From Rugalucina vietnamica (lineage: Eukaryota > Mollusca > Bivalvia > Lucinida > Lucinidae): a DNA stretch of 64,000 nucleotides. Shown one piece after another: positions 1 through 64,000 of this stretch. The notes under the pieces are model-generated. The model had not been told where the DNA came from. It ran no database searches and was given only the letters and a program-made list of their open reading frames with translations. Within the stretch, counting starts at the first letter, position 1. Every line of letters begins with the position of its first letter. Made by a program: the position numbers and the translations under genes. The DNA is taken from NCBI GenBank assembly GCA_964017185.1, contig OZ024880.1, positions 42,312,329-42,376,328 on the forward strand. Reading direction: 5' to 3'.

Positions 1-145
1 AAGGCGCCTTTGTTTTCACTACACAGAGAGTACAATTCCTAAATCCAAAATCTCTAGCCACTAGCCATCTTCTGTGCTTGTACAGCTCGGTTTGTATTAG
101 ACCTGTTTGAAAACCACATTGTTGGTTTTCTCACGAGGCTGCTGA
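1..145 (+). mobile_element. B-family hairpin MITE, right half
   Basis: It starts inside the element at GCGCCTTTGTTTTC and runs to the right terminal repeat GTTGGTTTTCTCACGAGGC. The left half is outside the window. Confidence 0.85.
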
Positions 146-245
146 AATCACTGTTCATTGCATAGGACTGTTTTCGTAAAGACAAATACCTCCACATGTA
201 AACAGTTTGCGTACAGCCTCGGTTGAGATCTGGACATTGGCGCGC

Positions 246-985
246 AGGAAGTCTGCTAAATGGCCACACCCCTGTACCACTATACCCATCACTAGGTATG
301 GTACAGCTGCCAGGAACCCAGCCTGAAATTAACGATCCAATCTGGTAGTATAAAAGTCTTATATTTTAAACTCCGCTAGATGGCCACACCCCTGTACCAC
401 TATAACCATCTCTAGGTAGGGTACAGCTGCCAGGAACCCAGCCTGATTTTTTTTTTTTTTTTTTAAATTCAGTTTTATGTCCCTTTCAAGATTATTTCAG
501 CTCAAATGAGACGGGCCAATCAGTAGGTGGGGCAAAAACTGGAGAACCCCGAGAAAAACCACCTGACACACCCGCAAGCAGAACTTGGCTTGTCTCACAT
601 GTGGCCAGAGCGGAGCTCGAACCCACACCAGAAACAGAGGTGAGATGATCGAGTGATTAAGAAACAGCACTCTTAACCGCTTGGCCAAGGGGGCTGCCCG
701 GCCTGAAATTGATGATCCAATCTGGTAGTATAAAAGTCTTATATTTTAAACTCCGCTAGATGGCCACACCCCTGTATCACTATACCCATCTCTAGGTAGG
801 GTACAGCTGCCAGGAACCTGGCCTGAAATTGATGATCCAATCTGGTAGTATAAAAGTCTTCTACTTTAAACTCCTCTAGATGGCCACACCCCTGTACCAT
901 TATACCTATCACTAGGTAGGGTACAGCTGCTAGGAACCCGGCCTGAAATTTACAGGTCCAATCTGGTAGTATAAAAGCTTTAAAA
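246..985. repeat. About 120-bp tandem repeat split by a SINE
   Basis: Units beginning at TAGATGGCCACACCCCTG occur near 255, 372, 755 and 876, each with GTACAGCTGCCAGGAACC and TCTGGTAGTATAAAAG. The period is 117-121 bases. The array is interrupted at 447-699 by a SINE. Confidence 0.88.
447..699 (-). mobile_element. tRNA-derived SINE (family S), full length
   Basis: On the minus strand it reads GGCAGCCCCCTTGGCCAAGC, then a box-B-like GGTTCGAGCTC, and ends in an A-rich tail (T run at 447-464). GCCTGA flanks both sides at 441-446 and 701-706, compatible with a short target duplication inside the satellite unit. Confidence 0.85.
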
Positions 986-1182
986 AAATGAACATGTGTT
1001 ATAAAGTCTCTTGGACTTTGAAACTTACTTTTTCAACAAATGCAGCCAGTATGCCAATATAATTGACATCTTGGTATATCTGCACTGGCTAAATTATGAA
1101 AATAATAGAAGTACAGAACTGTTCCGAAAAACTCTAATATTTAAAAAATTGGCGCCTAGAAGGTTCTCTCTATAAATATTGA

Positions 1183-2674
1183 CCAGAGGACCAATGGTCC
1201 TGTAAACGCTCACCTGAGACCTGAGATATAAACAAATAAACTGTTTTGACTAGAATGGTAATATACATGTATATAACCCTGGAGTTGATGCCAAAATTAG
1301 TCCATTTGCCAATTTACTAAAGTTTAGCCCTTTAAATGACATCTAACAATTTTCCCCATTCAAATGCATGAGCAACCCAAGTTGACCTTGCCGTAAAATA
1401 GGTCAAGGTCATCCCAGGGTCATGATTAATATAAACTTTGTAGAGCTCCATTGCCTGATGCTTCAATCCATGTTTCAAAATCATAGGCCTTCTGGTTCTG
1501 GAGAAGAAGATTTTTAAAGGTTTTTGCTATTTATAGCCATGGCGGCCATCTTGGTCATGTGACCTTGACCATTTATATAAAATTTCATTCACTCTTCCTA
1601 AGAATGCTCCACATAAAGTTTGGCTTTGATTGGCCAAGAACTTTGAATATCACTGTAATATACACGTATATTGCCCCAGGGTGGGGGCAGACAGACCCCT
1701 GGGGTCCAAATTTTTTCAGAATCATCAATCTTAAGTCCATTTGCCCATTTCCTGCAAGTTTTTCCCTACAAATGACATTTTAACACTTTTCCCCATTCAA
1801 ATGCATGAGCCACCTACGTTGACCTTGCCGTAAAATAGGTCAAGGTCATCCCAGGGTCATGATTTATACAAACTTTGTAGAGCTCCAGTCACTGATGCTT
1901 CACACCAAGTTTCAAAATCATTGGCCTTCTGGTTCTGGAGAAGAAGATTTTTAAAGTTTTTATCTATTTATAGCCATGGCGGCCATCTTGGTCATGTGAC
2001 CTTGACCATTTATATAAACTTTCTTTCCCCCTTCCCAAGGATGCTCCATATGAAGTTTGGCTTTGATTGGCCAAGCGGTTTCAGGAGAGAAGATGTTTCA
2101 TTATTATGGAAATATACATGTATATAGCCCCAGGGCAGGGGCAGACAAACCCCCAGGGGCTAAAATTTTCCATTTACATTAATCTTCTGTCCATTTGCCT
2201 ATTCCCAGTAAGTTTTACCCATTAAATAGCATTTTACCACTTTTTCCCATTCAAATGCATTGGCGACCTAAGTTGACCTTGCCATAAAATAGGTCAAGGT
2301 CATCCCAGGGTCATGATTTATATAAACTATGATGGACCTGCGTCCCCAATGCTACATACCAAGTTTCATGGAAATCGGCCCACTGGTTCTGGAGAAGAAG
2401 ATTTTTAAAGGTTTTTGCTATTTATAGCCATGGCGGCCATCTTGGTCATGTGACCTGGACCATTTATATAAACTTTCGTTCCCCCTTCCTATGGATGCTC
2501 CATATGAAGTTTGGCTTTGATTGGCCAAGCGGTTTCAGAGGAGAAGATCTTTGAAAATGTGAACGACGGACGGACGACGGACGGACGACGGACGGACGCC
2601 GGACGGACGACGGACGGACGCCGGAGCATGGGTATACTATAAGCTCACCTGTGAGCCTTCGGCTCAGGTGAGCT
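1183..2674 (-). mobile_element. D-family Helentron-like element, copy 1
   Basis: The 5' hairpin is AGCTCACCTGAGCC with the arm GGCTCACAGGTGAGCT (right end). The 3' end is AGGACCAATGGTCC then CTGG|T (left end). The core has about 450-base tandem units, each with TCAAGGTCATCCCA, ATGGCGGCCATCTTGGTCA and AAGTTTGGCTTTGATTGGCC. A GACGGAC microsatellite lies near the 5' end (2567-2626). Confidence 0.8.
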
Positions 2675-2686
2675 AAAAATACCTCA

Positions 2687-2848
2687 TGAGCCTTCGCATG
2701 AGAAAAACAACAACTTTGGGTTCCCACCAGGTCAGACACAAACCAGCCTGGACAGTCACAGAAACAGGCTAGAAGCTTGTTACTACGCAGCTGATCTGCA
2801 CCTTTGTTTTCGCATATGCAGATTGTTGGTTTTTGATGCAGTGGCTCT
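2687..2848. mobile_element. B-family MITE, internally deleted
   Basis: It runs from TGAGCCTTCGCATGAGAAAA to TTTTTGATGCAGTGGCTC. About 75 bases around the central stem are missing. Confidence 0.75.
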
Positions 2849-2983
2849 AATTTTTTAATTCTTATTCTAGTTAAACGATAATGCTTGTTTATGAATTCAA
2901 AAGCATAAACATTATTCCAAAGTGGAAAATTCACAAAATAATGATCACATAAAATTTCCAAATCCATAATATTACATGTATCT

Positions 2984-3217
2984 GGAGGCCCCCGTGGCTG
3001 AGTAGTTAAGAGTGCTGATATTTCATTACCGCACACAACCATTTGATCATCTCACCGCTGTGTCTGGTGTGGGTTTGAGTCCCACATGGGGCATACGTGA
3101 GACAAGCCAAGTTCTGGCTTTTTCTCGCAGTTCTCAAATTTTCGCCCCACTTACTGATTGGCCCATCTCATATGAGCTGAAGTAATCTTGAAAGGGATGT
3201 TAAACTGAATAAAAAAA
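2984..3217 (+). mobile_element. tRNA-derived SINE (family S)
   Basis: It begins GGAGGCCCCCGTGGCTGAGT, has box-B-like GGTTTGAGTCC and the family tail GAAAGGGATGTTAAACTGAA before an A-rich end. Confidence 0.82.
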
Positions 3218-3246
3218 GAAAGAAATATTATCTAGCTGCAAACAAA

Positions 3247-3547
3247 TATTCAACATTCAGACTTTCAGTTCACATACCAGGATTTTCTCACACCAAGACA
3301 TTTACACCAGTCCTTTAAACATACACATAATTTAAATTCAAGAGTAAAACATTATATGAAAATTATAAATTTGTAATGTGTAGATTTTATACCTAGTGTA
3401 AGATATTAAACATTCAGACTTTCATCACATACCAGGATTTTCTCACACCAAGACATTTACACCAGTCCTTTAAACATACACATAATTTAAATTCAAGAGT
3501 AAAACATTATACGAAAATTATAAATTTGTAATGTGTAGATTTTATAC
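3247..3547. repeat. Tandem duplication of intron sequence after SLC17 exon 8
   Basis: About 150 bases beginning ACATTCAGACTTTC occur twice in tandem (from about 3249 and from about 3409). The first copy ends in TTTTATACCTAGTGTAAG, which resembles the exon 8 donor region with most of the exon removed. With the decayed exon at 3756-3850, this suggests a unit that has been repeated more than once. Confidence 0.75.
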
Positions 3548-3697
3548 CTGGTACATATCAAAGTGTAAGACGTCGTTCATGAATGATGGAAGTTGTGTCA
3601 GCCATGTGTAGAAACCCCAGTTCTCTGAGAAATGGGCAGCGACTATCGCCCAGACAGGAAGTGATGTCAGAATGTGTCTCCAGGGGGCATCAAGATT
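3548..3697 (-). CDS. SLC17A5-like: SLC17 coding exon 8 (TM7)
   Basis: Residues 276-325: [32 protein letters not shown], then [18 protein letters not shown]. The acceptor is TCTATTTTAG and the donor GTATAA; the exon is 150 bases and open. A decayed copy lies just upstream at 3756-3850. A tandem copy of the downstream intron with a trace of the exon end lies at about 3250-3412. Confidence 0.92.
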
Positions 3698-3957
3698 CTA
3701 AAATAGAAGAAATCCTCGACATCAATTGGTAAAATACACTGTAACAAGAAAACAACCATGTGTAGAAACCCCACTTCTCGGAGAAATGTGTGGCAACTAT
3801 TGTCCAGACAGAAAGTGACATCAGAATATGCCTCCAAGAGCATCAAGATTCTGAAAAACATGTAGAAGAAATTCACATAATCTTGCAAAAATTACAACAA
3901 AAGGAACAAAAGTCATCATCATCATCTGACATCATCATCATCATCATCATCATCTGA

Positions 3958-4011
<54 letters not shown>

Positions 4012-4015
4012 ATGA

Positions 4016-4084
<69 letters not shown>

Positions 4085-7000
4085 ATCTACTTTATTGTCT
4101 GTTAATTGTCCTCTAATGAGAGCTGGACTTGTTTGACCTCTCTAAATGAGCCGCCTCGTGGGAAAACCAACAATGTGGTTTCCGAACAGGTCCGACACAA
4201 ACCAGCCTGTACAAGCACAGGAAAGTGCTAGAAGCTTGAAATTTCGGATTTAAGTAGAAGAGGAATTGTACTATCCGAGTAGCGAAAACAAAGGCGCTGA
4301 TCAGCTTCGCGGTTACCGCGAAGCTGATCTGCGTCTTTGTTTTCGCTTATGGAGATTGTTGGTTTTCCCATGAGGCGGCTCAAATGATACAGAGCAGTAC
4401 CCATTCCAAGTTTTATTGCTGTCATCCTAAATTTTCTTTGGCTTGCCAGGATGATGTTTACTTTGCATACTTTAGCAATCTAGCCTTTGCCGGGCTCTAT
4501 GTGTCCATAGTCCATACCATCCCATCCTGCTGGAGTGGAGCATAGCACCACATCCAACTCATGGAGTCCAAGCTTTGAGAGAAGGGAGTCTGAGCTTACT
4601 TCATCGTAGGCCTTGACATTACAGATCCAGCTAATCATTGTGCAACAAGCAGTTTAAAAGTGTAGCCACAGTCATGGCAAAGTCATGCCCATGTTTTTGC
4701 TATCATGAACTTTAAAGCTAAGTCCATTCAGACCACACATTGAAAAATTGTGATATTTGCTACAGACATGAATGTGCCTCTGATTATGAATATGCTTCAT
4801 TATCTGTCATCTATTTGTTGTAAAATTACAGTATTTTCTCTTTGGCTCCATGTTACCAAATCTATAGTGTCACTGAAGAGGCTTAAGTAGCCGAAACCAC
4901 GGTTTCTCATTGATATGCTCACTGCTCTTAAAGTATCTTAGTTTTATTTTTATTCAAATTTCAAAAGAACTCACCAAAACACTTAAATAACTATATTCAA
5001 GAAATAAAGATGGTCATTCTCATAACTAAGAGGCGAACCAACAACAAAATTTCAACAATTTATTGGGAGGAAAGCACTTTAATACCTTAGTCTGCTCATC
5101 TGTGTATCCAATACTCCCCTGGATATATTCTAGCTCTTGATTACTGATACTAGGGTGTTGGGCGGGAGACTCGGCAACTATCAAGCACCACAACAGAAAC
5201 CATAACAGGGCTATACAGCCTGGAAGTAAACTAAGATCATATAGGAACTGCAGATAGTTTGTTGGCTTTTCTGTTAGTTTGGTTATTTGCTTTACCTCCC
5301 AGTGAACAGCTATGGTTTTATGGGACTTCTGCCCAACAATGGGATGTCATTACAAGCCAAACAATGCTTTACCCAAGAAAAGAACTAAAGTTATTATACC
5401 AGATTTATATAGCACCTTTATCATATGTACATACGTTCAAAAGTGCTTCACACGTTATACATAAAACAATACATACAACAAAATCTATAAATGAGAACTT
5501 AAAATGTTAAAAAATGACTTACAACAGTGTATTATTTATAATTTAATTATATATGTATGGATGGTTTGACTAAACCACTTATACTGGGCAGGCTCAGCCC
5601 TTCTTATTTGTTAACCAATAATTATGTGGTTGGTCAGTTGTTATGATCTTTGGCTGAAGGCATAAGCAGCCCATCTATTTCTAAGACCACAATAGGCAGG
5701 TGCCCAAATGGTCGACCCGCACTGAGGTTGCATTCAGACAAGTTAAATGATAAATGGGTAGTCCTTTACAACAGTGAGTAAAACTTTTGACAATCGGGTA
5801 CCTCCACATTTTTTCTTCAATACTGTATGCCAAAGTGTGTGACACTATGTAGCGATAGATATAAAATGAGAGAAAATATAAAATCTCTAACCAAAGACAT
5901 AGAATATAGATGGCCATCCTGCTGCACTCTGAGCCAAAGCACCAGATATTGGTAATGATATCACTGTCCCGAAATATGAACCTGAAATAGAGATAATGGT
6001 AAACTAGAAATTGGCTGCAAGCAAGGCTTTCAGTATACCCCCCGCAAAATTATCTGGAGCTGGCCAATAACTTCCTAAGTCAAACATGCAGAAAATTTGT
6101 CAAAGATATCTTTTCAGCATTATAATTCTTCATGTACATCCTCAGTATGCCAGTCACATCTATAAGATATTAAAAGAGTATATTGAAAGCTTGAGGTTGA
6201 TTTCATTATTGTATATAAGCAATGGTCAAGAAATGGCTATGTTGAAAAATGATGTAAATTTGTCAAAAATCACTTTTTCAGTATTATAATCATTCATGCA
6301 CATCTTCGATATGTGTGAAACATGTCTGCAAAGTATTAAAAAGAAATACTGAAAGCCCTAGGAGGAGTTGATTTCACAAACTATGCATTACCAACCATTT
6401 TTGTATATACGCCATGGTAAACCAGAGGACCAATGGTCCTGTAAACGCTCACCTGAGACCTGAGATATATACCAATAAACTTGTTTGACTAGAATGGTAT
6501 TATGTATATATCCCCAGGTCAGAGTCAGAGCAACCTCTGGAGTCAATTTCTTTTTTAAATCATAAAGATTCAGTCCATTTGCCAATTTAATGCAAGTTTT
6601 GCCCTTCAAATGACATTTTTTCCTGTTTTTTCCATTCAAATGCATGGGCGGCCTAAGTTGACCATGCCGTAAAAAGGTCAAGGTCATCCCAAGGTCATGA
6701 TTTATACAAACTTTGTAGAGCTTCATTGCCTGATGCTTCATGCCAAGTATCAAAATCATAGGCCTTCTGGTTTTGGAGAAGATTTTTAAAGATTTTTGCT
6801 ATTTACAGCCATGGCGGCCATCTTAGTCATGTGACCTTGACCATATATACAAACTTTCATTCACTCTTCCTCAGAATGCTCCACATAAAGTTTGGCTGTG
6901 ATTGGCCAAGCGGTTTCAGAGAAGAAGATGTTTGAATATCATGGTAATACACAAGTATATAGCCCCGGGACAGGGGCAGACAACCCTCTGAGCCCAAAAT

Positions 7001-10000
7001 ATTTTCATAAACATGAATATTTTGTCCATTTGTTCATTCCTAGCAAGCTTTTTGCCATTTAATGACATTTTCCTGTTTTTTCCATTCAAATGCATGGGCG
7101 GCCTAAGTTGACCTTGCTGTAAAAAAGGTCAAGGTCATCCCAAGGTCATGATTTATACAAACTTTGTAGAGCTTCATTGCCTGATGCTTCATGCCAAGTA
7201 TCAAAATCATAGGCCTTCTGGTTTTGGAGAAGAAGATTTTTAAAGATTTTTGCTATTTACAGCCATGGCGGCCATCTTAGTCATGTGACCTTGACCATAT
7301 ATACAAACTTTCATTCACTCTTCCTCAGAATGCTCCACATAAAGTTTGGCTTTGATTGGCCAAGCGGTTTCAGAGAAGAAGATGTTTGAATATCATGGTA
7401 ATACACAAGTATATAGCCCCGGGACAGGGGCAGACAACCCTCTGAGCCCAAAATATTTTCATAAACATGAATATTTTGTCCATTTGTTCATTCCTAGCAA
7501 GTTTTTTGCCATTTAATGACATTTTCCTGTTTTTTCCATTCAAGTGCATGGGCGGCCTAAGTTGACCTTGCTGTAAAAAAGGTCAAGGTCATCCCAAGGT
7601 CATGATTTATACAAACTTTGTAGAGCTTCATTGCCTGATACTTCATGCTAAGTTTCAAAATCATAGGCCTTCTGGTTCTGGAGAAGAAGATTTTTAAAGG
7701 TTTTGGCTATTTATAGCCATGGCGGCCATCTTGGTCATGTGACCAGGACCATTTATACAAACTTTCGTTCCCCCTTCCTAAGGATGCTCCATGTGAAGTT
7801 TGGCTTTGATTGGCCAGGTGGTTTCAGAGGAGAAGATCTTTGAAATTGTGAACGACGGACGACGGACGACGGACGACGACGGACGACGACGGACGCCGGA
7901 GCATGGGTATACTATAAGCTCACCTATGAGCCTTCGGCTCAGGTGAGCTAAAAAATGGCTATGTTAAAAATGCTGTAAATTTGTCAGAAATTAATTTTTC
8001 AGTATTATAATTCTTGATGCACATCTTCAATATGAGTGGAACATGTCTGCAAAGTATTGAAAAGAAATAGTGAAAGCCCTTGGAGCAGTTGATTTCACAA
8101 AGTAAGCACTACCAACCATTATTGTATATAAGCAATGGTCAAAAATGACTATGTTGAAAAATGCTGTAAATTTGTCAAAACTTTTTTTTTTATCATTATA
8201 ATTCTTCATGCACATCTTCAATATGAGTGAAACATGTCTGCAAAGTATTGAAAAGAAATACTGAAAGCCCTAGGAGAAGTTGATTTCACAAAATATGCAC
8301 TACCAACCATTATTGTATAAGCAATGGTAAAAAAAATGGCTATGTTAAAAATTGCTGTAAATTTGTCAAAAATTATTTTTTCAGCATTATAATTCTTCAT
8401 GCACATCTTCAATATGTGTGGAACATATCTGCAAAGTATTGAAAAGAAATACTGAAAGCCCTAGGAGGAGTTGAGTTCACAAACTATGCACTACCAATCA
8501 TTATTGTATATAAGCAATGGTCAAAAAATGGCTATGTTGAAAAATGTTGTAAATTTGTCAAAAATTATTTTTTCATCATTATAATTCTTCATGCACATCT
8601 TCAATATGTGTGGAACATGTCTGCAAAGTATTGAAAAGAAATACTGAAAGCCCTAGGAGGAGTTGATTTCACAAACTATGCACCACCAACCGTTGTTGAA
8701 TGTGGCAATTATTGAAAATTGTCTAAGTTCAAAATGCTGTAAATTTGTCAAAATTCATTTCTTCTGCATAATACTTCTTCATGCATATCTTCAATATCTC
8801 TGGCACATATCTGCAAAGTATCAAAAGAGAATATTGAAAGCTGTAGGAGGAGTTGATTTCACAAAGTATGCACTATTAGCACTATGGCAAACATTCTATG
8901 CATAGGTTTAAAAAGTCCCATAACTCTTGCAAAACTGACCCTTTGGCCCCTAAATTCATATCACACATGTGTTGTCTAATGGTGCAGGTGTGTTGAAAAT
9001 TTGAAGAACATCGGGCAAATACTACTTAAGTTATTCAGCAAAGATGTCAAAATGTTGACGGAATGACGGAATGACGGACAGGCTGAAAACAGTATACCCC
9101 CCTAAAACTTCGTTTTGCGGGGGGTATAATAAAACATTTTGTATTATCTAATTTAATTGCATGTAACAGGAAATAGCGATTGAAAATATCGCGCACATGC
9201 GCGACAGCTCCATGTATTTACCTGCATTACATGAGGTTCCATATCTCAATAGAAATGCGACAATTTTGTCGCAGCTCTGCACGTTAGAAAGCTTATACAA
9301 TTGCTATCTTATAGCCTTGTTTTCGACTCAGTTCGGCTTTTTTCAGATGCGATCAGACCACGTGGAGGGAAACTACAGAGATAAGCAGATGAAAATTTTG
9401 CAAAACAAACAAGGATTTCAACCATCTGCCGACAGAATCACACATTTATTTTACTTATCATTTTTACATCATTTTGATCTCTGATATTTGAAAGAGTTTC
9501 TAATAGTAAAATATTTGTTTTTAATCTATTATTTCTGGGTTGTAATCTTTTTTGAAGAGTGAGATTGGCTGCTGGAGCCCAGACCCCAAGTATTCAGAGA
9601 TTGCGTGGTTGTGCGAGATTGCGTGGTTGTGCGATCAACCATTTGTTTAGTCCCGATTCATTTCATTCTTTAGTCAGAAATAGTCATTTTGAGTGATTCT
9701 CCTTGATAAGGAGAATTAATGATCGTGTATATATGTGATAATTTCGACCACGATTTTCCGAGATGATCCAGACCTGTGTAAACTGGTCAACATAAGTTAA
9801 GCCCATGCTGAACTTAGAAGTTTTCCATTAAACTTAATGTAAAAACTTAAACATTAATATTTTGTCATAACATTCACTAGGATGATCATTTTGCATTCAA
9901 TTTCAAGCAATAAAGCAACAAAAAGTTTTCAAACCATAGACCCCTGTTTAGCAAGACAAGTGGTTTTACCTCTATGCCATAAAGTCTTCTAATTATACAG

Positions 10001-13000
10001 GACTGGTGAAAACAGACAATCTTACCAGAAAATGCTAATGTTGCTAGTTTAGTTTTCTCCTGTGGCGGAGCCCACTTTGCCCAGACTGCATGGATAGATG
10101 GGTATGTCACTCCCTGGAACATACAGGAGTCATATCGAGAGAAAAGAATACATGTAGTTACAACGCAACTTGCAACTTGTATTTGGTGTGCGTGCCCATG
10201 TGCATGTGTGTGTGCTTATTAAATTGTCATATGCCAATGACACAACTCATATGTTGAAAATTTATGAATTCATGAATAGTGCTCATTTTAGTGATAAAGT
10301 TTTAGATAATCAACTGACGTTTGCTTCAAGTGCAGGGTTTTGTACATTAATCCATAGTTTCAATGACCTTTCATCCCAAGCTTACGAGCCTCAGGCGAGT
10401 AAAAGGTCGGGATAAAAGTTGACTCAAACTAATATCATATGACTGTTCAAAACTATACCTAAATAAGGTATGAACAACTAGAAATTGGCTGCATGCAAGG
10501 CTTTCAGTATACCCCCCGCAAAATTATCTAAGGCCAATAACTTAAAGGCCTTTAAGTGAAACATGCAGAAAATTTGTCAAAAATATCTTTTCAGCATTAT
10601 AATCCTTCATGAAAATCCTCCTTATGTCTGACTCATGTCTGTAAGGTAATTAATAATATACTGAAAGGCCAGGGAGTAAAATTATTGTTGATTTCACTGT
10701 ACACTGTTGATCATTATTTATCATGAGAAATGGTCAAAAATTGGCTATGCTAAAAAAAAAGCTGTAAATTTGTCAAAAATAAATTATTCAACATAAGAAT
10801 TCTTCATGCACATCTGAAATATATCTGGAACAAGTGTGCAAAGAATTCAAATAAAACAATGAAAGCACTAGGAGGACTTGATTTCATAAAGTATGCACTA
10901 CCAGCCGTATTGTATATTAGCGATGGTTGAAAAATGTCTAAGTTGAAAAATGCTGTAAATTTGTCAAAAATTATTTTTTCACAAATAATATTCTTTATGC
11001 ACATCTTCAATATGTCTGTAATATGTCTGCAAAGTATTGAAAAGAATTACTGAAAGCCCCAGGAGGAGTTGGATTTCACAAAGTATGTACTTTCACAAAG
11101 TATGTACTATGAATATAAGCAGAAATGGTCAAAATTGGCTAAGTTTAAAAAGTTGTAAATTTGTCAAAACTACTCAAGTTATTCAGCAAAGATGTCCAAA
11201 TGTTGACGGAATCACGGAGTCACGGAATCACAGAATGACGGACAGGCTGAAAACAGTATACCTCCCTAAAACTTCGTTTTGCGGGGGGTATAAATATCAT
11301 TACCTCAAACAACCCCTCTAGAATCCTTACAGCAACTAGGAGATAGACGTTGGTCCTGGCACATAGTGGAGTTAACATGGTAAATACGGCAGTCAGGAAC
11401 ACTCCTCCTCCAAACAGATACTTCCCGCCCAGCTTGGTTGCCAGGAAACCTGAAAATGGAATTCATCATCAACAATCCATTCTAGAACTCTACCAGCAAC
11501 AAGAAGATAGACATTGGTCTTTGCACATAGTGCAGCTAACATACATGTAGTAAACATGGCAGTTAGGAACAATCAATCCCCTTCCAAACAGGTACTTTCC
11601 ACCCTACTTAGCGGCAAGGAAACCTGAAAATGGAATTCATCATCATTTTTCAAATGATGTCCCTTTTTACTTTTGGTTGTCTGAGAGAACCGAGTTGGGA
11701 AATTTTTGCTTTGACTTTTACTTCAAGAATTTTCCATTTCGAAGTTAGCAAGTTCTGGAGTTGGCGAGAGAGTAGATCTGTTTGTGTAAGCTAGGCAGGC
11801 AGTTCTAATGTGTAACCCACAATCAATGTTTTAGCAAAAATTCCAAAAATATTTAAAAAAATTCAAAAAATATTTTTGTCATTTTCAAAGCTGAAAAACT
11901 CTCTGTATATTTATTACAAGGGTGTGTTTTCATAATGTGACTGGGTAGACAACACATTTCAGACCAGTTGATTCATCCAAAGTTAACTTTTTCAGTGTAC
12001 AAGTAACCTATTATTTAATTATTTCAAGATTTGATGTAGCTATATTTTATGACTTCTGGAATTATTTTATTTCTCCCGGAATAAAATATCTTAAAGCATC
12101 AAAACATGTACCAAAATTTCACTTTGGAACAGTGCAGAATAAAAGATTGATAGTGAATGTTCACAAACGTGACCCATAAAATTGATTTGAACATAATAAT
12201 CTGAACCAAATAAATCTGAAGCGCCAATTCTAAATAGAAATAAATCATTTTAATACCAAGCATGTATGAACAGCATTCGGGGCTTAATTTCCGCGGATTG
12301 AAACATTGTGAAATAAGACTTAAATCAATAGCAAGAAGAATTTCTCAATATAGATGCTGCCTAAATAAGAGATCAATTAAACCTTAGATTTATCTCAATT
12401 CCAGCTATCCATGGGATAAATGTAGCTTTAAATTAAAAAATTTTACTCTTGAAAGTTCAAACATCCAGTTGTGGCACCAGTTCAATGTCTTTACTAAACC
12501 CTTTCTGTTCTTCAGCACTAAGTAAAGTTTAGTTGCAATTGATTTTGTGCGAAAGTCATCACTGTCTTACCCTACATGTCATAAGAGCCAATATCATGTG
12601 AGCTGGCATATCAAGAGTTCTTTCTGAACTTCCTAATTAACGAATAGCAATCAATTAACAGCACAGATTCCAATTTTTATTACTTAAGTCTAAAACCATG
12701 CCTCTGATAATGGTTTTTCACAGAAAAGTGTTATGTTGAGTACCACAGGGAAATTATTTTCATGTCAAAATCTTGATCTTAGTTTGTCCTAATAGGGTCC
12801 TGTAAAAAAAAAATGAAAATTGGTGAGCAGGCCAAAATAAATTTTGAGTAGAGATTTTTTTTCATTGGCAAGGGAGATAATCTATGGCCATAAAAATGCA
12901 TATATTTCGAAAAGTTTACTTGATGATGAAGATTTCGTCTCAGGTATGTCATTAATTTTGTGTCATCAAATTTTTTGCCGGAAAATATTTACCTCCCTTT

Positions 13001-16000
13001 CATGAGATTTTTGTACAGGAAATCCCTATTCGAAAATGTTTTTGACCAGAACTTTTTTATTTGTTCACCGATTTTCGAACTTTTTGCTGCACATTTTGCA
13101 ACAATCTAAATGTTCAATTGTTCCAAGAAAATATTTCATCTACATCTAAACTGCAGCTATGAAATGAGCCGTCTCGTGGAAAAACCAACAATGTGGTTTC
13201 CGAACCGGTCCGACACAAACCCGCCTGTACAGCTACAGAAGCAGGCTAGAAGCTTGAAATTTAGGAGTTAAGTAGAGGAGGAATTGTACTATCCGAGTGG
13301 CGAAAACAAAGGTGCTGATCAGCTTCGCGGTCACCGCGAAGCTGATCTGCGCCTTTGTTTTCGCCTATGCAGATTGTTGGTTTTCCCACGAGGTGGCTCA
13401 AATATTTGCGAATGAGCATTATCAGATACTAGAAAACACACTCTTTGAAAGTTCATCGTCTAATCCATTTGCATGCAAGTATTCAGGTTTACAAATTAAA
13501 GAGTGAAACAGATAATTAGAGAGTACTGATTTTTAATTACATTTGCAAACAGCTCATTTCTTTCAATTCTTTTTTTTTTCACTACATGACTTCGTAACAA
13601 TAGTCAACATTCCCCAATTTAATGAATTGGTGACAAAATTTGAGGGTGCACTTAAAAGAGTCAATATCATCAAGCCGAGAAGGTTTTTGTTTGCTTCTTT
13701 ATTTTAACAAAAAAGTGTGTGGGCCATCTTCTGTGAAAAAACAAAACAAAACAAAACAAACAAACTGAGTTCACATCAAGTTTAGTTGCCAACTGGAGAA
13801 AAAAGATCTCTGAAATGGTGAAAAACAAACAGACACCAGTCCTGATACTAAACTCCATTGGTGAGCCTGCCAAAACCGTATTTTGGTTCAGACCCAGTCA
13901 AAAATCATAAAAACAAGTTTTGTCATGATGCGACTCATTTGATTAACAGGAATCAAGTGAGCCACAACGCGAGAAAACACGTCTTTGGGGTTTCTGACCA
14001 GGTCGGACACATACCGACCTGTTCAGCCACAGAAGCAGGCTAGAAGCTTGAAATTTTGGATTTAAGAAGAAGAGAAATCATACTATCCGTGTAGCGAAAA
14101 CAAAGGCGCTGATCAGCTTCACAGTTGTTTTCCCATACGTAAAAATCCGGTATTCGCACGATGCGGCTAAGGTAGCGCCAGAATCAATATGAGCACACCA
14201 TGAGAAAACCTGCTTTTGCCTATTGGAAAACAACGCTGCTGATCAACTACACAATACACATATCTACAAAGCTAATCTGTCTTTTGCAAGATGATGTTCA
14301 ATTCCTTTTCTTTCTTAATCAGAAATAGCATGCTTCTAATAATAATCAAATAGCATGCTTCTAATAATAATCAATCATGGTTGAACAGCATGGTTTTGGC
14401 AGATGGGGCTCATATGTCTGACTTAAAACTCTGTCAATAATTGAAACCAATAAAGATGATGCAAAACCCTGTATCGATTGGGTGACATGCATTTATGATG
14501 GGCAGGTTTGGTTGGATAAATTCATATTTTACATCCCACTCAACAGCTAATGTCATATGGAAATGGAATCTTGATTTAAGATCTCACCTGAAAGACTGGA
14601 GAAGCAGGTACTGAACCCAACATCTCTGGGTTACAAGGCAAATGTCTTAGCAGCCATGCTAAGATCACTTCTCAAGGAGGAAGATTAGGTTTTTGCAAAA
14701 TATACAACTCCTCAAGAAGTAAGATGCAAGTACAAACACCCTATATACCCAGGATGCAACCAAATTTGTCACTGTGCAGATTAATAAAACATCACACGTT
14801 TCATGACCACAAAATGGAGTGTGATGATTTAGAAGCTGCATTGATTGGGCAACAACATACAGTAAGCCAATGAGATCTTCGCTGTAAATTGTTGCCCAAT
14901 CACTGCACTCCATTTTGTCATGTGACATGCTATGTGGCATCAATCTGTGTAGTAACAAATTTGGTTGCATCACATGTATATAGAGTGACATACCTCCGGG
15001 TAGCTGTGTGAAGATATAGCCATAGAAGAAGGATCCCAGAATCATGCCCTTCAGGCGTGAATCCCACTGAAAGTCTGGGAGCAGAATCTGGAAACATACA
15101 TCAGACAGATTGTATGAGCTGCGTCATGAGGAAAACTAGATTTTTGCCTATGCGATAACAAAGGCGCAGATCAGCTGTGCAGTAACTGCACAGCTGATCA
15201 GTGCCTTTGTTTTCGCTACTCGGATAGTACAATTCCTCTTCTACTTATAGCCAAAATTTCGAGCCTCTTACCTGTTTCTGTGACTGTACAGGCCAATTTG
15301 TGTCAGACCTGGTCGGAAACCCTAAAGACCGGTTTTCTCATGTCACTGCTCATTTTATTATCTTTTTTTATTATTATCATTATTTTTTGTTTTTGTTTTT
15401 AATTACTGGAACAGATTTAAAGACAAAAAAGGCATCCAATGTCACTGTGAATAACCGAGGCAGATGATCTGTAGAAGTGAAACAACTGTGTGGGAACAAC
15501 TTACCAAGCTTCAGAATGAGCCATGCAAGTTGTTCCCAGAAAGGTATTTACTCCCTTTTGTCCCTTATTGGTTTATCTGCATTGGCTGTTGTAAGCAGGA
15601 TTTGTTGTTTCTTGATAGCTGATAGCATATGCTGAAGGTGATCCAAATACTACGAAAACCTACTTTTTAACATTTAAAAACAAATCTATAGACAAGCTTC
15701 CCACTTGCCCACTACAAAGCTGATCAGCTCTTTTGCTTTTACTTCATGGTGTTTTGGGGTGTTTCAATGGACCGTGTCATATGTCATTACGAAAACTTGC
15801 CAATGCAATATATAGAGGATATTCAAGTTTTTGGAGTGAATATGAGTTTTATTTCATTGAGTGAAGTGAAAATTTTTTATATTTCATGAGTGCCGAAGGC
15901 ACGAATGAAATATATAATTTTTCACTTCACTCAATGAAATAAAACTCATATTCACTCCAAAAACTTGAATTTTCTTTTTATCATATTGCATGTAGTCATT

Positions 16001-18095
16001 GTAACGTTGCGCGCTAAAGCATATGACGTCAAAATCTTAAATGACGTCATTACGTCAAGTCATTATGTCGCTATTGTGTGCGAACGTTCATTGCGTCAAC
16101 AATAGCATAGATTATAAAATTTAGTTATGTATAAATTAGAAATGAAACGGTGGAATCGTAATTTGCGTATTTCCAAATTTTATATTTTCACATGTGAAAA
16201 TATAACTTATTTATATTTTCACATGTGAAAATATAAATTTTTCAAATATTGGTTATATTTAATACATATTTCTCTATATTTCATCACTTGCCATATAATA
16301 AACATATATTTTTTTCAGCTGTAAAAAATGTAAAATTTCATCAGAAATTTTTTTGATATTTTTCATATTTTTGCTCAAAACATGGATTGTGGGTACATGA
16401 TAAACTGCCTCACCGAGGAGGTTCTAACAAGTACCCACAATCTATGTTTTGGAGCAAAAATAAGAAAAATAGGTATACCCCTGCATATAAAAGTGGGGTA
16501 CATGGGGGTATTTATTTCAAAGACATGTTTTCCTGATGTTCTAGTGAGTTCTGACAGAGAGTTTGTATGAATTAATGAGAAAGTTACCAGTTTTGATCCG
16601 TTGACATATTGTGTGTGGTTTGACGTCATGGCAACAATCGCCACACTGAGGTTGACTCTGAGAGCGTAGATATTACCTGCAAAAAAAAAAACAAATGTTT
16701 CAAACTAAATTTTCCACTGCAGTAAACTTTCATTACACAATACAAATTAAAAGCAGCAATAAACCATCATTTAACTTAATAATAATGCATCAGTGTCTTT
16801 GTATTTTGGTGTAATATATTCCAGTCAACAATTTTTCAGTCATGTCAGGATGCAGCGACCACTTCCTGGGCCGAGCTGTTCAAAATTAACGATGTTGTTA
16901 CTTAACGATTCGTTAAAATTTCAAATACATTATTACAAATACACTGTTATTTTTTTGTTGAAAAAATGTAAGATTCCTTTGCATTAAAAAGGATTCTCAC
17001 ATTTTATAAAAAAAAAATAACTGTGTATTTGCTTATATATAAATAAATGTAGTCACATTTACTTAACGAGTTGAGGTATTAACAATGACGTTAAGCTAAC
17101 AAAGTTTTGAACAACTGGGCCCAGGTTATTAAACAGTATCATGTCTTCTTCAAGGAGCAAAATATAGTAAATATCCCCATAAACCCCACTTTAATACAGT
17201 GAAACTGGGTTATGCAGGGGCATGCCTATTTTTCTTATTTTTGGTCTAAAACATAGATTGTGTGTACTCGTAAGAACAGCCTTGCCAAGGCGGCTTGCCC
17301 AGGCGGCCTGCCGAGGCGGTTCTATTATGTACCCACAATCAATGTTTTGAGGAAAAATATTAAAAATACCAAACTTTTTCTAATGACATTTTCGATTTTT
17401 TACAGCTAAAGAATTGGTATATATTGCATAGGCATGTTTTCATAATTTTTTAATGGAGACATCAATGTCAATTTACTTGTAACTGAACAACCATTTATCA
17501 GTAAATAGCCAAAATAAATTTTGAATTGTAAACTGGCATCTAGGAAAGGCAAATTAAAATGAAAACATGAGTATACATGTGTACATTAAATTTATTCTTT
17601 TTGCTATAAAACAGGCATGTGAAACTTGTGTTATGAGCAAAAAGTAAGAAATATCACAATTTTTTAATATAAAATGCTAATACTTTTACAACCATAAAAT
17701 TGCACAACAAGTACATCAATAAGTTATCAATCAAAACTTACCACTGCAACTAATCAATGCCTTTACAAGTATTAGCTACCTGGTTTTCAATCCTTCAATT
17801 TCTTAAATTCTATATTTTAAGCCATTAACCACCTTCTATGGTGGTAAAATGGTGGTTAGAAACACTAAACTAAGTTTTCTTGTGACATGTCTCATTTATA
17901 CATGTACTTACAGAAGCCAAAGAATGCCATGATCCCAACAATATATCTCTTTGGGAGGTATTTTGGTAAGCTGAAGTACCCCTTGGTTTTGTTGAGTAGT
18001 TCATGCTGCTCTTCTGCCGGCTCAAACAGCGACCTTGACCCTTGACCTTTACCATGGTTACCACCTGAACCCTCTGTATGGCTTTGGGAGGTCAT
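3548..18095 (-). CDS. SLC17A5-like: SLC17-family (sialin-like) anion transporter, 5' eight coding exons
   Basis: This is a major-facilitator organic-anion transporter; family members move sialic acid, glutamate, nucleotides or phosphate across lysosomal, vesicle or plasma membranes. Coding exons are 18095-17912, 16676-16588, 15087-14994, 11449-11304, 10113-10026, 5981-5892, 5219-5086 and 3697-3548. They join in frame to 325 residues. TM1 runs through [14 protein letters not shown] (about 65-78), the family's hallmark start. TM2 holds [15 protein letters not shown] (about 109-123). The TM4 region holds [19 protein letters not shown], and TM5 holds [14 protein letters not shown]7 holds [23 protein letters not shown] in the first lumenal loop is a glycosylation sequon. 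The cytosolic N-terminus has EQHELL, an acidic dileucine of the lysosomal-sorting type. TM8-12 and the stop codon lie beyond the left edge. The substrate cannot be told from sequence; sialin-like is the best guess within SLC17. Confidence 0.93.
3756..3850 (-). pseudogene. Decayed tandem copy of SLC17 exon 8
   Basis: The sequence matches exon 8 from its first base through the YTW codons. It has one base missing near the start (GAT GCT CT against GAT GCC CCC), so its frame is shifted. The remainder still reads as [19 protein letters not shown]. It lies 153 bases upstream of the intact exon in transcript order and lacks the last third. It is unlikely to be used in the mRNA. Confidence 0.85.
3916..4083. 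repeat. (ATC)n microsatellite
   Basis: About 165 bases of trinucleotide repeat with a few TGACATC or ATGACATC interruptions, inside an SLC17 intron. Confidence 0.97.
4147..4382. mobile_element. B-family MITE, full length (reference copy)
   Basis: 236 bases. The terminal repeats are TGAGCCGCCTCGTGGGAAAA and, at the right end, TTTTCCCATGAGGCGGCTCA. The central stem is GATCAGCTTCGCGG, TTA, CCGCGAAGCTGATC, flanked by GCGAAAACAAAGGCG and its complement. There is no reading frame and no clear target duplication. Confidence 0.9.
4383..5085. other. SLC17 intron, no feature seen
   Basis: AT-rich intron sequence without recognisable exon, repeat or RNA gene. Confidence 0.6.
5086..5219 (-). CDS. SLC17A5-like: SLC17 coding exon 7 (TM6 and central cytosolic loop)
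   Basis: Residues 231-275. A hydrophobic stretch, [13 protein letters not shown], is followed by [18 protein letters not shown], the usual P-x-x-HPxIS-x-x-E loop of the family. The acceptor is ACTTCCAG and the donor GTATTA, phase 0. Confidence 0.93.
5525..5690. repeat. Dispersed repeat Q, copy 1
   Basis: From GTATGGATGGTTTGACT through CTGGGCAGGCTCAG to CAGCCCATCTATTTCT. The same order of motifs occurs inverted at 48140-48270. Confidence 0.65.
5892..5981 (-). CDS. SLC17A5-like: SLC17 coding exon 6 (TM5)
   Basis: Residues 201-230 plus one base: [18 protein letters not shown] then [12 protein letters not shown]. The acceptor is CTATTTCAG and the donor GTTAGA. The E-family element at 6004-9127 ends 22 bases before this exon, so the intron's last 22 bases are all that remain between transposon and exon. 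Confidence 0.94.
6004..9127 (-). mobile_element. E-family Helentron-like element, copy 1, holding D copy 2
   Basis: The 5' hairpin end is at the right (ATACCCCCCGCAAAACG with its arm TTTTAGGGGGGTAT). The 3' end at the left reads CAGCCAATTTCTAG|T. The core is made of about 190-base tandem units with TGTAAATTTGTCAAAAAT and TGCAAAGTATTGAAAAGAAA. A D-family element (6422-7949) sits within the core. Confidence 0.8.
6422..7949 (-). mobile_element. D-family Helentron-like element, copy 2
   Basis: It has the same ends as copy 1, CTGG|T at the left and AGCTCACC at the right. Core units repeat every 450 bases or so, with TCAAGGTCATCCCAAGG near 6678, 7127 and 7579. It is inserted into E copy 1. Confidence 0.82.
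9128..10025. other. SLC17 intron, minor direct repeat only
   Basis: No exon is seen. An 18-base direct repeat, GAGATTGCGTGGTTGTGC, occurs twice around 9597-9632, and GCGCACATGCGCGAC lies near 9189. Confidence 0.55.
10026..10113 (-). CDS. SLC17A5-like: SLC17 coding exon 5 (TM4 end and loop)
   Basis: Residues 172-200 plus one base: [17 protein letters not shown] followed by [13 protein letters not shown]. This is the highly conserved WAPP-E-K/R loop of SLC17. The acceptor is TGTTCCAG and the donor GTAAGA. Confidence 0.95.
10478..11291 (-). mobile_element. E-family Helentron-like element, copy 2
   Basis: CTAG at 10478 opens the left (3') end and ATACCCCCC ends the right (5') end. About three core units are present. 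The right end lies 12 bases from the exon 4 donor. Confidence 0.8.
11304..11449 (-). CDS. SLC17A5-like: SLC17 coding exon 4 (TM3 and start of TM4)
   Basis: Residues 123-171, from [15 protein letters not shown] to RILEGLFE. The acceptor is CATTTTCAG and the donor GTAATG. An E-family element starts 12 bases into the downstream intron. A decayed tandem copy of this exon lies just upstream at 11460-11623. Confidence 0.94.
11460..11623 (-). pseudogene. Decayed tandem copy of SLC17 exon 4
   Basis: It shares the acceptor region and most of the exon with 11304-11449, offset by 174 bases. It is broken by an in-frame stop after FLAAK and by several indels, so it cannot code. The flanking GGAATTCATCATC is present at both ends, marking a direct tandem duplication. 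Confidence 0.88.
11624..13164. other. SLC17 intron, nothing recognised
   Basis: AT-rich sequence of about 1.5 kb. No exon matching the transporter, no tRNA-like box and no strong palindrome was found. AAGGGAGATAAT (12870) and ACCTCCCTTTC (12992) are suggestive of a degraded short inverted element. Confidence 0.55.
13165..13400. mobile_element. B-family MITE, full length
   Basis: Termini TGAGCCGTCTCGTGGAAAAA and TTTTCCCACGAGGTGGCTCA. The core stem CTTCGCGGTCACCGCGAAG is perfectly paired. Confidence 0.9.
13958..14169. mobile_element. B-family MITE, one core arm lost
   Basis: It opens TGAGCCACAACGCGAGAAAA and closes near CGCACGATGCGGCTA. After GATCAGCTTCACAG the second arm is missing. A more decayed fragment follows at about 14189-14290. 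Confidence 0.75.
14326..14376. repeat. Short tandem duplication
   Basis: AAATAGCATGCTTCTAATAA and its extension occur twice in tandem (about 26 bases each). Confidence 0.85.
14530..14655 (-). mobile_element. tRNA-derived SINE fragment (family T)
   Basis: Read on the minus strand it has a degenerate box A and GGGTTCAGTACC as box B, and ends with the family's CCACTCAACAGCTAA motif in complement. Confidence 0.5.
14753..14971. mobile_element. Palindromic MITE next to SLC17 exon 3
   Basis: GATGCAACCAAATTTGT at the left pairs with ACAAATTTGGTTGCATC at the right. Pairing continues inward through CAAAATGGAGTG and CACTCCATTTTG. 219 bases, no coding capacity. Its right end lies 22 bases from the exon 3 donor. 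Confidence 0.85.
14994..15087 (-). CDS. SLC17A5-like: SLC17 coding exon 3 (TM2)
   Basis: Residues 92-122 plus one base. [19 protein letters not shown] and IFTQLPGG are typical of the family. The acceptor is TTTCCAG and the donor GTATGT. A palindromic MITE ends 22 bases past the donor. Confidence 0.94.
15115..15352. mobile_element. B-family MITE, full length
   Basis: The core stem is of the second type, GATCAGCTGTGCAG, TAA, CTGCACAGCTGATC, perfectly paired. The termini have drifted (TGAGCTGCGTCATGAGG at the left). Confidence 0.88.
15492..15541. repeat. Short palindrome GGGAACAACTT, copy 1
   Basis: GGGAACAACTTACC pairs with GCAAGTTGTTCCC about 20 bases later. The same small foldback occurs at 49871-49918. 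Confidence 0.7.
15831..15970. mobile_element. Near-perfect 140-bp palindrome (family G)
   Basis: Arms of about 68 bases run from ATTCAAGTTTTTGGAGTG to CACTCCAAAAACTTGAAT, with GTGCCGAAGGCAC at the centre. It is followed by a tail rich in ACGTCA (to about 16100). The outer left flank GAAAACTTGCCAATGCAATA resembles the ends of family H. Confidence 0.85.
16024..16056. promoter_or_regulatory. Pair of TGACGTCA octamers in a transposon tail
   Basis: Complete CRE octamers lie at 16024-16031 and 16042-16049, followed by TACGTCA. They belong to the tail of the G-family palindrome and are not near a start site. Confidence 0.5.
16300..16545. mobile_element. H-family palindromic MITE, copy 1
   Basis: The central palindrome 16358-16470 has TTTTTGCTCAAAACATGGAT, GATTGTGGGTAC and, at the centre, GCCTCACCGAGG. 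The right part has GGTATACCCCTGCAT and ends GACATGTTTTCCTGATG. It abuts SLC17 exon 2. Confidence 0.78.
16588..16676 (-). CDS. SLC17A5-like: SLC17 coding exon 2 (TM1 and first lumenal loop)
   Basis: Residues 62-91. The acceptor is a T-rich tract ending in GCAG; the donor is GTAACT, and the exon ends in phase 0. It contains [16 protein letters not shown], the conserved SLC17 signature, and the NHT sequon. Confidence 0.93.
16866..17124. mobile_element. F-family MITE, copy 1
   Basis: Terminal repeats CTGGGCCGAGCTGTTCAAAA and TTTTGAACAACTGGGCCCAG. The interior has TTCGTTAAAATTTCAAA and a paired arm TGTTGAAAAAATGT. AT-rich and non-coding. Confidence 0.85.
17190..17445. mobile_element. H-family palindromic MITE, copy 2 (inverted)
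   Basis: It carries AACCCCACTTT-like and CATGCCTATTTTTCTTATTT segments, a centre with GCCGAGGCGGTTCTA partly triplicated, and TATTGCATAGGCATGTTTTC at the right. Confidence 0.75.
17446..17911. other. SLC17 intron 1 end, nothing recognised
   Basis: AT-rich; no repeat family or exon seen apart from the donor of exon 1 at its right end. Confidence 0.55.
17912..18095 (-). CDS. SLC17A5-like: SLC17 coding exon 1 (N-terminus)
   Basis: It encodes residues 1-61 plus one base: a hydrophilic cytosolic tail with EQHELL, then the start of TM1 ([11 protein letters not shown]). An in-frame TAG directly precedes the ATG, so this is the first possible start in frame. The donor GTAAGT lies at 17911-17906, phase 1. 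A pyrimidine-rich tract ending in AG sits just before the TAG, so a non-coding leader exon may be spliced on further right. Confidence 0.9.
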
Positions 18096-19198
18096 CTACT
18101 GTCTAAACAGGGGAAAATACTGAAATAACTGGGATTAATATGTTTTGGTAATAATCATAAAAGAATTGAAAAGTTTTCATTAAAATCAAAGTCTCGAATT
18201 CACTGGCTATCCCCTGCCACGTCTTGAGAATGCAGAAACAAAAGACAGGCGCCTAGCCGTAGCTAAGTGTGTGGGTACAACAAGATACAACCATCCCAAC
18301 TTTACTCTTTTTTTTTTAAACAATATGTGCTGTAGGCTCATCCTGCAACCTCATATCCTGTATCTGTATACTGCAAGTGTGGGCATTTGTTAAACATCTC
18401 AAAAGGTCGCTCACAATGAAGAAAGAAATGGAAGAATTAATCGATCATTCAAGTTTTTTCTAATTAACCTAAAATGGCTGGAAAATGACAAAGTATCACA
18501 AATTGGCTATTTCTGCCTTTCTACAAATTATCATTATAAAGGCAAACAAATTTTGACAGATGCAGCTGTCAAAGTTTTGACAGATCAATCAAAATCTTAT
18601 CTTTTCTTGTGCAGCTTATTCAACGCCAAATTAATTTTTTTCTTACCAAACAATTCCTTCAAAATGCAGGAACAACAAGATAGGTAGGTTTCTGGGTCAT
18701 TCTTTTGATGCCATATGTCCAAATGTCACTCAATACACATTTCTGCCATATGGCTCAGTGTACATGTTTGTGTATTGAAATGTCATTCGGAATAATTCAT
18801 TGTTTATGATAATTGACAGTAGATTTTGAAACAGAGCTTTTGATTGGCTAAATTTCTGTCACCCACTGAGGGCCAGGGGCCTTAAATTTTGCAATATTTA
18901 TTTGATTCAGACATTCTCACACGTTTGTTTCAAATAAAGAAGTTACTTTTAAAGTTTTCTAATGACTACTTAGTAGACAATAGTAATCTAATTAACAATT
19001 AGTCAAATCATACATGTTTCACTCAGCCGGAATTGCACCGGCGATTAGCCAATCAACGTACTTGTAACAAACGGGCACCTGTTCGGTATAATGAGACGTG
19101 ACGTCACGTCGCCATTTTCTAATTGATTGAGAAACCATTTTCACTCAGGACGATAGACAGGGAGTTTAACCTGAAGTTTCGCCTTTAAATTTACAAAC
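18096..19198. promoter_or_regulatory. Divergent intergenic region between SLC17 and APP
   Basis: About 1.1 kb separates the two start codons, which point away from each other. Inverted or direct CCAAT boxes occur near 18842 (GATTGGCT) and 19049. A CRE palindrome lies at 19095-19110. No TATA box is obvious. Whether one promoter serves both genes is inference. Confidence 0.5.
19095..19110. promoter_or_regulatory. CRE-type palindrome upstream of APP
   Basis: GACGTGACGTCACGTC is a perfect 16-base palindrome with the full CREB/ATF octamer TGACGTCA at 19099-19106. It ends 88 bases before the APP ATG and is followed by CGCCATTTT, a weak YY1-like match. The motif is seen; its use is inferred. Confidence 0.6.
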
Positions 19199-19273
19199 AT
19201 GGGACCAATCAACGGCCCGTTGGTCGTCTTTCTAGTGTGTTTGTGCCTAAAGACTGGATTTGCCTATGTGGAG
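19199..19273 (+). CDS. APP: APP exon 1 (signal peptide)
   Basis: It encodes 25 residues with the hydrophobic core PLVVFLVCLCL and likely cleavage near GFA|YV. The start codon is in good context (A at -3, G at +4). The donor GTAATT is in phase 0, matching the next exon. Confidence 0.85.
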
Positions 19274-22200
19274 GTAATTATTCCATGCGAAAATCGTGTG
19301 AAATTATCACAGATTTTATTCTTTCAGTTTGGTTTGCTTGTGCTGTGTTATTCTGCTACAGAAGAATATTGGATTACTTCTTGATTTCAGTTTCATAGCT
19401 AGCCAAGTCAGAAAGCTGCATTGTCTGATCATGAATGCACTGTTGCCCTTGCTGCTATAAGATCTGAATGATGACAAATCTGGGTCTCATTGTGTCATTT
19501 ACTCGTTATTAGTTCATTACAATGATGTTGATGATGCAAACTTTTATCAGTCTTGCCTGGGATTGTGGTGGCCTAGTGACTTGCGTGTTGGCCGCCAGGT
19601 TCGAACTCCACTGGTGACAGGTTTTGTCCTTACTGGTAACCCGAGGCTTCTCTGGCTGCAAACCCATACTGGGGCTTGCCAATAGCTGCCAGTCGAAACT
19701 AATAGAAGGCTATGTCCTTAGGCGTACCGCCCTATATGCACAGTATGCATGTGTGTAATGTTAAAACGTTAGAAGCAGCTAAAATTATGGCGTTTTTGTC
19801 ATTTTTAGATACAAATTTAGCTTTTTTTGACCTTGGTGCGTATAACTTGAAATTCTCTAGTTGGGCTATTGGCTGTGACCTCATCTGTGTGGTCAGGCTG
19901 TATTATGTAGATGACAAATCTGGGATGCTTTTGGCAGGCTGACAGTAATCAATGAGTAATGTGCACAACAACAGTTCTGTCTGCCATGTCTTATGGGCTG
20001 CATTAAGTGCCAAAAAAACGTTTTTCAATCTTCTTATAAAGTTTAAAAAGAATACACTGCTTGCATTTAATAATGGGAAATGGATTGGCAAATGAAATTC
20101 AATGTTAGCAAATGTCATTCAATGAGGGTGACGCGGCTACATCCAAGCAGGCATATAGATTTCAATTACACACTGCATCAGCAAACATTAGAACAGGTTG
20201 AGTCCGCTAAATACCTCGGTTTAACTATCACAGATGATCTTGATTGGGGTCAACACATTTCTGAAATTACATGCAAGGCAACTAAGACTTTGGGTTTTCT
20301 TCGGCGCAATTTGGCACTGGCACCTAGGCATACTAAGGAAGTTGCATACAAAACATTGGTTCGGCCTCAACTTGAGTATGCAGCTCCTATTTGGCATCCC
20401 TATCATGAAACTCAGATTGAGATGGTGGAGAAGGTGCAGAGGACTGCTGCCCGGTGGACCTGCAGGCGATGGAGGAACACCAGTAGCGTCGGTGAAATGC
20501 TAGACGAACTTGAGTGGCCATCCCTGGAGTCTCGCAGGGAGCGGTCCTCCTTAACCTTCTTCTACAAGATACACTCCGGTACAGTGTCTCTTGATAAAGA
20601 CAAATACCTGACCCCGGCACCCAATCTAAGGCATACTCGGGCATCACATGAATCACAATACACAAGACCATTTGCCTATAGTGATGCCCTGAAAAATTCC
20701 TTTTTCCCCAGAACTATTCCGGTTTGGAATAGTCTCCCTTCTTCAGTGGTCCTATCTAAGACCATTGAGGAATTTAAGGCTTCTATTTAAATCATTGGCC
20801 CAGAGGCATGCGTTTTAGTATGCCTCTCATCTATATCTTGTAAATAGTTTTAATGGTCCACCCCAAATGTTTAATTTTCCCTTGACTAAATTCTAAATTT
20901 AGCCACCCACCCCACACCTGAGGTGATGATCAGAAATTGATCGACTCAGTATCAGAAGATAGATAAGAACTAAAATTGCTTTCAGGCTAGGGACTTAGCA
21001 AGAAATTAAATGTCAAGTTTAAACTTTGCACCTGGGATTGCTCATCATTGCTGTGTGTAAGACAATCGTTTTGATGTCTACAATCTGCAGTAGGATTCAC
21101 AGCTTCTATAGCCTGTTGTTCATGCCAAAATGGCTTGATTCAGAGCCTGAGAGGCCATGTTATGAGGATGTGTATTACTTGGTCGGTTGGTCATACATGT
21201 ACTTGATTAATTTTTGTTTGCTTTTATCTTTCCTTTTATGCTTTTTTAGTTTGCTTGCAATGTCGGACAGTTTACAGTCATGACTTATTCTCATGACAAT
21301 TCCCACAGCAAAATAACCTGATTCAACTTATACTAAGGCATGGCCACAGGGGGCTAGGTAGACTTCAATCACAGGCATTTATGCAGTGATCCTTCTCCCT
21401 TTTTGATCCATTTTTGTGGTTAATAAGATTTGGATTAACAATCTGAATGAGTGTCTGCAGTATTATGCAAATGTTGCCTGCAAATTCAGATTGAGGAGAT
21501 TAAAGAGGATTATCCAAATATGAAGATAGTGAAGCTTGTTTCAATATTCTGACCAGAGGCCTGGGTAGGTGGTTGTGGAGAAAGGTAGACTTGTTTCATA
21601 CAGCTGTCTCTGTAACCTATATATTTCTCACTCATTTGGTAGTGTCAGATTTAGTATGAACTATGAAGCATGCCATAGGCATAGGTCAAGTTTCAAGTAT
21701 TGCATACATGTATTTGTTTCATGAAGATTTGGTATTGAAAATGTTTGGCTATGAAATATCCCTCAGTTAGGTCAACATTTACAGTCTAGCAAGACTCCTG
21801 ACCTTATATCGGAAGAGGAAGAGAATATCATGAGAGAAAATCACTCATTCAACCGTTATGGGTGAGATTTTCTTATCATTTAGCCAATTACAATGAGATT
21901 TTTGGCAAAAGAAGATAAGGAAATGAGCAAATCTCCCACAATGACACAATCTCCCCAGAAAATAATCCCTGCAGTAATTCCCTATCTTCCTCTATTTCAA
22001 GAAGAGCCTTTCTCTCCATGACGGTGACAGAAATGTGCTGGTATTTGGCCTCTGTGGGGCTTGATATTGAACCTAAGCATTTAGTCTGTTAGGATATCTG
22101 ACTTTCCCAACATGACCATAGCAGTTGACCATAGACAAAAACACTGAAAAAGATGTTTTAAAAATGGGTACTTCTTGGGTATTTCCTGTTTTCTGGCTAG

Positions 22201-25200
22201 GGGCCAGGACCTACTGTTTAGTGAAAGGCCACTGTCCAGGGCCCTTGGGCTTGTTCATATCCGCTGTGACTCCTATGTCTTAATCTGCAGTATCATCTAT
22301 TGTCGTTAACTAGGACCGTTAGTGTCAGGACAGTACATTTACCTCTAGGTTCTAAATTTTCTTTTGTTAATTACTTATGACAAATATGCAGTGTAATACA
22401 CACCATAAAATATGTGGGTGTTCCTTAAATTTAGCTAGTCATATTTTTGTACATTGTACGTTATTCATGTCATTGTGTTTTTTTTTTTTTTTTTTTTTTT
22501 TTTGTTTTTTTTTTTTTTTTTTTTACATCAATGGTACATGTATTGGAATTTGGAAACCCTTGGGATGTTGAAGGTTGTATAAAGGACCCTCACATTACTT
22601 CTGATTGTTTGTGTGTTTCATTGACCCACAGAACACAACATCAGTCAGGCTTTGAAGCTGAATCTTGACATTGTAGTATCCTTGCTTTGTAGACATTGTA
22701 GTATCCTTGCTTGATACAGCATTTTGTACTTTATTTCACAGCAATTGTGACAGTCTACATACCCATAGAGGTCATAGAGGCTGCCCTAAGCCATCATTCC
22801 TAGCTGTAACAAGATTTCCTAATATTTAAAAAAAAATCCTGTAATAAACCAAGAGCCGTTTTGCATAATTATGAATATCAACATAATATCTTTATCTTTC
22901 TCCATTACAAAAACATGTCCATACACTATAAAGATATTTGTGAAGCTGTAAAAAAAGCTCTCACAGTCTTTGTTTTAGAGCTATAATAAGAAAATAAGTT
23001 TACCATTGTACACCCCAGTTTAACTTTTTAAGGTGGGTTTAAGTGGGTATACAGCGGCCCCCGTGATCGAGCGGTTAAGAGCGCTGTTTCTTAATCACTC
23101 AATCATCTCACCGCTGTGTCTGGTGTGGGTTCGAGCCCCGCTCTGGCCACATGTGAGACAAGCCAAGTTCTGCTTGCTGGTGTGCCAGGTGGTTTTTCTT
23201 GGGGTCCTCCAGTTTGCCCACCTACTGATTAGCCTGTCTCATATGAGCTGAAATAATCTTGAAAGGGACATAAAACTGAATTAAAAAAAAAATAAGTGGG
23301 TATACAATTCACGGACATTGTCATGATATCCTGATGGAGAAAAAATGTTTTCTCATCTTCTTGTTCCAGGCATCGGCAGCTCATGTTGACCCAGTTTTCT
23401 CCAAGTTTGAGCCCGCCGTCTGTTTTATCTGTAACAAACCAGCAATGCACAGAGTGGTGAACGGATGGGAACCAGACTACGACAGAAACATGACATGTCT
23501 CGAAGATCCTGATGATATATTAAACTACTGTAAAAAGGTAAGGAAAACTTTGGTAACATTTTGCCATGTCAGTAACATTTACAATATGATTGAAGCAGAT
23601 CCGAAGATCCACTACCACATCTGGCAGTTTCCATGTAAGAAGATTTGATGATAAAATTATTTTTAAGGCTGTTCTTCTTCGTCATCTAATTCAAGAACTT
23701 GAAGAGCATTAAATTTTGATAAAGATGAAAACCTGCACCAAGTGCTGGCAGCTGAGTACTGGCAATATTCTTCGAAACTTGCCCAGGCCAGGAACGGTGT
23801 GTGTAGCATAACAGACCACTCCAGTATGACTCCAACTGTTGTCAGTGGTACAACATCAAAACAAACAACAAAGGATTAATCAGTACTGGCTGTAAGTAGT
23901 CAGTCTGATTCAGAGTGTCCTTAATGATGGTAATTTGACAATTTCCGATCTGCCAAAAATCTTAAACAAGGACATTGTGAGAATGTGATCTGTATGAAAG
24001 CTGCCTGATTGAGATGTTTGTCCATCATAATTTATCAATTTGTCAACATCCGATGGAACAAATAAGCCACTACAGTGGTATTGAGCGAGGATCTGACCAA
24101 CCAGTAAACAGAATAATATATCAAAGGTACTTTGACATCATGGAAAACCTGCTCGAGACTTTATCAACAAACCTGCAGAGGGTCAGTCTGCGCATGACCA
24201 GTCTAATCGGGACCTTCACCATTCACCACCTAGATTCTGATAGATTCATAACATAAATCCCGTCAAAACATGGCTCAGGCTTTAGACATTTCTATCCAAA
24301 CAGGCTTTACCCTAATGAGGTTCAGTTGGCAACAGATCTGGTTGTCTGGTAGATCAATACTTTGCATTATATGTACATTAATATTATGAATTAATTGTCT
24401 GTCTGTGTTCTCTATATGACATGGATCTTTTAAACCTACATCCTGTCATGACCATAAGTGTTGAATTGGATCATGAAATCAACCAACCAACCTAATATCC
24501 TTTTAAGTGTGAGGAAACGGTGGAGAGGCCTGTCTTTGTCAGGGGCAAGTTGTTCAAAATTAATAATGTTGATATAGTATATAAACGTTTCGTTAAAATT
24601 TCAAATGGCAATTTTACAAATTCACTGTTATTTTTTGTTGAAAAAATGTGAGAATCCTTTTCAACGAAAAATAACAGTGTATTTTGCTTTTGAAGACGAT
24701 ATATATGGTTAACAAATTGAGGGCTTAATGACAGAGTTAAGCTAACAAAGTTTTTAACAACTGGGCCCAGATATTTTTGTGGCACAGTTTTCATTTTCTC
24801 GTTTTGAGTACTTGACTTATTGTTCTTTCCATTGAAAAATGGCACCTAGGTGTAGGTATGAAGCTAGAATTCAAAAAAAAGTATAGCAGTTGTTTAATGT
24901 CATCTTGTCAGAGTAGTAAAATCCCAAAATGTCAATGTTATTAAACAGTTATACTGCACTTTGTACTCTATAAACCATTCTCTATGTATTCAAAGGTCTA
25001 GGTATTTGTTTGAATACAAAGATCGTATGTTTGGCTGTGTAGGGCACATATCCAATTACTTTAGGGCAGAATTATATCTAGAGAGTGTAATAAAAAAAAT
25101 GAAAAGTAAAGAATGTCTTGTGTCCGGTTATAGTAGGAAACAAGAGACCAAAAGGAGCTAGTAGACATCCAGATTTTGGTTTTGCTATAGCTATTCCAGG

Positions 25201-28200
25201 TGTTGCGGCATAGGTTTTTGTAATGAATACATAAGATATAATTGGATAGTTACCTAACACAATTCATATCAGCCCTGGTTTGCTTTTTGGCCTATAAAAA
25301 CACAAAGCTAACCTTTCGTCTGTGAAAATTGAGCTGATAGACCATATAACCATTTAACAAGGTTAATTTAGGGACAATGGATAACTGTTTATCACTAATT
25401 TCAAATTAATTCGCATTATTCCTACAGGCCAACTGTTACATGTATGAATATGTAGCCAGAGGTTTTAGGCAAGAAACAAAAATTTGATGTCACGGTCACC
25501 TATAAAGTGAAACTTTATCCCCGCTCCAAAATCTCCTTGAATGCATCTACTGTTCCATACATTACGAAAACACGCCCATGCAATATACAGGGGTATTAAA
25601 GTTGTAAAAAAAACGAAAATTTTCAGTAGAATTATTTTGATATTTTTCTTATTTTTGCTCAAAACATAGATTGTGGGTACACGTTAGAACCGCCTCGCCG
25701 AGGCGGTTCTAACGAGTACCCACAATCTATGTTTTGGAGCAAAAATAAGAAAAATAGGTATACCCCTGCATACCCCAGTTTTTCTATATAAAAGTGGGGT
25801 TTGAGGGGGTATACATTTCACGGACATGTTTTCCTGATGAACACATGTACTAACTCCATGATGATCCATGATAATGTTTGTTTTTTGCAGATTGAATTGT
25901 TCCTCAGATATGTTTGATGTGCAGAAAATAAGAAAATACCACCCTCGAAAATGCAAAAATTAAGTCATTTCATGTTTTTCCTATCCTCTATTTCAGTTAT
26001 ATCCCGACCATGATATCAGAAATATTGTTGAGGCTGCATACAAAGTTGATATAACTGACTGGCCGAAGTTTGATGGTCCTGGCTCGGAGACAAAAATAGT
26101 ACACAACGTCAGACCATTCAAATGTATCGGTAAGTCCTCTATACCACTCTATTGAGACATATATTTTACTGCATTTATGAAGAAACTTATCCATTTATTA
26201 TATTTTCTTGAAGACATGGATTTTTACATATGTGGTCTTGCGTGGTAGAAAAAAATGGAGAAACTAGGGGAAACACTGAATCAGTGACCACTACTCTGCC
26301 ACATTCTTACAACTAGATTTGGACCTAATTTTTTCTCTTTTTTTTTTTAAATTCAGTTTTACGTCCCTTTCAAGATTATTTCAGCTCATATGAGACTGGC
26401 CAATCAGTAGGTGGGGCGAAAACGGGAGAACCCCGAGAAAAACCACCTGGCACACCTGCAAGCAGAACTTGGCTTGTCTCACATGTGGCGGACCTAAGCC
26501 GCAGTAGTGACATTGGACCTTGGCCGCAGTAGTGACATTGGACCTGGGTCGCAGTAGTGACAGATGAAAGGGCCTTGACATTGGACCTGGGTGCAGGTTT
26601 TCTGATGATTGGGCTGATTTCGCTGATTTCATGTATTATTGCATGTATACTCCTTGCTGGGCTTTTTATACCCCCCGCAAAACGAAGTTTTAGGGGGGTA
26701 TACTGTTTTCAGTCTGTCCATGATTCCGTGATTCCGTCATTCCGTCATTCCGTCATTCCGTCAACATTTTGACATCTTTGCTGAATAACTTAAGTAGTTT
26801 TTGCCCGATGTTCTTTAAATTTTCAACACACCTGCACCATAAGACAACACATGTGTGGTATGAATTTAGGGGCCAAAGGGTCAGTTTTGCAAGAGTTATG
26901 GGACTTTTTAAACCTATACATAGAATGTTTGCCATAGTGCTAATAGTGCATACTTTGTGAAATCAACTCCTCCTACAGCTTTCAATATTCTCTTTTGATA
27001 CTTTGCAGATATGTGCCAGAGATATTGAAGATATGCATGAAGAAGTATTATGCTGAAAAAATGAATTTTGACAAATTTACAGCATTTTGAACTTAGCCAA
27101 TTTTCGATAATTGCCATATTCAATAATGGTTGGTAGTGCATAGTTTGTGAAATCAACTCCTCCTAGGGCTTTCAGTATTTCTTTTCAATACTTTGCAGAC
27201 ATGTTCCACACATATTGAAGATGTGCATGAAGAATTATAATGCTGAAAAAAATAATTTTTGACAAATTTACAGCATTTTTCAACATAGCCATTTTTTGAC
27301 CATTGCTTATATACAATAATGATTGGTAGTTCATAGTTTGTGAAATCAACTTCTCCTAGGGCTTTCAGTATTTCTTTTCAATACTTTGCAGACATGTTCC
27401 ACACACATTGAAGATGTGCATGAAGAATTATAATGCTGAAAAAATAATTTTTGACAAATTTACAGCATTTTTTAACATAGCCATTTTTGGACCATTGCTT
27501 AAACAATAATGGTTGGTAGTGCATATTTTGTGAAATCAACTCCTCCTAGGACTTTCAGTATTTCTTTTCAATACTTTGCAGACATGTTCCACACATATTG
27601 AAGATAAGCATGAAGAATTATAATGCTGAAAAAATAATTTTTGACAAATTTACAGCATTTTTCAACATAGCCATTTTTTGACCATTGCTTATATACAAAA
27701 ATGGTTGGTAGTGCACATTTTGTGAAATCAACTCCTCGAAGGGCTTTCAGTATTTCTTTTTGATACTTTGCAGACATCTTCCTCACATATTGAAGATGTG
27801 CATGAAGAATTATAATACTGAAAAATTAATTTTTGACAAATTTACAGCATTTTTTAACATAGTCATTTTTTGACCATTGCTTATATACAATGATGGTTTG
27901 TGAAATCAACTCCTCCTAGGGCTTTCAGTATTTCTTTTCAATACTTTGCAGACATGTTCCACACATATTGAAGATGTGCATGAATAATTATAATACTGAA
28001 AAAGTGATATTTGACAAATTTACATCATTTTTCAACATAGCCATTTCTTGACCATTGCTTATATACAATAATGGTTGGTAGTGCATACTTTGTGAAATCA
28101 ACTCCTCCTAGGGCTTTCAATGTTTCTTTTAGATTCTTTGTAGATTTGTTCCAGATATATTTTAGATGTGCATGAATAATCTTCATGCTGAAAATTTAAT

Positions 28201-31200
28201 TTTTGACAAACTTACAGCTTTTATTTAACTTAGCCAATTTTTACCATTTCTCATGATAAACAATGATCATAGTGCATACAGTGAAATCAACCTCAAGCTT
28301 TCAACAATATATTCTTTTAATATCTTATAGATGTGACTGGCATACTGGGGATGTACATGAAGGATTATAATGCTGAAAAGATATCTTTGACAAATTTTCT
28401 GCATGTTTGACTTAGGAAGTTATTGGCCAGCTTCAGATAATTTTGCGGGGGGTATACTGAAAGCCTTGCTTGCAGCCAATTTCTAGTTGTGACATTTCTA
28501 GTGTTTTATATGGAAGAAAAAACAGACTGAAATAAAAACAAGACAGGAAAGATGAGACAGAATGATTTTTGTAACAGCTGTGATCTACTTGAGCTGCGTC
28601 ATGAGAAAACAGGAACTTTGCCTATGCGAAAACAAAAGCGCAGATCAGCTTCACAGTAACTGCGAAGCTGATCAGCGCCTTTGTTTTCGCTACTTGGATA
28701 GTACAATTTCTCTTCTTTGTAAATCTGAAATTTCAAGCTTCTAGCCATCTTCTGTGCTTGTACAGCTCGGTTTGTGTCAGACCTGGTTGGAAACCCCGAA
28801 GACTGGTTTTCTTGCGCTGTGGCTCACTTTGTATCAAGTTAACAAAACATCACTGGGTTTAGTTATTGTTTATAAATATTTGACTTGTGTTTTTAGGTTG
28901 TTTATGTTATCTAAAATGTTACATTCTAGATCTATTTTAGCCTTTTATGTTAACATTAGCTTTGTTGGTATGGTAGGGCTTTTTGTAGGCAGGCCAGAGA
29001 TCAACCCCCACATGAGGAATATGTCTCTCATGAAGATTTGATCCTGAAAATATGTCTTCCTCATTCCTCAGACTTTACGTGTAACCTGGTTCAGGAAGAG
29101 CAGTCATCAATAAATGGTGCTTGAAAAGTATGTTGAAAACTGGTAATGTATCTCCAAAGAGTCTTGCTTGAGAATAGTCCTATTGCAATAATCAGTGGAG
29201 GAGAGATGCCCAATTGAGTATCACTGACCTAGATAGCTTTGACAGGTAAATGTTACTATTAATAGCAATTTGATACTCAATTGGGCATCTTTTTGTCATT
29301 TTTATAGTACTCTCAGAAAATCAAAAAAATGTATCACAGTTTTTAACCGATTTCCACCAATTTTGGAGAGCTTAAAGATGAATGAATTTCCAAACTTTTG
29401 ACCGTTCAGATTTTTTTTTAATTGTCTAGAAAAAAAGTTATTAAGGTTTAAAATCAGGATTTTTTTCTGATTTTCTGTGATTCCTATTTGGGAGCTAGAA
29501 AAAATAGTGATGCCCATTTAGGAAACGGTGATTCCTATTTAGGAACATATAATAAGATCTATGATTCCTGAATGGGATACAAATAGTTTGTTATGCTTCC
29601 TTGTGAAGAACTTTGTTTACCAGAGCCTCACTGACTTATCTGCCATGTTATTTTCTGAATACCTTTCTGTATGTCATATCGATCATAGAGATGTTCCACA
29701 TTCAACCTTTTTTTTCATTTTAATGGCCAGAGTATATTTTAAGTTCAGTTTCACAATCATTTATACAAGTGCTTTCAGTTATTGATATGCCCCTACCATA
29801 TTCAGAAATAAATTGACAACTCTTCTTGCTTTTGAACAACCTTCACTGGCAAGAAATAGACAATCTGGATGAATTTGTTTATATAATGTGTTAAGTGTGT
29901 CTATAAATATTTACTCTGTATATGCAACTTCCAGAGTTTGTGATGCTGTATGCATTCTTTGATCACATAACATATGGAGCCAAATTTTTAACCAAAAATT
30001 CGCTGATATTCGAGTTTCAAAGAATCCACAAGGAACCATTCTTAATGGTTTGTAATTTGGTTTGTAAATTACGAAAGAATAGCCATTTTTGAACTACGGC
30101 CGAAAATTTGGTGTCTTTATGAGCTCTATTTACAATGTAACACCGCTGATTTTCATTCATTATACATTTTAGAATTTCATGGTAAAGCGGTTGTTACAAT
30201 ATAAAACTAAGCATGTCAGTGTTTTTGCAAAAAAACTAATATTCTACTAGGACGGTTTTATGACCAAAGCTTGCTTATGGGTTCCTTCATGAGGTAAGCA
30301 TGTCTTAAAGTACTCTAAAGTCACCCATGACTTTGTATTCTGTCAAAACGTGGGTTGGCATTTCATCATACAGTTTCATGATTGTTTCACCAAGGGGCTA
30401 AGTGGGCTAAATTTGTTGTTAAGCAATGACTCATATCTCCTCTTCGTGATATTCAAAACCTCTTCTATAGGGTTTAAGTCATGGAAATTAACATGCCAGT
30501 AAAGGATGTCAAAAACTAGTAGTATTAATACAGCTGTACAAGGCAATATTCTTTGTATTCATCCTTAATCCACAAAATACATTATTGATACATGTATTAG
30601 AAGAATGTCTGTCTGTGAATGTCCTGGTGATTCCCTTGGCTTAAAGCCTATACAAGAGGATTTAAATATCATGAATATGAGCAGTGAGACATAGCCTAAG
30701 TATAAATGTTTCTCTGTGAAAGTCCCAGTCCCCTTTGGTATTCTGTGCCAAGAAAACAAACCATGAATTTTATGATGAAATGCCAACCCACGTTTTGGCA
30801 GAATACAAAGATATAGGTGACTCCATAGTACTTTAAGGACTTATGTGTGATCACTGTATATACATGTTTGAAGATTTACTTGTATAAAAAAGCATTGTTT
30901 ATTTTTGTCAACAATATTGTATTCTTTAGCATGCTTTATCATGGGGCTGTTGAATATGTTGCAAATACATGGATTTGTGTATACATGATTGTGAAATGAG
31001 TGGTCAGCTCAGAGCAAGTGAGTCATTTTTTCAGTTACTTCCAGGTTGAAATCGTCGGACCCATTTTTCTTAGCTTTTTGAAAAAAAAAAAAAAGCCAGA
31101 TTTTTCGATGTACAGGGTGTCCCCCCCCCCCAAAAAAAACGTGTCCGCTACAATATATGTTTACTATCTATTTCATTTTTACAGAAAACTCAATCAAACT

Positions 31201-34200
31201 TAGTAGCAGTAAAAACAATGTCTTTAAATATTTAGTAATTGCAATTATGTACTTCGCCTAATATCCGAAATGACCACCATTAGTTTAAATGACCCCTTTT
31301 GGAGCAATGAAAATTTTACATGACACGTTTTATGGTCATTCACTCCCCATTTTGGAATAAAATTTCTACGTTTCACCACATTTTCCCCATGTTTAACAAA
31401 CCCTTTTGATTTTCTAATAATAATTGTTACTTCCTCCTCTTTATAACATTTTCAAGGGAGAATAAAGGCTTGAAAATGCTTGGATATTGTATTTTGTTAC
31501 TTTTTTCAATTTCCAGCAATGCAAGTTGCAGCAGATAGCAGGAAATGACATCATCGATTTGATATGATGTCACTTGCTAATGAAGCACCACCTAGCAAAA
31601 TGGATGTCAGATTCAGAATCAATTAAAATAGCACTACCACTGTGTAAAATATCTTGCTTATATCTGTATTATTTAAAAAGCTATGCACTTTTTTGTAGCG
31701 GCTACGTTTTTTGGGACACCCGGTAGTCATTGACTTCAGTCACATAAGAACCTGAAACAAAAGGCATGTCATCTTTCAGCAAACAATAAGTGCACACGAG
31801 CCGCCCAAAAATACTCACTTCGAGAATTTTCCAGAAAAACATGTTTACACTAACTTTTTCCAGAGAAATACATTTCCATGACCCCAAAATAATCTTTAAT
31901 TTTTCAGATTATGTATCCTAGACATGTAGGCTTTGTGTAATTTTTATTCACATGCATTCCATTTTCCAGGAAATGGGTCCCACGAAAACCAGTTACATTT
32001 CCAATTCTACAAGGTATTTAAAATTTTAAAAGAATAACTATATTTAGTCATTCCTTGTATCTGTGACATCTATTAGCAATAAATTTACATCATCATTTGA
32101 TTGACAGATTAAAAAAACAGTAGATGTCTGTTTAACATACCCCACCCACTCATGTCAGTATTGATAAACTCTTAAGGCATGCTTACCTCATGAAGGAACC
32201 CACAAGCAAGCTTTGCTCGTAAACCGCTCTGGTAGAATATTAGTTTTCTTGCAAAATAACACTGACATGCTTAGTTTTATATTGTAACAACCGCTTTACC
32301 ATGAAATTCTAAAATGTACAATGAATGAAAATCAGAGTGTAACTTTGTAAATAGTGCTGATAAAGACACCAAATTTTCAGCTGTAGTAATGACAACCATG
32401 GTTATTCTTTCATAATTTACAATCAAAATTACAAACCATTAACCATGATTCCTTGTGGATTCTTTGAAACTCAAATATCAGCGAATTTTTTGTTAAAAAA
32501 ATTGGCTCCATATGTTATGTGATCAATTTAGGCATACAGCATCATAACTCTGGAATTTCTATATACAGAGTAAATGTTTATAGACACACTTAACACATTA
32601 TATAAACAAATTCATTCAGATGTCTATATATATTGTTCAAAAGCAAGAAGAGTTGTCAATTTATTTCTGAATATGGCAGGGGCATATCAATAACTGAACG
32701 CACTTGTATAAATGATTGTGAAACTGAACTTAGAATACACTCTGACCATTAAAATGAAAAAAAGGTTGAATGTGGAACATCTCTATGATCGATATGAGAT
32801 ACAGAAAGGTATTCAGAAAATAACTTGACAGTTAAGTCAGTGAGGCTCTGGTAAACAAAGTTCTTCACAAGGAAGCATAACAGACTATTTGTATCCCATT
32901 CAGGAATCATAGATCTTATTATATGTTCCTAAATCGGAATCACCGTTTCCTAAATGGGCATCACTTTTTTTTCTAGCTCCCAAATAGGAATCACAGAAAA
33001 TCAGAAAAAAATCCTGATTTTAAACCTTAATAACTTTTTTTCTAGACAATTAAAAAAAAATCTGAACGGTCAAAAGTTTGGAAATTCATTCATCTTTAAG
33101 TTCTCCAAAATTGGTGGAAATCGGTCAAAAACTGTGATACATTTTTTCGATTTTCTGAGAGTACTATAAAAGTGACAAAAAGATGCCCAATTGAGTATCA
33201 AATTGCTATTAATAGTAACATTTACCTGTCAAAGTAATCTAGGTCAGTGATACTCAATTGGGCATCTCTCCTCCACTGATAATTTACTGTTTCTTTCAGA
33301 TAATTATGCAAAATGCAAAGATTGTGTCAGAAATTTTGATGACATTAATTTTTTTTATAATCTGCCTTTCTTCAGGTGATTTTGAAAGTGAGGCTCTGCT
33401 GGTTCCCCAACATTGTATATTTGACCACGAGCACGACACCAGCCGGTGTGAGAGACCGTCCAGCTGGTCCAAGACGGCAGACAAGATGTGCGGGGGCCGG
33501 GACATGAAGCTGGAGAGCTCCGGCATGCTGGTGGTCTGTGGAACAGACAAGTTCCAGGGTGTAGAATATGTGTGTTGCCCAAAAGGTGAGATTGCTGTCG
33601 TGTTGGTATATTATTGAGCTGTGACAGGATTGAAATTGGTCTTTGGCATTTTTGACCTGTTCAAAGACTGCTGCTGTACAATCACAGAAGAAGGCTAGAA
33701 GTTTGAAAATCTGCTTTTAAGAAGTTACTGCACAGCTGATCTGCAGCTTTGTTTTTGCATAGCTCATCTGCAGCTTTGTTTTTGCATGGCTCATCTGCAG
33801 CTTTGTTTTTGCATAGCTCATCTGCAGCTTTGTTTTTGCATAGCTCATCTGCAGCTTTGTTTTGCATAATGTTTTGTTTTTTGTTTCATGATGTGGCACC
33901 TCTTTTGAATGGCCTCATTGTTTAAAAGATGTTGAATTCTAGGCTCATTTTGTTAGCTCACCTGAGCCGAAGGCTCACAGGTGAGCTTATAGGATAGGCA
34001 GGCATCCGGCGTCCGTCGTCGTCGTCCGTCGTCGTCCGTCCACAATTTCAAAGAAGACTATTTCTGAAGCTAGTGGGCCGATCTTGATCAAATTTAATGT
34101 GAACCATAATTGGGTTGGGGGATTGATGGTATTAGGTTTTGGAGCAGATTGTATCAAAATTGTGGTTTCCATGGCAACAGATAGTTCCCATAGACTTACA

Positions 34201-37200
34201 ATGGGAAAAACTAAAAAAATCTTCTTCTCTGAAACCACTAGGCCCACAGCTTTGATATTTGGTATGTAGCAATGGCTAATGGTCCTTTACATAAATTGTG
34301 CCATTCATGCCCCTGGGGTCAAATTTGGCCACGCCCCGGGTGGTCGATAGTCTCCATAGACTTACTATGGATAAAAAATTAAAAAATCTTCTTCTCTGAA
34401 ACCACAGGGCCCACAGCTTTGATATTTGGTATGTGGCAATGGCTAATGGTCCTCTACATAAATTGTGCCAGCCATGCCCCTGGGGTCAAATTTGGCCACG
34501 CCCCAGGGGTTGATAGTCTCCATAGACTTACAATTGGAAAAACTAAAAAAATCTTCTTCTCTGAAACCACTAGGCCCACAGCTTTGATATTTGGTACCGT
34601 ATTCACATGCGTATAACACGCAGTTTTTTTGCCCAGATTGTGGTGTACAAAATTTGGTGCGCGTTTTGTATAGGAACACCAAATTTCAGACTTTTTTCGT
34701 AGGTCGCGAAAACTCATGACAATAGCTAAAATGATTGATAATGAGCTTCAAACTGCATACAAATGCCAGTCGATGTGAGAAAACGTAAAGATCGGTTGAT
34801 TTCCAAGGTTTCTACTGATTTTTATTGAGTAAAATCATTGTTTTTGTATATTTTGCATGTGTCGCGATGTTTTATGGAAGATCGACCGCCATTTTGGTAA
34901 GAAAGATAACTGCGAATTGTTGTTGTTTATAGAATAGAATAGAATAGAATAGAGCTCCGCCGTTGACTTTTCGGCGCAACCGGACTTGAATCACTTTTGC
35001 TTGTGGTGTTATACCTTTACAATAACGATACCGTATTTACAATGCGCCGTTCTCAAGCGCGAAAGAAGAAGTACATTATCGAAAATGGTAGATTAATACA
35101 AGATTTAGGTGTCCCAATTTTTGGACTTCAGTAATCACTGAACGAAAACATCGAGCAATGTTGCGTAACATGTGTCATTAATATCCTTCAGCAACCTTTG
35201 TTTATGGTCACGTTATGGTCTATCGATAATCCCCTAGCGGGTAATTGTGCATCGCTTGCCTTATTTTCACAGCTTTTATCACTAATCTTAAGAAAACAAT
35301 GTGTGTCATTCACGCTTTGCTAGCATTATACTGTGTTGTCTAAAAATGACAATTATCACTTGTGAATACACAAGCTATTTAGGCAGCCGACACGGTTCAT
35401 ACACATATTATGCTTTCTATTAGAAAAGATGATTTTTAAGTTTTTACTGCCGGAAGATGAGTTATATTACTTGATCTCATAGTACCATAGAAAACAGAAC
35501 CTTGGCGAATGCCTGGCAAACGATTTTTTTTTCTTCTTTTCTGATAGAACCATAAAGAGAAACTGTAAGAAAACTGCATCTTGGCGAATGCCTAGCAAAC
35601 GATGTTTTTTTTATTTTTATTTTTTTTTTTATTTTTTTTTTCTTTCTTTCTCATAGTACCATGAAGAGATACTGAAAGAAAACTGTACCTTGGCGAATGC
35701 CTAGAAAACGATTTTTTTTCTTTCTTTTTTTTTTTTTTTTTTTTTCTCAAAGTACCATAAAGAGATACTTAAAGAAAACAGCACCTTGGCGAATGCCTAG
35801 CAAACAATTTTTTTTCTTTCTTTTTTTTTTTTCTTTTCTTTTTAATTTTCTTTTTCTTTTCAATTCATCAATGATGAGATGCCAGTGTCTTATACTACGA
35901 TGGGTGATTGAAATTGGAGAGGAAGGTTTATATGAACTTACAATGCTCAGTTTAGTACAGCTTCGATCTGTGGTCCAAATCTGCCGCGTGTTATGTATAG
36001 GAACATGACGTTTTTCACCAGATTTGACCCCTAAAAATTGAGTGGCAATGGCTAATGGTCCTCTACATAAATTGTGCCAATCATGCCCCTGGGGTCAAAT
36101 TTGGCTACCCCCCGGGGGTCGATAGTCTCCATAGACCTACAATAGGAAAAAAACTAAAAAAATCTTCTTCTCTGAAACCACTAGGCCAACAGCTTTGATA
36201 TTTGGTATGTAGCAATGGCTAATGGTCCTCTACATAAATTGTGCCAATCATGCCCCTGGGGTCAAATTTGGCTACCCCCCGGGGGTCGATAGTCTCCATA
36301 GACCTACAATAGGAAAAAAACTAAAAAAATCTTCTTCTCTGAAACCACTAGGCCAACAGCTTTGATATTTGGTATGTAGCAATGGCTAATGGTCCTCTAC
36401 ATAAATTGTGCCATTCATGCCCCTGGGGTCAAATTTGGCCACGCCCCGGGGGTCGATAGTCTCCATAGACTTACTATGGGAAAAAATTAAATAATCTTCT
36501 TCTCTGAAACCACAGGGCCCACAGCTTTGATATTTGGTATGTGGCAATGGCTAATGGTCCTCTACATAAATTGTGCCAGCCATGCCCCTGGGGTCAAATT
36601 TGGTCACGCCCCGGGGGTCGATAGTCTCCATAGACTTACAATTGGAAAAACTAAAAAAATCTTCTTCTCTGAAACCACTTGGCCCACAGCTTTGATATTT
36701 GGTATGTAGCAATGGCTAATGGTCCTCTACATAAATTATGCCATTCATGCCCCTGGGGTCAAATTTGGCCACGCCCCGGGGGGGGTCGATAGTCTCCATA
36801 GACTTACTATGGGAAAAAAATCTTCTTCTCTGAAACCACAGGGCCCACAGCTTTGATATTTTGTATGTGGCAATGGCTAATGGTCCTCTACATAAATTGT
36901 GCAAATCATGTCCCCGGGGTCAAATTTGGCCACGCCCCGGGGGTCGATAGTCTCCATAGACCTACAATAGGAAAAACTAAAAAAATCTTCTTCTCTGAAA
37001 CCACTAGGCCCACAGCTTTGATATTTGGTATGTAGCAATGGCTAATGGTCCTCTACATAAATTGTGCCATTCATGCCCCTGGGGTCAAATTTGGCCACGC
37101 CCCGGGGGTTGATAGTCTCCATAGACTTACTATGGGAAAAAAATTAAAAAATCTTCTACTCTGAAACCACAGGGCACACAGCTTTGATATTTTGTATGTG

Positions 37201-40200
37201 GCAATGGCTAATGGTCCTCTACATAAATTGTGCCAGCCATGCCCCTGGGGTCAAATTTGGCCACGCCCAGGGGGTAGATAGTCTCCATTGACTTACAATG
37301 GGAAAAACTAACAAAAATCTTCTTCTCTGAAACCAAAAGGCCCAGAGCTTCTATATTTTGTATGTAGCAATGTTTGGTAGTCCCCATTATAAATTGTGCC
37401 AGTCATGCCCCTGGGTCAAATTTGGCCATGCCCCGGGGGTCAATAGTGTCCATGCATAGACTTTCATTGGTCGATTCTCAATTGATTTAAATCTCATGAG
37501 CTTACAATGTGATAATCTCTCAGGTGAGCTACAGGACCAATGGTCCTCTAGTTTAAGCAGATAAGAGCAAAACAACAGGCAGTCTTAATGTATTTGCAAA
37601 TTATCTCTATGCAAATGTTTAGTGACATGCTATTCTGCTTTTGTCTTGTTATTTCCGAACAAGTAGACAATAACATTATTAGGCTACCCTAGTTGTTTTA
37701 AATTGTTTGACATTACTCTGTACAGTAATGGGGCTAGAATTGTTCTACGAGTACATTGACATTTTCGCATATTTCAGATCTGTTACTGCGACTGAGAAGA
37801 ACATTCTCATAATATGGGTGGTTTGCTTTTGTTAAGTTAGGATAGCTAATAATTACCAAAATGATGGGCATAACTTCTCACAATGGTTATTAAAATCAAA
37901 GTAAAAATGAGGTCTTCTATAAAGATTTGGACTCTTTCTTTTCTGTAGTTTTCTTTTGGAAGGTGTCATCAAAACAGAGTAAATTACTCAGGATATGGTT
38001 GGTGTCAACAACACTGAAATGAGCCGCTGCATGGGAAAACCAACAATCTGCATAGGCGAAAACAAAGGCGCAGATCAGCTTCGCAGTAACTGCGAAGCTG
38101 ATCAGTGCCTTTGTTTTCGCTACTCGGATAGTACAATTCCTCTTCTTTCCCAGCCTCTAACCATCTTCTGTGACTGTACAGGCCAGTTTATGTCGGACCT
38201 CGACGGGACCCAAATTGTTGGTTTTCTGGCGCACAGGCTCAAGTATAAAGTGTCCAATAGCCGCAACCTTTATAATGTCTTCTGCTGAGGCCATTTTAAC
38301 ATTTACAGTACTCAGTCTGAGAATAAACACCAAGGGACCATCATTACTTTGCCACACGTCATGTATTTTATCGGGTGAAAGACTTTGCTGATTTTTTTTC
38401 TAATATTACGTGAGGAAATCAATTTCAGACTGAATACTTGATGCCAATTCTCCTTTATTCCATCGCGGCAAATCAATATAGAGGAAAGTTTTATTGATTC
38501 ACATCTAAGCACGGGGAAAAATTCCTAAACTGGTATCATAGCAGACGTAAAATGAGCCGCATTATGAAACAAAAAAACCTGTGGTTTGTAGAAACCAGAC
38601 AGAAGATGCTCAGTTGTTCGAATTTTTTTTATTTAGAAAAATAATTTTACGTGGGACTGTACCTCTTTGTTGAAAGCACTTGTTGGTGTTGAAGTTACTT
38701 TATAGCTGCTTAGTCTTCACTTTTGTATATGTGCCTTCGTAGAGAAAACCATCTATTTCGGTCTGACACAAACCAGCCTGTACAGTCACAGAAGCAGGCT
38801 GGAAGCTTTAGATTTTGGATTTAAGAAGAGGGTTTGTACTATCTTTGTAGCGAAAACAAAGGCGCTGATCAGCTGTGCAGTTACTGCACAGCTGATATGC
38901 GCCTTTGGTTTGGAATATGCAGATTGTTGGTTTTTCGATGCTGCTGCTCATGTTCTTTTGGATAATGTAAAGAAGATTCTTTCCAAATACAGCTCTCATA
39001 TATTAAAGAAGATAGATCACACTGTTTGCTGAATTGCTTGCTTGAATTAGCCATCTATGGCTCCTCCAAACATGGCTAGATTGCAGAAACTCAAAAAAAA
39101 ATGTGCCCTTGTCCCAGTTTGATGCTGGTTTTCTGCATGCTCATTGCTGCCTTTTATAATCAGTTTTTGTCCTGATATTTCTTTTCACACTTGAATAATT
39201 TTTCTGTTAACTATATCCTGGAACTTGCAAGGCTCTGTGATGTAATGAATAATAGCATAATGGGAGAGCACTGAATACAGGAGTGACATTTTTTCTTAAA
39301 AGACGTGTGTTCATGCACTGATTTTCTTCTTTCCATGGCTTATTGATAGAGTGTGGGACTCTTAGATTGTGCTTATATTGATTCTGTTTGTATTGATGTT
39401 TAACGTCCCAGTCAACAATTTTTCTGTCATAGCTTCCTGGGTATTAACCACTACTGTGGGGAGTTAATGTGTTTTGCTCAAGGACACAACGCGGAGCCCT
39501 ATGTGGGGGATCGAACCCAGGACCTCTTGATTCAGAGTCTAGTGGGCTCCCCATTGCACTTATATTGAGGACCCACAAAATATTTTGTAGGAAGAATCAA
39601 CCGAAATATCTTTCATTTATCAATTTTTCAGTCTTAATATTTTGGATATATTTGGTACATGTAGTTCTTGTGCTTGTATATAAATGTCTGGAGCATAATG
39701 GTCAGGTCAACCCTGTTCCATTTTCATGGCCACATAATGTCACTCCGGTTTTAGAAAGTCCTCCACTAAATGAGCCGCCTCATGGGAAAACCAACAATCT
39801 GCATAGGCGAAAACAAATACGCAGATCAGCTTCGCGCCTTTGTTTTCGCTACTCGGACAGTACAATTCCTCTTCCACTTATCCGAAATTTCATGCTTCTA
39901 GCTCTTTTCTATGCTTGTACAGGCCGGTTTGTGTCGGACCTGTTTGGAAACCACATTGTTGGTTTTCCCACGAGGCGGCTCAGATATACATGTAAGAGGT
40001 GGGAACATAATCTTCCTCAGTCAAGCATTGTCATCAATCCTATAATGACTCATTAATTAGATTGGCAAAGTAGGAGAAAACTGATAAAAAATGTCTCGTA
40101 TTAAGTGTGAAGCTACAGCTGTATTTTGTCATGTTTTCCTTTTCCATAAAATAATGACAGAAAATATAAGGTTTCGGTTAAATTGCTTTTAAATCAGGCT

Positions 40201-43200
40201 GTAAGACTTTTAGGGATGATTTTATGTTCTTCTGTGGTATGGATTTCCAACTCTCTCAAGTCCTTGGTATTTCCTTAAAAGCTAAAAAAAAAACATTAAA
40301 AAAAACCCACAAAAAAACTGTCATATGAATTATGAGTTTCAACATTAGAATATCTGCCTTTTGTGCTTAAAAAAAAAAAAAAAAAAGAAAAGAAAGAGAC
40401 ACAGAAGTGGGCAAGCTTTTAGTATATGAGCCATGATGTGAGAAAACTAGTCTTTGGGGTTTCTGACCAGGTCTCATACAATGTGGTTTGACATTTGTCT
40501 GAGATGTTGTCATACTGTAAATCAATGATAAACAGGACTGTCGATTGTCCTCAACGTCCCTTTTCACCAAGCCTCTTTTGGGTGTTTACCAGTACAGTGT
40601 ACATTCTTTTGTCAATGAATGATAATTGTTTCTGATTTTTAACTCATATAAGCCTGACATCCTTTTTATGTCACATAGGCAAACAGTAAAGCCCCAGATG
40701 TGACACCGCATAATGCGGCGTCCATACATATGACATCTCCCTATTTCGGGGGGTTCTCCCTATTTTTGAGCAAATCTCCCTATTTGGAATTTCAAAATTT
40801 CCCTATATAGCTTATACATCTCCCTGTTTCAAATTTCAGATCTCCCTATTTGAATCTTTGTTTAATCATTCTCCCTATTTAGCTCACCTGAGCCGAAGGC
40901 TCACAGGTGAGCTTATAGGATAGGCAGGCATCTGTCGTCGTCCGTCCGTCCGTCGTCCGTCCACAATTTCAAAGAAGAATATTTCTGAAGCTAGTAGGCC
41001 AATCTTGATCAAATTTAATGTGAACCATAATTGGGTTGGGGGATTGATGGCATTAGGTTTTGGAGCAGATTGTATCAAAATTGTGGTTTCCATGGCAACA
41101 GATAGGTCCCATAGACTTACAATGGGAAAAACTAAAAAAATCTTCTTCTCTGAAACCACTAGGCCCACAGCTTTGATATTTGGTATGTAGCAATGGCTAA
41201 TGGTCCTCTACATAAATTGTGCCATTCATGCCTCTGGGGTCAAATTTGGCTACGCCTCGGGGTTGATAGTCTCCATAGACTTACTATGGGAAAAAAATAA
41301 AAAAATCTTCTTCTCTGAAACCACAGGGCTCACAGCTTTGATATTTTGTATGTGGTAATGGCTAATGGTCCTCTTCATAAATTGTGCCAATCATGTCCCC
41401 GGGGTCAAAATTGGCCACGCCCCGGGGGTCGATAGTCTCCATAGACCTACAATAGGAAAAACTAAAAAAACCTTCTTCTCTGAAACCACTAGGCCCACAG
41501 CTTTTAGTTATTTGGTATGTAGCAATGGCTAATGGTCCTCTACATAAATTGTGCCATTCATGCCCCTGGAGTCAAATTTGGCCAGGCCCCGGAGGTTGAT
41601 AGTCTCAATAGACGAGAATGGCTACTTTTCTATTTTTGATCATATTTAAGCTGCATGGGAAAGAAATTCAAAAATCTTCTTCTCTGAAACCACAGGGCAC
41701 ACAGCTTTGATATTTTGTACGTGGCAATGGCTAATGGTCCTCTACATAAATTGTGCCAGCCATGCCCCTGGGGTCAAATTTGGCCACGCCCCGGGGGTAG
41801 ATAGTCTCCATAGACTTACAATGGGAAAAACTAAAAAAATCTTCTTCTCTGAAACCAAAAGGCCCAGAGCTTCTATATTTTGTATGTAGCAATGTTTGGT
41901 AGTCCCCATTATAAATTGTGCCAGTCATGCCCCTGGGTCAAATTTGGCCATGCCTTGGGGGTCAATAGTGTCCATGCATAGACTTTCATTGGTCGATTCT
42001 CAATTAGTTTAAATCTCATGAGCTTACAATGTGATAATCTCTCAGGTGAGCTACAGGACCAATGGTCCTCTAGTTTGAAAAGTAAATCTCCCTATTTGGC
42101 TTCTCAGATGTATCACATGTATGGCGGCGTCACATCTGAGGCTGTTCTGTTTGCTAAGAGGAAATTCATAAAAGAAATGGAGTAAAAATTCAAAATAACT
42201 CCTGAAGCCCCTATAAATGACAGAAGCTTCACCCAAATGATAATGATGGGAAAGTCCATTTATTAAAAATTGGTTAACCAAGTGAAGAGGAAGAAAAGCT
42301 GAAGAACAGACTGACCTATGTCTGACCAGGTCAGAAACCTTCACGGCATTTTCTTTGAAATATTTCGTGAAATTCTCTTGTGATTGCTGTCTCGCGTGCA
42401 AGAACTAATGAGCCTCATCGTGAGAAAACGGGATTATTGCCTATGCGAAAACAAAGGCGCAGATCAGCTTCGCAGTAACTGCGAAGCTGATCAGCGCCTT
42501 TGTTTTCGCTACTCGGATAGTACAGTTCCTCTTCTACTTAAATCCGAAATTTCAAGCGTCTAGCTCTTTTCTGAGCTTGTACAGGTTGGTTTGTGTTGCA
42601 CCTGGTCGGAAACCCCGAAGACCGGTTTTCTCACGTCGCGGCTCAAATAAGGACTGACCCAATAATGGCCAGCCAATTTTCTTATTCCCGTTCTAATTCC
42701 CCTCGCAGTAATATGCACCTAAAGCTCTGATCAGTATGAAGTATACTTTTGTGGATTATTGATTAGGCTAGGCTTATACGTGCCATACATGCACCTAAAG
42801 CTGTGATTAGTACGAACTATACTATTTTACGTGCCACGTAGTTGATTATTTTTGAACGACAAAATGCTTCTTCTGTGATTGCAGCAGCATTTGGCAATCC
42901 CCTGATACTGTATATTTCTCTAGGTTCTAAAACGTCAAGACTAAAGGTCGTCCATGTGATTTAGCCCTTGTTTGTATCTCATACTCGTAGACAAGTTCTC
43001 TCTCAACATGGCTGTTTCTCCATATATGGCCATATAGTAAATGCTGCAATTTACTTGGCAAAGTCGGTGAAACACAGTAATTGGACAAGTTCTTTTTAGA
43101 TTCCAAGCAATAAGTCAGAATGATCCCCCAGAAAATTGGGTTCTTCAATAACCAATGATGTTTTGCTCATTCAAGAAAAAGGCCACCAAAACAGAAAGAC

Positions 43201-46200
43201 AATAAAAGATATCAGGTCTAGAATAAAAAATGAGCTTTTGCATGAGAAAACCAACAATCTGGGTTTCAGACCAGGTCTGACACAAACTGGCCTGTACAGT
43301 CACAAAAGCAGGCAAGTAGGTTGAAATTTCGGATTGAAGAAACAGAGGGATTGATATTTCTGTTTAGCGAAAACAAAGGCACTGATCAGCTGTGCCGCGG
43401 TAGTTACCTTAGCGATTAACCATGGACATAAAGCATTAGGAAAAAAAGTAATAAACAAATGAGCCGCATCGTGAGAAAACCAGATTTTTGCCTAGGCGAA
43501 AACAAAGGCGCAGATCAGCTTCGCGGTAACCGCGAAGCTGATCAGCGCCTTTGTTTTCGCTACTCGGATAGTATAATTCCTCTTCTACTCATAGCCAAAA
43601 TTTCAAGTATCTAACCTGCTCCTGTGACTGTACAGACCGATTTGTGTCGCACCTGGTCGGAAACCCCGAAGACCGGTTTTCTCACGATGCGGCTCAAATA
43701 ATGTTAGGTTTTGGTTCCACTTTCAGCAACCGATGTTTTACCACCAACAGTTACACCACACGAAAGCTCAGAAGAATCCGCCGAGGACGATTACATTGCG
43801 TATATCAAGGGAGATAACAAATTCCTGGACAAATACGAGAGCGAACATGCCAAATTCAAGGCTGCGGAGAAAGCCATGTTGAAAGAACAACACGAAAAAG
43901 TTACAAAGGTAAGTTATAAAAATAATGATACCCAATTCTAAAAAACATAATTCATTGTGGCTTTATGGCAAAGTTCACTGATTTTATTACTCCTTATGAT
44001 CATTGCTGTGTCCAGTGTGGGTCCAAGCATCACATGGCACATATGTGACAAGCCAAGTTTCTTAGCTTGCGTGTGTGCCAGGTGGTTTTTCTCAGGGTAC
44101 GAATGTTTTCACCCTGCCCACAGATTGGCCCAGTGCACATGAGCTGACAGTATCTCGAAAGGGATGTAAAACTAAATAACATTGTGTTTATGGGGAGTAT
44201 GGTGGTGTAGTGGTAGAACATCGGACTCCGAATTCATAGATCCTGGGTTCGATCACCACTGGAGGCACCGTGTTGTGTCCTTGAGCAAGGCACTTTAACC
44301 AGAGCACTGGTTAATACCAAAGAAGTGGTGGCTCTGTCTTGACGTGACTGAAAGATTGTTGACTGGGACGTTAAGCCTCAATACATCTATCTTTGCACTC
44401 ATATGAAAACTCTTGCTATGCCTTGCAAAAAGATACATGTTCTTGCAATACCAATGCCAGACACACAAATCACATATAAGGTATAACAGTAAATAATCTT
44501 GGACATCATGCCAAATGGCATCTCATCAAATAATGTCTTTATTGATTACATATTTTGTTGGACAGTATAATCATATCTTTGATTGTGTACTTTGAAATAC
44601 AACATACTGGAACTTTGCAGACACATAAATATTGACAAGATTTTGCAGAAAGAAATTGCCAAGAAAATAGGAGGTTTGACCAAGGTCACAAACTCTAAAA
44701 AATGAGCCGCTGCACAAGAAAAGAAACAATCTGCATATACAAAAACAAAGACGCAGATCAGCTTTGCAATTCCGCGAAGCTGATCAGCGCCTTTGTTTTC
44801 GCTACATGGATAGTACACTTCCTTTTCTTCTTAAATCCGAAATTTCAAGCTTCTAGCCTGCTTCTGTGGCTGCACAGACCGATTTGTGTCTGACCTGGTC
44901 GGAACCCAAATTGTTGGTTTTCTCACGCACAGGCTCAGATTTAATTTCAGTGTAATGGGAACCAAACCTAGCAACATCAAAGGGGTCAAGGACATTCCCA
45001 TCAACAAAGGGTGATTTACTGCACTATATATATGGGCAACTTATGATTTTAGCTCAAAATGTGTCTTATAAGTGTGACAAATCTTTAAAACAGAAACCAA
45101 AAGGAAAAAAGACTAAATGATCTAGCTCAAAAACACCACTTTAATCAAATAAGACAGTGAAAAATCATGATGACATTGGGCCACTAGGGATTGCTTGGGC
45201 AGAGAAATGCATTCAAGTCATGTAATCTTCATTCTGTAACTTCAGTTAGGTCAAAGCCCCATAACAACCTAAGATGGTAATATAAACCTCACAACTTGTT
45301 AACCACGATAGATCCGTTCTGGTGATTAATTCTTTTCAACCGTGCATTGCAATCACTGAATGCAGCTGCGCACCTTTTATCTCGAAGCTGAAATCAATAG
45401 TCATTCCTTCATTCCTGAAAATGAGACATAATTAGTGTCTGTGTCATAAAAAACTTGTACTTTGTCAAATAGGAACAGACAATATGTCTGAGTTGTACAT
45501 AGCACCATACATCATCTGTATCTGAAATTTGGGGGAAATGCTTTGACCTACTTGTAGATCATCAAACTCTTGTGTTTGAACATTACTGAGGCCAGGTTGT
45601 GCCCTTAAGTAAGACGCAAAAATAGTAGTTCCTCAAAGTACTAGTTCACACCCAGGAAATGTTGGCTCCATCTCTGCATGACTAGAGAAGTGTTGAGTGG
45701 GTTGTTCAACCTCTTTGCAAACAAATTTCGAAAGTTCACGTCTCAGACTGACCAAGAGTTCTACTGTTAACGCTTGTAGCAAAATTGAAGGTTCTGTTTG
45801 CTAATGTTTTTCTTAAGAACTCGGCAGCCTTGTTTTAATGTTTTTCAGTGGTTTTCAAATCACACAATCCATCACATGAGCCGCCACATGGGAAAACCAA
45901 CAATCTGCATAGGCGAAAACAAAGGCGCAGATCAGCTGCGCGGTAACTGCGAAGCTGATCAGTGCCTTTGTTTTTGCTACTCAGATAGTACAATTCCTCT
46001 TCTACTTAAATCCGAAATTTCAAGCTTCTAGCTCTTTTCTGTGCTTGTACTGGTCGGTTTGTGTCGGACCGGTTCGAAAACCACATTGTTGGTTTTCTCA
46101 TGAGGCGGCTTAATTGGCGTTACTTCTCAGAACTTGTTGCTTTGATTTTGTCCATAATAGGGGCCCTACCTGGGGATTTGGGTATCTGGGGAGAGGGTCC

Positions 46201-49200
46201 ATTTATTTTCAGGGATCAAGTGGAGAATGGCCTTTAGCTATGACCCCCTTCTGGTAGGGCCTCATAATAAGTTCTCATGGCAAGCTAAACCTGAAAAGTT
46301 TTTTTCTTCTCGATGAAATATAACACGCTTTTTTTTTCAACTGATCCCTTGTCTGATCAGACCTTCCTTAACCCATATTTGACGAATGGATTTTTCCATC
46401 ATTTGGGTCAGTCCACTTTCATTTTAGGGGTGTTAGGAGTGATTTTTCGATTTTATTCAATTTTCGATAAAAATTTAGGATGGGAACGAATATTCGAACA
46501 TTCGAATATTCATATTTCCAACGAATATTCAAATGCGTTTCTGAATTCGAATATTCATATTTTTCATGTTCATATTTTTTATTCTTCTTTCTCTCGAGTT
46601 TTTGCCTAAAACTCGCATTCATTCTCGCGGCGCCTTTCTCTCTTAACGCAGTTTTCCATGAAAGTCGGTAAATATCATCCTTGCAAATTGTGTTGTCAGT
46701 TTGACACTTTGTTGTTTTAACAATTACTTTAATTAGTCAAAAGTCGATCATTACCTGTCTCAGACGAGTTTGTTTTTTGAAAGGTGCGAACGGTCTGCGT
46801 TTGATTTATTGTGCATGTAATTGACACCTTAAACAAGCGATTAGTAGAAGATGCCACCCAGAACGAATTGCGGCAGTGTTACGGTATACCAGCAAACCAA
46901 TCAAACATTATTTAATACTCATTGAAATACAGCCAATCACGGAGCATGGCATCATTTTCGTTCTAGCGTTTCTTCAAATTTACACAACCAAATTATGTTG
47001 CTTTTTCGTACTCTTCCGAAAACGCGAAAACAAACAATATGGTGTTTTACCAGAACCGACACAAACCAGACTGTGCAGCCACGGAGAACCACTTCCGATT
47101 TAGAAAGTATGGGGATTATACTATCCATGGAGCGAAAACAAAGGCGCTGATCAGCGGATACCTGTGTTTTCGTATGTGCAGGTTTGTTTTCAAATGACGC
47201 AGCTCAATTATTCTTCTGATGCACCGGCCTGAGACTGAGTCAGTTACCAATACTGACTCAAACTACCCGAAACAGTAGCCCTTCCGATTGGATTTGAGAG
47301 CAGGTCAGACATAAATCAGGCTAGGCATGCAGAGACCGTATATCAGAAAACATTGATTTCTCTATCCGAATACATTCGAATAATGTATACGAATATTCGA
47401 ATAGCATATTTGCCATTCGTTCCCATCCTTAATAAAAATTCTTAAAGCAAACAGAATAGCCCAAGATGGGACGCCGCATTCTGCGGCGTCACATCTGCGG
47501 CTATTCTGTTTGCATATGTCCCATAAAAGGGACGCCAGGCTTAAATGAGTTAATGAGCGTTAAAAACAAGTTCAGAACTTCCCAATTACCAAATACACAA
47601 CAGACTCAGATCAGACTAAACCAATAATTTGCACAAAATGCTAAATATACGAGCCACCTCATGGGAAAACCAACAATGTGGTTTCCCAACAGGTCCGACA
47701 CAAACCGGCCTGTACAAGCACAGAAAAGAGGTAGAAGCTTGAAATTTCGGATTTAAGTAGAGGAGGAATTGTACTATCCGAGTAGCGAAAACAAAGGCGC
47801 TGATCAGCTTCGCGGTTACCGCGAAGCTGATCTGCGTCTTTGTTTTCGCATATGCAGATTGTTGGTTTTCCCATGGGGTGGCTCATACTATGGCTGTATA
47901 TACTATATACGAAGAGAAAACATTGGATTTGTCACCCTGCATCTCCAATTATTGGTATAAATTATCTATGAGTCAGTGGATGAGTTGGTATGCCTTGAAT
48001 ATTGATATATCGTGTCAGACGGGTTACAGTGACTCACTCGAGCTCTCTGTGCAATATTGCTACTGGCAGTGACAAAAAGTTAAACTTCATGTATCTGATT
48101 AAAGAAAGAAAAAAGATGTTGGGGAAAATGGGGCCCAAAGAAATAGATGGGCACTTGTGCCTCTAGGCAAAGCTTATATTCACCTGACTGACCATCTGAT
48201 TTATAATGGTTAACCGCTCAGGTCTGAGCCTGCCCAGGAAAAGTTTCAAGTCAAACCATCCATACTTATAAGCCTTTGAGGCTTACTTGGGTGGTCATAT
48301 TTGAAGCACTGGTTGCTTGTCATCACATCTTCATTTTAGGTTAAAGTCCCACAAATTGGAGGCAACATCCCGACATGACCATAGCTGTTGACTGGGACCT
48401 TAACTTAAGCATCATTTCAAGCAAACAAACGAAAGAAAGATTTTCGTGGCTGTATTGATCAATTTATCAAATCGATTTCATGTTAGGTGTTTATGTTGCA
48501 AATTATTCCATTTGAGTCCCAGGCACATTATTTCTAAATTGTTAATGCTTTCCCCAAAGTATTCAACAAACTGCAATACAAATTAAAGAATGGTCTGAAT
48601 ATCAATTTCATGACCATGATGAAACAAAAGAAAAGTCAAGTGCTATTACTATATCGTCAAGATGCACTTGAGAATGTAATGCAACGTCTGATTGGATAAT
48701 GTTAAATATTTGGGACAGTATGCAATATACTGTCGGAAACCCAACGTCATGAGCAATGATGCTTGTGATTGGTATGGTGATAACAATATTCACATTTTTC
48801 ATTTTTTGGTGGTATATCGTTGTATATATGATAGGAAATAATGTTTTCCGACCATATATCTGATGACATGCAGCCCCAAATGAAAAATTTGACAGTTATC
48901 CCCTAAATGTTGCCATTCCAAACTGCATCTAACATTATTACTGATACTAGTATTTTGAAATTGGTAATTCAGACAAAGAATCTTGATTCTTTATTATGAC
49001 GAAGTATTAGATATATCTATGCGAACAATTTATTGACAATTTGTCTGTTGAAATGATCCTGTCAGACAAGCATTATTCATGAGTGTCTGTATATTCAATC
49101 ATGTCTTGTTTTCCTAGAATTTAGTTTTAGGGTTGACAATCATTTTTTGATTCAACAGAATTCTCACTAACCCCACATTACGAGTTTGAAACTCCCAATT

Positions 49201-52200
49201 TTTGACCCTGTCTAAAATTTTTTGGAAAGTATAGGAAGAATTCAACATTTTTAGAAAGACCTCGTTTTTACTCCAAGTGTCTGTTCAAAACCATGTTGCT
49301 TATCTGCATGTGCACAGGTTTAACTTGCACTCTCAGCAACACCATATCTGTAGTTCACAGTGACACAAAAAAACCTCAGGAGAGTGAAGTGGCCTGGTGA
49401 AGAGCGTCAGACTCATAATCGAGACATCCTTGGTTCGAACACCACTGGTGTCGTTTTTCTGGTGTCGCTCATTTTATTCAGGGCATGGTTTGGTGTCACT
49501 GCAAAATGATGTATCTGAAATGCAATTGCCCCAGGGCCTAGTTGTTCAAAGTTAACAATGTTGTTAGTTAAAGATTCGTTAAAATTTCAAATGGCAATAT
49601 TACAAATAGAGTTATTTTTTAATGAAAAAATGTGAGGGATTCTGACATTTTTTCAACAAAAAACAACAGTGTATTTGTAATATTGCCATTTGAAATTTTA
49701 ACGAATCAATTTAAGGGGTTAACGACAGCGTTAAGCTAACAAAGTTTTGAACAACTGGGCCCAGGGTTTCACACTGGTAATCCAAAGACAAGCAACATTA
49801 CTGAGAACAAAGAATGCCAAATAAATCAATATATACACAGCTGTAGGATGCAAAAACCTGTCAACCTATCTGGGAACAACTTGCTACAGGTCACAACGAT
49901 ATTTGGCAAGTTGTTCTCAAACAGGGGTTGGTAATCAAAGCCATCTTAAGCTTAAGATCAACTTACGACCATCTTAAGTATCTCTTAGGGATTGTAGTGA
50001 ATAACTGAAAAGGACCTTAAGTCACGGTGATAACTTAACAGCATCGTAACATCACGGTCAACTCAAGTCCACCTTAGTATTGTCTTATCTTACGAAGTTG
50101 CACCTTACATTCCAAAAGGTTACCATAGCTTAGAGTCACTGGAATAGCAAGGGCGTAAATATTAAGGTCTTAAGACCATCGTAAGTACGTCGTAAGTAGG
50201 GGAACTTACGATGCCTTCTAGTTACTAACCCCAGGTCTTTATTCTCTATTGTCACTAATTGGTTTCATTCACACTACACTTCAGACCCGTTATAACGTGC
50301 TGGTCGGGGTCCACAAGTCGCATGCGCGTTATAAGTGAGTCGCGTTATGCAAATCTACCGAGTCGGACCAGGCTGGGGAAAAGCGCCTAAACGGCGTGTT
50401 TATTGGCTTAACCGAGCAAATTGGCCGTTTTTCACAGAGTCCTTTTAAAATGGAATAAACAAAAGTAAAACCTTGCATGTTCCGACATTTTAATCCTTTA
50501 AAAACGATCTACAACGATAAAATTCGTTTATTTATGATTTACAACGTATGATTGAATGTGAAAGCGTCCATGACACCGCGCTTATGTTGCTGTTGTTGTT
50601 GTATCGTATAGAGTTCCGCCTTTGACGTATTGGCGCACCCGGATATTTAACGCGGACAAGTTTTGCCGATACCTTATTTATAATTATTTTAATTCGCCGT
50701 TCTTAATCGAGAAAGTAGAAATGCATTTTCTGTTCGGATAAAATTATACAAGATTTAGGTGTCCCAATGCTTAGACAATCTTCGGTTTGCGTCGCCGTCG
50801 AAAATGAGCAACGCTGCGTAACAGGTGTCATCAATAGCCTACAGTTTACGGTCTCGTTACGGTCTATCGACAATCCCCTAGCGCGTTTGGCTTATTTTCA
50901 CAACTTTTATTGCTAGTCTTAAGAAAACAATGTGTCATTCACGCTTCGCGAGCGGTGGATTGTGTCAGTCTAAAAATTACTGAAATGGCAATTATCACTA
51001 GTGAATATACACGCAGCCGACACGGTTCGTAAGCACATTATGCTTTCTATTAGAAAACGCGATCTTTCACTTTTAAATGTGCAAAAATAATTTACATTGA
51101 TTGTTCTCATTGTACCATAAAGAGAAACTGTAAGAAAATCGCACCTTGGCAAACGCCTATGTTTTTCTTTTCTTTTTTTTCTCTCGAGGGCCATAAAGAG
51201 AAACTGAAAGAAAACTGAACCTTGCAGAATTCCCTGCAAACGATCTTTTTAACAGTGAGTTCATCCAAACATAAATGCCTTTAACTGTAATACAATAAAG
51301 GAATATATAAGGGTAAATCGGCGCCTTCGCGTCGCCGCGATTTTTTTTTTTTTTTTTTTTTTCAAAAGTGGGTGGGCGAAATTTTGGGATCCAAGGTGCC
51401 CTCGCGTTATATCCAACACCGCGTTAATTCAAGGCGTGGTATAGCGGGTCTGTCCTGTATTTGTTTTGATTCCTGTTTGTTGTCTCTAGATAACAAGTGT
51501 CAGTTTGACACTGTTGAACATTTTTAAAAGCTTTTCTGTAAGGTTTAATGTATCGGAAGATTTCAGGCTAATTTTATATCAGATCACTATACTTAAATGG
51601 TGGAAAAAATTCAGTATAGGAGCCGCCCCATGGGAAAACCAACAATCTTTCTAGGCGAAAACAAAGGCGCAGATCAGCTTCGCAGTAACTGCGAAGCTGA
51701 TCAGCACCTTTGTTTTCGCTACTCGGATAGTACAGTTCCTCTTCTACTTAAGTCCGAAATTTCAAGCTTCTAGCTCTTTTCTGTGACTGTACAGGTCGGT
51801 TTGTGTCGGACCTGTTCGGAAACCACATTGTTGGTTTTCCCACGAGGCGGCTCATAGATTGAAGACATTGCTATAATGTGAAGATTTATCAATGTGATGC
51901 TAAAAACTAATGGTTTGAGACCTCTCAGAGCGCAGGGAATAAAGACGTCTAATGCACACAATCTGTGAAATCGGAAAAGCTTTATGTCTGTGTTTTTATC
52001 TTCCACAAAATCCTATTGTTCAATTATTAGATAAAGTATTAGTTGTTTGTTAGCTTTAGCTGAGAAATTTTATATTGCATCTCCTGAAAATGTTAGGTAA
52101 TCACATTTCCTGCCGGCAAATTGAATTGCTCCGAAATGAAGTAAAGCCAAGATGTAACCATGAACGATTTCTGTGGCAAGGATGAGACAAAACAAGTTCA

Positions 52201-55200
52201 AAATAAACATTGTCAAGAAAATACTAGGGCCAGTTTCCAAGTATGTCCAGTCAAATAAGTGACAGAGTTATTGCCCTGCACTCATTTGATTGGTAAAAGT
52301 ATACCATAAGCATTACAGTGAACAGTCTTGTTTTAAGATAGCGCCGGCTTGTAAGAATTTTTTTCTGTGCACGAAGATACATATTATTCTGTTAGCTTTA
52401 GCATACAGTGTCTCAAAATATGTCAGTTCTGAAGTAACACTTGGTCTGATATTATCTACAAACAAGAAAGACATTAAAATCTAGAGGGCCTGTCACACAA
52501 TCACATGTTGAAGCCATGACATGCTACAAGTTGGTAAGAGTTATAAGTCACCGCTAGTCGCGCCATGAGTTATGTTGGAAAAGTATAGAAGCCATCACAG
52601 ACTCACAAGTTGAAGCTATGAGTTAGTGCAAAATATAACTCGCCGCTTGTAGCGTGAGTTGCTACATGCTACATGAGTTATAATGTTCAATAAGTTCTAC
52701 ATGACATCTCTATGATATAAGTCGTAGAAACTCATGGATACTCATAGGAATGTTGTAGTAAACTCGCGAGATGTCGTAGTAACTCACGAGAAGTCGCCTT
52801 CAATATTGTAGCAACTCGTAGGTAACACGCCATATTTGATAAGATGCCGATAATGCACGACAACAAGACTTGTATTTGACAATTGCCGACAATTTGCGAG
52901 TTCTCTACCAGTTCTCTATGAGTTCCTGTGAGTTCATCAAAAAAGTGGGCAGCTCCAACTCGTGAGTGTGTGACAGGGGCTTTAACTGACATTCCAATTA
53001 GGCCTAAATTAAAAAGTTGTTTGTTTGTCCTTTACCTACCCACTATTTTACACCTGGGTAGGTAGGTAGGGAAATTATTTTATTATATTTTGCATTTTAT
53101 GGAAATCGGACACTAAACAGTTTTACAGAATAAGCATGTACTGTATGTTTTAACTAGTTCAAATCACTTTTAACCTTGCTTCCCATGTTGTATTCTGCTT
53201 TATCCTTTTAAAGTAGTATGTGTATAACTAACCAAGTGCCTGTAGCATGTGCATGTCTAACCTAACCACACCTCAGTAGAATAGATGTGCATCCCTTTCC
53301 TGCTTGCTCATGTACCATTGGAACAAAATCAATCAATAGTGAATACCTGGATCAGATTACACTTGACATGCACCAATGAACTCAAAATTGCCTATATTGG
53401 TGCAAAATTTGCAAATGTAAGGATATTTGGTCAGCAAATGTTCCAAACAATGGCACACATACTTCTTACATTTGGCATCTGGGAATGCGATTTGCTCATG
53501 TCATATTTCCATTGGATCTTTTGTTAAGCTGAGGACACGTTGTCAGATGTACTCCAAAACTAGTTTAAGTCCTCCCCTATCCCACTCTCAATATATTTTT
53601 TTTACTGACCTTTCCAACTTGATAGTTATTTTGTGGCTCTAAAATGTTTTGTTTTCCTGTCAAGTTCAATGTGTGCTTTTTACAAACTTGTGCAACATTT
53701 TATATATTGAACAAAAATAAGAAAAGATAGGTATACACATGTAAACTCCAGTTTTTCTGTATATATATAGGGCGGGACTTTGGTATTGATTGCGCCAAAT
53801 ATATTGAAGCAATTTACTTGTCATTTGTAACCCCGGCCCACTCACCCCCGGGGCAGTGTGTGGCATAATCCTAGCCTTCTCTGATGTTTTAGTGGCTTTT
53901 TAGCTCACCTGAGCCGAAGGCTCACAAGGTGAGCTTATAGGATGGCCATGATCCGGCGTCCGTCCGTCCGTCGTCCGTCCGTCGTCCGTCGTCCACAATT
54001 TCAAAGATCTTCTTCTCTGAAACCGCTTGGCCGATCTAGTTGAAATTTTATGTGGAGCCTCCTTGGGTAGTGGCATTTCAAGTTTGATTGCGAAATCCAG
54101 GTCACATGACCAAGATGGCCGCCACGCCCATATATGGTAAAAACCCTTCAAAAATCTTCTTCTCCAGAACCGGTGGGCCGATTTCCACGAAACTTGGTAT
54201 GTAGCATTGGGGACTTCAGCCCATCGTAGTTTGATAAAATGATGACCATTGGATGACCTTGACCTATTTTACAGCAAGGTCAAATTTGGAAACATCGGCT
54301 TTTACATGGGAAAAAGTGAAAACTATGGATTTTTTGAAAACTATTGCAGCCTGAGGCCTGAAAAGTGGTAGATGCAAACAACTAATGGAGTAGATGAAGG
54401 TATGTGATTAATATAGGTCAAGGTCATCTCTTGACCTTGGCCAGTCTGTTGTCCATACACACTTTTCAAAGATCTTCTTCTCTGAAACTGCTTGGCCAAT
54501 CAAAGTGAACTTTTATGTGGAGCATCCATGGGTAGTTGAGATGAAAGTTTGATCGCAAAATTTAGGTCACATGACCAAGATGGCCGCCACGCCCATATAT
54601 GGTAAAAACCACTCAAAAATCTTCTTCTCCAGAACCGGTGGGCCGATTTCCAAGAAACTTGGTATGTAGCATTGAAGACCTCAGCCCATCATAGTTTGAT
54701 AAAATGATGACCCTTGGATGACCTTGACATATTTTACGGCAAGGTCAAATTTGGAAACATAGGCTTTTACATAGGAAAAAGTGAAAACTATGGATTTTTG
54801 GAAAACTATTGCAGCCTGAGGCCTGAAAAGTGGTAGATGCAAACAACTAATGGAGTAGATGAAGGTATATGATTAATATAGGTCAAGGTCATCTCTTGAC
54901 CTTGGCCAGTCTGTTGTCCATACACACTTTTCAAAGATCTTCTTCTCTGAAACTGCGCGGCCAATCAAAGTGAAATTTTATGTGGAGCATCCATGGGTAG
55001 GGGAGACAAAAGTTTGATCGCGAAATCCAAGTCACATGACCAAGATGGCCGCCACGCCCATATATGGTAAAAACCACTCAAAAATCTTCTTCTCCAGAAC
55101 CGGTGGGCCGATTTACACGAAACTTGGTATGTAGCATCGGAGGCCTCAGCCTATCATAGTTTGATAAAATGATGACCCTTGGTTGACCTTGACCTATTTT

Positions 55201-58200
55201 ACGGCAAGGTCAAATTGGAAACATAGGCTTTTACATAGGAAGAAGTGAAAACTATGGATTTTTTGAAAACACAGACCGAGGCCTGAAAAGTGGTAGATGC
55301 AAACAACTAATGGAGTAGATGAAGGTATGTGATTAATATAGGTCAAGGTCATCTCTTGACCTTGGCCAGTCTGTTGTCCATACACACTTTTCAAAGATCT
55401 TTTCTGAAACTGCTTGGCCAATCAAAGCGAAATTTTATGTGGAACATCCATGGGTAGGGGAAACGAAAGTTTTATAGCGAAATCGAGGTCACATGACCAA
55501 GATGGCCGCCACGCCCATATATGGTAAAAACCACTCAAAAATCTTCTTCTCCAGAACCGGCAGGCCAATTTTCATGAAACTTGGTATGTAGCATTTGGGA
55601 CTCCAGCCCATCATAGTTTGTTGAAATGATGACCCTTGGATGACCTTGACCTATTTTACGGCAAGGTCAATTTTGGAAACATAGGCTTTTACATGGGAAA
55701 AGGCGAAAACAAACTGTTGCAGCCTGAGACCTGAAAGTTGCTAGATGCAGACAACTAATGGAGTCATTGAAGGTAAGTAATTACTGAAGGCCAAGGTCAT
55801 GTCTTGACCTTGGCCCAAGGTCATTTAAATATCAAAATTAAAATTATGGTTTTCTCAGAAATCACTGGGTTTGGAAACTATTGCAGCCTGAGACCTGAAA
55901 CTTTGCAGATGCAGACAACTTATGAAGTCAATAAAGGTGCGTGAGTATTCAAGGTCAAGGTCATTTCATTATGACTTAATACTCCAAGATCAGGCTTCAG
56001 GTGAGCGTTCTCAGGACCAATGGTCCTCTGGTTCTTTTTTTATTTGCCACTAACGACGATTAGTGACAAATATCAAAATAACTGAGAGCCACTAAATCAG
56101 CAGAGAAGACTCAGACAATGCAGGGGCTAGCCGTAGAAATGAGCATGCGGGGTTTTAACCAAAGTTTTGCCCCGGCAGTGCGATGGGGGGGGGGGGGGGG
56201 AAACTATCTGAGATTTGCATATAGTAAGAGGGCAGTGAAATGAAAAGAACGGACAGCGGGGGAAATTAGCTGTGGTTTACCAACCAGCTGTCCCCACAGG
56301 GCAGGGGTTTTAGCAGGTATTTGCTGGATCAAAAGTCAGTCCCCGCTATTCCGGGGATGTGGGGGTGTTTACAAATGACTAGTGCATAAAGGAAGAACAT
56401 CCCCCAAATCATTGTACCTACCAGTGAATCTTGCTCGATTTATATCTAGTGGCTTTGCCAATTTAGTGGCGGTTCTTGCAGCCATCAGGACAGCCATTGC
56501 ATCTTGCTGTTCACATTTTCTGTTGTTGTTGATATCTGAGGACTCAATTTTCTTGTTTATGGTAACATACTTCAGGGATGTGTCAAAGTCTGATAATATG
56601 TGAATTTTTTCATAGGGGTCCACATTGAATTGTTCCCCATGTGGAGTGGCAGACACTGAAACGGCCGATAATTTTTCAAAATTTTCATAACATAATCTGG
56701 GGAGAACATCATCCGGCACAGTATCAGTGGCATAATCAAACAGATCGAACCATGTGCTTGTTTTGGATATTCTACGTATCTTGTTTTTGATGATCTGTTC
56801 GTTGTTTTTTCCGTCAACAACCTTGTTCACACTGACGGAAAATGTTAAGGCCTCATCGGCCATTTTGGAGAAAATCTAGATTGGGTTCTGAATTTTGTAA
56901 GCGGAATGAGGCATTTGGATGCGAAAATTAACCGCGGCACAGTCTACCACCAATCATGATCTACGAGCGCTTTATTCTTATTGTAAATGCATCAACAAAG
57001 CATCTTGAAGATCACGATACAGGTACGACGAACACCCGAACTAGTTTTAGATAAAAACCGGAATCCTAAGTCAGTACCGGACGTTTCGGCCAAAAACGTC
57101 AATAAAAATATTTTTTTTCCAGAGAATGCAATATAATTTTTTGAGTCAGGGGGTAAATTATGGGTCGGGCGGTAAAGGACAAACAAACAATATTTTATTT
57201 TCAGCCTTAGTAAAAGCATGTTGTCTGCATTGCCTTTATTAAAAGGCTGTTGAGACATCCACAAATTGTTCTGAACCTGGACCAGCTTAAGAGTACTTCT
57301 GTTTCAGCCCCTTTACTCTGCTCTAGTTGTGCTCAAGCCAACCCTTTCAGTATAGTTTTTGTATTATTGTGTCTATTTTAGATGATGAAAGAATGGCAGG
57401 CAGCAAGAGAACATGTGTCAGAAATGAGAAAGACAGACAATGTTAAAGCTGAACAACTCAATAAAGAAATTACTGAGGTAAGTCTAGGGGTGGGGTTGGG
57501 GTATCTGTCAGTGGGGGAGGGGGGTAAACTGGTGGAACATAATTGAAATGGAGGAATATCAGTTTTCCCAAGAGAATGTGTCTGATTGGTTAAAAACACT
57601 AGTGTCTGATTGGTTAAAACATTTGTAGAGCATGTGTCTCATTGGTTGAATAATCAAGCACTTAAATCTGATTGGTTAAAACCACAAGAACTTGTATTCA
57701 GTTGGTGGAAGTCTCAAAGAGCATGATTTTTTCTGATTGGTGAAAGACTCAAACGGGTAGTTTTAGTGGCTATTTACTCTAACATGCTTCTTATAGGTAA
57801 AACAGAGCGTCTGAAATTCAAACTATTTAAAAATATTTCCTGTATTTCCCAGAGATTCCAGCGTATGTACCATGCCTATGAGGAGGAAGGTGCTGCGGAG
57901 AAGAAACAACTCTCGTTCCTCCACCAACAACATGTACAGGCTTCATTCAACAAGAAGAAGAGAGAACTAATGGAGAATCTTGCTGAAGAACTTGAGAAGG
58001 ATGAACCAAGGGTAGGTTTTACCCAAATTTACCCGAATAGAGGGTAGGTTTTACCCAAATACACCCAACACAAAGGATAGGTTTTACCCAAATATACCCA
58101 AACTGAGAGTAGTAACTTAGACAGTTGGTTATGAAAGCTGATCTGTCTCAGCCTCATCAGGAAAACATCGGTTATCTCCTAAGCCAACATAAAGTCAAGT

Positions 58201-61200
58201 ATGAATCTCAGTGCTCGTATGTATCGCAGGGGCGTAGCCAGGAAATGTGTAATGTTGAAGCCCAACACCCTTTTTCAGTTGAAATTACTTGTTTTTCCTA
58301 ATTTTTTTCTCAAAAAGACCCGGGGAAATGCCATACTTGAAAAAATCACGTTGAAGCCCAGGCTTCCAGGCGTCCGCCTGGATACGCCCCTGTATCGGCA
58401 AAGTCTTGTTTGTGGTTCACATTGCTTGTACTTTTAATACATATCAGGTTTTGTGAGATGCAACTTTGTCTGAGTTACAAGTAAGGAATGAATTGCATTT
58501 ATTGCTAGATGAAGCGGTAATCTATGATTGTCTCATGCTTATTGTCTACCTCTCTAGAAAATTGATAAAAGCTAATCTATGATTGCCTCATGCTTATTGT
58601 CTACCGCTCTAGAAAATTGATAAAAGCTCAGACAGGCTTTTCTTTGAACAAGATTAAACGAGCCGCGACGCGAGAAAACCGGTCTTCGGGGTTTCCGACC
58701 AGGTCTGACACAAACCGGGCTGTACAGTCTCAGAAGCAGGCTAGAAGCTTGAAATTTCGGATATAAGAAGAAGAGGAAATGTACTATCCGTGTAGCGAAA
58801 ACAAAGGCGCTGATCAGCTTCGCGGTTACCGCGAAGCTGATCTGCGCCTTTGTTTTCGCCTAGGCAAAAATCCGGTTTTCTCACGATGCGGCTCAAACTT
58901 CTGTATCAGTGCTCTAATTAGCACACACCAAGTTATTTTCTGAACAACATGCATCAGTTAACCCTGAGCAACTGGCATATTGGCATTTATTTATTTATTT
59001 ATTTTTTTTGACCGAGTTTGAATATCCTTGTAGATTTTGTAAAGCTAATTATTCAATGATTCACAAACAGGGATTTAATTAGATTGCAAATTTTCCAAAT
59101 TCAGACATGCATTCTTCAGCAAGTTTTTCAAATTTAGACATGTTATTCATGTTAGTGTGATGAAATTCTTTATAGCATTTTAGAAACTTATGCTCATATT
59201 GCATTTAGAATAAGAACAGTATATATGAACCGTGACGCGAGAAAACCGGTCCGGTCTTCGGGGCTTCTGACCCGGTCTGACACAAACTGGCCCGTACATT
59301 CTCAGAAGAAAGCTAGAATCTTGAAATTTTGATTTCAAGTAGAGGAGGAATTGTTCTTTCGGTGAAGCGAAAATAAAGGCGCTGATCAGCTTCGCATTTA
59401 CTTAAGGATTGAAATTCAGATTTTAGCTTTCACTGGATGATGAAAAACATTAGGCTGTTTTAATGTCTGTGAAGCCCGAAGGGCTTCTCGGAGACATTAA
59501 AACAGCTAATGTTTTTCATCATCCAGTGAAAGCTAAAATCTGAATTTCAATACTTATATTTACATTTTATATTATCAATCAAGTATCACATTTTTAATTG
59601 CGCATATCACCGCTCAATTTCATGTTATTCGACATTAAATTTGACTTAACGCAATTTTGGAACAGCCAAAACGTCAAATTTTCGCGCCTAACGTCATGGC
59701 GATACGCGACCAACGTCACGCCAACAATAGTTAACAAACAACGTCACTGGATGGGTTTTGACGTCGCCCCGCCTATAGGCGTGGCCTCTAGGTCACGTGA
59801 CTTAATGTTTTTCATTGGGAAATGAAGAACATCAAGAAAGATACTTTCATATAGGGCGATTGCAATAAAAATGTAAATATTGCGAAGTAAATACGAAGCT
59901 AATCTGTGCCTTTGTTTTTGCATATGCAAAATTCCGGTTTTCTGATTACGCGGCTCTATGATATTTCTGATCATCATCGTTGTGTATTTGTAGACGTCGA
60001 AGGTTCTTAGCTATCTGAAACTGTACATCAGGACAGAGGAGAAGGATCGTCTCCATTCCGTGAACCACTACGAGCACCTGAGAGACACGGATCCGGAGGA
60101 GGCGATCAGGATCAGGCAGGCGGTTACAGACCACCTTAAACTGATCACAAAGAGAATCGAGCAGGCCATCGCGATGTTGAAACGTCACCCAGACCTGGAG
60201 AAAAAGATCACACCAGAGATTGGTTAGTACCATTGACATACTGACCTATACTCACAGGATGCACATGCGTAATATAAAATAGTTAAAACTAGCTAATAAC
60301 ATGGTATTTTTGTCATTTTAAAATACGCATGTGGCTATTTTTGCTGTTTGTGCACAGATCTTGAAATTTTCTGGTAACACCCTTGAGTACTGCCTTTAAC
60401 TATGGGTTTTGGCTCTTCAAAATATTTTGAAGACTCTTTTGACATGGTGTTATATTCACTTGCCTCCAAAACTAGGGGTATAGACTATATGAGCCGCGAC
60501 GCGAGAAAACCGGTCTTCGGGGTTTCCGACCAGGTCTGACATAAATCGGCCTGTACACTTCCAGAAGCAGGCTAGAAGCTTGAAATTTCGGATTTAAGAA
60601 GCTGATCTGCGCCTTTGTTTTCGCCTAGGCAAAAATCCCGTTTTCTCACGATGCGGCTCATATATGGGTTTGATCAAGGGCTCCTCAAGTCTTTGGATTG
60701 GACTTAAATCGCAAATTCCATCTCCATATATGACCTTCATTGTTAAGTGGGAATTAAAATTTAGCAGTCTTTTTATAACTTAACTCTGCTTTTGTATTTG
60801 TTTATACATAGCTCAAGTTATGATCATTTTGAGTGTGTAACCAATATTTGGCTTTGCTTTTACAAAAATGATGGCCGAGTTTTGTTTATGCGAAGCACTA
60901 ATAATCAGTGACTTTGTGTCAATTTCTGTTCCGTCTGTTTCTGTTCCTTCTATTTCTGTTCCTTATATGAGCCGTGACGCGAGAAAACCGGTCTTCGGGG
61001 TTTCCGACCAGGTCCAACACAAACCGGCCTGTACTGTCACTGAAGCAAGCTAGAACAATGAAATTCCGGATTTAAGAAGAAGAGGGTTTGTACTATCCGT
61101 GTAGCGAAAACAAAGGCGCTGATCAGCTTCGCAGTTACTGCGAAGCTGATCTGCGCCTTTGTTTTCGCATAGGCAATAATCCCGTTTTCTCACGCTGCGG

Positions 61201-63921
61201 CTCATATAGAAGAGTGTTTCCTATTTGAAGAAGCTTTTTTGACATTAGCAATATTAAAAAGTTACATATGGCTTCATGCTTTTAAAGCAAAGTAACACAT
61301 TTTCTTACACACATTGGTATAATTATTCTTTGGCTTCTCTGACCTTTTATTCTAAAATTATACAAGTCACCTTGAGACTGCATCTGACCAATATTCATTC
61401 TTGGAATTTTTTGGACTTTACAATCACATACTATGTGTAATCTAGAGTAGATTTTTTGCCTAAGAAAACAAAAGTTTTCTGGTCATCATTCATTTGTCAG
61501 AAATGTCAGATGTTAATAGTGAAAATAGGCAATATTATATATGAGCCTTTGCATGAGAAAACCGACAATTTGGCTTTCTGACCAGGTCCGACACAAACCA
61601 GGCTGTACAGTCACAGAAGTATGCTAGAGGTTTGGAATTTTGGATTTAAGAAGAAGAGGGATTACTCTATCCCAGCAGCGAAAACAAAGACACTGATCAG
61701 CTGTGCAGTTACTGCACAGCAGCTGATCTGCGTCTTTGTTTTTGCCTATGCTGATTGTTTGTTTTGTTAGGCGGCGGCTCATGTAGTTATAACAAGGCAA
61801 AGCCAGAGAGGCAATACATAGCCATAAGAAAAAAGAAACAAAATGACGCAGGCACACATAAGAAGCATTGATTTGTCAATCGGTTTCTTACTAGATAGTA
61901 GATCAGACTTAAAACAGCCTTTGATGTCACGGAAGAAGGCCCCAAAACTAGGTGTTGTAGAAATAGTCACTGCATGGCATTTCATCTACCATCTGCTAGT
62001 ATAGAGGCCTATAAATGTAGTTTCTTTCCCCCAGACTATCAGGGACTGGAATGACCTCCCTGACTCCCTGTTTTCTACCGCTGAAATGTCAGATGATTGT
62101 GTGCCCAAGTTCGCTTCACTCATGCATTCTAGGGACTAATTTCTCCCCCATCCAAACCCCCTGGTGAAATGATGTCATTTGGTGTGTCACGAGTGAACTA
62201 TTCAGATTCAGAAGGATGGAAGCTTGAAATTGAGCCTGTGCATGAGAAAACCAACAACTTGCATATGCGAAAACAAAGACGCAGATCAGCTTTGCGGTAA
62301 CCGCGAAGCTGATCAGCGCCTTTGTTTTCGCTACAGGGTTAGTACAATTCCTCTTCTTTCTAAATCCAAAATTTCCAGTCTCTAGCCATCTTCTGTGCTT
62401 GTACAGCCTGGTTTGTGTCGGACCTGGTCGAAACCTAAATTGTTGGTTTTCTCAAGCACAGGCTCAATTATAGACTGAACAATAAGAGGAATCTTTGCAG
62501 CAAAAGCAAAAGTGCTGACCTTTCATCTTCGTTTTTGCATGTGTGGCATGCCTCATGTAATTCGCCTGTATATTTAATAGAGAGGAATTCTGTCACAAGA
62601 AGTTCTGGCTCAGCTCTGACGATGTCCTACCAAAACTTTTGGAACCCCAATCTAATTTTTCATCTTCATGTTATATAATTCCATCCCATATACACCTCAA
62701 CCTCTTTATAACACTATTGCTGGGGTCCAAGCCAATTTCCGTGTTAGCTATCCAATCCGTGTTATAACGAAAGTAAAATGTATAGGCATATAGCAAAAAT
62801 AGTCAATTTGAGGAGTTCCGTCACAAGAATTTCCAAAACATCCAGCTCAGCTCTGACGAGGTACTACTGAAGCTTGTGGAACTCCTTTACCAATCTAATT
62901 TTTCATTAATTTTTCATAGTATATAATTCCATCTCATATATTACAGAGGAGTTCCGTCACAAGAAGTTCCGTAACATCCAGCTCAGCTCTGACGAGGTAC
63001 TACTGAAGCCTATTGAACCAACGATGCCCAAAGTCAAAGAAGTTGTTCTAAGTGAGTATTAATCATGCCTTAGATTTTCTTACTATGGAACATGAGTATC
63101 ATATGAGCTGCTGCATAAGAAAACCAACAATCTATGCAAAAACAAAGCAGCAGATCAGCCGTGCAGTAACTGCACGGCTGATCAGCGCCTTTGTTTTCGC
63201 TCCATAGATAGGGCAATACCTCTTCTTCTTAAATCCGGAATTTCAAGCTTCTAGCCTGCTTTTGTGACTGAACAGGCCGGTTTGTGTCGTACCTGGTCGG
63301 AAACCCAAATTGTTGGTTTTCTCACACACAGGCTCATATCCCTAAACAGTTATCTTTTAAAATTTGACCTGTGATATTTAAAAAAAATAAACTACAACTC
63401 CCAAAATTAAAGAAGTTGTTCTTAGGGAGTGTGACTGATACCTAGGATTCTCTTTTACTACCATGGAAAATTATTTCTTAAGTTATCATTTACGGAGTGG
63501 GGTGATAGCATGTCAAGACTTCGAATCAAGAAGTACTGGGTTTGAACCCGACTGGGGTTATGTCCTTACTATGACACATTTATTTCCCATATTACTGATT
63601 TATACTCATGTAGTGGCGAGGCGATTGTAACCTGTACCAACCATCTGTGTTTTGTGCAAAAGTAAGATTTTTTTTTCAACTGAAAATTTTTCGGTTTTTA
63701 CAACTAGGAAAGTCTGTATATTGCTTGGGTGTGTTTCCTTAACACTAATATGTTTCGTTCCAGCCCCAGAACTAGTAGATAGTAGTGAGAGTTTTGTCGA
63801 CTCTGCTGAGAAGGAACATGACTACACCAATATCAGGATAGACACAGAGGGACTGCAGTCCGAGGATACCAACCAGCCATATGTCGCTCATGTCCAGAAT
63901 GATGCCGCTCATTTACAACAG
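19199..63921 (+). CDS. APP: Amyloid precursor protein orthologue, ectodomain exons
   Basis: This is a type I membrane protein of the APP/APPL family, which acts in adhesion, synapse and axon biology and is cut by secretases. Ten coding exons (19199-19273, 23370-23537, 25997-26129, 33376-33585, 43727-43908, 57382-57477, 57853-58011, 59994-60222, 62947-63051, 63764-63921) join in frame to 505 residues. Residues 1-22 are a signal peptide. Residues 26-195 are E1: NGWEPDYDRNMTCLEDP, ILNYCKKLYPD, and FQGVEYVCCPK at its end. Residues 196-220 are a short acidic linker and about 221-430 are E2 (EKDRLHSVNHYEHLRDTDPE). The rest is juxtamembrane stalk. No Kunitz exon was seen. The membrane helix, amyloid-beta region and NPxY tail lie past the right edge. 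E1 lacks one disulfide pair and the copper histidines of vertebrate APP. Confidence 0.96.
19564..19712 (+). mobile_element. tRNA-derived SINE-like repeat
   Basis: TGTGGTGGCCTAGTGACTTG and the box-B-like GGTTCGAACTCC are followed by a non-tRNA body. Located in APP intron 1. Confidence 0.55.
20073..20900 (+). mobile_element. 5'-truncated LINE with reverse-transcriptase C-terminus
   Basis: An open frame from 20080 to 20790 encodes 236 residues: WQMKFNVSKCHSMRVTR, SAKYLGLTITDDLDWGQHI, LVRPQLEYAAPIWHPY and the end motif FFPRTIPVWNSLPSSVV. These are the thumb and C-terminal motifs of non-LTR retrotransposons of the jockey/CR1/L2 type. The palm domain and endonuclease are missing, as usual for 5'-truncated insertions. 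It lies in APP intron 1 in sense direction and is open, so it is probably young. A short 3' tail follows the stop. Confidence 0.88.
20901..22984. other. APP intron 1, mostly unassigned
   Basis: No exon or recognised repeat. A T-rich homopolymer (22479-22524, one interruption) and a short repeated ACATTGTAGTATCCTTGCTT (about 22668 and 22692) are the only low-complexity features. Confidence 0.55.
22985..23337. mobile_element. H-family remnant split by a SINE
   Basis: Left part 22985-23053 (GTACACCCCAGTTTAACTTT) and right part 23294-23337 (GTGGGTATACAATTCACGG, CCTGATGG) are pieces of the H-family end, separated by the SINE at 23054-23293. Confidence 0.6.
23054..23293 (+). mobile_element. tRNA-derived SINE (family S) with 13-bp target duplication
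   Basis: It reads GCGGCCCCCGTGATCGAGCG, box B GGTTCGAGCCCC, the tail GAAAGGGACATAAAACTGAA and poly-A. AAGTGGGTATACA occurs at 23041-23053 and 23294-23306, a clear 13-bp target-site duplication of the LINE-mobilised type. Confidence 0.92.
23370..23537 (+). CDS. APP: APP exon 2 (E1 growth-factor-like part)
   Basis: 56 residues, 26-81. CNKPAMHRVVNGWEPDYDR and CLEDPDDILNYCKK match the first half of E1. The acceptor is TTGTTCCAG and the donor GTAAGG, phase 0 on both sides. It has one more cysteine (VCFIC) than the vertebrate domain here. Confidence 0.95.
23538..24541. other. APP intron 2, nothing recognised
   Basis: No repeat family or exon identified, apart from the donor at its left end. Confidence 0.5.
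24542..24770. mobile_element. F-family MITE, copy 2
   Basis: GGGGCAAGTTGTTCAAAATT at the left, AACAACTGGGCCCAG at the right, and interior arms TGTTATTTTTTGTTG and CAACGAAAAATAACA. Confidence 0.82.
25566..25838. mobile_element. H-family palindromic MITE, copy 3 (best preserved)
   Basis: The central palindrome 25642-25755 is near perfect: ATTTTTCTTATTTTTGCTC, GATTGTGGGTAC, centre CGCCTCGCCGAGGCG, and mirrored arms. Imperfect terminal repeats are GAAAACACGCCCATGCAATA and its counterpart at GACATGTTTTCC. Confidence 0.82.
25997..26129 (+). CDS. APP: APP exon 3 (E1 middle)
   Basis: Residues 82-125 plus one base: LYPDHDIRNIVEAAYKVDI, TDWPKFDG, then RPFKCI. It follows human YPELQITNVVEA. The human basic loop with two cysteines after the tryptophan (WCKRGRKQC) is replaced by WPKFDGPGSETK. 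The acceptor is TTTCAG and the donor GTAAGT. Confidence 0.95.
26330..26488 (-). mobile_element. SINE (family S), 5'-truncated
   Basis: T-rich start, then the tail and body of family S in complement up to GCTTGTCTCACATGTGGC. The tRNA-like head is absent. A short tandem repeat follows. Confidence 0.8.
26489..26600. repeat. Short tandem repeat GCAGTAGTGACATTGGACCT
   Basis: GCAGTAGTGACATTGGACCT-like units recur three times at about 30-base spacing, with a diverged fourth. Confidence 0.8.
26668..28486 (+). mobile_element. E-family Helentron-like element, copy 3
   Basis: The 5' end is ATACCCCCCGCAAAACG with hairpin arm TTTTAGGGGGGTAT. Then follow a short ATTCCGTC repeat, about eight core units of roughly 190 bases, the subterminal TTTTGCGGGGGGTAT, and the 3' end AGCCAATTTCTAG|TT. 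It is uninterrupted, making it the clearest copy. Confidence 0.85.
28590..28825. mobile_element. B-family MITE, full length
   Basis: 236 bases. Core arms CTTCACAG and CTGCGAAG differ by one base pair. Termini TGAGCTGCGTCATGAGAAAA and TTTTCTTGCGCTGTGGCTCA have drifted apart. Confidence 0.88.
30302..30839. mobile_element. Non-autonomous TIR element nested in the foldback
   Basis: CTTAAAGTACTCTAAAGTCA pairs with TGACTCCATAGTACTTTAAG. Pairing continues through AAAACGTGGGTTGGCATTTC and its complement. About 535 bases, no reading frame. Confidence 0.78.
31113..31723. mobile_element. Mariner-type MITE with TA duplication
   Basis: The left end CAGGGTGTCCC, a C/A run and CGTGTCCGCTACAA mirrors the right end TTGTAGCGGCTACG, then GGGACACCCGG. 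TA flanks both sides (31111-31112, 31724-31725), as in Tc1/mariner insertions. No transposase remains. Confidence 0.85.
33376..33585 (+). CDS. APP: APP exon 4 (E1 copper-domain fold)
   Basis: Residues 126-195, GDFESEALLVPQHCIF to FQGVEYVCCPK. It has six cysteines, as in the family. Human His147/149/151 and Tyr168 are not conserved (CERPSSWSK here). GC content is higher than in the surrounding intron. The acceptor is CTTCAG and the donor GTGAGA. Confidence 0.96.
33686..33866. repeat. 31-bp minisatellite grown inside a B-family fragment
   Basis: GCTCATCTGCAGCTTTGTTT with TTGCATA recurs five times at about 31-base intervals. The unit is the B-family right-of-centre segment (GCTGATCTGCGCCTTTGTTT), so the array grew from a MITE fragment. 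Confidence 0.88.
33955..37551 (+). mobile_element. D-family Helentron-like element, copy 3, with nested element
   Basis: 5' hairpin AGCTCACCTGAGCC, a GTCGTCGTCC microsatellite, then about ten units of roughly 165 bases, each with CTTCTTCTCTGAAACCAC and GTCAAATTTGGCCACGCCCC. Near the 3' end come TCTCAGGTGAGCTA and AGGACCAATGGTCCTCTAG|T. It uses a second core type, unlike copies 1, 2 and 5. Interrupted at 34597-36042. Confidence 0.83.
34597..36042. mobile_element. Nested element K1, internal part shared with K2
   Basis: It interrupts a D core unit after TTGGTA. It begins CCGTATTCACATGCGTATAA. The interior shares ATACAAGATTTAGGTGTCCC and GGTCTATCGATAATCCCCTA with the element at 50282-51452. The right half has four copies of an 85-base unit with CTTGGCGAATGCCTAG and T-rich runs (35500-35860). 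A TAGAA pentanucleotide run lies at 34932-34953. Confidence 0.7.
37552..38020. other. APP intron 4, nothing recognised
   Basis: No repeat family, exon or RNA gene was identified. Confidence 0.5.
38021..38241. mobile_element. B-family MITE
   Basis: Termini TGAGCCGCTGCATGGGAAAA and TTTTCTGGCGCACAGGCTCA. The core stem CTTCGCAGTAACTGCGAAG is perfect. Confidence 0.88.
38732..38950. mobile_element. B-family MITE, left end worn
   Basis: The core stem GCTGTGCAGTTACTGCACAGC is perfect. The left terminus is degenerate (GTGCCTTCGTAGAGAAAACC). A more decayed relative may precede it from 38551. Confidence 0.8.
39390..39552 (-). mobile_element. tRNA-derived SINE (family T)
   Basis: On the minus strand: GGAGCCCACTAGACTCTGAA, box B GGGTTCGATCCC, the body CTTGAGCAAAACACA and the tail GTTGACTGGGACGTTAAAC. 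The same order occurs at 44192-44391. Confidence 0.75.
39771..39982. mobile_element. B-family MITE, core collapsed
   Basis: Termini TGAGCCGCCTCATGGGAAAA and TTTTCCCACGAGGCGGCTCA are well kept. The core stem has lost one arm (CAGCTTCGCGCC). Confidence 0.85.
40428..40486. mobile_element. B-family MITE fragment
   Basis: Only the left end remains: TGAGCCATGATGTGAGAAAA and GTTTCTGACCAGGTCTCA. Confidence 0.65.
40640..42157. mobile_element. L-family palindromic MITE split by D copy 4
   Basis: The left piece has AACTCATATAAGCCTGACAT and GCAAACAGTAAAGCCCCAGA; the right piece has GCGTCACATCTGAGGCTGTT and CTGTTTGC. Between them are several ATCTCCCTATTT repeats and D copy 4. An unsplit relative is at 47441-47552. 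Confidence 0.7.
40881..42073 (+). mobile_element. D-family Helentron-like element, copy 4
   Basis: AGCTCACCTGAGCC at the left, CAGGTGAGCTACAGGACCAA and TGGTCCTCTAG|T at the right, with six units of the second core type. It is inserted between T residues of the surrounding CTCCCTATTT repeat. Confidence 0.85.
42409..42645. mobile_element. B-family MITE, full length
   Basis: Core stem CTTCGCAGTAACTGCGAAG is perfect. The right end carries the CCGAAGACCGG variant of the terminus. Confidence 0.9.
42646..43230. other. APP intron 4, weak local repeat only
   Basis: TGCACCTAAAGCTCTGATCA and TGCACCTAAAGCTGTGATTA repeat about 75 bases apart near 42715 and 42790. Nothing else recognised. Confidence 0.5.
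43231..43396. mobile_element. B-family MITE, right part missing
   Basis: It opens TGAGCTTTTGCATGAGAAAA and stops inside the first core arm, GATCAGCTGTGC. Confidence 0.75.
43460..43695. mobile_element. B-family MITE, full length, beside APP exon 5
   Basis: TGAGCCGCATCGTGAGAAAA and TTTTCTCACGATGCGGCTCA are an exact 20-base inverted pair. The core stem CTTCGCGGTAACCGCGAAG is perfect. It ends 31 bases before exon 5. Confidence 0.93.
43727..43908 (+). CDS. APP: APP exon 5 (acidic linker and start of E2)
   Basis: Residues 196-256. A short acidic stretch, ESSEESAEDD, replaces the long acidic region of vertebrates. Then come DNKFLDKYESEHAKFKAAEK and MLKEQHEKVTK, the first E2 helix. The acceptor follows a B-family MITE by only 31 bases; the donor is GTAAGT. 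Confidence 0.94.
43999..44182 (+). mobile_element. SINE (family S), 5'-truncated
   Basis: It begins within the tRNA-like head (GTCCAGTGTGGGTCC) and continues through ACAAGCCAAGTT, GTGCCAGGTGGTTTTTCTC and GAAAGGGATGTAAAACTAAA. Confidence 0.78.
44192..44391 (+). mobile_element. tRNA-derived SINE (family T), full length
   Basis: GGGGAGTATGGTGGTGTAGT with GGTAGAAC as box A and GGGTTCGATCACC as box B. The body is GTCCTTGAGCAAGGCACTTT and the tail GTTGACTGGGACGTTAAGCC. It directly follows the family S copy. Confidence 0.82.
44703..44937. mobile_element. B-family MITE, core decayed
   Basis: TGAGCCGCTGCACAAGAAAA and TTTTCTCACGCACAGGCTCA. Core arms (CTTTGCAATTCCGCGAAG) are mismatched. Confidence 0.85.
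44938..45590. other. APP intron 5, nothing recognised
   Basis: No repeat or exon identified. A worn family T SINE fragment probably follows at 45590-45720 (GTTGAGTGGGTTGTTCAACC). Confidence 0.45.
45877..46112. mobile_element. B-family MITE, full length
   Basis: TGAGCCGCCACATGGGAAAA to TTTTCTCATGAGGCGGCTTA. The core reads CTGCGCGGTAACTGCGAAG, with two unpaired positions. Confidence 0.88.
46475..47431. mobile_element. hAT-type MITE with 8-bp target duplication
   Basis: Ends are TTAGGATGGGAACGAATATT and CATTCGTTCCCATCCTTA. ATAAAAAT occurs at 46467-46474 and 47432-47439, an 8-bp duplication as made by hAT transposases. 957 bases, no transposase. A degenerate B-family copy lies inside (47012-47207). 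Confidence 0.87.
47012..47207. mobile_element. Degenerate B-family MITE inside the hAT element
   Basis: AACCGACACAAACCAGACTG, GCGAAAACAAAGGCGCTGAT and TTTTCAAATGACGCAGCTCA mark the body and right end. It looks older than the other B copies. Confidence 0.7.
47441..47552. mobile_element. L-family palindromic MITE, intact copy
   Basis: GCAAACAGAATAGCCCAAGA pairs with TGCGGCTATTCTGTTTGC around the centre GCCGCATTCTGCGGC. It directly follows the right target duplication of the hAT element. Confidence 0.8.
47650..47885. mobile_element. B-family MITE, full length
   Basis: CGAGCCACCTCATGGGAAAA pairs with TTTTCCCATGGGGTGGCTCA: the changed base pair in ACC/GGT is matched on the other end. Core stem CTTCGCGGTTACCGCGAAG is perfect. 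Confidence 0.92.
48140..48270. repeat. Dispersed repeat Q, copy 2 (inverted)
   Basis: AGTCAAACCATCCATACTTA, CTGAGCCTGCCCAGG and GGTTAACCGCT occur in the reverse order of the copy at 5525-5690. Confidence 0.65.
48271..49383. other. APP intron 5, nothing firm
   Basis: A SINE-tail-like fragment (GTTGACTGGGACCTTAA, near 48388) is the only recognisable piece. Confidence 0.5.
49384..49460 (+). mobile_element. tRNA-like head of an unclassified SINE
   Basis: GTGAAGTGGCCTGGTGAAGA and box-B-like GGTTCGAACACC with roughly tRNA spacing, not folding into a credible tRNA gene. Confidence 0.5.
49534..49764. mobile_element. F-family MITE, copy 3
   Basis: GGGCCTAGTTGTTCAAAGTT at the left, TTTTGAACAACTGGGCCCAG at the right. 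AAATGGCAATATTACAAATA pairs inside with TTTGTAATATTGCCATTT. Confidence 0.87.
49871..49918. repeat. Short palindrome GGGAACAACTT, copy 2
   Basis: GGGAACAACTTGC pairs with GCAAGTTGTTCTC, as at 15492-15541, with a different loop. Confidence 0.7.
49921..50234. mobile_element. MITE with GGGGTTGGTAAT ends (family O)
   Basis: CAGGGGTTGGTAATCAAAGC pairs imperfectly with CTAGTTACTAACCCCAG. The interior is full of CTTAAG and CTTACGA motifs. No frame. Confidence 0.72.
50282..51452. mobile_element. Element K2, pogo/mariner-like ends
   Basis: CAGACCCGTTATAACG at the left and ATAGCGGGTCTG at the right. The interior shares ATACAAGATTTAGGTGTCCC and TCTATCGACAATCCCCTAGC with K1 and two copies of the CCATAAAGAGAAACTG unit. 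No transposase found. Confidence 0.72.
51620..51854. mobile_element. B-family MITE, full length
   Basis: GGAGCCGCCCCATGGGAAAA to TTTTCCCACGAGGCGGCTCA. Core stem CTTCGCAGTAACTGCGAAG is perfect. Confidence 0.9.
51855..52485. other. APP intron 5, nothing recognised
   Basis: No repeat or exon identified. Confidence 0.5.
52486..52982. mobile_element. MITE with GGCCTGTCACAC ends (family N)
   Basis: GGGCCTGTCACACAATCACA at the left pairs with GTGTGTGACAGGGGCTTT at the right. The interior repeats AACTCATG, CTCGTAG and related words on both strands. Confidence 0.8.
53690..53810. mobile_element. H-family fragment
   Basis: GAACAAAAATAAGAAAAGAT, AGGTATACAC and CCAGTTTTTCTGTATATA match the right half of the H element. 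Confidence 0.6.
53902..56031 (+). mobile_element. D-family Helentron-like element, copy 5
   Basis: 5' end AGCTCACCTGAGCC, a GTCCGTCC microsatellite, then nearly four 460-base units of the first core type (GGTCACATGACCAAGATGGC, CCGCCACGCCCATATATGG, GACCTTGACCTATTTTAC). It ends CAGGTGAGCGTTCTCAGGAC, CAATGGTCCTCTGG|T. Confidence 0.85.
56186..56202. repeat. Poly-G tract
   Basis: About 17 consecutive G residues in a GC-rich patch, a likely site of assembly and length error. Confidence 0.85.
56369..56863 (-). CDS. Unrecognised 164-residue reading frame, maybe a transposon gene exon
   Basis: This is an open frame of 164 residues starting MADEALTFSVSVNKVVDGKN. It is rich in charged residues and has no membrane segment or signal peptide. 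Length and ordinary amino-acid composition make chance less likely than for the other short frames here. A good donor (ACTG|GTAGGT, near 56423) after INRARFT suggests a first exon of about 147 residues. It lies inside APP intron 5 on the opposite strand. It also lies between inverted sequences near 53.0 and 57.2 kb, so it may belong to a DNA transposon. No family was recognised. Confidence 0.5.
   Translation of the reverse strand: MADEALTFSVSVNKVVDGKNNEQIIKNKIRRISKTSTWFDLFDYATDTVPDDVLPRLCYENFEKLSAVSVSATPHGEQFNVDPYEKIHILSDFDTSLKYVTINKKIESSDINNNRKCEQQDAMAVLMAARTATKLAKPLDINRARFTGRYNDLGDVLPLCTSHL
57382..57477 (+). CDS. APP: APP exon 6 (E2)
   Basis: 32 residues, 257-288: MMKEWQAAREHVSEMRKTD continues the E2 helix (human VMREWEEAERQAK). 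The acceptor is CTATTTTAG and the donor GTAAGT, phase 0 on both sides. Confidence 0.93.
57576..57750. repeat. Array of TCTGATTGGTTAAA in APP intron 6
   Basis: ATTGG-containing units occur near 57581, 57606, 57638, 57667 and 57733, with a diverged one at 57700. ATTGG is the complement of the CCAAT box bound by NF-Y. Units are 20-35 bases apart. Confidence 0.75.
57853..58011 (+). CDS. APP: APP exon 7 (E2)
   Basis: Residues 289-341: RFQRMYHAYEEEGAAEKKQL and HQQHVQASFNKKKRELMEN. It matches the E2 helix with EEEGNAEKHQL in the fly protein. The donor is GTAGGT, and the donor region is itself part of a short tandem repeat. Confidence 0.95.
58010..58110 (+). repeat. Tandem repeat that includes the exon 7 splice donor
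   Basis: AGGGTAGGTTTTACCCAAAT occurs at 58009 and 58041, and with GGATAG at about 58074. The first copy supplies the real donor; the second has an intact GTAGGT 32 bases downstream. Confidence 0.88.
58517..58628. repeat. 55-bp direct tandem duplication
   Basis: TAATCTATGATTG, CTCATGCTTATTGTCTACC and CTCTAGAAAATTGATAAAAG occur twice with two differences. Confidence 0.92.
58659..58895. mobile_element. B-family MITE, full length
   Basis: CGAGCCGCGACGCGAGAAAA to TTTTCTCACGATGCGGCTCA. Core stem CTTCGCGGTTACCGCGAAG is perfect. The left end carries the CCGGTCTTCGGGG variant. Confidence 0.92.
59226..59957. mobile_element. B-family MITE split at its hairpin by a G-family palindrome
   Basis: The left half (59226-59400) stops within the first core arm, GATCAGCTTCGCATTTACT. 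The right half (about 59878-59957) resumes GCGAAGTAAATACGAAGCTA and ends near ACGCGGCTCT. The G-family element lies between. Confidence 0.78.
59400..59877. mobile_element. G-family element with 144-bp palindrome and ACGTCA-rich tail
   Basis: Arms at 59408-59551 run from ATTGAAATTCAGATTTTAGC to GCTAAAATCTGAATTTCAAT with AGCCCGAAGGGCT at the centre. The tail has several ACGTCA or ACGTCAC words, GGTCACGTGAC, and a third partial copy of the arm, AATGTTTTTCATT. Confidence 0.82.
59994..60222 (+). CDS. APP: APP exon 8 (E2 heparin-binding helices)
   Basis: Residues 342-417 plus one base: LKLYIRTEEKDRLHSVNHYE and HLRDTDPEEAIRIRQ. This is the best conserved piece of E2 (human [20 protein letters not shown]). 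The acceptor is TATTTGTAG and the donor GTTAGT. Confidence 0.96.
60490..60660. mobile_element. B-family MITE, centre deleted
   Basis: TGAGCCGCGACGCGAGAAAA to TTTTCTCACGATGCGGCTCA. The left core arm and neighbouring 60 bases are missing (GGATTTAAGAAGCTGATCTG). Confidence 0.87.
60968..61204. mobile_element. B-family MITE, full length
   Basis: TGAGCCGTGACGCGAGAAAA to TTTTCTCACGCTGCGGCTCA. Core stem CTTCGCAGTTACTGCGAAG is perfect. TATA flanks both sides. Confidence 0.92.
61542..61781. mobile_element. B-family MITE, full length
   Basis: Second-type core GCTGTGCAGTTACTGCACAGC with a 3-base AGC duplication in the right arm. Termini TGAGCCTTTGCATGAGAAAA and GTTAGGCGGCGGCTCA. Confidence 0.88.
62014..62139 (+). 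mobile_element. LINE reverse-transcriptase tail fragment
   Basis: It encodes FPQTIRDWNDLPDSLFST and CVPKFASLMHSRD before a TAA. This is the conserved C-terminal motif of jockey/CR1-like LINE reverse transcriptases (FFPRT-WN-LP). A frameshift lies just before it, where AYKCSFFP is read in the adjacent frame. Confidence 0.75.
62231..62466. mobile_element. B-family MITE, full length
   Basis: Termini TGAGCCTGTGCATGAGAAAA and TTTTCTCAAGCACAGGCTCA belong to the third terminal variant and match each other. Core CTTTGCGGTAACCGCGAAG has one mismatch. Confidence 0.92.
62583..62650 (+). pseudogene. Decayed copy (first) of APP exon 9
   Basis: It begins AGGAATTCTGTCACAAGAAG, parallel to the start of exon 9, lacks about 12 internal bases and has diverged after CAGCTCTGACGA. 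The sequence after it (CAATCTAATTTTTCAT) is shared with the second copy, which supports tandem duplication. Confidence 0.8.
62690..62790. mobile_element. Fragment with GTTATAACG ends (K/pogo-like)
   Basis: CCTCTTTATAACACTATTGC, GGGGTCCAAGCC and CCGTGTTATAACGAAAG resemble the terminal region of K2. It interrupts the exon 9 duplication array. Confidence 0.55.
62811..62890 (+). pseudogene. Decayed copy (second) of APP exon 9
   Basis: It is nearly identical to exon 9 from AGGAGTTCCGTCACAAGAA to GAGGTACTACTGAAGC. The acceptor AG has been lost in favour of TTTG, and the 3' third has diverged. It lies 136 bases upstream of the real exon. Confidence 0.88.
62947..63051 (+). CDS. APP: APP exon 9 (stalk)
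   Basis: Residues 418-452 plus one base: EEFRHKKFRNIQLSSDEVLL and KPIEPTMPKVKEVVL. The acceptor is TATTACAG and the donor GTGAGT. Two decayed tandem copies precede it. Confidence 0.88.
63104..63336. mobile_element. B-family MITE, full length
   Basis: Core stem GATCAGCCGTGCAGTAACTG, CACGGCTGATC is perfect and of a third type (CCGTGC/GCACGG). Termini TGAGCTGCTGCATAAGAAAA and TTTTCTCACACACAGGCTCA. Confidence 0.9.
63494..63590 (+). mobile_element. tRNA-like SINE head in APP intron 9
   Basis: GGGGTGATAGCATGTCAAGA, box-B-like GGGTTTGAACCCG and ATGTCCTTACTATGACAC. Not a credible tRNA gene. Confidence 0.45.
63764..63921 (+). CDS. APP: APP exon 10 (juxtamembrane stalk)
   Basis: Residues 453-505: PELVDSSESFVDSAEKEHD, then IDTEGLQSEDTNQPYVAHVQ and AAHLQQ. 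It is acidic and low in hydrophobics, as expected just outside the membrane. The acceptor is GTTCCAG and the donor GTAATT, phase 0. The next exon, with the membrane helix, is outside the window. Confidence 0.9.
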
Positions 63922-64000
63922 GTAATTGAGGTTATGGTATTTATGTTTTATGTCCCACTCAACAGTTAAGGTCGTATAGACTTGGCGGAACTGCAGTTTG

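Follow-up and report, generated by a model that had tools for sequence, protein, structure and literature searches.

Sola2 transposons have 4-bp target duplications, AWWT, in the reported descriptions (PMC3627910) and are listed among elements of bivalve genomes (PMC10294476). Short multi-copy elements of molluscs include the bivalve pearl MITEs (CvA, DTC84) and DTCM1/2, and the passages on DTC84 describe a conserved palindrome carried by its copies (PMC5139131). Bacterial REPINs are short mobile DNA studied for its within-genome evolution, and ‘hairpin’ occurs 17 times in the text on them (PMC3116915). Template switching that repairs or remakes stems has been documented (PMC8794818, PMC8604942), and sections on the transposon Galileo discuss gap repair with template switching together with exchange between copies (PMC4168063).

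The stretch of Rugalucina vietnamica DNA analysed here (64 kb, ‘the window’) contains a repeat family that shares features with several of these. Its 4-bp, AT-rich target duplications are of the AWWT type, as in Sola2 (PMC3627910), but its long subterminal hairpin goes unmentioned in the passages on Sola2 compared; the likeness lies in the duplications. It resembles pearl and DTCM1/2 in being a short multi-copy mollusc element, although internal tandem repeats, a feature of pearl in the descriptions compared, occur here in only one degenerate copy. REPINs, unlike this family, are bacterial in the text cited (PMC3116915). Matched changes close to the hairpin axis re-establish pairing, as do template-switch mutations of quasipalindromes and RNA stems (PMC8794818, PMC8604942); those cases, in contrast, concern RNA genes and yeast coding genes, in reports whose main texts contain no word starting with ‘transpos’, and no spacer inversion is seen in the Rugalucina family. 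We infer by analogy that template switching, or gap repair of the Galileo type, may operate in this family.

A profile built from 15 full copies gave 60 matches at E<1e-3 in the 64-kb window, lying in 31 stretches and, since 59228–59402 and 59882–59956 are a single copy interrupted by an insert, in 30 places; 20 order-1 Markov shuffles of the window gave no match. This bears out the original prediction of a family (family B) of about 27 whole or partial copies, and at such a density there are presumably very many copies in the genome. The copies, named hereafter by their first coordinate, are as follows; end types 1, 2 and 3 were assigned by eye, and 15116, 28591 and 38731 are only loose fits.

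4148–4381, + strand: full copy, type 1 ends; hairpin 4282–4346; tip CTTCGCGG, matched; target duplication AAAT/AAAT
13166–13399, + strand: full copy, type 1 ends; hairpin 13300–13364; tip CTTCGCGG, matched; target duplication AAAT
15116–15351, − strand: copy, type 2 ends; hairpin 15152–15216; tip CTGTGCAG, matched; closest relative 43461
28591–28825, − strand: full copy, type 2-like ends; hairpin 28626–28690; tip CTTCGCAG, one mismatch (pair 28); target duplication AAGT
38021–38240, − strand: full copy, type 3 ends; hairpin 38056–38120; tip CTTCGCAG, matched
38731–38949, + strand: copy, type 3-like ends; hairpin 38850–38914; tip CTGTGCAG, matched
39772–39981, − strand: copy, type 1 ends; tip and much of left arm deleted
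42410–42644, − strand: mosaic full copy, type 2 ends, type 1-like middle; hairpin 42445–42509; tip CTTCGCAG, matched
43461–43695, − strand: full copy, type 2, left end equal to right end (15/15); hairpin 43496–43560; tip CTTCGCGG, matched; target duplication ATTT
44704–44936, − strand: full copy, type 3 ends; hairpin 44739–44802; tip decayed, unmatched
45878–46110, − strand: full copy, type 1 ends; hairpin 45913–45977; tip unmatched (left TTCGCAG, right read back TGCGCGG)
47651–47884, + strand: full copy, type 1 ends; hairpin 47785–47849; tip CTTCGCGG, matched; target duplication ATAC
51620–51853, − strand: full copy, type 1 ends; hairpin 51655–51719; tip CTTCGCAG, matched; target duplication CTAT
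58660–58894, + strand: full copy, type 2 ends; hairpin 58795–58859; tip CTTCGCGG, matched; target duplication AAAC
60969–61203, + strand: full copy, type 2 ends; hairpin 61104–61168; tip CTTCGCAG, matched; target duplication ATAT
61543–61780, + strand: full copy, type 3 ends; hairpin 61678–61745 with 3-nt insert; tip CTGTGCAG, matched
62232–62465, − strand: full copy, type 3, left-end sequence at right end (1 mismatch/15); hairpin 62267–62331; tip with one mismatch (pair 27); target duplication AATT
63105–63335, − strand: full copy, type 3 ends; hairpin 63136–63200; private tip CCGTGCAG, matched; target duplication ATAT
60491–60659, + strand: copy, type 2 ends, left arm and part of middle deleted; target duplication ATAT
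2688–2847, + strand: copy, left arm deleted; right-arm tip only, read back TGCGTAGT
13959–14168, + strand: copy, right arm mostly deleted; left tip TTCACAG
43232–43397, + strand: left part of a copy; left tip starts CTGTGC
47023–47205, + strand: degenerate copy, hairpin tip lost
59228–59956, + strand: single copy interrupted at hairpin tip by insert of about 480 bp
33641–33897, + strand: degenerate copy, 33641–33762 at E<1e-3; right arm amplified as 27-bp tandem repeat, 33729–33868
4–143, − strand: copy cut near window edge
14194–14397, − strand: fragment, E 4e-14
15654–15749, − strand: weak fragment, E 5e-5
17746–17891, − strand: weak fragment, E 2e-5
40428–40481, + strand: left-end fragment, E 2e-7

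The insert within the tip of 59228 (59403–59881) itself contains a hairpin, with 51-nt arms, and the tandem repeat in the right hairpin arm of degenerate copy 33641 runs to about five units.

Full copies are about 234 bp long, start GAGCC and finish GGCTC, and consist of a left end of 30 nt, a middle of about 100 nt, a hairpin (two 32-nt arms and one central base) and a right end. The GAGCC...GGCTC ends are inverted terminal repeats, with 1–3 mismatches/15 in type 1 copies and 0–10 in the other types. Exact 4-bp target duplications were found in 11 of 20 flank pairs (69/80 bases equal; shuffles gave a mean of 1.7 exact, 0/2000 as high), and the same 20 pairs showed no excess of duplications of 2, 3 or 5–9 nt. 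The duplicated site is AWWT-like, with A first in 18/20 on both sides and T last in 17/20 on the left and 16/20 on the right. Judging from the mismatches between duplicates (11/80), copies appear to have decayed after inserting, and several of the one-arm differences described below may therefore be later noise. Helitrons and Helentrons (HINEs) are not known to make a target duplication, and an element of that type is ruled out by the 4-bp duplications. The family is a non-autonomous DNA transposon with terminal inverted repeats (a MITE), an ordinary type of element. The window contains no complete open reading frame of 250 aa (translation table 11), and no transposase was seen within its 64 kb; the copies are probably mobilised in trans by a Sola2-type transposase, the best guess given AWWT-like duplications such as are reported for Sola2. 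Rfam returned no family at gathering score. A hairpin 16-mer matched 14 viral contigs, yet BLAST of the element against these gave no alignment longer than 23 nt, and further sequence patterns and a peptide search gave no matches in the viral contigs, genome contigs or phages searched. Six 15-nt family strings were absent from the literature texts searched, and among the papers listed by the literature search none was recognised as describing the family.

Base-pair covariation is standard evidence for a selected structure, and the family illustrates a control that such evidence needs: its outer ends, originally predicted to covary, appear to do so until subfamily is taken into account. Arm counts were made on the 17 copies with at least 31/32 columns in each arm, leaving out copies without one arm or tip, degenerate 33641 and interrupted 59228–59956. 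Left and right ends matched in 191/255 cells in these 17, more than in any of 5000 global shuffles (mean 172), but shuffling within types gave a mean of 189.1, with 1519/5000 at least as high as observed; for end columns 16–27 (170/204 matching), 3/5000 global shuffles were as high, compared with 4209/5000 within types. Covariation of the outer ends is thus rejected, and descent from a few founder copies, which the original prediction had named as the finding that would undo it, explains their match. The near-symmetry of GCCGCCTCRTGGG arises because one subfamily carries it at both ends. The sequence GCCGCATCGTGAG stands at both ends of one copy only (43461), near relatives of which, for example 58660, have GCGACGCGAG as their left end and GCATCGTGAG as their right end, and GCCTGTGC stands at both ends of 62232 only. 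Copies of types 2 and 3 have 3–10 mismatches/15 between their own ends (3 in 15116), except for 43461 (0) and 62232 (1), and only these two look like end-to-end copying. Outer-end likeness is shared ancestry together with these two single-copy events. Linkage between the two ends (mean r2 0.28) exceeds their linkage to the middle (0.06–0.19), as if ends and middle had separate histories (the row of 15116 lacking its first six bases in these values).

That the tips of the hairpin match beyond subfamily ancestry, an unusual property in an ordinary element, is partly established. The variable tip pairs 25, 26, 27 and 30 all matched in 14/17 two-armed copies, against a mean of 4.4 copies when right arms were shuffled and 5.5 when they were shuffled within subfamily; 0/20000 shuffles reached 14, whether global or within types. 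Within-type shuffles were used because related sequences can exceed shuffles without any structure. At these pairs (left/right) five copies had TTCG/TTCG, five TTCA/TTCA, three TGTA/TGTA and one CGTA/CGTA, and three were unmatched; a fourth copy, 28591, had a tip mismatch at pair 28, leaving pairs 24–32 wholly matched in 13/17 (unmatched: 28591, 44704, 45878 and 62232). The claim that the stem exists in several versions, each with its own complement, therefore holds for four tip versions at the copies originally named, and CTTCGCGG occurs also at 13166 and 43461, beyond those copies, but 4/17 tips are unmatched. In the interrupted copy 59228–59956, inspected by eye, the tip has an apparent matched private change (pair 31) and a mismatch (pair 29). 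In an independent count on the 14 distinct hairpins, both sides had changed in 14 cells (shuffled mean 5.7, 0/500) and the covariation score was 0.141 against 0.094 (0/500), both values falling far lower when partners were slid; the number of pairs changed on both sides showed a weak excess (37/500) and further pair types none (438/500).

The restriction of matched changes to the tip is, like the matching itself, directly observed. In the 17 copies, 15 cells changed in both arms lay in pairs 24–32 compared with one in pairs 1–23, and, apart from a single cell at pair 13, no matched change lay more than 8 nt from the axis. Tip mismatches (8/153 cells, one of them a gap) were not clearly rarer than those of the stem as a whole without pair 17 (23/374), so that the pattern looks like a gain of matched changes rather than a purging of mismatches.

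When the arms were compared with trees of the unpaired segments for the copies in the window, as originally proposed, the tip association exceeded ancestry, but the tree was poorly resolved: most branches of the tree of 17 copies are weakly supported, and an independent-pairs test on supported branches found two pairs only (p 0.5, no power). Ancestry alone does not account for the tip, since the association survives shuffling within subfamilies and the versions cut across the tree, with several present within each subfamily. On trees made without the hairpin, L30 required 6–7 changes and R30 five. AU tests rejected the grouping of the five TTCG tips (p 0.014 on unpaired columns and 3.5e-5 with ends), and did so too with 62232 added (0.0045; below 1e-50 with ends), and for the four GTGCA tips p was 0.057 on unpaired columns and 0.0006 with ends (all trees using ends having 15116 without its first six bases). 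The best-supported sisters by middle, 15116 and 43461 (96/91 to 97/93; 91/90 with ends; not grouped on ends alone, where p was 0.46 and grouping was not rejected), have different bases at three tip pairs, each of them matched in both copies.

The shuffling of sequence between copies offers one way of accounting for this without any rewriting of arms: a few founder hairpins with matched tips may have spread by recombination, the two halves of each tip being held together by short-range linkage. At least one mosaic copy is directly observed, 42410, whose ends reject grouping with type 1 (p 5.5e-7) and whose middle supports it (80/92), as such spread would lead one to expect. Mean r2 drops from 0.45 at 1 nt to 0.09 at 51–100 nt, rising again between the two ends, and this too is consistent with founder spread. 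Homoplasy is not peculiar to the tip, with 0.40–0.85 changes per minor-allele copy outside the hairpin compared with 0.67–0.95 at the tip, the trees being based in part on these columns and having 15116 without its first six bases. Given the mosaicism and the decay of linkage with distance, short-range linkage accounts for part of the tip association. Compared with non-tip column pairs at equal distance, coupling at pair 30 is ordinary (10/55 as high) and is explained in this way; pair 26 is exceptional (0/71) and pair 27 high (4/79), and these two, less well explained, stand above background linkage, although they are linked to each other and so are not independent evidence. Moreover, the self-complementarity of every common version, and of the private one in 63105, is left unexplained by linkage. 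We regard founder spread as improbable.

Independent CpG decay of the two arms at one paired CpG is a further possible origin of the matches, pairs 27 and 30 being CpG-type transitions in both arms. However, neither pair 26 (T to G) nor pair 25 (T to C) is a CpG change. In both arms of the 17 copies, the changes at the CpG of pairs 29 and 30 are confined to G30 and spare C29, whereas L14 and L15 have both changed; outside this set, interrupted copy 59228 departs at right position 29. Very little weight can be given to such decay, which is unlikely as the sole cause of matched tips.

No other part of the element, the ends included, is as conserved as the body of the hairpin. Non-modal cells number 1/204 at L1–L12, 0/153 at L16–L24, 1/153 at R24–R16 and 9/204 at R12–R1, against 206/1747 in the middle and 18–24% in the ends; more variation is found within the hairpin at pairs 13–15 and 25–30. 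Covariation of the whole stem is rejected, the variable outer pairs 3, 13, 14 and 15 all matching in 5/17 copies, below the shuffled mean of 6.5. Differences between the outer parts of the arms have not been copied across at pair 17 (17/17), L15 (4 copies) or R13 (4/5 bearers). On the element strand, one-arm changes scored by eye in the 14 distinct rows gave 13 G-U and 8 A-C combinations, from which no conclusion is drawn on RNA-specific pairing.

This conservation is what would be expected under the strong rival to arm copying, selection for pairing, in which mobilisation would involve recognition of the hairpin, either as a DNA or RNA fold or as a palindromic binding site, and in master copies only compensated tip changes would survive. 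Pair 17, 16 nt from the axis, has kept its T/T mismatch in 17/17 copies; folding is far stronger than in shuffles (DNA folds of 5/17 hairpins gave −23.9 to −39.4 kcal/mol, z −7 to −13); singletons are few at pairs 16–24 (1/306 compared with 49/1747 in the middle, p 0.004, or p 0.11 without CG/TG/CA sites); and tip pairs 25–31 are mismatched less than the other variable pairs, 13–15 (7/119 vs 12/51, p 0.002). Yet those same pairs 13–15, in the same stem, tolerate one-arm changes, with both arms changed in one copy only, and the scarcity of tip mismatches is no longer clear, as noted, against the stem as a whole. The coexistence of several tip versions in each subfamily also argues against selection, as does the lack, among the 17 copies, of a matched single-step intermediate between TTCG and TGTG, which differ (TTC to TGT) by a change at two adjacent pairs; unmatched single steps do occur on right arms (TGCG in 45878, TTTG in 62232 and TTTA in 44704). 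Pairing selection seems to us rather unlikely, though a better candidate than founder spread.

The best explanation, to which we assign a probability of roughly 0.45, is arm-from-arm copying by template switching close to the axis, followed by reshuffling of tips among mosaic copies of a MITE mobilised in trans. By descent the outer ends fall into three types, which differ in how similar left and right end are, and the inner hairpin combines a sequence-conserved stem with a variable tip. Occasionally one tip arm would be recopied from the other by template switching at the hairpin, on an occasion such as replication or the repair of a gap after excision. The copied tract would reach about 8 nt from the axis, not 16, and a mutation in one arm would so become matched; matched tips may afterwards have been reshuffled among copies by exchange. 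Excision-gap repair could be a common source of tip rewriting and of mosaic copies.

Counting for arm copying are the two single copies, 43461 and 62232, in which one outer end equals or nearly equals the other. Against it count the number of two-armed copies, 17 only, with their poorly resolved tree; the distance of 6–14 nt between tip partners, at which linkage contributes; the conservation of the stem near the tip, highest in the element, as suits a selected structure; the two measures on 14 hairpins that showed little or no excess (37/500 and 438/500); and the lack of tip inversion. No inversion was seen in any of the 17 copies, the centre base being T in 15, C in one and A in one (where the alignment is unsure), which leaves the intermolecular form of template switching without support. 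The original prediction had posed a choice between selection for the hairpin and copying of one arm from the other; that choice stands for the tip, where matching exceeds ancestry, but falls away for the outer ends, and making it needs more copies than one 64-kb window contains. We tentatively suggest, as a possibility short of even odds, that fold-back copying rewrites tips often enough to produce matched changes without selection for pairing, at less than 16 nt from the axis. Were this true, base-pair covariation, the usual proof of functional structure, would be a mutational footprint. The presumably many genomic copies would allow matched changes made by copying alone to be counted, together with their reach from the axis.

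The window also contains exons of an APP (amyloid precursor protein) gene, with Pfam matches (APP_N, APP_Cu_bd and APP_E2) in 3/10 open reading frames scanned:

23280–23648: exon
33243–33617: exon
57727–58047: exon

Since repeats lie around and between these exons, many are probably in introns of the gene. Another family of fold-backs, whose arms measure about 55 nt and whose tips differ, occurs at 25635–25765, 16349–16480 and 17196–17400, the last with a longer, GC-rich tip; as a comparison hairpin it has too few copies for a test. Tandem repeats with periods of about 165, 191, 454 and 465 bp form long arrays at 1657–2552, 6597–7844, 7950–8875, 26944–28248, 36045–37453 and 53999–55815.
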